The position numbers and the translations under genes were made by a program. Below the pieces are notes generated by a model. That model worked only from the letters and a program-made list of their open reading frames with translations. It made no database searches and was not told the DNA's origin. Source: a virus. Taken from it: a stretch of 29,023 nt of DNA. The DNA is taken from IMG/VR virus record IMGVR_UViG_3300037042_001675, positions 1-29,023 of that record; one strand, written 5' to 3'. Numbering within the stretch: the first letter of the stretch is position 1; each line of letters begins with the position of its first letter. This document shows positions 1-29,023 of the stretch, in pieces.

Positions 1-91
1 TTTTGTTGTAGGCCTTATCCTGGGATTAATCATACCTTATCTATTACAAGGTGGCCTATTAGATAGGATATCCCTGTGGCGTAAATTATGA
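1..91 (+). CDS. 3' end of u-spanin gene (truncated by window edge)
   Basis: The reading frame ends with a TGA at 89-91 and matches the last ~30 codons of the complete spanin gene at 27518-27991. It covers the C-terminal transmembrane segment and the short basic tail. The first ~30 bases differ from the other copy at about 8 positions, the rest is identical. The stop overlaps the ATG of the exonuclease gene (ATGA), as in the other copy. Confidence 0.85.
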   Translation, partial: FVVGLILGLIIPYLLQGGLLDRISLWRKL

Positions 92-867
92 TAAGAAAAC
101 GTTTATTTTACGACATTGAGACATCATTCAATGTTGGAGTGTTTTGGCGTACTGGCTACAACATCAACATAAACCCTCAGGATATAATCCATGAGAGGGC
201 CATCATTTGTATATGTTATAAATGGGAAGGTGAGGAGGAGATTCACAGCCTAACCTGGTCAAAAAATCAGAGTGATAAGGCTATGCTGAAGGAATTTACA
301 AAATTACTAGCACAGGCTGATGAGATAGTGGCTCACAATGGTGATAGATTTGACCTGAAATGGATACGCACACGGGCCTTAATTCACGGCATTGATGTTA
401 TGCCTCATCCGAAAACAATTGATACCCTTAAATTGGCTAAAAAATACTTTAATTTCAATTCAAATAAACTCGACTATATAGCCAAGTTTCTTCAGGTAGG
501 GGCAAAGATGGAGACGGGAGGCTTAGATCTATGGAAAGATATAGTATTTCGTAAAGATCAGAAGGCCCTGGATAAGATGGTGGCATATTGTAAGATGGAT
601 GTGCAGGTATTAGAGAAGGTATATAATAAGATACAGGCATATACATTACCTCAGCACAATTATGCTGTACAGCATGGAGGAGATAGGTATGAATGTGTGG
701 AATGTGGAGGCACTAACTACCAATACAACAAAAAGGTAGTTACCAGAGCAGGCACCGTGCACCATTGGGTAAAATGTAGGGATTGCAAGAGCTACAATAA
801 GCTCAGTCAACTGGTATTTAGTAAATATCAGGAGTACATCTACAGAAAAAAGAAAAATATTTTCTAG
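88..867 (+). CDS. DnaQ-like (RNase H-fold) 3'-5' exonuclease with C-terminal zinc ribbon
   Basis: A 259-residue protein with the three exonuclease motifs of the DEDDy family: ExoI Asp9-x-Glu11 in YDIET, ExoII around His83-Asn84-x-Asp86 (then Phe88-Asp89), and ExoIII Tyr167-x3-Asp171 (YCKMD). The C-terminus carries a probable zinc ribbon (Cys203-x2-Cys206 and Cys230-x2-Cys233). Likely role: cytoplasmic, metal-dependent exonuclease in phage DNA replication, recombination or host DNA breakdown; the exact substrate cannot be told from sequence. The gene overlaps the spanin stop by 4 bases (ATGA), so it is translated at the end of the lysis unit. A second copy at 27988-28767 differs at 6 residues (50, 159, 166, 184, 231, 234), none in the catalytic motifs. 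Confidence 0.85.
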   Translation: MIRKRLFYDIETSFNVGVFWRTGYNININPQDIIHERAIICICYKWEGEEEIHSLTWSKNQSDKAMLKEFTKLLAQADEIVAHNGDRFDLKWIRTRALIHGIDVMPHPKTIDTLKLAKKYFNFNSNKLDYIAKFLQVGAKMETGGLDLWKDIVFRKDQKALDKMVAYCKMDVQVLEKVYNKIQAYTLPQHNYAVQHGGDRYECVECGGTNYQYNKKVVTRAGTVHHWVKCRDCKSYNKLSQLVFSKYQEYIYRKKKNIF

Positions 868-937
868 CTAATTCCTTTATTTTACAAGGGTTTCAAAAAT
901 AATTTGTTAAAAAATGCAAAAATTTGTCAATAAAGTT

Positions 938-967
938 TTGCATATATGAAAATGTTATATATCTTTG
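938..967 (+). promoter_or_regulatory. Host-type (Bacteroidota housekeeping) promoter P1
   Basis: TTG at 938-940, a 19-base spacer and TATCTTTG at 960-967 match the Bacteroidota -33/-7 consensus TTG-N19-TAnnTTTG. The spacer begins with the palindrome CATATATG (941-948). The sequence after the box (TAAGGTCAATA, then GCAAAAC) is shared with promoter P2 at 5499-5528. It lies in the ~130-base gap before the gene at 1001 and probably drives the genes up to the terminator at 2498. A further identical copy is at 28838-28867. Confidence 0.82.
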
Positions 968-1000
968 TAAGGTCAATATGACGCAAAACCCATAAAAAAA

Positions 1001-1213
1001 ATGATTATGAAAGCGACAGAAATTAGAATTGAAAGAACTTCCAGCTACGGGCATTACCGAGTAACTGGAGTAGTAGAAGGTAGAGAAGTATCTTGCATCA
1101 CTACCAATAGTGAGGCCTTTGATTACCTTAATGATGATGAGGATGCTGAGAAACAAGCTGAAGCTCAAGCTCATTGTCAGATGATTTTAGAATTAACCTA
1201 CGAAAATTTATAA
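1001..1213 (+). CDS. Small unknown protein, first gene after promoter P1
   Basis: A 70-residue acidic protein of unknown family. The N-terminal half looks like beta strands with an extended stretch (IRIERTSSYGHYRVTGVV), the C-terminal part is an acidic helix rich in Asp, Glu, Gln and Ala. Start is ATG 1001 or ATG 1007, just after a poly-A leader, about 30 bases downstream of the expected transcription start of P1. As the first gene behind a strong host-type promoter it is likely expressed immediately after infection. A partial second copy begins at 28901 with a changed patch at residues 13-15. Confidence 0.65.
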   Translation: MIMKATEIRIERTSSYGHYRVTGVVEGREVSCITTNSEAFDYLNDDEDAEKQAEAQAHCQMILELTYENL

Positions 1214-1215
1214 TT

Positions 1216-1320
1216 ATGAAAGACCCGTATGTAAACAGCTTAGTTAGCTTTATTGTGTTAGTCGGCATGACAGCCGTAATGTATTACTCTTTAATTTTTT
1301 CGATATGTGGATCAATATAA
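1216..1320 (+). CDS. 34-residue single-span membrane protein
   Basis: ATG at 1216 is two bases after the previous stop; TAA at 1318-1320. After a short polar N-terminus (MKDPYVNS) almost the whole protein is hydrophobic (LVSFIVLVGMTAVMYYSLIF), enough for one membrane span. Its end overlaps the next start (1305) by 16 bases, typical of the tight packing here. Function unknown; a small membrane effector or regulator is possible. Too short for family recognition. Confidence 0.5.
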   Translation: MKDPYVNSLVSFIVLVGMTAVMYYSLIFSICGSI

Positions 1321-1589
1321 CAGACGACAGCGAAAGAAATGAATTTCAAGCTGAATTCGAAATCTTTGATTATTCAGGTGAGTTTAAATTCAGAATGTTC
1401 AGAGATGAGACATTTGATATATATGATGTGGAGGCAGTAACCTCAGAAGGTGATGACTATACCTTGAATGATGTACAGATGGAAGGCCTTAACTATTGGC
1501 TTCAGGAGCTCATCAATGAGCAAGGTATCCGCTACGACAATGGCTCTGGCGTACATGAGTGGGATGAACACTGGACTTGCGGATTATGA
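1305..1589 (+). CDS. Acidic hypothetical protein
   Basis: A 94-residue, strongly acidic protein (many Asp/Glu) beginning MWINITDDSE. The middle contains alternating hydrophobic and charged residues suggestive of beta strands (FRMFRDETFDIYDVEAV), followed by a helix with NYWLQELINEQG. Members with a comparable acidic character are common among phage early genes and some mimic DNA, but nothing here proves that. The stop overlaps the next ATG (ATGA at 1586-1589). Confidence 0.6.
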   Translation: MWINITDDSERNEFQAEFEIFDYSGEFKFRMFRDETFDIYDVEAVTSEGDDYTLNDVQMEGLNYWLQELINEQGIRYDNGSGVHEWDEHWTCGL

Positions 1590-1798
1590 ACCTCTACGAG
1601 ATGGCCAGATGGTGGCGGAAGCAGAGCCTACCCCATGACAGGGGGGGCTCATTTGATATAGAACTTTATTTACAAATTTTAAAAACTAAGTACGAATGTT
1701 TAGATTGTTATACTATGCAGGCGGAAGCCTCAGAGAGAGTTACGACTTCCCAACAGAAGCCCTTGCAAACTGGAAAGCCAGAGAGCTGTACCGATTAG
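1586..1798 (+). CDS. Small unknown protein, 3' end overlaps the next gene
   Basis: The best start is ATG 1586, which overlaps the previous stop in an ATGA junction, rather than TTG 1577. This gives 70 residues starting MNLYEMARWWRKQS. The last ~34 codons (from 1696) overlap a second frame encoding a convincing 47-residue protein, and this C-terminus (polar, with Ser, Thr, Gln) looks less protein-like. The N-terminal half is therefore the better supported part. A run of seven G at about 1639-1645 is noted. Function unknown. Confidence 0.45.
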   Translation: MNLYEMARWWRKQSLPHDRGGSFDIELYLQILKTKYECLDCYTMQAEASERVTTSQQKPLQTGKPESCTD

Positions 1799-1839
1799 GT
1801 ACCCATAGATTAGGTCATTTTATAATTGAGAAGCTATGA
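1696..1839 (+). CDS. 47-residue hypothetical protein in overlapping frame
   Basis: ATG 1696 to TGA 1837-1839 encodes 47 residues beginning MFRLLYYAGGSLRESYDFPT, with an aromatic, well-balanced composition and a basic helix (ALANWKARELYRLG). Its stop overlaps the ATG of the HTH gene at 1836 in an ATGA junction, the same translational coupling seen across this operon. It lies in a different frame from 1586-1798, sharing 103 bases. The frame is closed by TAA at 1687-1689, so it is not a frameshifted continuation. Function unknown. Confidence 0.5.
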   Translation: MFRLLYYAGGSLRESYDFPTEALANWKARELYRLGTHRLGHFIIEKL

Positions 1840-2027
1840 ATCAGCACAAAATATACAGGGTACTTAGGCTCATGCAGTTACTTCAGGATAAGCCCAGGAC
1901 CGTTAGGAGCATGGCCAGGTACTTAGGCACCAGTGAGCGCACAGCATATAGATACATTCAGCTTTTTATGAAGCTAAAGATGCAAGTAAAAAAAGATCAA
2001 TTTAATAAATACTTTATACAAAAATGA
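1836..2027 (+). CDS. Small winged-helix/HTH DNA-binding protein
   Basis: A 63-residue basic protein made almost entirely of one HTH domain: helix 1 around residues 5-17 (YRVLRLMQLLQD), helix 2 in VRSMARYLG (about 23-31) and recognition helix SERTAYRYIQLF (about 33-44), as in HTH_11/DeoR-like domains. It is coupled to both neighbours (ATGA overlap upstream; its stop overlaps the start at 2024). Position just before the DnaA-like gene and the candidate origin suggests a transcription regulator of the early operon or a replication cofactor; no direct evidence separates these. Confidence 0.7.
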   Translation: MNQHKIYRVLRLMQLLQDKPRTVRSMARYLGTSERTAYRYIQLFMKLKMQVKKDQFNKYFIQK

Positions 2028-2476
2028 ACGAAGAAAGATACAAAGTAGCAACAGATTTGAATCAGGACATCATTGATATCATTAATGAGTACCAATTGAA
2101 TATACCAAAGAGAACCCCAGAGATAGCCTTTAAACGTTTTTTCCTGTACAATTTTCTGCACAAACGTAGGCACCTATCCACAACAATGATCGGCAGAATG
2201 TTTGGGAAAAACCATGCAAGCGTTATTCACGGCATACGAGAGCATGAGTACTGGTGGAAAAAGAAAGATCCTTACTACCTCAGAGCTGTATATCCATTGC
2301 CTGAGCTCATTAACCACAGGAGAGAGGATGTAAACAGCTATGATGTGAAGGTAATGCACTTGGATGACCAGGAGGTTAAATTGACCATTACTGGAGTATT
2401 TTCTCCAAAGATGTTAACATCTATTGAACAATTAATGCAACGTGAAGAAATTGGCCGTATATTTACCCCATCATAA
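2024..2476 (+). CDS. Stand-alone DnaA domain IV-like DNA-binding protein
   Basis: A 150-residue protein whose residues ~10-80 resemble the C-terminal DNA-binding domain of the bacterial initiator DnaA: a preceding helix (IAFKRFFLYNFLHKRRHLS), then TMIGRMFGKNHASVIHGI (about 54-71), which parallels the DnaA signature (IG..FG.RDHSTVxHa). No AAA+ ATPase domain precedes it. The C-terminal ~70 residues (with YDVKVMHLDDQEVKLTITG) are unrelated and unknown. It is the last gene before the terminator and the repeat-rich gap at 2523-2700, so a role in recognising the phage origin is likely. Alternative: a transcription regulator using the same fold, or an antagonist that occupies host DnaA sites. Confidence 0.72.
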   Translation: MNEERYKVATDLNQDIIDIINEYQLNIPKRTPEIAFKRFFLYNFLHKRRHLSTTMIGRMFGKNHASVIHGIREHEYWWKKKDPYYLRAVYPLPELINHRREDVNSYDVKVMHLDDQEVKLTITGVFSPKMLTSIEQLMQREEIGRIFTPS

Positions 2477-2497
2477 TTATAATGTGGGTTATAATTG

Positions 2498-2522
2498 AAG
2501 GGAGTCAAGGCTCCCTTTTTTT
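2498..2522 (+). terminator. Intrinsic terminator after the DnaA-like gene
   Basis: Stem AAGGGAG (2498-2504) pairs with CTCCCTT (2511-2517), loop TCAAGG, and the 3' arm runs into seven T (2516-2522). It lies 22 bases after the stop of the DnaA-like gene and closes the P1 transcription unit. Confidence 0.8.
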
Positions 2523-2715
2523 GTCATGACAGCATGACGATGTGCCAATTCTCTTTATATACCCCCCTTGAAATATGAGTAACTTTTTTTTTGAAACTTT
2601 TGCAAATTTATCGTCATATCGTCATGAAATCACGGAAACGCAGTACTGTATTGAGTTTTAGCCATGACGATAAAAAAAATTTATCGACATTTGTCGGCAG
2701 TATTATGTCATTAAT
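2523..2715. other. Candidate replication origin with repeated TTATCGTCA elements
   Basis: This AT-rich gap contains a cluster of one short element on both strands: TTATCGTCA at 2608-2616 (+), ATATCGTCA at 2616-2624 (+), TTATCGTCA at 2665-2673 (-), TTATCGACA at 2681-2689 (+), ACATCGTCA at 2535-2543 (-). It also has a GTCATGAC palindrome at 2523-2530. The element resembles the DnaA box TTATCCACA. Arms 2664-2674 and 2680-2690 form a near-perfect 11-base inverted repeat with a 5-base A loop. A run of nine T (2584-2592) could serve as an unwinding element. Origin function is inferred from repeats plus flanking DnaA-like and primase genes; the same sites could be operators for the primase promoter. 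Confidence 0.6.
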
Positions 2716-2723
2716 TATATTTG
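2716..2723 (+). promoter_or_regulatory. Probable host-type -7 box before the primase gene
   Basis: TATATTTG at 2716-2723 fits TAnnTTTG. The nearest upstream TTG (2691-2693) is 22 bases away instead of 19, so the -33 element is weak or replaced by an activator. Transcription would begin near 2728-2730, at the ATG, leaving little or no leader. Confidence 0.5.
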
Positions 2724-2729
2724 TACCCT

Positions 2730-5042
2730 ATGTATAACCCCACAATTTCAGTTTTCCGAAGCCTATTCAATAGTAAGGAAACACCATTTAAGCTAACAGC
2801 TCTAGAAGTATTTAACCGTATTAAGCAAGGTAATCCTGATATAATAGCTAAAATCAACAGAATAAGAGCTGGAGATCCAGAGAGTAAGAATCAACTCATG
2901 GCCATTATGTTTAACGGCACCTTTAATGAGCGTAAAGATGATGGCCTGGTAGCTCATTCTGGGCTATGTGTATTAGATTTCGATAAGTACCCTAATGAGA
3001 AGGTACAGCAGGAGGAAAGAAAGAGGCTCATGGAGTGCCCGTATGTTTATATGCTTTTCACCTCCCCATCGGGTAATGGGCTGAAGGTAGTGATAAGGAT
3101 ACCAGAAAGTGATAAATTTGAGCACAAACGTAGGTTTAAAGCATTCGAGCAGTATATACAAAGTGATTATTTTGATACGGCCAATAGTAACGTAAGCCGT
3201 GTGTGCTTTGAGTCCTATGATCCTGAGGCCTACCTCAATGAATTTTGCGAGGTATATACAGGGATCTCTGAGGATGTGGGATATCATGTATCTGAGAAGC
3301 TCCCAGTATTGGCCATTACCAATGAGGATAGAATTATTGATCTAATCATGCGCTTTGATCATGGTAATTTTCAGGCAGGCAGGAATAACTGGATATATAA
3401 GGTAGCCTGTTGCATGGCTGAGTACGGAGTGGATGAGTATGCAGCTAAGGATTACCTCCAACAATACCAGCAGGATGGCTTTACCTTGCATGAAATAATG
3501 GTTACCATTGGGAGCGCATACAGAAAGGCACCTTTTGGAACCCGTTACTTTGAGGATAATAGCACGGTAAAGAAAGTAAAGATAAAGCTACAGGATGGCA
3601 TCTCTGAGGATGAGATACAAAAGCAACTAGGAGTTAATGGCGGGATAATTGAATCAGTTAAGAAGGAGGTGCAGAATGTAGACGATGTATTTTGGCAGAA
3701 TGATGGAAAGAAAGTAACCATTCTACCCCATGACTATGCCAAATTTTTGCATAAGCACGGATTTGCTAAGTATTACCCAGAGCGAAGCAATAAGCCTACC
3801 TATGTATATATCCAGGAAAACAAGGTACAGGAGAGCTCCGTGGAGCTTATAAAGGATTTTGTACTGAAATACCTACTTTCTAAGGATGAGCTGGATGTAT
3901 ATAACCATTGTGCTAAAAGTGCTCAGCTCTTCACTGAGAGCCATCTCAATATGCTGGAAAGTATTAACATGAAAATACTCCAGGATAGCAGGGATGTTAG
4001 TTATATCCCATTCCTTAATGGAGTGGTAAGGGTAACTAAGGATCAGATAGACCTACTCAGTTACATTGATATTGATGGCTATATCTGGCATGAGCAAATC
4101 ATAAAGAGAAATTTTACCCGATTAAATTCTCATGATAACAATTTTCAGGATTTTGTGCATAAGGTATCTAACCAGGACCAGGATAGAATCAAAGCGATGG
4201 AGAGTACCCTAGGCTATTTAATACATACCTTCAAAGACAAAACAGATCAAAAGGCAATTATATTTAATGATCAGGAGATCGATGACAATCCCAACGGGGG
4301 GAGTGGCAAGAGCTTAATGCTAACAGCTATTGGTAACATCCGTAAAATTATAAAGATAGATGGTAAGGCTTACAACCCTTCTAAGAATGATTTTGTTTAT
4401 CAGCGTGTGAACTTGGATACCCAGGTCCTAGCATTCGATGATGTGAGGAAACATTTTGATTTTGAGCAGTTATTTAGCCTTATTACTGAGGGCATCCCTG
4501 TAAACCGAAAAAATAAAGATGAGATTTATATACCATTCGAGCGAAGCCCTAAGATAGTTATAACTACTAACTATGTGATATCTGGAGCTGGCACCTCCCA
4601 TGACAGGAGAAGGCATGAAATAGAGTTCTTTCAGTACTTTAATTCGCAACGCAACCCACAGGATGAGTATGGTAGGCTTCTCTTTGATGAGTGGACAGCC
4701 TCAGAGTGGACAGCATTTGACAATTATATGCTAAATAACCTACAGATGTACCTACAGAATGGCTTACTCAAGAGCAAATCAATCAATGCCGATGCTAAGC
4801 GTTTTATACAGTCAACTTGTAAAGAGTTTTATGATTTTGTGATGGATGGCAACATCGGGCTAGGCACCAGGCATTATAATAAGAGCTCCATTGAGAGCTT
4901 TCAAGAGGATACCAATGGATTTAAGGATTTAGATTCTAGAAAATATCTTAAATGGGTAGCCTCATGGGCTACTTATAAAGGATATAAATTTGTAAAAAAT
5001 AGGGATCAGCACGGTAGATTTTTTGAAATAACAGCAGAATGA
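2730..5042 (+). CDS. Primase-helicase (VirE-N/BT4734-like domain + SF3 helicase)
   Basis: A 770-residue replication protein. The chosen start is ATG 2730; a TTG at 2721 is also in frame but lies inside the -7 box. Domains in order: VirE N-terminal/BT4734-like region (about 1-160, with HSGLCVLDFDKYP and YMLFTSPSGNGLKVVIRI), as in Bacteroidota primases; a PriCT-like helical region (about 205-275, GRNNWIYKVACCMAEYGV); a linker; and an SF3/DUF5906-type helicase with Walker A NPNGGSGKS (520-528), acidic Walker B VLAFDDVRK, and a sensor segment KIVITTNYV. It would prime and unwind phage DNA. Its stop overlaps the VRR-NUC gene start (ATGA at 5039-5042). Placement next to the candidate origin fits an initiator-helicase role. 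Confidence 0.85.
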   Translation: MYNPTISVFRSLFNSKETPFKLTALEVFNRIKQGNPDIIAKINRIRAGDPESKNQLMAIMFNGTFNERKDDGLVAHSGLCVLDFDKYPNEKVQQEERKRLMECPYVYMLFTSPSGNGLKVVIRIPESDKFEHKRRFKAFEQYIQSDYFDTANSNVSRVCFESYDPEAYLNEFCEVYTGISEDVGYHVSEKLPVLAITNEDRIIDLIMRFDHGNFQAGRNNWIYKVACCMAEYGVDEYAAKDYLQQYQQDGFTLHEIMVTIGSAYRKAPFGTRYFEDNSTVKKVKIKLQDGISEDEIQKQLGVNGGIIESVKKEVQNVDDVFWQNDGKKVTILPHDYAKFLHKHGFAKYYPERSNKPTYVYIQENKVQESSVELIKDFVLKYLLSKDELDVYNHCAKSAQLFTESHLNMLESINMKILQDSRDVSYIPFLNGVVRVTKDQIDLLSYIDIDGYIWHEQIIKRNFTRLNSHDNNFQDFVHKVSNQDQDRIKAMESTLGYLIHTFKDKTDQKAIIFNDQEIDDNPNGGSGKSLMLTAIGNIRKIIKIDGKAYNPSKNDFVYQRVNLDTQVLAFDDVRKHFDFEQLFSLITEGIPVNRKNKDEIYIPFERSPKIVITTNYVISGAGTSHDRRRHEIEFFQYFNSQRNPQDEYGRLLFDEWTASEWTAFDNYMLNNLQMYLQNGLLKSKSINADAKRFIQSTCKEFYDFVMDGNIGLGTRHYNKSSIESFQEDTNGFKDLDSRKYLKWVASWATYKGYKFVKNRDQHGRFFEITAE

Positions 5043-5491
5043 AAAAAGAACACAAAAACAAGCTCCATGAGCTGAAGGTAGAAAGGTATTCAATAACGCA
5101 TCCTAGCATACCTCCTAATTATATTGCTAAAACAGTGTACAAAGATCAAACAGCAAACGGCCTAACCAAAGCAATATGCGACTGGATTAACCTGCACGGT
5201 TACCAGGCAGAAAGAATTAATACAATGGGTACTGCTAGAGAGAAAAAAACAACAGGAGGTAAGGTAATTGGTGTTACCTGGACCAAAGGAACCAGTACGG
5301 CAGGGAGTGCTGATATATCCGCCACAATAAAGGGCCGTAGTGTTAAGATAGAGGTAAAGATAAAAGACAGGCAATCGGAAGCTCAAAAAAGATACCAGGA
5401 ACATATAGAAAAGGCTGGAGGGATTTATAAAATTTTTAGAGATTTTGATTCTTTTGTTGAATGGTATGAAAAATTTATTCAAAATAATTAA
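5039..5491 (+). CDS. VRR-NUC-type nuclease
   Basis: A 150-residue PD-(D/E)xK-superfamily nuclease. The core lies at about residues 88-132: GSADISATIKGR (Gly89...Asp92), then IEVKIKD (Glu105-x-Lys107), Gln116 in SEAQKRYQEHIEKAGG, matching the order of motifs in VRR-NUC proteins. These phage enzymes are often thought to process branched or recombination intermediates; substrate here is unknown. It is translationally coupled to the primase gene by an ATGA overlap and is the last gene of that unit; promoter P2 follows immediately. Confidence 0.82.
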   Translation: MKKEHKNKLHELKVERYSITHPSIPPNYIAKTVYKDQTANGLTKAICDWINLHGYQAERINTMGTAREKKTTGGKVIGVTWTKGTSTAGSADISATIKGRSVKIEVKIKDRQSEAQKRYQEHIEKAGGIYKIFRDFDSFVEWYEKFIQNN

Positions 5492-5498
5492 AAAAAAG

Positions 5499-5528
5499 TT
5501 GCATATATGAAAATAAGTACTACCTTTG
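5499..5528 (+). promoter_or_regulatory. Host-type promoter P2, twin of P1
   Basis: TTG 5499-5501, a 19-base spacer and TACCTTTG 5521-5528. The spacer begins with CATATATGAAAAT as in P1, and the following TAAGGTCAATA is also shared, then GCAAAAC. This is more similarity than a promoter consensus needs, so the shared palindrome or leader may bind a common regulator. It should drive the recombination operon from 5564 onward. Confidence 0.82.
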
Positions 5529-5563
5529 TAAGGTCAATAAGGCAAAACATTAATAAAAGCTAT

Positions 5564-5857
5564 ATGTACACATTTAACAACAACTACGGAATAGGTCAAG
5601 TGCAAGGAATTGAAAACCAAATGGTAACTATATATTTTGAAGATTCTGACATAACAAAAAAAGTACCTTTTGGTTTTGTAAAAATTTATGCGAATGAAAA
5701 TGACTTGGAAAATGAAATCAATCAAATACTTTCTAATGACCAATTAGAAGAAATTTTGTTAGCTGATAAGAAAAGGCATGAGGATAGGATGGAAAATCAG
5801 TCATTGATTTCTTATATAAATGAGCAGACCTCATATAATTGTGCTAAATCAATATAA
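5564..5857 (+). CDS. Small unknown protein heading the P2 operon
   Basis: A 97-residue protein of unknown family. The longer open frame back to ATG 5507 overlaps the promoter core, upstream of the expected transcription start near 5533, so ATG 5564 is chosen. The N-terminal ~50 residues (GIGQVQGIENQMVTIYFEDS) look like a small beta barrel with a glycine-rich turn, as in SH3-like or KOW-like folds; the C-terminal half is an acidic helix (ENEINQILSNDQLEEILL). As first gene of the operon it may be made early. No function is assigned. Confidence 0.65.
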   Translation: MYTFNNNYGIGQVQGIENQMVTIYFEDSDITKKVPFGFVKIYANENDLENEINQILSNDQLEEILLADKKRHEDRMENQSLISYINEQTSYNCAKSI

Positions 5858-5871
5858 TAAACCCTATAATT

Positions 5872-6408
5872 ATGGCAACAGCAAGAAAGACCCCTCAAGC
5901 TGATGAGGAAAAAACAGCACTGAATATCTATCAGAAACTGCATTTAGCAAAGCAGTCAATGGGTAAGGTCATTAAGAATGCTACTAATCCCCATCTGAAG
6001 CGGAACTATGCGGATATTAACAGCATCATTGATACCGTGGAGCCTATTCTACTTGATCATGGCCTGCTATTAATTCAGCCTGTAAAGGATGATAAGGTGT
6101 ACACTATAGTGGTGGATGTAGAGAATGGTGATAGATTTGAGTCATTCATGACATTACCTCCCATCACCGATGCACAGAAGCTAGGAGGAGCTATCACATA
6201 CTTCCGTAGATATACGCTAGTATCTTTACTATCCCTTCAGGCAGTAGATGATGATGGTCATGAGGCAAGCAGAGCACCCAAGGCAAAGCCATCATTAGAT
6301 GCTGAGAAGTTTGCTAAGGCATTGAAGGCTATTTCAGACGGCAGATACTCAGTAGATGAATTGAAAGCTACCTATTCACTAACTAAAGAGCAGGAGGGGC
6401 AGCTATGA
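5872..6408 (+). CDS. ERF-family single-strand annealing protein
   Basis: A 178-residue protein of the ERF superfamily. Typical features: N-terminal helical segment with LHLAKQSMGKVIKNA (about 23-37), RNYADINSIIDTVEPILLDHGLLLIQPV (about 45-71), and the conserved block GGAITYFRRYTLVSLLSL ending in DDDGHEA (about 106-132). ERF proteins anneal complementary single strands in phage recombination and genome circularisation. Its stop overlaps the start of the YqaJ-like exonuclease (ATGA at 6405-6408), the usual pairing of annealase with 5'-3' exonuclease. The C-terminal ~45 residues form a short basic helical tail. Confidence 0.87.
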   Translation: MATARKTPQADEEKTALNIYQKLHLAKQSMGKVIKNATNPHLKRNYADINSIIDTVEPILLDHGLLLIQPVKDDKVYTIVVDVENGDRFESFMTLPPITDAQKLGGAITYFRRYTLVSLLSLQAVDDDGHEASRAPKAKPSLDAEKFAKALKAISDGRYSVDELKATYSLTKEQEGQL

Positions 6409-7028
6409 AATTCAGAGCATCACAATTAGGTAAGCTAATGACCTCCTCCAGGACTAAGGGGGAGGCATTGAGTCAAACAGCTAAGAGCTACATCATTCAA
6501 TTAGCTAAGGAGAACTTCTACGGGTACCGTAATGAGTTAACTAATAAGTATATTTTAAAAGGATTAGAACAGGAGCAGGATTCGATTGACCTTCTCAATG
6601 CTGTTAGGTTTGAAAAGTACGTTAAAAATCAGGATAGAGCCTCTAATGAGTATCTAACTGGATGCTGTGATATTATTACTGAGGATTTGATCCTGGATCT
6701 AAAGACCTCCTGGAGCCTGGATACCTTCCCAGCTACATCCTATGAGCTAAAGGATTTAAACGACTATGAATGGCAGGGCCGTGCTTATATGTATCTATAC
6801 GACAGGCCTACGTTTGAGCTGTGCTATGTCATGGTTAGCACCCATCCAGAAATTCTAAGCCAATACGATCCGATGGATATGCATGAGGTAGATCACATTG
6901 ATCCTGCAAAGCGTATCACATCCATTAGATTTGAGAGAGATAAGGAGCTGGAGATACGAATGGAGGAGAAGCTACTGGCTGCTAGCTTGTTTTATGAGCA
7001 GGTATTTACTGAATTACAAGACAAATGA
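6405..7028 (+). CDS. YqaJ-like (lambda exonuclease-family) recombination nuclease
   Basis: A 207-residue protein of the YqaJ/lambda-exonuclease type. Visible motifs: FRASQLGKLMT near the N-terminus, KGLEQEQDSI (Glu55, Glu57), TGCCDII (Asp89), LILDLKTSW (Asp98-x-Lys100) and YEWQGRAYMYL (Gln124), the motif order of the PD-(D/E)xK exonuclease family. It would resect double-stranded ends 5' to 3', giving single strands to the ERF protein encoded directly upstream. Overlaps both neighbours by 4 bases. Confidence 0.85.
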   Translation: MKFRASQLGKLMTSSRTKGEALSQTAKSYIIQLAKENFYGYRNELTNKYILKGLEQEQDSIDLLNAVRFEKYVKNQDRASNEYLTGCCDIITEDLILDLKTSWSLDTFPATSYELKDLNDYEWQGRAYMYLYDRPTFELCYVMVSTHPEILSQYDPMDMHEVDHIDPAKRITSIRFERDKELEIRMEEKLLAASLFYEQVFTELQDK

Positions 7029-7240
7029 ACATAACTAACGACAACGTAACCATACAGCAGGAGGATAGCATCCTCCTAGCAGTCATGGCTAAGTACTATG
7101 AGAGATCAAAGAGAGGGCAGGCAAAGTACGGTACTAACCTAGATAGGACTGATGTGGATCTGTTAGGATGGCTTGAACATCTCCAGGAGGAGCTGATGGA
7201 TGCAACGTTATACATTGAAAAACTTAAAAAAGAGATATGA
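7025..7240 (+). CDS. Short helical phage protein, MazG-like fragment
   Basis: A 71-residue protein with YYERSKRGQAKYGTNLDR followed by LLGWLEHLQEELMDATLYIEKL. The pattern of a KYG motif and then EHxQEELxDAxxY resembles a family of short phage proteins sometimes annotated as MazG-like or dNTP-hydrolase-related, where the E-x2-E/D helix would bind metal. Here only one such helix is present, so enzymatic activity is unsure. Overlaps both neighbours by 4 bases within the recombination operon. Confidence 0.65.
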   Translation: MNITNDNVTIQQEDSILLAVMAKYYERSKRGQAKYGTNLDRTDVDLLGWLEHLQEELMDATLYIEKLKKEI

Positions 7241-7518
7241 AACAAACAGCAGTAGAGTGGTTAATAGATGAATCCATGAAATTAGTAGTTCAATATATGA
7301 ATGGAACTCTTAACGAAGATACGTTGGATGATGTTATTTATGAAATTGGAACAAAAGCCAAAGAAATGGAGAAAGAGCAGATGTGTAGTTTTGCAGAATT
7401 TGTAGCAACATATCCTGATAAGAATAAAAATGTTAATGGAGAAATGTTACATGCTAAATCTAAGTATGATGGAGCTGAAAGAACAGTAGACTTATTAGAA
7501 ATTTTTAAATCAGAATAA
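7237..7518 (+). CDS. Conserved small phage protein of unknown function
   Basis: A 93-residue protein beginning MKQTAVEWLIDESMK, with a helix containing GTKAKEMEKEQMCSFAEF. The combination TAVEWL... and AKEMEKEQ recurs, from memory, in short proteins of Bacteroidota phages, but no role is known. Acidic and mostly helical. ATGA overlap with the previous gene and only one base before the next. Confidence 0.62.
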   Translation: MKQTAVEWLIDESMKLVVQYMNGTLNEDTLDDVIYEIGTKAKEMEKEQMCSFAEFVATYPDKNKNVNGEMLHAKSKYDGAERTVDLLEIFKSE

Positions 7519-7519
7519 G

Positions 7520-7741
7520 ATGAAAGCAACACTTGAATTTAACTTACCCGAGGACCAGCATGAGTATGATATCATGGTTGAATCCTCAAGGATGTACCTG
7601 GCCCTGCATGATATGAAGCAGGAGCTCAGGCATGAATGGAAGCATGGAGATCTATCACAGGCTGAGTGGAATATAGTGGATAAGATTAGGGAAAGGTTTT
7701 TTGAGATACTTCAGGAAAATAACGTAAATTTAGACCTATGA
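7520..7741 (+). CDS. Conserved small helical phage protein
   Basis: A 73-residue protein, MKATLEFNLPEDQHEYDIM, then an amphipathic helix (MYLALHDMKQELRHEW) and a second (IVDKIRERFFEILQENN). The opening K-A-T-L-E-F-N-L-P-E-D is familiar from small replication-region proteins in diverse phages and the domain is probably all-helical after a short strand. Function unknown. Its TGA overlaps the start of the 31-residue membrane protein. Confidence 0.65.
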   Translation: MKATLEFNLPEDQHEYDIMVESSRMYLALHDMKQELRHEWKHGDLSQAEWNIVDKIRERFFEILQENNVNLDL

Positions 7742-7833
7742 TTGCAGGAATAATAATACTACTAGCACCTGGAGTAATCTGGGGCTGGTTATGGACAATA
7801 AGTTTAATAATTAATACAATCAAAGATGAGTGA
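7738..7833 (+). CDS. 31-residue single-span membrane protein
   Basis: ATG 7738 overlaps the previous stop (ATGA) and TGA 7831-7833 overlaps the next gene's start at 7826. Nearly the whole peptide is hydrophobic (GIIILLAPGVIWGWLWTISL), followed by a short polar tail NTIKDE. It fills what would otherwise be an 84-base gap in a tightly packed operon, which is the main support. Function unknown. Confidence 0.5.
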   Translation: MIAGIIILLAPGVIWGWLWTISLIINTIKDE

Positions 7834-8176
7834 TTTCAAAGGAGAGGTGGTGTTTATCACACCTACAACGTCAGTTTCTGACAAGTTTAAAAAGAGAGAA
7901 GTAACATTGAAGAGTGATGGGGATTATCCTCAGTACGTTACCTTCCAGCTAACACAGGACAAATGTGACCTAGCTAATAACCTAACCCCTGGTGATGTGG
8001 TTAATGTTAAGTATAACCTGCGAGGCCGTAGATGGGAGGCACAGGATGGTACAATTAAGTACTTCAATACGATTGAGGCCTGGACAATGAGCCTGAGCTC
8101 TTTCCAGGATAAGGGAGCGGTGGAATATCTAACTAAAAAAATGGATCTAGAGCATGACAGCGATTTACCTTTCTAA
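7826..8176 (+). CDS. DUF3127 ssDNA-binding (SSB-like) protein
   Basis: A 116-residue OB-fold protein. It matches the DUF3127 layout: FKGEVVFITPTTSVSDKFKKREVTL at the N-terminus, QYVTFQLTQDKCDLANNL, then PGDVVNVKYNLRGRRWE and a final strand KYFNTIEAW. The C-terminus DSDLPF is like the acidic tip of bacterial SSB (DDDIPF), which recruits partner enzymes. Likely role: coating single strands during replication and feeding the ERF and exonuclease proteins of the same operon. Confidence 0.82.
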   Translation: MSDFKGEVVFITPTTSVSDKFKKREVTLKSDGDYPQYVTFQLTQDKCDLANNLTPGDVVNVKYNLRGRRWEAQDGTIKYFNTIEAWTMSLSSFQDKGAVEYLTKKMDLEHDSDLPF

Positions 8177-8366
8177 CCAGCAAAGCCTATCCGACTGGAT
8201 AAGGAAAGAAATTAACATGAAATTGTGTAAAAGATACAAATTAACCCATCTAGCCGAGGATATGGGAGTAAATTATGCTAAGCTATATAGATTCATGAGA
8301 GGAAAAAATACGACATCAGAGATCTATGATAATTTTTTTGTGTTATATTTGAAGCAATGGAACTAA
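8154..8366 (+). CDS. Small HTH-like protein
   Basis: Up to 70 residues from ATG 8154; ATG 8217 (49 residues) is an alternative that removes most of a 23-base overlap with the SSB-like gene. The C-terminal part, MKLCKRYKLTHLAEDMGVNYAKLYRFMRGKN, has the pattern of a Cro/XRE-type HTH (helix LTHLAEDMG, turn, recognition helix YAKLYRFMRG). It is a candidate small transcription regulator encoded just before the sigma-like gene. Function is inferred only. Confidence 0.6.
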   Translation: MTAIYLSNQQSLSDWIRKEINMKLCKRYKLTHLAEDMGVNYAKLYRFMRGKNTTSEIYDNFFVLYLKQWN

Positions 8367-8605
8367 TCGCCTATATATCTTTAGCCTGGTGGATCACTGA
8401 ATTTGATCCTATTCAAGCAACTTTGCACAGCGTATATATGTCTCTCCATAGCAGGCCGTTGGTCATGTACTTATTCAATGCTCTGAGCTGTATTAAGTGC
8501 ATGGCCTTCTGGGTAACTTTGCTATGTAGCTTTGATTTTATCCTGGCCTGTGAGGCAGCACTAGGTGCCTATATTTTAGAATTATGTTTGAACAAACTGA
8601 GCTAG
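8357..8605 (+). CDS. Membrane protein with two or more spans, DUF1360-like
   Basis: An 82-residue hydrophobic protein with a first span near residues 3-18, a second around MYLFNALSCIKCMAFWVTLLCSF, and a third weak one in ILACEAALGAYILELCL. The central C-x2-C followed by F-W is reminiscent of DUF1360-type membrane proteins found in some phages. Overlaps both neighbours. Function unknown; too far from the lysis cassette to be called a holin. Confidence 0.6.
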   Translation: MELIAYISLAWWITEFDPIQATLHSVYMSLHSRPLVMYLFNALSCIKCMAFWVTLLCSFDFILACEAALGAYILELCLNKLS

Positions 8606-8802
8606 ATCTCATTGAGAAAATTGACCAATTACCTGAAGCTCTCAGGTATTCAAAGCAGTCATGCGTTCAGCTCTATAAGATACGGGTAAAATATGATGGC
8701 CCACAGCCTCGGGAGTGCTTTTGTGCATCCGTGAGGCGTAAGGTATGGTATAAGGATTTTCAAATCTGGTATGAAAAATCTCTTAGATCAGTACATCTCT
8801 GA
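8584..8802 (+). CDS. Small unknown protein upstream of sigma-like gene
   Basis: A 72-residue protein with a helical acidic N-terminus (LDLIEKIDQLPEALRYSKQ) and a basic aromatic C-terminus containing RECFCASVRRKVWYKDFQIWY. The Cys-Phe-Cys pair and basic patch could bind nucleic acid, but no family is recognised. Long overlaps: 22 bases with the gene before and 32 with the sigma-like gene after. Confidence 0.58.
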   Translation: MFEQTELDLIEKIDQLPEALRYSKQSCVQLYKIRVKYDGPQPRECFCASVRRKVWYKDFQIWYEKSLRSVHL

Positions 8803-9313
8803 GCATTACCAGGAGGTGAGAGCTTATACCCTGTATTTTTTACAGCGTACTAAATCTACGATGGAAGTGGATACAGTTATTAACAATAGTTACCTGCACG
8901 TTATTAACATTCATGAGAGCCAGAAGGATATTGATATAGTCAAGAGCTACCTTTTAAATACCATTAAATACCAAATCCTTTGGACCACATCCAAAAGCCA
9001 TCGAGACGATGCCATCACGGCAATAGATGGGACACATAATGAGGTGGAGGATGAGCAGGATTTGAAGGATAAAGTAAGGGAGGATATCCAATATAGCCAT
9101 CAAAAGGCACTCATTGAAATGTACAGGGCAAAGATAGAGGATAACGTGCATCGAATTGTATTTGAGGCCTATATTGATAAGGGATACACCACAGCCAGGG
9201 CAATGGCTAAGTACTTTGGCATCACGGTAACCTCTGCCCATTACCTAATTAAAGAAATTAAACAAAATCTTAACTCAATGCAATATAGGTATGAGACCAT
9301 CGCAACTATTTAG
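8771..9313 (+). CDS. Divergent sigma-factor-like protein, candidate late regulator
   Basis: A 180-residue protein with the two-part layout of a small (ECF-type) sigma factor. Residues ~10-75 are helical and look like region 2: YTLYFLQRTKSTMEVDTVINNSYLHVI, then IVKSYLLNTIKYQILW. A charged linker follows (80-108). Residues ~123-168 look like the region 4 HTH: HRIVFEAYIDKGYTTARAMAKYFGITVTSAHYLIKEIKQNL. It is the last gene before the structural genes, and its 3' end contains the first of five copies of a shared late promoter-like motif. Inference: it directs host RNA polymerase to phage late genes. Alternative: a simple HTH activator. Similarity to known sigma factors is weak by eye. Confidence 0.6.
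   Translation: MKNLLDQYISEHYQEVRAYTLYFLQRTKSTMEVDTVINNSYLHVINIHESQKDIDIVKSYLLNTIKYQILWTTSKSHRDDAITAIDGTHNEVEDEQDLKDKVREDIQYSHQKALIEMYRAKIEDNVHRIVFEAYIDKGYTTARAMAKYFGITVTSAHYLIKEIKQNLNSMQYRYETIATI
9261..9293 (+). promoter_or_regulatory. Late promoter-like motif PL1
   Basis: ATTAAACA ending at 9264, 16-base spacer, CAATATAGG at 9281-9289, one T, then ATG 9291. It sits inside the last codons of the sigma-like gene and heads the head/packaging unit (9291-11912). First of five matching sites. Confidence 0.68.
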
Positions 9314-9455
9314 CATCATGGCAATGTTCACGGCATTCTCGGTAGGGCTATCTCTTATCTGGGAAAGCTATACATGGGCTAGCAAGGGGGCAGGCGTATG
9401 GATTTTACTATATTACATTTGGCTAATAACATCAGAATATGAAAATCAAGAATGA
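9291..9455 (+). CDS. Small membrane protein, first late gene
   Basis: ATG 9291, directly after late motif PL1, gives 54 residues (MRPSQLFSIMAMFTAFSVG...). ATG 9318 is an internal alternative (45 residues). Two hydrophobic stretches, FSIMAMFTAFSVGLSLIW and GVWILLYYIWLITS, allow one or two membrane spans. The start overlaps the sigma-like gene by 23 bases and the stop overlaps the next gene by 17. The motif at the start decides for 9291. Function unknown. Confidence 0.58.
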   Translation: MRPSQLFSIMAMFTAFSVGLSLIWESYTWASKGAGVWILLYYIWLITSEYENQE

Positions 9456-9639
9456 ACACATAGGTAGTTACGTTACTATCTATAACACAAAAGGGTTTGA
9501 TACCTCAATTTATGTAACTGAAGAAATGGCTCAGGATCATGAGTATTACTCATCTGTAGGCTTAGGCTATCTTTTTGAGGTAGAGGATACCAAAGCTAAG
9601 AAATACAAAGGAGTGGATGATGCCAAAACCGAGGGCTAA
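9439..9639 (+). CDS. Small unknown protein in head/packaging unit
   Basis: A 66-residue protein, MKIKNEHIGSYVTIYNTKGF, mostly predicted beta strands, ending in a charged tail (EDTKAKKYKGVDDAKTEG). The short beta-rich domain resembles structural accessory proteins that precede head genes in phages, but no family is recognised. Overlaps the next gene by ~20 bases. Confidence 0.55.
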   Translation: MKIKNEHIGSYVTIYNTKGFDTSIYVTEEMAQDHEYYSSVGLGYLFEVEDTKAKKYKGVDDAKTEG

Positions 9640-10090
9640 CGAAACAGAGGAGCAGTATATCGCTCGCTGTATGAGTGATGCTGAAACGTTAGATAAATAC
9701 CCTGATGAAGGCCAGAGGTATGCAGTATGTATTTCTATCTATGAGGGTCCTATTGGAGCATATCGCAGGGCATTCCAGGATAGCTATACCGACTATCCCA
9801 ATGCTGCAACCGAGAATGCCAAAACAGCTCTTAGATGGGCAGAAGAGAATGGATGGGGATCATGTGGCACCCCCGTGGGTAAAGCTCGTGCTAATCAGTT
9901 AGCAAAAGGTGAACCCATAACGGAGGAAACCATCTCCAGGATGGCAGGATTTGAACGGCATCGGCAGAACTCCCAACGTGAGCTAGGAGATGGATGCGGT
10001 AGGCTCATGTGGTTAGCCTGGGGAGGTGATGAGGGTATTGAATGGGCCTCGAGAAAATTAAAACAAATACGAGATGGCAAAGCAAACTAA
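9620..10090 (+). CDS. Phage head-associated domain protein
   Basis: About 156 residues, starting at ATG 9620 (ATG 9617 adds one Met). Two known building blocks: an N-terminal segment EEQYIARCMSDAETLDKYPDEGQRYAVC with two conserved cysteines, and a C-terminal domain with GSCGTPVGKARANQLAKGEPITEETISRM, FERHRQNS and LMWLAWGGDEGIEWASRKL. That second pattern (G-T-x-V-G-x-x-R-A-x-Q-L ... R-M ... F-x-R-H ... W-G-G-D-x-G-x-x-W-A) recurs in phages attached to or next to head maturation proteases and portals. Here it is a separate gene far from the protease at 21668. Its precise function in head assembly is not known. Confidence 0.72.
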   Translation: MPKPRANETEEQYIARCMSDAETLDKYPDEGQRYAVCISIYEGPIGAYRRAFQDSYTDYPNAATENAKTALRWAEENGWGSCGTPVGKARANQLAKGEPITEETISRMAGFERHRQNSQRELGDGCGRLMWLAWGGDEGIEWASRKLKQIRDGKAN

Positions 10091-10214
10091 TGTTAAGCTT
10101 CATGTGGCTAAGCCAAAGGTCAAGAGACCAGGGGTGCATTCAAAGTGCAAGGCATCTAAATTGAAAGGTTCTAAGAATTATTTAAAATTATATAAAGGGC
10201 AAGGCAATGGGTAA
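10074..10214 (+). CDS. Small basic protein before the terminase
   Basis: ATG 10074 to TAA 10212-10214, 46 residues, very basic: KPKVKRPGVHSKCKASKLKGSKNYLKLYKGQGNG. The K-R-P-G-V-H-x-K-x-K-x-S-K-L-K-x-S-K-N-Y pattern is, from memory, a recurrent short protein in front of terminase small subunits of Bacteroidota phages. Likely nucleic-acid binding, perhaps a packaging cofactor. Overlaps genes on both sides (17 and 8 bases). Confidence 0.65.
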   Translation: MAKQTNVKLHVAKPKVKRPGVHSKCKASKLKGSKNYLKLYKGQGNG

Positions 10215-10632
10215 GCATAAATACATAGAAACTCCAGAGGCTATGTGGGATCTATTCGAGGCTTATAAACGTTGGTGCAAGGAAAATCCTAGGTACTCCT
10301 ATTCTCTATCTACAAAGACAGGAGAGGCTACTGCTGTGCCATTGGAAAGGCCGTTAACTCAAGTGGGTTTCAGGACTTTTGCTGCTGAGAAAGGAAGCTC
10401 TGTACAGGATTATTTTGCGAATACGGATGGGAGATATACCGATTATGCGACAATCTGTTCACGCATAGAGGAGGCCATCCGAATGGACCAGATCGAGGGA
10501 GGCATGACAGGGCAGTACAATGCATCCATTACCCAGCGATTGAATAACCTAACTGAGCGAGTAGATACGACTACCAAAGGTGAGAAGATAGACAGCATTA
10601 AGGTAACCATCGTACGGCCAGATGCAGATTGA
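10207..10632 (+). CDS. terS: Terminase small subunit
   Basis: A 141-residue protein with the layout of a terminase small subunit family of Bacteroidota phages: ETPEAMWDLFEAYKRWCKENP at the N-terminus, a short beta hairpin, PLERPLTQVGFRTF (HTH-like), DYFANTDGRYTDYATICSRIEEAI, and a C-terminal oligomerisation/terminase-binding part ITQRLNNLTERVDTTTKGEKID. It would recognise the packaging site and load the large subunit. Its location just before the large terminase gene confirms the call. Confidence 0.82.
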   Translation: MGKHKYIETPEAMWDLFEAYKRWCKENPRYSYSLSTKTGEATAVPLERPLTQVGFRTFAAEKGSSVQDYFANTDGRYTDYATICSRIEEAIRMDQIEGGMTGQYNASITQRLNNLTERVDTTTKGEKIDSIKVTIVRPDAD

Positions 10633-10792
10633 TCTGATGTGCTCTGTAGTGGAGGCGTACATCTATAAGATGAAAGGAGAGCAGGTAAGGATAGATAGGA
10701 GAGCTGTGGCAAGTGATGGAAGGCAGATGGCTATGTTAATGAATGCCTACCAAATAGCAGTTAATGGAGATAAAGAGCACGGTAATATTTGA
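10622..10792 (+). CDS. 56-residue hypothetical protein between terminase genes
   Basis: ATG 10622 to TGA 10790-10792, starting MQIDLMCSVVEAYIYKMKGE with a helix AVASDGRQMAMLMNAYQIAV. Overlaps the small subunit gene by 11 bases and the large subunit gene by 29, so it fits the packing of this unit and fills the 131-base gap between the terminase genes. No family recognised. Confidence 0.55.
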   Translation: MQIDLMCSVVEAYIYKMKGEQVRIDRRAVASDGRQMAMLMNAYQIAVNGDKEHGNI

Positions 10793-11912
10793 GAAGAACT
10801 ATGCAGCTCTAGAAGGGCCACATAGGTTTATCATTAACGAGGGAGGGAGCAGGAGCTCTAAGACCTACAGCCTCTGCCAGCTCATGGTTATCTATTGCCT
10901 GCAGAATTCTGGGAAGGTTGTGAGTATTATTCGTAAAACCTTCCCTGCATTGAGGGCAACGGTGCTAAGGGATTTCATAGAGATCCTAAAAGAGATGGGT
11001 ATTTATAGCCTGGATAGCCATAACAAGAGTGAGCATATATATACTTTCTCTAATGGCTCCATTGTGGAATTTTTTTCCGTGGATGATGAGCAGAAGATAA
11101 GAGGTAGAAAGAGAGATATAGCATGGTGTAATGAAGCTAATGAGCTGTACTTTGATGACTTCACGCAGCTTAATATGAGAACTGAATTTAAGCTTATATT
11201 TGACTACAACCCATCAGATAGCTCGAGCTGGTTATATGAGCTACCAAAGGAGGAGAGCATCCTAATCAAATCAACGTACCGAGATAACCCATTCTTGCCT
11301 CAGAGCATCAGATCTCAGATTGAGGATTTAAAGCGAACCGATGAGGCACTGTATCAAATCTATGCCCTAGGTGAGAAGGCCATAAGCAAGAGTAACATAT
11401 ACAGCAACTGGACCTTCCTAAGCCATCGGCCTGCTAGGTTTGTCAACTATGTATACGGGCTTGACTTCGGGTACAATCACCCCACGGCACTCATGAGGGT
11501 CTATTGGTGTGATAATGATATATACATAGAGCCTGTGATATATGAGAGCTACCTAACTACGACCATGCTAATCGAGAAGCTCCAGGCTATGGGCATAGAG
11601 CAAACGGTAACCATCATGGCTGATTACTCACGGCCAGAGATTATACAGGAGATGAACATTGCAGGCTTTGATGTTCAGAATGCCAACAAGGTGGTCAAGA
11701 AGGGTATAGATAACGTTAAGACCTTTGGAGTATTTTGCCAGGATCATAAGGATTTAAAACGGGAGTATGAAAACTACAAGTGGAAAAAGATAGGTGATTT
11801 CATAACGGATGAACCTGTGAAGCTCTTTGATGATGCCATGGATGCTGTGAGGTACGCAACTACCCACATACGGCAGGAGTACTATACGGATGACAGCTAC
11901 TTTGCGTTTTAA
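10764..11912 (+). CDS. terL: Terminase large subunit
   Basis: A 382-residue packaging motor, PBSX/Terminase_3 type. ATPase: Walker A GGSRSSKTYS (Lys33-Thr34), Walker B IAWCNEANE with catalytic Glu124, coupling motif DYNPSDSS. Nuclease: Asp234 in YGLDFGYNHPTA, Asp287 in IMADYSR, and Asp356-Asp357/Asp360 in LFDDAMDAVRYA. It translocates DNA into the prohead and cuts concatemers. The length is somewhat short for the family (about 400-450) but all motifs are present. It is the last gene of this unit; late motif PL2 follows. Confidence 0.93.
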   Translation: MEIKSTVIFEKNYAALEGPHRFIINEGGSRSSKTYSLCQLMVIYCLQNSGKVVSIIRKTFPALRATVLRDFIEILKEMGIYSLDSHNKSEHIYTFSNGSIVEFFSVDDEQKIRGRKRDIAWCNEANELYFDDFTQLNMRTEFKLIFDYNPSDSSSWLYELPKEESILIKSTYRDNPFLPQSIRSQIEDLKRTDEALYQIYALGEKAISKSNIYSNWTFLSHRPARFVNYVYGLDFGYNHPTALMRVYWCDNDIYIEPVIYESYLTTTMLIEKLQAMGIEQTVTIMADYSRPEIIQEMNIAGFDVQNANKVVKKGIDNVKTFGVFCQDHKDLKREYENYKWKKIGDFITDEPVKLFDDAMDAVRYATTHIRQEYYTDDSYFAF

Positions 11913-11913
11913 A

Positions 11914-11946
11914 AACAAATCAGCAGGATAGGATAATATAGGTATG
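11914..11946 (+). promoter_or_regulatory. Late promoter-like motif PL2
   Basis: TTTTAAAAACA ending at 11917, 16-base spacer, TAATATAGG 11934-11942, one T, ATG 11944. Lies in the 31-base gap after the terminase gene and heads the tail unit. Confidence 0.72.
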
Positions 11947-13407
11947 GCAATCTCATTAATAGCTAAGGCATACCCATTGATGCCAGCGTACAATCCTGTT
12001 AAGTTTATCTACAATTCTACCAATGTAAATATCCAAGGGTTTAAATACATCTTTGATATCTATGAGAGTGGCACAGCGATTAAGATAGCGGAGTACAGGG
12101 TACTGCCTACCTATAGCACAGGTTACGGTGAGATTGACCTGAGTAAGTTACTACAGGCAAAGGTAAGCTATGATCTTGAGCTAACTAATACCACGGTATA
12201 TAATGCACCTGGTAGCCATTACAAGTATGATGTGGCTATAGGGGAGGAGTACCTTACAACGACAAGCTACACGGCAAACCTTACTAACAATGGTGGCAAC
12301 GTTCAGATAAATGTAGCTAATACATTTGTAGCTGGTGATCAGATAGTCATTACCCAGGCCGATGGTGGTGTAGCTAATCCAAACCTCGAGGGCCTCTTCA
12401 CTGTCTTATCTGTTGGGGTGGGGTTCTTAGTGGTAAGTAGCTCATGGTCATTGGTAACCGATGCAACCATTAACGGGGATATAACCTATGCCGATGGACG
12501 TAAAACCATTAACCGAGCGTTGAGGCAGGATAAGAATAACTACGTTTTCAATGGTGCCATCCGATGGATAGAATGGCCTGCCTATGATTACCAGGATTAC
12601 CTACTCAATAACGTAACTGATAAGCTACTGACCACATTGCCAACGGATGGGTATTATGCTACCCTAGCACAGGATCTCTGGATGGATGCCGTGAACAACT
12701 CACCTGCTGGTAGCCATCGAATGGTATTCGAGAACAATCTAGGAGATATACTAGATAAGGATGTGGCGGCAACTGATCATGTGGTAGGCATCTCTGTTGG
12801 TCCTAACAATCATGGAGCTACCAACGTAGTGGCGGGATCAGCACCTTTGATTAAACCAGGTACTGAATGGTATGATTTCTATTATGAACATCTAGGTACT
12901 CAGAGCTCTCAAAAGTACAGGGTATATTTAGATAGAAGGGTAAGGGATATTGAGTATCATATCCTATTCCTGGATCGTATGGGATCATGGGGGTCATTTG
13001 CCTTCACAGGCCGTTACTATGAGAAAGGTAACGTAACACGGGAGCAATTCAATCGAGATGTGCAGGGCTATGTACAGGGCGGCAGTCCATTCAATCACTG
13101 GAGCTACAATACCCAGGACAAAGGATATGTTAACAGCTACATCAGTACTGATACAACCATCGATTTAAATACCAACTGGATGACTGAAGAGATGGCTCAG
13201 TATTTCTCTGAGCTTATCAGCTCTCCAGAGACCTATATCAAAAAGGCTATCTATGATGATGAGGACTGCGAGCAACCTCAGAGCACGGAGTACATTAGCT
13301 GTAATATCCTCACCTCATCGTATGAGCTATTCAAGAAACGAAATAAGAATTTAATTAGGCAAAGCATTACGATTAAGTACGCCAATAATGACCTAGTCAA
13401 TGGTTAA
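11944..13407 (+). CDS. Large tail/structural protein (distal tail-like)
   Basis: A 487-residue beta-rich protein. The N-terminus (MAISLIAKAYPLMPAYNPVKFIYNST) and the repeated short strands with many Asn, Thr and Tyr are typical of Bacteroidota phage virion proteins. A later conserved-looking segment, VRDIEYHILFLDRMGSWGSFAFTGRYYEKG, resembles a motif in distal-tail or tail-tip proteins of this group, where a D/N-R-x-G-x-W pattern is common. Placement between terminase and tape measure, in a forward but reversed-order structural region, supports a tail-tip role. Overlaps the next gene by 8 bases. Exact role is inferred. Confidence 0.6.
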   Translation: MAISLIAKAYPLMPAYNPVKFIYNSTNVNIQGFKYIFDIYESGTAIKIAEYRVLPTYSTGYGEIDLSKLLQAKVSYDLELTNTTVYNAPGSHYKYDVAIGEEYLTTTSYTANLTNNGGNVQINVANTFVAGDQIVITQADGGVANPNLEGLFTVLSVGVGFLVVSSSWSLVTDATINGDITYADGRKTINRALRQDKNNYVFNGAIRWIEWPAYDYQDYLLNNVTDKLLTTLPTDGYYATLAQDLWMDAVNNSPAGSHRMVFENNLGDILDKDVAATDHVVGISVGPNNHGATNVVAGSAPLIKPGTEWYDFYYEHLGTQSSQKYRVYLDRRVRDIEYHILFLDRMGSWGSFAFTGRYYEKGNVTREQFNRDVQGYVQGGSPFNHWSYNTQDKGYVNSYISTDTTIDLNTNWMTEEMAQYFSELISSPETYIKKAIYDDEDCEQPQSTEYISCNILTSSYELFKKRNKNLIRQSITIKYANNDLVNG

Positions 13408-16237
13408 GATACAACTAGCAACAGGATACCTGGAGGTAAAGGAGGGCACAGCTTTCCCGTTGAATTTTCAGGTAGGGGATATCAGAGATATCTCACAGCG
13501 TAAAGGTAACTTCTCAAAAACCATTACCCTGGTAGGGAGTAAGAATAACAATGACCTGCTGAACCATTACTATGATGTTAACATCGAGGCAGGCACCTTC
13601 AATATCAATGCCCTTACAACCTGCTCCGTTATCCAGGACGGCATCCCGATCATGGAGGATGCTAGCCTGCAACTTACCTCGGTTAAAAAGGTACAGCTAA
13701 CTGATGGCTATGAGGAGCACGTTGAGTATGAGGTATTGGTCAAGGATAGTAAAGGGGATTTCTTTACAGCCATTGGTAACAAGGAGCTAACAGATATTGA
13801 TTTCAGTGATCTGAATCATACATACGATGCGTTCAATGTAGTGAATAGATTTACCAACAATGTTAATGATGGGTTTAAGTACATCATGGCAGGTAGTGGC
13901 GATGCCTTCTATAGTACCCAGGAATTTAAACCAGCTTTCTTTGCCAAGGCTTACTTTGATCGTATATTCTCAGATGCAGGCTTTCAGTACAATTGGGCTA
14001 GCTTGTATGATGATCGCTTTGATAAATTGGTTATCCCTTACAATGGTGGGGTAGATAACTTTGATTATAATGATTATGTGGTAAAGGCCAATGTATCAGG
14101 GCTTACCTTCAACGGTACGTTTTTCCCAGGTACGGCTGAGATGAATACCCCGTTAACCATAACAGGATGGACTGAAACAGAGGATCCTCAGAGTATATAC
14201 AATCCATTAACAGGGGAGTACAGTACTCCTTTTATTATATCAATGAATAACGGGCAGTATTATGAGTACACAGTACAGATCCAGTATAACGTTATCCTAG
14301 ACAACACCACGGCAGGCACGGTCTATGCAGGTATGCCTAATGGAGCAGGGGGCCAGATAGCTAACCCTGCACACTATGAGCCTAAACTCCAGATATTAGC
14401 CAATGGTGTAAATAACAATTCAGCATATATATACACTAATCCAAACCCATTAAGCCCTGCCGTAGCCAATGCCATTGAAACTCCGTTAACATTAGCACCT
14501 GGTCAAACTACCATAGCGAGCCAAACGGTTATCGCTACCATTGTAACATCGGCCCCATTGATGAACTCAGGTACATTGTTGGACTTGAATATAAAGTGCG
14601 TACCAATGCCTTACATACCTAGTGGCTTACCAAATGCAGGTACCACATGGAGGGCAGGCTCAGTAACAGGGGCCCCTGCTAGTTTTGTAAAGCTACAGAT
14701 TGACGTTGTCAATTGTAATATCAGCATAACTCCTAGTAATAACATCATAGCAATAGGAGGAACGCTAGAGGTAAATGATTACATACCTAAGAAAATAAAG
14801 CAAAGCGATTTCATTAAGGGAGTATTCAATATGTATAACCTTTATGCTGAAGTTGACAAGAGCCAGCCTAACCTTATTAATCTAATCCATAGGGATGCCT
14901 ACTATGATAGTGGTAAAGAGGTTGACTGGACCTACAAGTTAGCCAAAGACCAGGAGCAAAGTTTATCATTCCTTCCAGAGATAACTAGTAAAAAGGTAAT
15001 ACTTACCTATGCCCCTGATAAGGATAGTGCTAACCAGGTCTATACGGATGCAACTAATCAGATCTATGGACAGGCTGAAGTGGTATTTGATAATGACTAT
15101 GTAAAAGAGATAACAACTAAGGCCGTCCTGTTCAGCCCTACTCCGATTAACCGTACCCCATTCGATGCCTATGTGCCAATGATTGCAGGAGCATCACCTG
15201 ATACTAATATACGCATACTGTATGATGGTGGTATGCGTACCTGTGGGCCATTCAATATATATGATTACGGGAGTACAGGGATGGCAGGCATAACGAGCTA
15301 CCCATACTGTGGACATTTCGACGATCCTCTACAGCCTAACTTTGATATTAATTTTGCTGTATGTAGTTTCTATTATTACCAGCCTTTGAGCCTAACAGAT
15401 AACAACCTTTACAACAGGTACTGGAGGCGTACAATGGGGCAAATAAATAACGGCAAAATGTTAACGGCTTTCTTTGATCTCAAAGAGCCAGATATCCAGA
15501 GCCTAGAGCTGAATGATAAGATAAGGATTGACAATAGCTGGTGGAACATTAACAAGGTAATTGATTACGATGCCAATGCTAACAAGCTAACACAGGTAGA
15601 ACTAATCAGCATTGACAATGAAATTAACTTTATGCCATTTGCTACCCCTTGGACTACTCCAGGCGTGGGCCTTCCAAACATATCTAGTATTCAGCAGGCA
15701 GGTAACCAAACGGTAATTAACTCAAAGCTGAATGATAACAACGTAAATGGAGGAGGGCAGGTATCTGGTAACGTTATCGGAAAGGGTAACCTAGTGGCAC
15801 CAGGTACAAAGACGGTAACCGTAGCCACGGGAGCTATTGTAGATGAGGATGGGATCACCGTGGATAACCTTCGGGTATTAGGTACATTCAATGGCCGTAC
15901 AATAGTACAGAATGCTCCATACTTATATACGGCTAACCTTGTTCAGATAGGAGCTGCTGCACCTGTGCCTTACTTACTTGAGGCATCCTTTGGCAACATC
16001 ACCTGGCAATATAACGGGGTAGGCCAATATCAGGGATTAATAGAGCAGTTTGATCTAGGAGCCATACCATCGGATAGGATAACGGTAATGATTAACCATA
16101 CCTTTTACAATGGGCTTTATAATGCCTATTATTCAGCCGTAGATAATAGCATATATATTGATACCAGTGCCATAGGGATAGGCCTATCTGATAACCTACT
16201 GAACTATACAACAATTGAAATAAAATACTATCCATAA
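13400..16237 (+). CDS. Very large tail/baseplate protein
   Basis: A 945-residue protein, the largest in the genome. The first ~150 residues contain GTAFPLNFQVGDIRDISQRKGNFSKTITL and DVNIEAGTFNINALTTCSVIQDG, a pattern (DIR-D-ISxRxGxFSKTIxLxG) seen in tail-hub-like proteins of Bacteroidota phages. The middle (about 220-470) is low-complexity beta-rich. The C-terminal third (from ~760) has a Gly/Asn-rich stretch and strand-rich receptor-facing sequence. It may be a baseplate hub with an attached fibre-like domain. Ends at 16237, the A of the tape measure ATG (1-base overlap). Confidence 0.6.
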   Translation: MVKIQLATGYLEVKEGTAFPLNFQVGDIRDISQRKGNFSKTITLVGSKNNNDLLNHYYDVNIEAGTFNINALTTCSVIQDGIPIMEDASLQLTSVKKVQLTDGYEEHVEYEVLVKDSKGDFFTAIGNKELTDIDFSDLNHTYDAFNVVNRFTNNVNDGFKYIMAGSGDAFYSTQEFKPAFFAKAYFDRIFSDAGFQYNWASLYDDRFDKLVIPYNGGVDNFDYNDYVVKANVSGLTFNGTFFPGTAEMNTPLTITGWTETEDPQSIYNPLTGEYSTPFIISMNNGQYYEYTVQIQYNVILDNTTAGTVYAGMPNGAGGQIANPAHYEPKLQILANGVNNNSAYIYTNPNPLSPAVANAIETPLTLAPGQTTIASQTVIATIVTSAPLMNSGTLLDLNIKCVPMPYIPSGLPNAGTTWRAGSVTGAPASFVKLQIDVVNCNISITPSNNIIAIGGTLEVNDYIPKKIKQSDFIKGVFNMYNLYAEVDKSQPNLINLIHRDAYYDSGKEVDWTYKLAKDQEQSLSFLPEITSKKVILTYAPDKDSANQVYTDATNQIYGQAEVVFDNDYVKEITTKAVLFSPTPINRTPFDAYVPMIAGASPDTNIRILYDGGMRTCGPFNIYDYGSTGMAGITSYPYCGHFDDPLQPNFDINFAVCSFYYYQPLSLTDNNLYNRYWRRTMGQINNGKMLTAFFDLKEPDIQSLELNDKIRIDNSWWNINKVIDYDANANKLTQVELISIDNEINFMPFATPWTTPGVGLPNISSIQQAGNQTVINSKLNDNNVNGGGQVSGNVIGKGNLVAPGTKTVTVATGAIVDEDGITVDNLRVLGTFNGRTIVQNAPYLYTANLVQIGAAAPVPYLLEASFGNITWQYNGVGQYQGLIEQFDLGAIPSDRITVMINHTFYNGLYNAYYSAVDNSIYIDTSAIGIGLSDNLLNYTTIEIKYYP

Positions 16238-18702
16238 TGAATCAAGTTGAGATACCTATAGTAATACAGGGCATTGGTGCCATGAGGGCAGAGCTTCGAG
16301 AATTAAAAGGGGCTATTGCTGAGGCTACTGATCCCGAACAGATGGCCGAGCTCTCTGCCAGAGCAGGGGAGTTGAAAGATAAGATAAGTGATGCCAATGA
16401 TGCGGCCAATGTGTTTGCATCGGGGAGTAAGTTTGAGCAGGTCAGTAACTCATTAGGAGGGATTAAGGATAGCCTCATGAGCCTTGACTTTGAAGAGGCA
16501 AACCAAAAGGCTAAGGTATTCAGCCAGGTAATCGGAAAGATAAACCCTGCCGAACTAGGCAAGAGCTTTAAGAGTTTCATGGGGGTATTAGGTACAATGG
16601 GCGGAGCGTTTGTAAAGCTAGGAGTAACCATCCTGACTAACCCTATTTTTTTACTTGTTGCAGTAATTACTGCTATTGTGGTAGCCATTGGTTACTTCAT
16701 GAATAAGCTCGGATTATTGCAACCTATACTCGATAGTATTAAGGCATCTGTAGGATTTCTCGTTGATGGCTTCTATGCACTAACCGATGCACTAGGAATA
16801 ACGGATAAGGCAGGTGAGGAACAAGCTGCAAAACAAAAGGCACAAACCGAGGCACAGATTGCTAACATCGATAGGCAGATTGAGGCAGAAGAGCGAAAGA
16901 AAGCGGCCATAACCAATGCTTTTAATTTGCGAGACAATCAATTCAAGAGAGATATAGAGCTAGCCAAAGCAGAGGGTAAAAATACATTTGAGCTTGAGAA
17001 GCAAAGGATCATCGCATCCATTGCCTACAAGAAGAGAATGATTGAAGAGAACAAGGTGATATTCAAGCAAATTGATGCGAAGAGATTATTACTACTTTCT
17101 CAGATGGATGTGAATGGATCTGTGGCCACAGGTACCCAGGCACAGGTGGATCAATTGAATAAAATTAACGAGCAGCTTATAAAACAAACTCAAGCTAATG
17201 AGCAACTCAATGACCAGATAAAGGATGGCCAAAACGAGCTCAAGATATTACAGATAGAAGAGAACAAAAGACAAGCTGAAGCTAGCAAGGCACAGCAAAA
17301 GATCAATGAGGATAATGCTAAGAAGGCAGCCGATAACAATAAAAAGATAGCCGATAACAACAAGAAGGCGGCATCAGATGCTAAGGCTCAGAGAAAGCAA
17401 CAGGTGGCTGATATCCAAACTCAGTACACTGAACAGCTCAAGCTAGAGGCTGAAGCTGTAAAGAACAGAACGGCCCTAATAGCTGAAGGAACTGATAAGG
17501 AGAAGATGGTCAGAGAGCAGGCCTTCCAGGATTACAAGCAGAACTTCTTAGAGGAAAAAATGAAGGAGGAGAAAGCGGCCATTGACAATGAGTACATAAC
17601 TAAGGGTGGAAGCATACAGAACTATGAGAAAAAATTAGCACAGCTTAGGCTAGATGCTATGAGCAAGCTAACAGCTCAGGAGCTTCAGATATTGAAGGAT
17701 GCTGAGACCTTGAAAAATAATGAGATACTAGCCATTAACCAAAAGGCTGCAGAGCAGTTTGCGGCCAACCAGGTACGCATCAATGATCTAACCATTGAGG
17801 CAATGGCTGAAGGTGCGGAGAAAGAGGCCATCATGCAAAAGCAAAAGTATGATAAGCTAAGAGAGGAGGCCAAAAAAGATACTACACTAACTGAGGAGCA
17901 ACGTAGGCAGATCATTGCTATCTATGATCAGATGGATGCCGATGAAACTCAGAAGCGAAATGATGAAAGGCTGAAGGCTCAGAGTGATCTGGCCCTGTCA
18001 TTGGCTGATGAGAAAACCAGAGCACTGGCAGAGGTAGAGGCGAAGTACCTACAGGATCAGGAACTAGCCAAGGGTAACTATGAGCTACTAGAAAAACTAA
18101 GAAAGGATCACGAGGCTAAGGTAACAGAGATAAACAATAAGGCAGAACAGGATAGGATAGATAGTGCACAAAAAGAAAGGGATGCTAGGCTAACATTGGC
18201 AGGTGATATAGCGGATGGCATTACAGATATCGCAAAGGGCTTAGTCAATGACCAGAAAAAACTAGAGAAATTCAATAAGGCAATGGCATTGGTTCAGATA
18301 GGAATCGATACAGGTAAAGCAATCAGCTCCCTTGTTGCAGCATCTCAGGCAAACCCTGCCAATGCAGTAACAGCAGGTACGGCAGGTGTTGCACAGTTTG
18401 CTGCTGGTATTATTCAGATTGCCACGAACATAGCTAAGGCTAAACAGATACTAACATCTGGAGGCTCACCTTCCTCAAGTGGTGGAGGTGGGGGTGCATC
18501 TAATGGTAATGGCAGTAGTGTTACTCAGGTAGTGCCACAATCGGCTCAGCTCTTTGGATCAGCCAATACAGGCAACGTAATGAGTGCAGGTGGAGGAGCT
18601 GTTGAAACTGGAGGCATGACCGTTACTGCCATCGTATCTGAAACTCAAGTTACCAACGTGCAGAATAAGATAAATAAAATAAACAAAAACGCAGAATTAT
18701 GA
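16237..18702 (+). CDS. Tape measure protein
   Basis: An 821-residue, largely helical protein. It begins with a short beta segment (NQVEIPIVIQGIGAM), has a long hydrophobic segment at about residues 125-155 (LTNPIFLLVAVITAIVVAIGYFM), then about 450 residues of charged coiled coil rich in Ala, Lys, Glu, Gln, and near the end a second hydrophobic region (ANPANAVTAGTAGVAQFAAGII) and a Gly/Ser-rich tail. This is the usual anatomy of tape measure proteins, which set tail length. With the rule of thumb ~1.5 angstrom per residue the tail would be about 120 nm, consistent with a siphovirus. Its stop overlaps the next start (ATGA). Confidence 0.85.
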   Translation: MNQVEIPIVIQGIGAMRAELRELKGAIAEATDPEQMAELSARAGELKDKISDANDAANVFASGSKFEQVSNSLGGIKDSLMSLDFEEANQKAKVFSQVIGKINPAELGKSFKSFMGVLGTMGGAFVKLGVTILTNPIFLLVAVITAIVVAIGYFMNKLGLLQPILDSIKASVGFLVDGFYALTDALGITDKAGEEQAAKQKAQTEAQIANIDRQIEAEERKKAAITNAFNLRDNQFKRDIELAKAEGKNTFELEKQRIIASIAYKKRMIEENKVIFKQIDAKRLLLLSQMDVNGSVATGTQAQVDQLNKINEQLIKQTQANEQLNDQIKDGQNELKILQIEENKRQAEASKAQQKINEDNAKKAADNNKKIADNNKKAASDAKAQRKQQVADIQTQYTEQLKLEAEAVKNRTALIAEGTDKEKMVREQAFQDYKQNFLEEKMKEEKAAIDNEYITKGGSIQNYEKKLAQLRLDAMSKLTAQELQILKDAETLKNNEILAINQKAAEQFAANQVRINDLTIEAMAEGAEKEAIMQKQKYDKLREEAKKDTTLTEEQRRQIIAIYDQMDADETQKRNDERLKAQSDLALSLADEKTRALAEVEAKYLQDQELAKGNYELLEKLRKDHEAKVTEINNKAEQDRIDSAQKERDARLTLAGDIADGITDIAKGLVNDQKKLEKFNKAMALVQIGIDTGKAISSLVAASQANPANAVTAGTAGVAQFAAGIIQIATNIAKAKQILTSGGSPSSSGGGGGASNGNGSSVTQVVPQSAQLFGSANTGNVMSAGGGAVETGGMTVTAIVSETQVTNVQNKINKINKNAEL

Positions 18703-19133
18703 TAAGTTTGCAAAGTATAATTAACAATGTGGTGAACTTCTATTCACAGCACAAACAGGTAAAGAAAGTCGGTAGCGATTTCAAAGAACAGTTATTTAAC
18801 TTCGCTACCCAGGATGAGAAATACCCTATCATTTTTATTGTGCCTGATGCTGTTATCCCTACCGAGAACACTACTGAATTTACCCTGGATATTTACTGCT
18901 ATGATATAATTCAAAAGGACAGGGCTAACATCATAACCATCCTAAGTGATTGCCATCAGATCCTGAATGATTTGTATGTATATTATTTTTTCGGTATTGA
19001 CAGGAGCATGGATGTTATCGGGGTGCCTACCTTTACCGCATTGAATAATGATTTACTAGATTATGCGGCAGGGTATCAGATGAGTATTACCTTTGCACTT
19101 AATGACTGGACCGATTGCGCTGTACCGATTTAA
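18699..19133 (+). CDS. Tail terminator/completion-like protein
   Basis: A 144-residue alpha/beta protein: helix SLQSIINNVVNFYSQHKQV, strand-rich KYPIIFIVPDAVIPTENTTEFTLDIYCYDII, then helix NIITILSDCHQILNDLYVYY, and a final strand-rich part ending NDWTDCAVPI. The order helix, strands, helix, strands resembles tail terminator/completion proteins of siphoviruses, and similar proteins accompany tape measure genes in Bacteroidota phages. Assignment is by layout, not by a diagnostic motif. Last gene of the PL2 unit. Confidence 0.5.
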   Translation: MISLQSIINNVVNFYSQHKQVKKVGSDFKEQLFNFATQDEKYPIIFIVPDAVIPTENTTEFTLDIYCYDIIQKDRANIITILSDCHQILNDLYVYYFFGIDRSMDVIGVPTFTALNNDLLDYAAGYQMSITFALNDWTDCAVPI

Positions 19134-19165
19134 ACATTTGCCCTGGTTAATGTAATATAGGTATG
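19131..19165 (+). promoter_or_regulatory. Late promoter-like motif PL3
   Basis: TTTAAACA ending at 19136, 16-base spacer, TAATATAGG 19153-19161, one T, ATG 19163. It overlaps the stop of the preceding gene and heads the fibre-like unit. Confidence 0.7.
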
Positions 19166-19936
19166 ACATTACCTAAATGGTGGGGGGATTGGAGGGGAAA
19201 CCTTACCCCTCATACTGGAGATTTACAACCTACTGACCTAATCGAATGCACTCAGATAGTAGCAGGACAACCTGTTAATACTGCAATCACAGGACAGCAG
19301 ATAATCAATGCAGCATCTGGTGGGGGTGCAACTTGGGGAAACATCACAGGTACCTTGAGCTCTCAAACTGATTTAAATACTGCCTTGAATGGTAAGCAGG
19401 CAACCTTAGTAAGTGGCACTAATATTAAAACAGTTAATGGGAACTCATTGGTAGGTGCAGGTGATGTTAATCTAAACCCCAAGGCCCTAGGATATTCTGC
19501 ATCTACAGGATCATTGAGCGTATCGACAGCAGTAACTATATCTAAGGCCTTGAGAATACCAGCCAATACATTGACTACTGATACATTACTTGAGATACAA
19601 TGGCGTATGATACGGGTAACAGGTAACACGGGGCAGGTGCATACAAGGCTGTACATCAATACCAGCAACAGCATGACAGGTGCTACATTGATATCTGGTA
19701 CCAGCTCATTGAATGGAGGCGGAGTACAGCAGGCCATCAAATGTGATAAGACAATCACTTGCAGAACTAATGGTTTTTCATGGATGAACTCAGGGGCTAG
19801 TGAATTTACAGGCGTAGGATTGAATGCCTACAACTTAAATAGAACAGTAGATCAATATCTATTATTTACAGTACAATCAGCTACGAATGGAGAAACCTGT
19901 TTAGTTGATTTTTTCAGAGTGTTGCAATATGCCTAG
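19163..19936 (+). CDS. Tail fibre/appendage-like protein
   Basis: A 257-residue protein with the common fibre-shaft pattern WGNITGTLSSQTDLNTALNGKQ followed by VSGTNIKTVNGNSLVGAGDVNL (about residues 53-104), known from many phage fibres and receptor-binding proteins. The C-terminal ~150 residues form a beta-rich domain (RMIRVTGNTGQVHTRLYIN ... QYLLFTVQSATNGETCLVDFF) that probably makes the tip. Role: virion appendage, possibly receptor contact. It has its own late motif, so it may be expressed independently of the rest of the tail. Overlaps the next gene by 8 bases. Confidence 0.72.
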   Translation: MTLPKWWGDWRGNLTPHTGDLQPTDLIECTQIVAGQPVNTAITGQQIINAASGGGATWGNITGTLSSQTDLNTALNGKQATLVSGTNIKTVNGNSLVGAGDVNLNPKALGYSASTGSLSVSTAVTISKALRIPANTLTTDTLLEIQWRMIRVTGNTGQVHTRLYINTSNSMTGATLISGTSSLNGGGVQQAIKCDKTITCRTNGFSWMNSGASEFTGVGLNAYNLNRTVDQYLLFTVQSATNGETCLVDFFRVLQYA

Positions 19937-20381
19937 ATACGCAAAAAACGGAGTATTTAACATCCTTTACCCTACCAGGAGAAGGATGGCCACGATCTTA
20001 AAAAGAATCATTAGGCAGAACGGCCTAGTAGATACCCGTACTTTGGAGGATAGCGTGAGAATAAACGCACAAATAACAGGCTTCAGTACCCTTGAGATTG
20101 AGATCGTGGCGATGTATTACTTTATATTTCTAAACAATGGTGCTTTCCTTTGGAATGGAGGGGTAATACCTCCTTATAATTTGGTTCGCCAATTTACCGA
20201 TGAGCTAACAAGTGCAGGAATAATAACAGAAATATACAGCCAATATACTGAATGGCTTACAAAAAATTACCCTATCCTAGAGATTGTGCCTATCTTAGAA
20301 GAGGAGCAAAGCATTGTATATAACTTCTATGCCCTAGATGCACCGCCTGATTTCACTCCAGGCTTTCCGCTAGATGTTTAA
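19929..20381 (+). CDS. Unknown virion-region protein
   Basis: ATG 19929 (150 residues, MPRYAKNGVFNILYPTRRRM) is chosen over an upstream TTG 19905, because it overlaps the previous gene by only 8 bases. A basic N-terminus is followed by a helical middle (STLEIEIVAMYYFIFLNNGAFLWNGG) and an acidic, proline-rich C-terminus. No family recognised. Located between fibre and antisense chaperone-like genes, a tail assembly role is plausible. Its end overlaps the convergent gene's end by 12 bases, with no obvious terminator between the two. Confidence 0.62.
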   Translation: MPRYAKNGVFNILYPTRRRMATILKRIIRQNGLVDTRTLEDSVRINAQITGFSTLEIEIVAMYYFIFLNNGAFLWNGGVIPPYNLVRQFTDELTSAGIITEIYSQYTEWLTKNYPILEIVPILEEEQSIVYNFYALDAPPDFTPGFPLDV

Positions 20382-21110
20382 CTCTTTCTTCATTCCTATC
20401 ATATTGAAAACAAAAGTAAGTTTTAGCTTACCTAGCTTCTCAGCTTTGGTTAAATCACCATTGCATAGGCTGTAGATCATTTGCTCCCATGACCATTTCG
20501 AGGCTTTTTTTTCCGCTTCAATTTCATCGAGCTCCTCCTTAGTTAGCTTTGCTTTCTCCTCATCAGATAGATCCGTATCATCCACATCTCCAAATAAATT
20601 TTTGTACGTTTCGTAAAAGTGCTTACGGAACTTTATGAACTCATTAATAATGCCGTAGATATCTGTGATGGGTAGATCTAGGAACTGCTCAGCCCTATTG
20701 TTAAGGTCAAAATCATACGGCTCCATGACCTCCTCCTGCCATTCGTTAAGGCGTACTTTCCTGTACAGGATAGCACAAATCTTATCTAGGTTATCCACAT
20801 AGTCATTAGTGAACAAGTACTCAAGGTCTATCCATTCATACAGCTCTAGCTTACTGAAGGCCTTGAGCTTCAACCCCAGCACCTCATCCTGGTATCTATT
20901 GGGTGGCTGATGGCTATACCAATTGACCTGCTTAATTAAGGCATTGAGCTCATCAATCTCGAGCTCCTCAATGATTTCAATATTAACATCGGCTAAAATA
21001 GAAAGGGCCTCACTATTGTAGTGATAGGCCCCTTGCGTTTTATCTATTTTACTTATCTCGATGAACTGCTCAAGCGTTACTTGGCTCCAGCTCTGGGGTA
21101 GCTTCAGCAT
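20370..21110 (-). CDS. Tail assembly chaperone-like protein 2 (minus strand)
   Basis: A 246-residue acidic helical protein: LPQSWSQVTLEQFIEISKI, SILADVNIEIIEELEIDELNALI, KLELYEWIDLEYLF, DKICAILYRKV, and a long charged C-terminus (DVDDTDLSDEEKAKLTKEELDEIEAEKKASKWSW is the acidic stretch). Its first ~190 residues line up by eye with the neighbour gene 21070-21624: both have xTxEQF near the start, an IDxxDxI/L helix, a short strand, then an ILY/VMFK block. So they look like tandem paralogs. Tail chaperones of this type are helical and adjoin tape measure genes. It is in the +1 frame of its neighbour, overlapping 41 bases. Confidence 0.6.
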   Translation of the reverse strand: MLKLPQSWSQVTLEQFIEISKIDKTQGAYHYNSEALSILADVNIEIIEELEIDELNALIKQVNWYSHQPPNRYQDEVLGLKLKAFSKLELYEWIDLEYLFTNDYVDNLDKICAILYRKVRLNEWQEEVMEPYDFDLNNRAEQFLDLPITDIYGIINEFIKFRKHFYETYKNLFGDVDDTDLSDEEKAKLTKEELDEIEAEKKASKWSWEQMIYSLCNGDLTKAEKLGKLKLTFVFNMIGMKKELNI

Positions 21111-21624
21111 TTTTAAACTGTTGGTTTACTTTATTGGCTATGTACATCACATACGGGATAGAAATATCCGCACTCATTTTGCAAATGAATTTAGCTTTGT
21201 GTTTAATGTGGGCCTCTGCGTAGTGTTCAGCAGGGGTTAGATCCTCACGTTTAAACATGACTGCCATCATTTGGCTGATGTAGTTTTTAGGCTTCTCGAT
21301 TGCTAGCTTCTCGATGTGCTTAGTATCTCTAACCGTTAGCTTCATCTGAGCCGTATAGGTGTAACCATCTATCTCGATGGTATCAATGGTAGGATAGTCA
21401 ATGTTTTTATCCAGGCTATTGAAGGCCTTTACCATCTCGATAAAATCTGAGATATCCACATCCCAAAATTCCTTTTCAGGTATGCCTAGATATTCAAAGA
21501 TTTTCAGGTGCTTATCTACAGCATCTAGGTCCTTATTATTATTGATCTCTGTGATCATTTCGAACTGCTCAATGGTGAGCTCTTTCATTTGGTTCGGGAT
21601 CTCTTTCCCTAGGATTGTAATCAT
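21070..21624 (-). CDS. Tail assembly chaperone-like protein 1 (minus strand)
   Basis: A 184-residue acidic protein beginning MITILGKEIPNQMKELTIEQFEMITEI, then KIFEYLGIPEKEFWDVDISDFIEMV, a beta hairpin (YPTIDTIEIDGYTYTAQMKLTV), RDTKHIEKLA, and a helical half (YISQMMAVMFKREDLTPAEHYAEAHI). This resembles tail chaperones that are followed by a second frame-shifted chaperone gene. It is unusual in being on the minus strand while every other gene is on the plus strand. A host-type -7 box (21639-21646, minus) precedes it by ~15 bases with an A-rich leader. Function is inferred from layout and position. Confidence 0.6.
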   Translation of the reverse strand: MITILGKEIPNQMKELTIEQFEMITEINNNKDLDAVDKHLKIFEYLGIPEKEFWDVDISDFIEMVKAFNSLDKNIDYPTIDTIEIDGYTYTAQMKLTVRDTKHIEKLAIEKPKNYISQMMAVMFKREDLTPAEHYAEAHIKHKAKFICKMSADISIPYVMYIANKVNQQFKNAEATPELEPSNA

Positions 21625-21636
21625 AATTTTTTTTTT

Positions 21637-21670
21637 AACAAATATAAGAAAATTCTAATATAGGTAAATG
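21637..21670 (+). promoter_or_regulatory. Late promoter-like motif PL4
   Basis: TTTTAACA ending at 21640, 15-base spacer, TAATATAGG 21656-21664, then TAA and ATG 21668 (three bases before the ATG instead of one). It lies in the 43-base divergent gap and heads the capsid unit; its upstream box overlaps the minus-strand -7 box. Confidence 0.62.
21639..21646 (-). promoter_or_regulatory. Host-type -7 box for the minus-strand chaperone-like genes
   Basis: On the minus strand the sequence reads TATATTTG, fitting TAnnTTTG. The -33 position 19 bases upstream reads TTT instead of TTG, so it is a weak match. Transcription would start about 10 bases before the ATG at 21624, in a poly-A leader. Confidence 0.5.
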
Positions 21671-22642
21671 GCAGAAAAAAATATCCCTACCTATAAGATA
21701 ACCATTGACCCAGCCTATGCTGAGAATGGTGAAGATCTTGGTATTGAACAAATAGCATTCACGGCAAATCCTGCCATTAAGGTAAAAGGGATGGCCTTCT
21801 CAAGTGAAGCTAAGCCAATGTTTTTTTCAGATGAACTAAAGTACCGCATCACGGCCCCTGCATTAATACCAATGGATATCTATCGTTATGATGATGACGC
21901 CAAACAGGAGTATTTTGTACAATTTACTAAGGAGGAGATAGAGAACATCCACGGTAAATTCATGAGGGATATGGTCAATAGAGACCTATTCAATCTTGAG
22001 CATGATACTGAGAAAACAGTACCTGCCTATGTGCTTGAGGCCTGGATTGTGGAGAACCCGAAAAAGGATAAAGCATATAGCTCTTTTGGTATCGAGGTGC
22101 CAGAAGGTACATTGATGGTAACGGCACAGGTAACGGATAAGGAATACTACGCAGAACTAGTTAGCCAAGAGCAAATTGGCTTTTCCATCGAGGGGTATTT
22201 AGGCATGAAATTAAGCGAGCAAACCAATAAAACAAAAATAAATATGAACAAGTTACCCGATGGCGAGCACCTAATCGAGGGTAAAATCTACGTCGTAAAA
22301 GATGGAGAGGTTATCGAGATTAAGGAAGTCGACAAAGTAGAAGCCTCTGAAGAGGTAGCTCTTGAGGATACGGTAGTGGAGGAAGAGGAAACAGTTGAAA
22401 CAACTGAAGAGGAAACTATGGCTGTAGATCCAGAGCTAGATGCTGAGGCAGTATTGGCAATTGTTAAGCCAGCTATTGAAGAGCAGGTTAATGCATTAGT
22501 AGCTATGATTGCTGATTTGCAAAACCAATTAGATCAAGCTCTAACTCCAGAGATGGAAGAGGAGGAAGTGGAGATGAGTGAGGCTGTAGCTCTTAGCGTA
22601 CAGCAGAGATTTAGTAACGTAAATAAATTTATAAACAAATAA
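21668..22642 (+). CDS. XkdF-like head maturation protease fused to scaffold region
   Basis: A 324-residue protein. Residues ~1-185 resemble the XkdF-type putative serine protease of phage heads: IEQIAFTANPAIKVKGMAF, then NLEHDTEKTVPAYVLEAWIV (candidate His in LEHD), and QIGFSIEGYL (candidate Ser in F-S-I-E-G). Next comes an LPDGEHLIEGKIYVVKDGEVIEI beta motif often seen in such proteins. From ~230 on the sequence is very acidic (long Glu/Val runs) with a coiled coil (QVNALVAMIADLQNQLDQAL), typical of a scaffold. So protease and scaffold appear joined. It directly precedes the capsid gene and late motif PL4 lies at its start. Confidence 0.8.
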   Translation: MAEKNIPTYKITIDPAYAENGEDLGIEQIAFTANPAIKVKGMAFSSEAKPMFFSDELKYRITAPALIPMDIYRYDDDAKQEYFVQFTKEEIENIHGKFMRDMVNRDLFNLEHDTEKTVPAYVLEAWIVENPKKDKAYSSFGIEVPEGTLMVTAQVTDKEYYAELVSQEQIGFSIEGYLGMKLSEQTNKTKINMNKLPDGEHLIEGKIYVVKDGEVIEIKEVDKVEASEEVALEDTVVEEEETVETTEEETMAVDPELDAEAVLAIVKPAIEEQVNALVAMIADLQNQLDQALTPEMEEEEVEMSEAVALSVQQRFSNVNKFINK

Positions 22643-22646
22643 CAAA

Positions 22647-23567
22647 ATGAGAAAGTTAAAATTCGATTTGAATATCGACCCAACTGCTTTATTAGCAGCA
22701 AACCCTGAGGCATTCTACTCTAAGGCATATTTGTCTGAGGATACTGCCGACAATTACCGAGCTCTTCCTGGAGTAAAGTACAAAACTAAATTAGCTTCTG
22801 TTACTTTTGGTAACATCCTACAGGCTTCTAGCTGTGCCTTTACCGCTCCAACTGATGACCTAGATGCTAAAGAAATTGACGTATGTGCTCTTTCTGCAAT
22901 GGCTCAGATTTGTCAATTTGACCTTGAGCAATCATTCCTTTCTTTGCAGATGAGCAAAGGATCAAATGGTGATTTCTCTGTAGCTTCTTTCATGAGCTTC
23001 TACTGGTCTGAAATGGCTAATAAAATCAATGGAGATCTTGAGAGCATCCGCTGGCAAGGTGATACAGCTTCTTTGAACCCTACACTTGCATTGTGTGATG
23101 GTTACGAAAAATTATTAGGAGCTGTAGGTTCAGGTGTTATCAATGGAGGAACTGGTGCTATTGCTAACTTTACAGCTCTTGAGGCTGCATTATCTGCTGC
23201 ATTTGCTTTGTTACCTGCTACTATTGCAACCAGAACTGCTGATTTACGTTTATATATGCCTACACAATTGGTTAACATCTACCGATTAGGGGTAGCATCT
23301 GGTAACACCCAGGCATACATCACTCAGGATCTAGCGTTAACATTCTTAGGTGTTAAAATCGTAGTTTGTCCAGGGATGTCTAACAACACTTTTGTATGGA
23401 CTTTGAAAGATAACCTTATCTATGCTTTCGATGCTGAAGGTGATAGCTCTGATTTGCGTGCTGTTAACTTGGCTGATACTGTAGCTGAGCCTTACATCCG
23501 TACTCGTGCTAACATGAAGGTAGGTTTCAACTTCGTTAACCCAGGAGAGATCGTATTCTATTCATAA
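22647..23567 (+). CDS. Major capsid protein (HK97-fold type)
   Basis: A 306-residue protein, four bases after the protease-scaffold gene. Features: acidic early part, then DNYRALPGVKYKTKLASVTFG, CQFDLEQSFLSLQMSKG, a helical spine-like segment (FMSFYWSEMANKINGDLESIRWQGD), and an Ala-rich region before RLYMPTQLVNIYRLG and LGVKIVVCPGMSNNTFVW, the usual end of HK97-type capsid proteins of Bacteroidota phages. Codon use is distinct (many GCT, TCT, GGT), as expected for a very highly made protein. No obvious delta domain of full length at the N-terminus, which fits a separate scaffold region on the protease. A stem-loop follows the stop. Confidence 0.88.
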   Translation: MRKLKFDLNIDPTALLAANPEAFYSKAYLSEDTADNYRALPGVKYKTKLASVTFGNILQASSCAFTAPTDDLDAKEIDVCALSAMAQICQFDLEQSFLSLQMSKGSNGDFSVASFMSFYWSEMANKINGDLESIRWQGDTASLNPTLALCDGYEKLLGAVGSGVINGGTGAIANFTALEAALSAAFALLPATIATRTADLRLYMPTQLVNIYRLGVASGNTQAYITQDLALTFLGVKIVVCPGMSNNTFVWTLKDNLIYAFDAEGDSSDLRAVNLADTVAEPYIRTRANMKVGFNFVNPGEIVFYS

Positions 23568-23576
23568 TTAATAACC

Positions 23577-23606
23577 GAGCTCTCAGCAATGGGGGCTCTT
23601 TAATAC
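23577..23606 (+). terminator. Stem-loop after the capsid gene (partial terminator)
   Basis: GAGCTCTC (23577-23584) pairs with GGGGGCTC (23591-23598) using some G-T pairs, loop AGCAAT. The following CTTTAATACTTTT is an imperfect T tract, so read-through is likely. It shares a 16-base core with the next stem-loop. Confidence 0.65.
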
Positions 23607-23615
23607 TTTTAAATC

Positions 23616-24152
23616 ATGCCTTGTTTAGTTCTTGAAGACATAGTAAAATCATGCGACAATAACTCTGGTGGTATTTATGGTATCTGGATAAATCAACAGG
23701 ATGAGATCGCATCGATAACTCCTACCAATCCTTCAGCAGGAGCTGGATGGTCAATCACAGGTATCACATTAGCTGGCGTTAACTTGTTTCAAAACTTCTA
23801 CATTAGACGAAATACCTCCAACTTTACAGAGGAGAGTAACATCGATCTAGTGAATGGTAGCTCTTTCGTTACCTCTACAATTAACCTAATGTTTCACCGA
23901 AGAGATGCTGCAAAATCTCGTGCCATTAAAATCTTAGGTGGTGGACAGCAGTACCTTACTGCCATCATTTTGGATGCCAATGGTATTTATTGGTACTTCC
24001 CTTACCTTCAGGTAAGTGCAACAGGTGAAGGTTCAGGTACAGCTCGTGCAGATGGTAGTAAATATTCCGTTACTCTAGTTGCGGAAAATGAGTACCTGGC
24101 ATATGAGGTGAACATGACCCCTGTACAATTGCAGGCCATCGGAGTACAATAA
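23616..24152 (+). CDS. Probable major tail (tube) protein
   Basis: A 178-residue beta-rich protein: MPCLVLEDIVKSCDNNSGGIYGIW, FTEESNIDLVNGSSFVTSTINLMFHRRDAAKSRAIKIL, GGGQQYLTAIILDANGIYWYFPYLQVSATGEGSG, then VTLVAENEYLAYEV. The sequence of strands with 'D-NG-YW' and 'E-x2-A/P-A/Y-x-V' is typical of tail tube proteins in Bacteroidota phages. Its place between two matching stem-loops, straight after the capsid gene, implies high dosage as needed for a tube. Alternative: a head decoration protein. A diagnostic motif is lacking. Confidence 0.6.
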   Translation: MPCLVLEDIVKSCDNNSGGIYGIWINQQDEIASITPTNPSAGAGWSITGITLAGVNLFQNFYIRRNTSNFTEESNIDLVNGSSFVTSTINLMFHRRDAAKSRAIKILGGGQQYLTAIILDANGIYWYFPYLQVSATGEGSGTARADGSKYSVTLVAENEYLAYEVNMTPVQLQAIGVQ

Positions 24153-24171
24153 TCAGCTCCACATATATCTA

Positions 24172-24200
24172 AAGGCCCTCAGCAATGGGGGCTTTTTTTT
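24172..24200 (+). terminator. Strong intrinsic terminator after the tube-like gene
   Basis: AAGGCCCTC (24172-24180) pairs with GGGGGCTTT (24187-24195), loop AGCAAT, then eight T (24193-24200). The core CTCAGCAATGGGGGCT is identical to that at 23582-23597. The T tract runs straight into the upstream box of late motif PL5. Confidence 0.82.
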
Positions 24201-24234
24201 AACATTCTTTTAGGTATTGAATAATATAGGTATG
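24198..24234 (+). promoter_or_regulatory. Late promoter-like motif PL5
   Basis: TTTTAACA ending at 24204, 17-base spacer, TAATATAGG 24222-24230, one T, ATG 24232. It restarts transcription right after the terminator, for the portal and lysis unit. Confidence 0.72.
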
Positions 24235-24582
24235 ATCTACATTGAGCAGGGAGTAGTTAACCAGATAGTCCTTACCTTATCAGAGGTTACTACGGTGGCA
24301 AACCCACATTATTTGTTTGTGTTCACCAACGAAATGAATACAACAAGTACCCCTCAATTATTTACGGCACCTGATACAAGTGCCTATCCAGAGAGATACA
24401 ATTTATTTAGCCTCAATGAGCCTACAGATATCTCATTGATACAGGGCCAATTTACATACGAAATATACGAGAGTAATTTACCCTTTGTTTTACCCTTATC
24501 GATTGCACAAACTACAGGGGTAGTTATTGAGGAGGGCAGAATGGTAGTAAGTGGACCAGCAGGCAACTCAATATACGATTAA
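24232..24582 (+). CDS. Small beta-rich structural protein
   Basis: ATG 24232 (116 residues) is chosen because it adjoins motif PL5; an upstream in-frame TTG at 24217 lies within the motif's spacer. The sequence (NQIVLTLSEVTTVANPHYLFVFTNEM, PDTSAYPERYNLFSL, FTYEIYESN, TGVVIEEGRMVVSG) matches the style of short beta-sandwich virion proteins common in Bacteroidota phages. Probably a minor structural protein, role unknown; the name of any family is not certain. Confidence 0.65.
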   Translation: MIYIEQGVVNQIVLTLSEVTTVANPHYLFVFTNEMNTTSTPQLFTAPDTSAYPERYNLFSLNEPTDISLIQGQFTYEIYESNLPFVLPLSIAQTTGVVIEEGRMVVSGPAGNSIYD

Positions 24583-24584
24583 TT

Positions 24585-25910
24585 ATGGCATGGTATAGCG
24601 ACATCTTTAAAAGCAAATCAAAAGGCCCCGAGGTAGTGGAGGGGTATCAATCATTTTCTACTCCATTTCTTCCCGTAGGCCGTGGTAACTTAACCCTACC
24701 CTATGTAAATGGTAGGTATGATACTAATAAGGAGGTACGTTTTGGTACGGATGGATTATACCCAGAGCTCTTAAATCAAATGTATTACAGCTCACCTTTG
24801 CATGGTGCCATTGTGGATTACAAAACCAATGCTGTAATTGGTGGTGGCTTTGCTTTGAGCACGGATAAAATGACAGCTCAGGAAAAACTAGAGCTATATA
24901 CATTCGAGAAAAAAATCAATCTTAAGCACATTGTAAAAGCCACAACAAAACAGCTCATTCTACATAATCGAGTTTACTTTAAGCTGTGTTTTGACAAAAA
25001 AAGAAAGCTAACTAAGATTGAAAACGTAAGCCCTGAAAAAGTAAGGGTATCTAGGGATAGAAAAATGTACTATCTATGTGATGACTGGAGCACCCGTATT
25101 GATATTAGAGAGATTAAACCCTATCACATCACCTGTACCGATGAATATCAGCTCTATTGCTATGAGATCAAATCAATGGGGCAGGATTACTACCCACTAC
25201 CTACCTATACAAGTGCACTTAATTTTGCGTTTTTGAGTGGCGATCTTTCCTATTTCGCAAAGAGTAACATTCAAAATAGCGTTTTTCCATCCTTTGCTAT
25301 GATGTTCCCCAAAAGGCCACAATCGGAGGAGGAGAAGCACATGATTAAGGAAACAATTGACAGGCTCAAGGGTGCAGCCAATGCTGGTAAGGCCGTTGCA
25401 TTTTTTGCCAATAGCCAGGATCAGCTCCCAAAGATAGAGGCCCTTCCAAATAACAACAATGACAAGCTATTCCTGGAGGCATCACAATTGAATACTGAGC
25501 AAATCTGTTTTGCACATACCATTGACCCTATTCTCATGGGTATCCGTACGGCAGGAGCTCTGGGTAATGGTTCCGATATTAAGCAGGCATACATTATATT
25601 TGAGAAAAACGTGGTCATGGAGCTCCGTAACCAGATTACAACAATATTTAACGAGCTGATAACTATTGCTAGGATACCTGCTGAATTTACGATCAATAAC
25701 TTCCAGATCATTAATGAGACCATCGTAGAGCTGGAGGAGGATACTAGCAAAACAAATGATGCACTCAATAGCCTAAGCCCATTGGTAGCTACAAAGGTTC
25801 TTGAGACAATGACAATAAACGAGATACGAGCTCTGGCATCCTTACCGCCAATAGAGGGAGGAGATGTAACACAAGCCGTTGCCAATGCAACAGCACAACC
25901 CATTGCATAA
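24585..25910 (+). CDS. Portal protein
   Basis: A 441-residue portal (HK97/phage_portal type). Visible features: YYSSPLHGAIVDYKTNAVIGGG (early helical region), FEKKINLKHIVKATTKQLILHNRVYF, stem helices and a long helix MIKETIDRLKGAANAGKAVAFF, then LNTEQICFAHTIDPILMGIRTAGALGNGSDIKQAYIIFEKNVV, which is typical of the C-terminal wing/crown part. The portal forms the dodecameric DNA channel at one vertex. It follows a capsid gene rather than preceding it, i.e. the reverse of the usual order. Two bases after the previous gene and one-base overlap with the next. Confidence 0.85.
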   Translation: MAWYSDIFKSKSKGPEVVEGYQSFSTPFLPVGRGNLTLPYVNGRYDTNKEVRFGTDGLYPELLNQMYYSSPLHGAIVDYKTNAVIGGGFALSTDKMTAQEKLELYTFEKKINLKHIVKATTKQLILHNRVYFKLCFDKKRKLTKIENVSPEKVRVSRDRKMYYLCDDWSTRIDIREIKPYHITCTDEYQLYCYEIKSMGQDYYPLPTYTSALNFAFLSGDLSYFAKSNIQNSVFPSFAMMFPKRPQSEEEKHMIKETIDRLKGAANAGKAVAFFANSQDQLPKIEALPNNNNDKLFLEASQLNTEQICFAHTIDPILMGIRTAGALGNGSDIKQAYIIFEKNVVMELRNQITTIFNELITIARIPAEFTINNFQIINETIVELEEDTSKTNDALNSLSPLVATKVLETMTINEIRALASLPPIEGGDVTQAVANATAQPIA

Positions 25911-26476
25911 TGTTATATTTTATTACCGAGAATTACCTTAAAACAAATACCCCGATAACGGCTAACGTGGATGTAACAGATGTTACCCCATACATAGCTA
26001 CTCAATCGGCATTAAGGATACAGCCTATCCTGGGAACTGTATTCTATAATCATCTATTGACAGCCTACAATGCTCAGACCTTAACCAATGATGAAATTGA
26101 TTTGGTAGAATTTATACAGCCAGTCATTGCATGGAGGTCAGCAGAGGATGCCGTCTTTGGATTGACCTACCAATTGAAAAACAAAGGCCTTCAAACGCAA
26201 AACGGAGATTATTCTGCTAGTGTATCCAGGTCAGAGGTAGCCTTCGGCATGGAGCACTATGCACAGAAGGCCTCTTTCTTTGAGCAGAGATTGATCAGAT
26301 GGCTACTAGCTAACAAGGCACTATTCCCGATATTTACATCTGCTGCCAATACTGATACCGATTTACGGCCAATGTTTAACCATTGCTCTTGCATTAACGA
26401 ATGGACCACAACCTGCACAGGGCTATGTGGTAACTTCAGAGAGAATGGATACAATAACAGCATCTTAATTCTGTGA
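25910..26476 (+). CDS. Head-tail connector-like protein
   Basis: A 188-residue helical protein: ENYLKTNTPITANVDVTDVTPYIATQSALRIQPILG, then FIQPVIAWRSAEDAVFGLTY and HYAQKASFFEQRLIRWLL. This matches the 'all-helical bundle after a N-terminal VTDVTPYI segment' seen in head-tail connector proteins next to portals in Bacteroidota phages. The last ~40 residues hold five cysteines (NHCSCINEW, TCTGLCG), possibly a metal site. Its stop overlaps the GTG start of the holin gene. Confidence 0.68.
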   Translation: MLYFITENYLKTNTPITANVDVTDVTPYIATQSALRIQPILGTVFYNHLLTAYNAQTLTNDEIDLVEFIQPVIAWRSAEDAVFGLTYQLKNKGLQTQNGDYSASVSRSEVAFGMEHYAQKASFFEQRLIRWLLANKALFPIFTSAANTDTDLRPMFNHCSCINEWTTTCTGLCGNFRENGYNNSILIL

Positions 26477-26961
26477 GGGCACAGCTCAGCATATTACTTA
26501 CATCAATTCAGGCAAAGTGGCCTGCATTAATAGCAACAATCATGGCGTTTTTCATGCCTATCTATGGGCTTTTATTCTTAATAGGATTTGCCATTATCCT
26601 GGATACCATTACAGGCATCTGGAAGGCCAAAAAAACAAAGGTACCCATCACTAGCAGGGCAATTAGGGCTATTGTGCCTAAGTTTTTGCTCTATGAAATT
26701 ACCGTTATTTTGTTTTATTTGATAGATTATTTTATATTAAATGATATTATTATAAAGTTTTTTACTGTACCTTTAATGCTAACCAAAGTAATGGCATTGA
26801 TATTGGCATCCATTGAGGTAATCAGTATTAATGAGAATTATAAGGCCGTGCAAGGCATTGATCTCTGGCAAAGTGCTAAAAGGTTAATGAGTAGAGCTAA
26901 GGAAATAAAGCAAAATACCAGCGAAATATGTACACCAGAGAACAAATCGAGCGAGCTGTAA
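26473..26961 (+). CDS. Holin
   Basis: A 162-residue membrane protein with GTG start at 26473 (overlapping the previous stop). Spans: about residues 17-42 (WPALIATIMAFFMPIYGLLFLIGFA), then 67-90 (IVPKFLLYEITVILFYLIDYF), 95-117 (IIIKFFTVPLMLTKVMALILASIEV). The block ILDTITGIWKAKK after the first spans and ENYKAVQGIDLW before the cytosolic tail are the hallmarks of the phage_holin_4/toxin-secretion holin family. It would form the lesion that starts lysis. It overlaps the endolysin-like gene by 34 bases. Confidence 0.83.
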   Translation: MRAQLSILLTSIQAKWPALIATIMAFFMPIYGLLFLIGFAIILDTITGIWKAKKTKVPITSRAIRAIVPKFLLYEITVILFYLIDYFILNDIIIKFFTVPLMLTKVMALILASIEVISINENYKAVQGIDLWQSAKRLMSRAKEIKQNTSEICTPENKSSEL

Positions 26962-27521
26962 AAGATAAAGGATATAAATGGTTTGATGATGCATCTAATA
27001 AGGGCTATGATGTCAATATTGTAGGCATCAGAAACAATGCCCCATCCATAGCCGATAAGGTTACGAATGTTTTTGACGATCATATTACCATCAGCTACAA
27101 GGATAGCCTAGGTAACTGGAATTTTTTCTGTTGGAATGCTACTACTGATCCAGGAAAGAAAGGAGTACAGCAATACCACAACGCCAAAGGAGTAGCTAGA
27201 TTGGTTCCTGGACAATATAGAGCTACATGGTGCATCGATAAACACCAGGGCAAATATGATGCTCTTTGCCAGAGGCTTGGAGAGGTAACCGTATGGAGGG
27301 ATGGTAACAAGGATTTAAAATTCGATGAGGTCAAAACCGATAAAGGTATCTTTGGTATTAACATCCACAAGGCAGGTACTGACAGCACATGGGTAGAGAA
27401 CTGGAGCGAAGGGTGCCAGGTATTCAAGAGGGTAAAGAACTTTGAGACCTTTATGTTTATCTGTAAAAAAGCAGCTAAGATTCACGGGAATAAATTCTCC
27501 TATACATTATTAGAGATATGA
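26928..27521 (+). CDS. Endolysin-like cell-wall enzyme (L,D-transpeptidase-like motif)
   Basis: A 197-residue protein between holin and spanin genes. Residues ~140-170, GIFGINIHKAGTDSTWVENWSEGCQVFK, place His147 12 residues before Ser160-Glu161-Gly162-Cys163. This resembles the H...(S/T)HGC signature of YkuD L,D-transpeptidases, but the second histidine is Glu. Similar GINIH...WSxGCQVF proteins sit at lysis loci of Bacteroidota phages. No signal peptide, so export would use the holin. Chemistry (peptidoglycan hydrolase or transfer) is unproven. The 34-base overlap with the holin gene and 4-base overlap with the spanin gene tie the three together. Confidence 0.66.
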   Translation: MYTREQIERAVKDKGYKWFDDASNKGYDVNIVGIRNNAPSIADKVTNVFDDHITISYKDSLGNWNFFCWNATTDPGKKGVQQYHNAKGVARLVPGQYRATWCIDKHQGKYDALCQRLGEVTVWRDGNKDLKFDEVKTDKGIFGINIHKAGTDSTWVENWSEGCQVFKRVKNFETFMFICKKAAKIHGNKFSYTLLEI

Positions 27522-27991
27522 GGTACCTGATACCATTATTATTATTGATATCCTGCTCAGCTCCTAAGCGGGCCCAGTATCATTACAAGCGAGCCCTGGC
27601 TAATGGGCTTAAAATTGAGGTAGCTACTGATACAATCAAAGTGCTGAAGGTGGATAGCTTCCCTGTTATTGTTAATGATACCATAGTATGGGAAAAAGTT
27701 ATCTCATATCACGATACGGTAATACGTTACCAAAATCAAATCGTAGAAATCCCTAAAACGAGATGGCAAACCAGGATAGAGTACCGTGAGAGGGTAAAGA
27801 TTGAGAAAATCAAAGGAGCTACTGAGGTAAAGGTAATTAAAGAGCAGGCAAAGATAGCAAAGGCAACTAAGGAGGTAAAGTACCGCACTAGGTGGTGGCC
27901 ATTTGTTGTGGGTTTAATCATAGGTTTAATCATACCTTATCTATTACAAGGTGGCCTATTAGATAGGATATCCCTGTGGCGTAAATTATGA
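27518..27991 (+). CDS. Unimolecular (u-)spanin
   Basis: A 157-residue protein with both anchors: an N-terminal lipoprotein signal with lipobox L10-I-S-C13 (MRYLIPLLLLISC), a periplasmic middle of ~110 residues with heptad-like and basic helical stretches (RIEYRERVKIEKIK), and a C-terminal membrane span (about 126-144, WWPFVVGLIIGLIIPYLL) with a short basic tail. This outer-lipoprotein plus inner-membrane layout is that of u-spanins, such as T1 gp11, that fuse the two membranes in the last step of lysis. No separate i-/o-spanin pair is visible. Its ATG overlaps the endolysin-like stop, and its stop overlaps the exonuclease start. Confidence 0.78.
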   Translation: MRYLIPLLLLISCSAPKRAQYHYKRALANGLKIEVATDTIKVLKVDSFPVIVNDTIVWEKVISYHDTVIRYQNQIVEIPKTRWQTRIEYRERVKIEKIKGATEVKVIKEQAKIAKATKEVKYRTRWWPFVVGLIIGLIIPYLLQGGLLDRISLWRKL

Positions 27992-28767
27992 TAAGAAAAA
28001 GATTGTTTTACGACATTGAAACCTCTTTCAATGTTGGGGTATTCTGGAGAACAGGCTACAACATCAATATAAATCCTCAGGATATCATTCATGAGAGGGC
28101 CATCATTTGTATATGTTATAAGTGGGAAGGTGAGGATGAGATTCACAGCCTAACCTGGTCAAAGAACCAGAGTGATAAGGCCATGTTAAAGGAATTTACC
28201 AAACTATTGGCACAGGCTGATGAGATAGTGGCTCACAATGGTGATAGATTTGACCTCAAATGGATACGCACACGGGCCTTAATTCACGGCATTGATGTTA
28301 TGCCTCATCCGAAAACTATTGATACCCTTAAACTTGCTAAAAAGTACTTTAATTTCAATAGCAATAAACTCGACTACATTGCTAAATTTCTTCAGGTAGG
28401 TGCTAAGATGGAAACGGGAGGGCTTGACCTTTGGAAAGATATAGTATTTCGTAAAGATCAGCAGGCCCTGGATAAGATGGTGGAATATTGTAAGATGGAT
28501 GTACAGGTACTTGAGAAGGTATATAATAAGATACAAGGATATACATTACCTCAGCACAATTATGCAGTACAGCATGGAGGCGATAGGTATGAATGTGTAG
28601 AATGTGGGGGTACAAACTATCAATATAACAAAAAGGTAGTTACCAGAGCAGGCACCGTACACCATTGGGTAAAATGTAAGGACTGCAACAGCTACAATAA
28701 GTTAAGCCAACTGGTATTTAGTAAATATCAGGAGTACATATACAGAAAAAAGAAAAATATTTTCTAG
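27988..28767 (+). CDS. DnaQ-like exonuclease, second copy
   Basis: Full-length 259-residue second version of the exonuclease at 88-867. All catalytic and zinc-ribbon residues are conserved. Residue differences: Asp50, Gln159, Glu166, Gly184, Lys231, Asn234 in this copy. About 70 base differences with only 6 changed residues mean that both versions have been under selection for protein sequence. It is coupled to the u-spanin stop by ATGA, so in a circular genome this would be the last gene of the PL5 late unit. Confidence 0.85.
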   Translation: MIRKRLFYDIETSFNVGVFWRTGYNININPQDIIHERAIICICYKWEGEDEIHSLTWSKNQSDKAMLKEFTKLLAQADEIVAHNGDRFDLKWIRTRALIHGIDVMPHPKTIDTLKLAKKYFNFNSNKLDYIAKFLQVGAKMETGGLDLWKDIVFRKDQQALDKMVEYCKMDVQVLEKVYNKIQGYTLPQHNYAVQHGGDRYECVECGGTNYQYNKKVVTRAGTVHHWVKCKDCNSYNKLSQLVFSKYQEYIYRKKKNIF

Positions 28768-28837
28768 CTAATTCCTTTATTTTACAAGGGTTTCAAAAAT
28801 AATTTGTTAAAAAATGCAAAAATTTGTCAATAAAGTT

Positions 28838-28867
28838 TTGCATATATGAAAATGTTATATATCTTTG
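28838..28867 (+). promoter_or_regulatory. Host-type promoter P1, second copy
   Basis: TTG 28838-28840, 19-base spacer with CATATATG, TATCTTTG 28860-28867; identical to 938-967 together with its flanks. Confidence 0.82.
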
Positions 28868-28900
28868 TAAGGTCAATATGACGCAAAACCCATAAAAAAA

Positions 28901-29023
28901 ATGATTATGAAAGCGACAGAAATTAGAATTGAAAGAACAAAGAGCTACGGACATTACCGAGTAACTGGAGTAGTAGAAGGTAGAGAAGTATCTTGCATCA
29001 CTACCAATAGTGAGGCCTTTGAT
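28901..29023 (+). CDS. Small unknown protein, second copy (truncated by window end)
   Basis: First 41 codons of the gene at 1001-1213; cut by the window edge. A 13-base patch (28939-28951) differs at 5 positions from the left copy, changing residues 13-15 region from Thr-Ser-Ser to Thr-Lys-Ser; the rest is identical. Confidence 0.65.
   Translation, partial: MIMKATEIRIERTKSYGHYRVTGVVEGREVSCITTNSEAFD

Follow-up and report, generated by a model that had tools for sequence, protein, structure and literature searches.

Phage specificity factors that act on the host core RNA polymerase and switch it to late genes are represented by T4 gp55 and by the sigma cascades of SPO1, and we propose something similar here. 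In T4, late promoters have no element besides the -10 and require the sliding clamp, and the genomes are much larger than the one studied here. In Salmonella phage 7-11, the sigma factor SaPh711_gp47 has the late promoter consensus GTAAtg-16-aCTA (PMC8948821). The middle and late promoters of phiEco32, assigned to phi32_gp36, have a single element, which was attributed to the missing sigma region 4 (PMC8948821, PMC4331800). Phage sigma factors with cognate late promoters are already known; the pair proposed below is a new, unannotated variant of this arrangement.

The putative pair is encoded by IMGVR_UViG_3300037042_001675, a small uncultured freshwater-type phage whose host phylum is probably Bacteroidota. 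We analysed a stretch of 29,023 nucleotides, referred to as the window. Its DNA had no match among cultured phages in megablast, its major capsid protein (MCP) had none in tblastn against the cultured-phage collection, and an Rfam search gave no match. The large terminase subunit (TerL) reached only ~32% identity to cultured phages, the best being Parabacteroides/Bacteroides phages. The sigma alignment was also run once against bacterial and archaeal genomes and had no relative there, so that neither a host nor a prophage could be assigned.

A sequence-only reading of the window had proposed a dedicated late promoter class, consisting of five plus-strand copies of TTWAACA, a spacer of 15-17 bases and YAATATAGGTA, each abutting an ATG. 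Our scan with AACA-N14-19-YAATATAGG found the same five sites (P1-P5, Table 1) with the same spacers, and the minus strand had no match. With both strands counted, 300 dinucleotide shuffles gave 0.037 matches on average and 1 at most. The second half alone, AATATAGG, was not unusual (7 observed vs 2.6 expected), and the significance rests in the two-box form, not in this half. Two details of the proposal had to be revised. TTWAACA is exact at four sites but fails at P2, which reads TTTAAAAACA; therefore, the first box is better given as (T)AAACA/TTAACA, that is, AACA with A or T in front. Three nucleotides separate the second box from the ATG at four heads, but at P4 the ATG is 2 nt more distant (GGTAAATG).

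Table 1 Sites and genes of the proposed late transcription programme and its surroundings (window positions)
Feature	Position	Strand	Description
ECF-like sigma factor (likely)	8771..9313	+	180 aa; fold matches; NCBIfam sigma70-ECF in relatives
P1	9259..9290	+	TAAACA (AACA 9261-9264), N16, CAATATA (9281-9287), GGT, ATG 9291
P2	11912..11943	+	AAAACA (AACA 11914-11917), N16, TAATATA (11934-11940), GGT, ATG 11944
P3	19131..19162	+	TAAACA (AACA 19133-19136), N16, TAATATA (19153-19159), GGT, ATG 19163
P4	21635..21667	+	TTAACA (AACA 21637-21640), N15, TAATATA (21656-21662), GGTAA, ATG 21668; capsid protease/MCP block
P5	24199..24231	+	TTAACA (AACA 24201-24204), N17, TAATATA (24222-24228), GGT, ATG 24232; portal/lysis block
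Small membrane-like protein, P1-headed	9291..9455	+	54 aa; conserved; missing from ORF list
Terminase large subunit	10764..11912	+	final gene of P1 block; Pfam Terminase_3, E=3e-28
Intrinsic terminator hairpin	24171..24200	+	GGCCCTCAGCAATGGGGGC; -15.8 kcal/mol, z -4.4; followed by T run
Host-type promoter (Bacteroidota -33/-7)	5499..5528	+	TTG-N19-TAnnTTTG; heads early operon, sigma gene last in it
Host-type promoter, early region	938..967	+	second copy at 28838-28867
Candidate host-type promoter	2691..2723	+	ahead of primase-like gene; full pattern in 13/53 relatives
Host-type -7 box	21639..21646	-	TATATTTG; for minus-strand genes 21624-20370; in 33/35 relatives; overlaps P4

P1 lies within the 3' end of the sigma-like gene, and its ATG opens a different frame that overlaps the end of this gene. 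The resulting short ORF is real, and relatives encode 78 distinct peptides homologous to its product, 53-58 aa in length. P2 is located directly 3' of TerL, and the T run that follows the terminator hairpin meets the first box of P5. The sigma-like gene ending at P1 and the near-leaderless spacing are additions to the earlier reading.

The product of ORF 8771-9313 is likely an ECF-like sigma factor and the recognition factor for P1-P5. Its structure was modelled with medium confidence (pLDDT 76, pTM 0.42). Nearly all leading Foldseek matches in the PDB were sigma factors, many of them ECF (best E=5e-4, probability 1.00). The two halves also matched separately, residues 1-87 to RpoE-type region 2 (Z 8.1) and residues 102-180 to sigma-H region 4 (Z 8.6); the tool (VIA) grades Z 8-9 as uncertain for helical models. 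The predicted layout of region 2 plus region 4 in 180 aa corresponds to that of two-domain ECF factors, which are ~160-200 aa long and have neither region 1.1 nor region 3, and the modelled region 4 (residues ~102-178) appears to form a helix-turn-helix. Sigma-annotated phage proteins recurred among the fold matches in BFVD; the Cronobacter phage GAP52 sigma was matched by fold only. At the sequence level, 15 of 29 relatives of the protein matched NCBIfam sigma70-ECF (TIGR02937; best E=1.3e-4) and 7 of 29 matched Sig70_bacteroi1. The window's own protein had no significant match to a sigma family, with PRK12520 (E=0.074) as the only profile hit, and no match in Pfam, PHROGs or PDB sequences. 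When the sigma alignments were used as profile queries, PDB sequences returned noise only, and tblastn against the cultured-phage collection gave no match at E<=1.

The sigma gene was present in all 161 loci that hold both of its flanks, and the set contained no sigma-minus relative. A region-4 helix with the pattern TSAxYxI is nearly invariant, as is the AACA box. AACA with a spacer of 15-17 nt at all sites is compatible with, and not proof of, recognition by an ECF-type factor with an AAC-containing -35 element and a spacer of ~16-17 nt. Conservation, position dependence and strand bias of P1-P5, the sigma-like fold and its co-occurrence with the sites were observed directly, and from these we infer promoter activity, binding of the sites by the sigma factor, late timing, the transcription starts and leaderless translation.

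Instead, host sigma factors could read the sites, either an alternative one or sigma-A assisted by an activator from the phage, the sigma-like protein being otherwise employed. Flavobacteria do possess ECF sigmas (PMC9723704), and the phage encodes two other small DNA-binding-like proteins that could serve as the activator (a 70-aa helix-turn-helix protein at 8154 and a DnaA-C-like protein at 2024). However, TTG-N19-TAnnTTTG is absent from the five late sites, which do not carry the TAnnTTTG box of host sigma-A; that the sites differ from this Bacteroidota pattern had been recognized before, and we found promoters of the host type in the early half (Table 1), where the one at 5499-5528 is repeated at 920-997. 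Furthermore, the -10 box of the flavobacterial ECF motif SM6 is of the CGT type, sigma-54 uses -24/-12 sites (PMC9723704), and the phage ECF-like sigma accompanies the sites at every informative locus. We therefore regard reading by host factors as unlikely. We also considered a bidirectional P4, but two promoters, each of its own class, that happen to overlap are a better reading of P4 and the minus-strand -7 box.

The census of related loci comprised 230 loci fetched by protein only, and the key counts were redone without the loci from the viral_contigs motif scan, which biases the sample. Protein-fetched relatives contained 211 core matches in forward and 1 in reverse orientation. In clades A-D, the core was found in 82 of 83 sigma-gene 3' ends (P1) and at g487, the gene headed by P2, in 73 of 74; ahead of g257, the P3 head, it occurred in 37 of 44. 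Among protein-fetched relatives, P4 retained the second box in 14/14 and both boxes in 7/14. In clade C, the first box of P4 has decayed (TACA). P5, which is poorly covered by unbiased loci, had the second box in 22/22 and both in 20/22, with loci fetched partly by the motif. Only 1 of 1240 non-head gene starts in protein-fetched relatives carried the core. Thus, the motif search over this genome and its relatives, suggested by the earlier reading, placed the core at block heads and almost nowhere else among gene starts. The viral_contigs matches outside the family look like chance, having neither the flanking A/T context nor the family genes.

AACA and YAATATA were constant in all clades, and the discriminator varied by clade. 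GG after YAATATA is clade-specific, with no conservation in clades E-G, and the core should be written AACA-N16-YAATATA. At P2 of clade C, the start codon is 14 nt past YAATATA with unchanged spacing between the boxes. The commonest distance from YAATATA to the start codon in relatives is 3 nt; a single gene family spans 3 to 14 nt, and ~20 nt is reached in clade G. In clades E-G, the site was kept at 30/30 TerL ends, followed by at least three different genes with leaders of 0-20 nt, and g487, relocated away from TerL, had the core in 0/24 cases. The two boxes at fixed spacing persist as the spacer, the downstream gene and the start-codon distance change. Since the motif is kept behind TerL despite a changed gene and leader, it is tied to a position and to neither a gene nor a start codon, which points to a promoter and not to a ribosome-binding site.

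This bears on the possibility that the motif is a ribosome-binding or Kozak-like initiation signal of strongly expressed late genes, as its contact with the start codon at four of the five window heads and the commonest distance of 3 nt might suggest. The boxes and their spacing persist with the start codon 13-20 nt away, and a box 30 nt upstream at fixed spacing suits recognition of DNA, not recognition by the ribosome. The P1-like site of clades E-G falls within a reading frame, where its AAT ATA codons look invariant among loci that share ancestry (ATA makes up 15% of Ile codons there). Gene starts inside the blocks, including those of the strong late genes for MCP and portal, are devoid of the motif, as had been noted from the window alone. 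Finally, A at -3, a known initiation signal in Flavobacterium (PMC6847099), occurs at 0/5 late heads vs 17/31 other starts. A translational role, already judged less likely by the earlier reading, is thus very improbable. Recognition by a phage-encoded RNA polymerase with T7-like TATAGG initiation can be practically dismissed: YAATATAGG resembles the end of single-subunit polymerase promoters, but no polymerase-like protein was found among the window proteins scanned with Pfam, all large ones included, clades E-G do not conserve GG, and sigma factors typically use a two-box layout like this one, with a 16-nt spacer that varies.

By far the best account of the five sites is that they form a late promoter class of their own, very probably read by the host core RNA polymerase together with the phage ECF-like sigma. 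In the programme we propose, host-type TTG-N-TAnnTTTG promoters would start the early operons, including the one from 5499 with the sigma gene at its end, and the sigma factor would then activate five late operons for packaging, tail, fibre, protease/capsid and portal/lysis. AACA, with T or A in front, would be the -35 element contacted by the region-4 helix-turn-helix, and YAATATA the -10 element contacted by region 2, with a spacer of 16 +/- 1 nt.

With only 3 nt between the -10 box and the start codon at four of the five heads, transcription would be expected to start at the AUG or within ~2 nt of it, and the late mRNAs would have no leader or almost none. Initiation exactly at the AUG requires a short discriminator of ~4-6 nt. 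Leaderless mRNAs make up only ~5% in Bacteroidota. That the sigma promoter and the start codon are joined into one element, so that all late operons of the phage group open with leaderless mRNAs, is a tentative proposal, to which we give slightly less than an even chance. If true, the polymerase switch would also shift the late genes off the leader-dependent translation start of the host, and late mRNAs may be nearly leaderless by design. The window offers a complete and testable programme of host-type early promoters, a phage sigma and five late promoters, which covers a large uncultivated phage group that has no annotation in current protein libraries. The sigma-promoter pair comes with a natural variant series of fixed AACA and YAATATA and a clade-dependent discriminator, and for Bacteroidota, such an orthogonal ECF-like sigma and its defined promoter would make a useful gene-expression tool.

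Among described systems, the Flavobacterium ECF regulon SM6 likely shares the kind of sigma factor and the host phylum, but has a CGT -10 box (PMC9723704) instead of YAATATA. Most ECF sigmas likewise use a CGT-type -10 box, from which YAATATA differs. With phiEco32, the phage would share a sigma factor for structural genes and an AT-rich -10 element (tAATGTAtA) superficially like YAATATA, whereas the present system has a -35 box as well as a fold resembling region 4. The likeness to 7-11 would extend to a phage sigma on the host core polymerase, bipartite promoters with a 16-nt spacer upstream of late blocks, and early genes under host primary-sigma promoters; the 7-11 host, however, belongs to another phylum. 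Neither tAATGTAtA nor GTAAtg-16-aCTA was found as the consensus, and all clades have AACA-16-YAATATA. We conclude that this phage sigma system probably works like those of phiEco32 and 7-11 and, judged by its promoter consensus, is not a member of either.

The sequence-only reading had proposed five plus-strand late promoters (here P1-P5) in this IMG/VR virus. The plus strand of the window indeed has exactly five copies of AATATAGGTA and the minus strand none; AACA always stands on their 5' side, and the spacers between AACA and YAATATA are 16, 16, 16, 15 and 17 nt, as reported there. The first box given there, TTWAACA, matches four sites exactly; site 2 has TTTAAAAACA instead. For the two-box pattern including GG, 0.037 occurrences per genome are expected on both strands (300 dinucleotide shuffles); the second box by itself was not significant in 300 such shuffles of the window. 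The ATG downstream of P1 opens a 54-aa ORF that is absent from the 60-aa ORF list and has conserved homologues. The protein (9291-9455) is membrane-like and is kept as peptides of 53-58 aa in clades A-D of the sigma-like protein.

Positions of start codons, predicted promoters and hairpins in the window
Feature	Position	Strand	Remark
ATG downstream of P1	9291	+	
ATG downstream of P2	11944	+	
ATG downstream of P3	19163	+	
ATG downstream of P4	21668	+	
ATG downstream of P5	24232	+	
Host-type TATATTTG box	within 21624-21670	-	overlaps P4 (+)
Hairpin GCYCTCAGCAATGGGGGC	23577-23598		after MCP gene
Near-identical hairpin GCYCTCAGCAATGGGGGC	24171-24200		before P5
Bacteroidota-type promoter TTG-N-TAnnTTTG	938		predicted from sequence
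Bacteroidota-type promoter TTG-N-TAnnTTTG	2691		predicted from sequence
Bacteroidota-type promoter TTG-N-TAnnTTTG	5499		predicted from sequence

Relatives were gathered by scans with TerL and the sigma-like protein of ORF 8771-9313; they comprised many contigs, many of them 28-30 kb long, and seven clades of the sigma-like protein (A-G), down to ~43% identity to that of the window. The core AACA-N14-18-YAATATA was counted in protein-fetched loci only. In these counts, which do not represent independent events since the loci share kinship, the core was found before g487, the family headed by P2 (73/74), within the sigma 3' end (82/83), before g257, headed by P3 (37/44), and before the protease gene (7/14, with the second box in 14/14), and its orientation was forward in 211 cases versus one reverse. 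In the same protein-fetched loci, the gapped search suggested earlier placed the core at block heads, with only 1 of 1240 other gene starts preceded by it. When motif-fetched loci, from which the support for P5 in relatives partly comes, were added, 281 of 288 distinct core matches lay at P1-P5; at least two of the other seven belong to P2 and P4, at the edge of a locus.

Clades E-G provide a natural experiment separating site position from gene. There, g487 no longer lies behind TerL and has no site before it (0/24), and TAAACA-N16-YAATATA follows the TerL stop directly in 30/30, with at least three different genes downstream and the ATG 0 to ~20 nt further on. In clade C, the distance from YAATATA to the g487 start is 14 nt versus 3. 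We conclude that conservation of the boxes and of their spacing depends neither on the gene nor on the start codon. The G's after YAATATA vary by clade (AATATAGG, AATATAAG, AATATAAAG, AATATATA) and are part of the discriminator rather than of the core. In three loci of clades E-G (L310:8592, L335:8598, L346:2839), a P1-like core lies in the reading frame following the sigma gene, and its AAT ATA codons look invariant.

The TATATTTG box of a minus-strand gene pair in the late half is conserved in 33 of 35 relatives, and the predicted host-type and phage-type promoters would stand back to back in one ~44-bp gap. The pair (20370-21624) encodes proteins of 184 and 246 aa, is opposed to the late genes and conserved in relatives; neither protein matched Pfam or PHROG. 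A predicted intrinsic terminator ends directly at P5, and both GCYCTCAGCAATGGGGGC hairpins exceeded all 200 shuffles in stability.

The sigma gene closes the operon begun at 5499, and its last codons hold P1. The TTG-N-TAnnTTTG consensus is documented in F. johnsoniae and F. psychrophilum (PMC6847099, PMC9723704); such boxes, a BT4734-like domain and TerL kinship support, rather than prove, a Bacteroidota host. Two host-type promoters share the downstream sequence TAAGGTCAAT in a near-repeat (920-997 and 5481-5558), a putative shared early leader. The ATG (5507) of a listed 116-aa ORF falls within the 5499 promoter, which makes a more downstream start of this ORF probable. Positions 1-1123 and 27901-29023 are homologous: 1040/1123 positions agree, and most mismatches are spaced in threes. 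The genome measures ~27.9 kb and is either circular or permuted, and the two ends stem either from two variants or from a mis-join.

If YAATAT occupies -12 to -7, four heads have their AUG between -2 and +1, and transcription would start at or just before this AUG, provided it serves as the start codon. A TA-rich signal of the -10 type, lying ~10-12 nt upstream of the start codon, is generally taken to mark leaderless genes (PMC3160421). Leaderless mRNAs make up only 5.5% in F. psychrophilum (PMC9723704), and in F. johnsoniae 87% of the predicted transcripts carry a leader of >10 nt (PMC6847099). In the window, a favourable A at -3 occurs in 0/5 late heads versus 17/31 other starts. We infer (near-)leaderless late mRNAs; as P2 of clade C and clades E and G show, the phages also tolerate a short leader.

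The product of ORF 8771-9313 is a putative recognition factor of P1-P5. No family was found for it in Pfam or PHROG. The leading 50 PDB matches to its two AlphaFold models (pLDDT 73 and 76) were almost exclusively sigma factors: the sigma from an RNA-guided transcription complex ranked first (E=5e-4), and SigL, SigH, AlgU, RpoE and sigma-28 came next; the two halves aligned separately to regions 2 and 4. NCBIfam ECF models matched 15 of 29 members and the Bacteroidetes sigma model 7 of 29; the gene was present in 161/161 loci holding both flanks. A Pfam scan of window proteins, all large ones included, turned up nothing resembling an RNA polymerase, and therefore the host core enzyme would be needed.

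That a phage-encoded sigma factor can have cognate late promoters of its own is established (PMC8948821). The promoter here differs from those of 7-11 gp47 (GTAAtg-16-aCTA) and phiEco32 gp36 (tAATGTAtA) (PMC8948821), and tblastn against the cultured-phage collection detected no homologue of the sigma-like protein; for these reasons we do not file the system as a member, and regard it as one that works like those of 7-11 and phiEco32.

Follow-up and report, generated by a model that had tools for sequence, protein, structure and literature searches.

Interlocked Host-Type and Late Promoter Boxes in a Divergent Gap of an Uncultured Phage Group

It was found that two promoter signals of different classes share bases in a 43-base gap of a virus record of 29,023 bases, which was analyzed at its full length and is called the window here. 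A host-type -7 box on the minus strand and the upstream box of a late promoter motif on the plus strand have two bases in common. On balance, the gap probably holds a divergent pair of an early and a late promoter that occlude each other.

The window belongs to an uncultured, widespread freshwater phage group whose hosts are probably Bacteroidota. A BT4734-like primase domain, which is typical of Bacteroidota elements, is encoded in the window. Together with the Bacteroidota-type promoters and the distant kinship to the Nonlabens phages P12024S/L (portal identity of only 25%), this points to a Bacteroidota host. At the DNA level, no close named phages were found. All genes lie on the plus strand except two overlapping minus-strand ORFs (Table 1), and the 21 near-complete genomes of the group all share a common gene layout with the same operon reversed.

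Table 1. Positions of promoter signals and genes in the window and of the Tad1 homologue in related contigs
Feature	Position	Strand	Remark
Canonical host-type promoter TTTG-N19-TATCTTTG, early region	937..967	+	second copy 28837-28867
ECF-like sigma factor, proposed late factor	8771..9313	+	sigma2-like 2-84, sigma4-like 102-180 in model
Late motif copy 1	9261..9289	+	inside 3′ end of sigma-like gene; then ATG 9291
Late motif copy 2	11914..11942	+	motif match
Late motif copy 3	19133..19161	+	motif match
chap2, second gene of reversed operon, 246 aa	20370..21110	-	start overlaps chap1 end by 41 nt
chap1, first gene of reversed operon, 184 aa	21070..21624	-	putative function label
Divergent intergenic gap with both signals	21625..21667		43 bases between ORF 21070-21624 (-) and ORF 21668-22642 (+)
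Late motif copy 4	21637-21664	+	N16 spacer; in 43-base gap
AACA, upstream (-35-like) box of late copy 4	21637..21640	+	late motif match
Host-type -7 box TATATTTG, fits TAHHTTTG	21639..21646	-	sequence; kept in relatives
AATATAGG, downstream (-10-like) box of late copy 4	21657..21664	+	late motif match
Putative XkdF-type prohead protease, first gene behind late copy 4	21668..22642	+	Pfam PF14550, E=6.5e-9
Probable major capsid protein	22647..23567	+	phrog_1623 'virion structural protein', E=7e-13
Late motif copy 5	24201..24230	+	motif match
Tad1 homologue in contig L033	4603-4941		
Tad1 homologue in contig L021	3420-3758		
Tad1 homologue in contig L277	7737-8075		

Two Promoter Classes in the Divergent Gap

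The gap sequence is AATTTTTTTTTTAACAAATATAAGAAAATTCTAATATAGGTAA, with an A+T content of 88%. The minus box (read from 21646 to 21639) and the AACA of the plus strand share positions 21639-21640, while the late downstream box sits within the upstream region of the minus promoter. An earlier note, made from the letters of the window, had placed both boxes and their overlap in this gap, and its coordinates were right. It had also assigned the boxes to two promoter classes with the capsid genes on the plus side. This two-class reading is well supported: host-type sites are enriched in these genomes, the late class is found repeatedly ahead of structural genes, and a sigma-like gene co-occurs with it. 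The mutual exclusion and the switch that the note also proposed are inferences. A putative prohead protease gene and the gene of the probable major capsid protein lie directly behind late copy 4.

Could such boxes arise by chance in so AT-rich a gap? When the gap was shuffled, a minus-strand TAnnTTTG appeared in 4.4% of the shuffles, TATATTTG in 0.3%, and the late motif in none of 20,000. Thus, chance does not account for the late motif even when the motif is taken alone. A lone TAnnTTTG is weak evidence by itself in a gap of this composition, and the minus box is beyond chance because of its conservation. A scan of the region for sigma-70-type promoters gave matches at the shuffle level.

The Late Motif and a Candidate Late Sigma Factor

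AACA-N16-18-AATATAGG occurs five times in the window, always on the plus strand, against 0.13 expected (at least five matches in 0 of 100 shuffles). The motif was also found in 14 of the 17 relatives first tested, where the reversed pattern gave 0 matches, and AACA-N16-18-AATATA was present in all 22 members of a second relative set. In the 21 near-complete genomes, the late sites lie at homologous places, about five per relative, and AATATA is followed by a start codon, mostly 3 bases on. The late class is a bipartite motif that is repeated, more often than chance allows, ahead of late genes and on their coding strand. In the open-access literature searched, no description of these promoters was found. 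The late transcript is expected to start no more than a few bases ahead of the start codon, and thus the late mRNAs would be nearly leaderless. Leaderless mRNAs are rare in Flavobacteria, making up 5.5% of the mRNAs in F. psychrophilum (PMC9723704).

The first late site lies at the end of the sigma-like ORF. The structure model of the protein, which is about 180 residues long, has moderate confidence (pLDDT 74, pTM 0.42) and shows one domain with a sigma2 fold and another with a sigma4 fold: region 2 compares with RpoE at Z 8.2 (2.3 Å) and region 4 with sigma-H at Z 8.4 (2.3 Å). The best Foldseek matches of the model were nearly all sigma factors. A search against Pfam gave no significant match, and the sigma match in NCBIfam (E 0.07) was below the cut-off; the assignment is not established by sequence profiles by themselves. 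Of the 26 relatives searched, 25 have a homologue and only a 16 kb fragment lacks one; all the near-complete genomes encode the protein. Judging from the model, the ORF likely encodes an ECF-like sigma factor, and it is the likely late factor of the phage. The co-occurrence of the motif and the gene suggests that this protein reads the late motif.

The Proposed Minus Promoter Compared with Host-Type Promoters

Over the 21 genomes, TTTG-N18-21-TAnnTTTG occurs 36 times on the plus strand against 5.0 expected and 7 times on the minus strand. Several of the clearest of these host-type promoters are in the replication-gene half of the genome, and some clear ones have the same TATATTTG as the gap. 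Whereas the clear early promoters of the phage have a -33 TTTG, the minus promoter of the gap lacks it; TTTG was absent from the -33 region upstream of the minus box in every gap searched. In F. johnsoniae, the refined -7 consensus is TAHHTTTG with the transcript start 4-5 nt downstream, and the -33 TTTG element is much less evident (PMC6847099); thus, the element is not a strict requirement there. Compared with the primary-sigma promoters of Bacteroidota (TTTG / TAnnTTTG), the gap promoter is alike in that its box matches TAHHTTTG everywhere and its upstream region is AT-rich. It is unlike them in lacking the -33 TTTG and in having the box of another promoter in its upstream region. The minus transcript is predicted to start at about 21633-21634, with a leader of 9-10 nt, which is near the 21635 given in the earlier note.

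Conservation of Both Boxes in the Relatives

Since one gap pattern presupposed parts of both boxes, the counts relied on here are those from gaps anchored by their flanking genes; the lineages counted are related, and the counts are therefore not independent events. Each of the 21 near-complete genomes has a box fitting TAHHTTTG. The same box rule holds in two contigs that were binned in bacterial MAGs and were found after the rule had been formed. In 18 representative gaps, where chap1 identities go down to about 50%, all consensus bases of the minus box are invariant, while the adjoining spacer columns are conserved at 33-78%. The sole change is TATTTTTG in the gap of L108; it lies at a free position and still fits TAHHTTTG. 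The overlap of the two boxes is kept across the relatives, and conservation of the minus box does not depend on AACA: in four genomes (G035-G038), the late AACA has changed to TACA with the minus box intact. AATATA after AACA was found at 0 of 76 late sites elsewhere versus 17 of 17 scored gap copies with AACA.

The late copy in the gap is off-standard. Wherever a copy was scored, the spacer is one base short of the length usual for that genome (16 vs 17, or 17 vs 18), and the G035-G038 group departs through the altered -35-like box instead of the spacer. This would fit a trade-off between the two overlapping signals as well as a promoter tuned to lower strength. The same departure from the other copies of a genome would also fit a gap in which only the plus promoter is real; CAAATATA would then be a flank peculiar to the late promoter of the capsid genes, and the minus genes would be expressed from an unseen promoter or by readthrough. 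This is unlikely, since substitutions in the box respect the minus consensus, as at the free position in L108, and the box outlasts the loss of AACA. Readthrough also lacks a source, because the upstream neighbors on the minus strand run the opposite way.

The minus box was also considered as a ribosome-binding or leader signal. This was rejected; the box lies at a variable 12 to 22 nt from the start codon, and it keeps to the operon head, not to chap1, where a further gene has been inserted.

The Reversed Operon and an Inserted Tad1 Homologue

The label of the minus genes as chaperone-like, which came from the earlier note, is unproven. For the minus ORFs, Pfam gave no match and PHROG none of significance, and tblastn of chap1 in phage records gave no match. 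The model of chap1 is good (pLDDT 88), with no good match in the PDB, and its close structural kin are uncharacterised phage proteins only. In BFVD, tail-assembly chaperones appeared only at E values of at least 0.2, which is noise level, and the HK97 chaperone at E 7. Early-only use would be odd if the minus genes assist tail assembly. As a separate observation, the start of chap2 lies 41 nt inside chap1 (21070-21110) in another frame, and the two proteins begin with similar residues, which suggests an old duplication.

In three contigs (L021, L033, and G023), a gene of 113 aa lies between the -7 box and chap1. It is a homologue of Tad1, Thoeris anti-defense 1 (PDB 8kbb, E 3e-11; 41% identity to Tad1 of Bacillus phage SBSphiJ7). 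Thus, Tad1 is matched by the head gene of the minus operon in three relatives and is absent from the window. In the Tad1-bearing contigs, the -7 box stays at the operon head, and in G023 the box precedes the inserted gene. Since anti-Thoeris proteins are useful early, the insertion supports, short of proof, an early use of the minus promoter.

This early need argues against a bidirectional late promoter, in which the phage sigma factor would read both directions with no early/late switch. Such a promoter would account for the likeness of TATATTTGT to AATATAGGT at 6 of 9 positions in a direct comparison, and structural-type genes on both sides would suit a shared late timing. However, the minus strand has no AACA at 15-18 bases upstream of the box, and the TATTTTTG of L108 is closer to the host consensus than to AATATAGG. 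It is distinctly unlikely that the gap works in this way.

A Possible Early/Late Switch

In the favored reading of a divergent pair with mutual occlusion, the host primary sigma factor would use the -7-only minus promoter (TAHHTTTG) early in infection, and the resulting short-leader mRNA would cover the reversed two-gene operon. On the plus strand, the host core polymerase with the phage ECF-like sigma factor (ORF 8771-9313) would read AACA-N16-AATATAGG and produce a nearly leaderless mRNA for the protease and capsid genes. Because the -10-type box of each promoter lies in the upstream region of the other, one polymerase should exclude the other. Polymerase footprints of the usual size would overlap almost wholly, so that simultaneous occupancy of one DNA copy seems very unlikely. 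As the phage sigma factor accumulates, late initiation should occlude the minus promoter. Of this reading, the motifs, their overlap, the conservation of both boxes (that of the minus box also where AACA is lost), and the co-occurrence with the sigma-like gene are observations, while promoter activity, the pairing of sigma factors with boxes, exclusion, and timing are inferences.

It is possible, and is put forward tentatively, that the interlocked boxes themselves are the switch. The late sigma holoenzyme on its own promoter would sterically shut the host-sigma promoter with no dedicated repressor; the early operon would include a slot for anti-defence genes; and the off-standard late copy (one base short, or TACA) would be the price of keeping both boxes.

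Both promoters could also be real without forming a switch, each being used side by side on different genome copies, with the overlap as mere economy of space. Phage genomes are multi-copy late in infection, and gaps are short throughout this genome, with 1,654 non-coding bases in 29 kb. Against this, the same overlap is kept in all relatives, though the gap length and the spacer vary, and side-by-side use is fairly unlikely.

Comparison with Known Systems

Phage sigma factors with their own late promoters are already known, as are control regions with early and late promoters on opposite strands. The gp47 sigma factor of phage 7-11 has late promoters of the form GTAAtg-(16)-aCTA (PMC8948821). 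Like phage 7-11, the window phage has two-box late promoters ahead of structural genes, a sigma-like gene of its own, and early promoters of the host-sigma type. It is unlike phage 7-11 in its boxes (AACA / AATATAGG), in the downstream box ending about 3 nt from the start codon, in its much smaller genome, and in having a host of another phylum. In the phi29 control region, the A2c and A2b promoters are early and A3 is late, and p4 and p6 act with the host RNA polymerase (PMC3100819). The arrangement proposed for the window shares with phi29 a single control region that carries early and late promoters on opposite strands and switches timing. In contrast to phi29, which uses p4 and p6, two sigma classes and a direct overlap of the recognition boxes are proposed here. 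As far as the open-access literature shows, a host-type box interlocked with a phage-sigma box and conserved group-wide is new.

These findings give a testable transcription programme for an uncultured phage group, with host-type early promoters, a probable phage sigma factor, and a defined late promoter, whose motif also predicts gene starts. They also point to one conserved site where the early and late programmes would contend for shared bases. Should the exclusion prove true, this early/late switch would be very small and would work without a repressor.

Minor Observations on Late Sites and Genome Ends

An ORF of 54 aa (9291-9455) begins at the ATG directly after the late motif in the last codons of the sigma-like gene and is out of frame with that gene (CAA TAT AGG TAT GAG). 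Of the 21 genomes, 17 keep it as an ORF of 54-61 aa, and the G004/G009/G023/G027 group lacks it. For the gene listed with TTG 24217 as its start, ATG 24232, just 3′ of a late box, is most likely the true start. Upstream of it, a GC-rich terminator-like inverted repeat with a T-run (24170-24204) ends right at the AACA of late copy 5. The plus-strand gene upstream of the reversed operon is convergent with it and overlaps it by 12 bases (20370-20381); thus, unless a terminator intervenes, late transcripts begun at 19133 should continue into the reversed genes in antisense orientation. Finally, the two ends of the window carry near-identical but not exact copies (88-867 and 27988-28767), each with an exonuclease ORF that differs in a few residues, as in a circularly permuted or mixed-population assembly.
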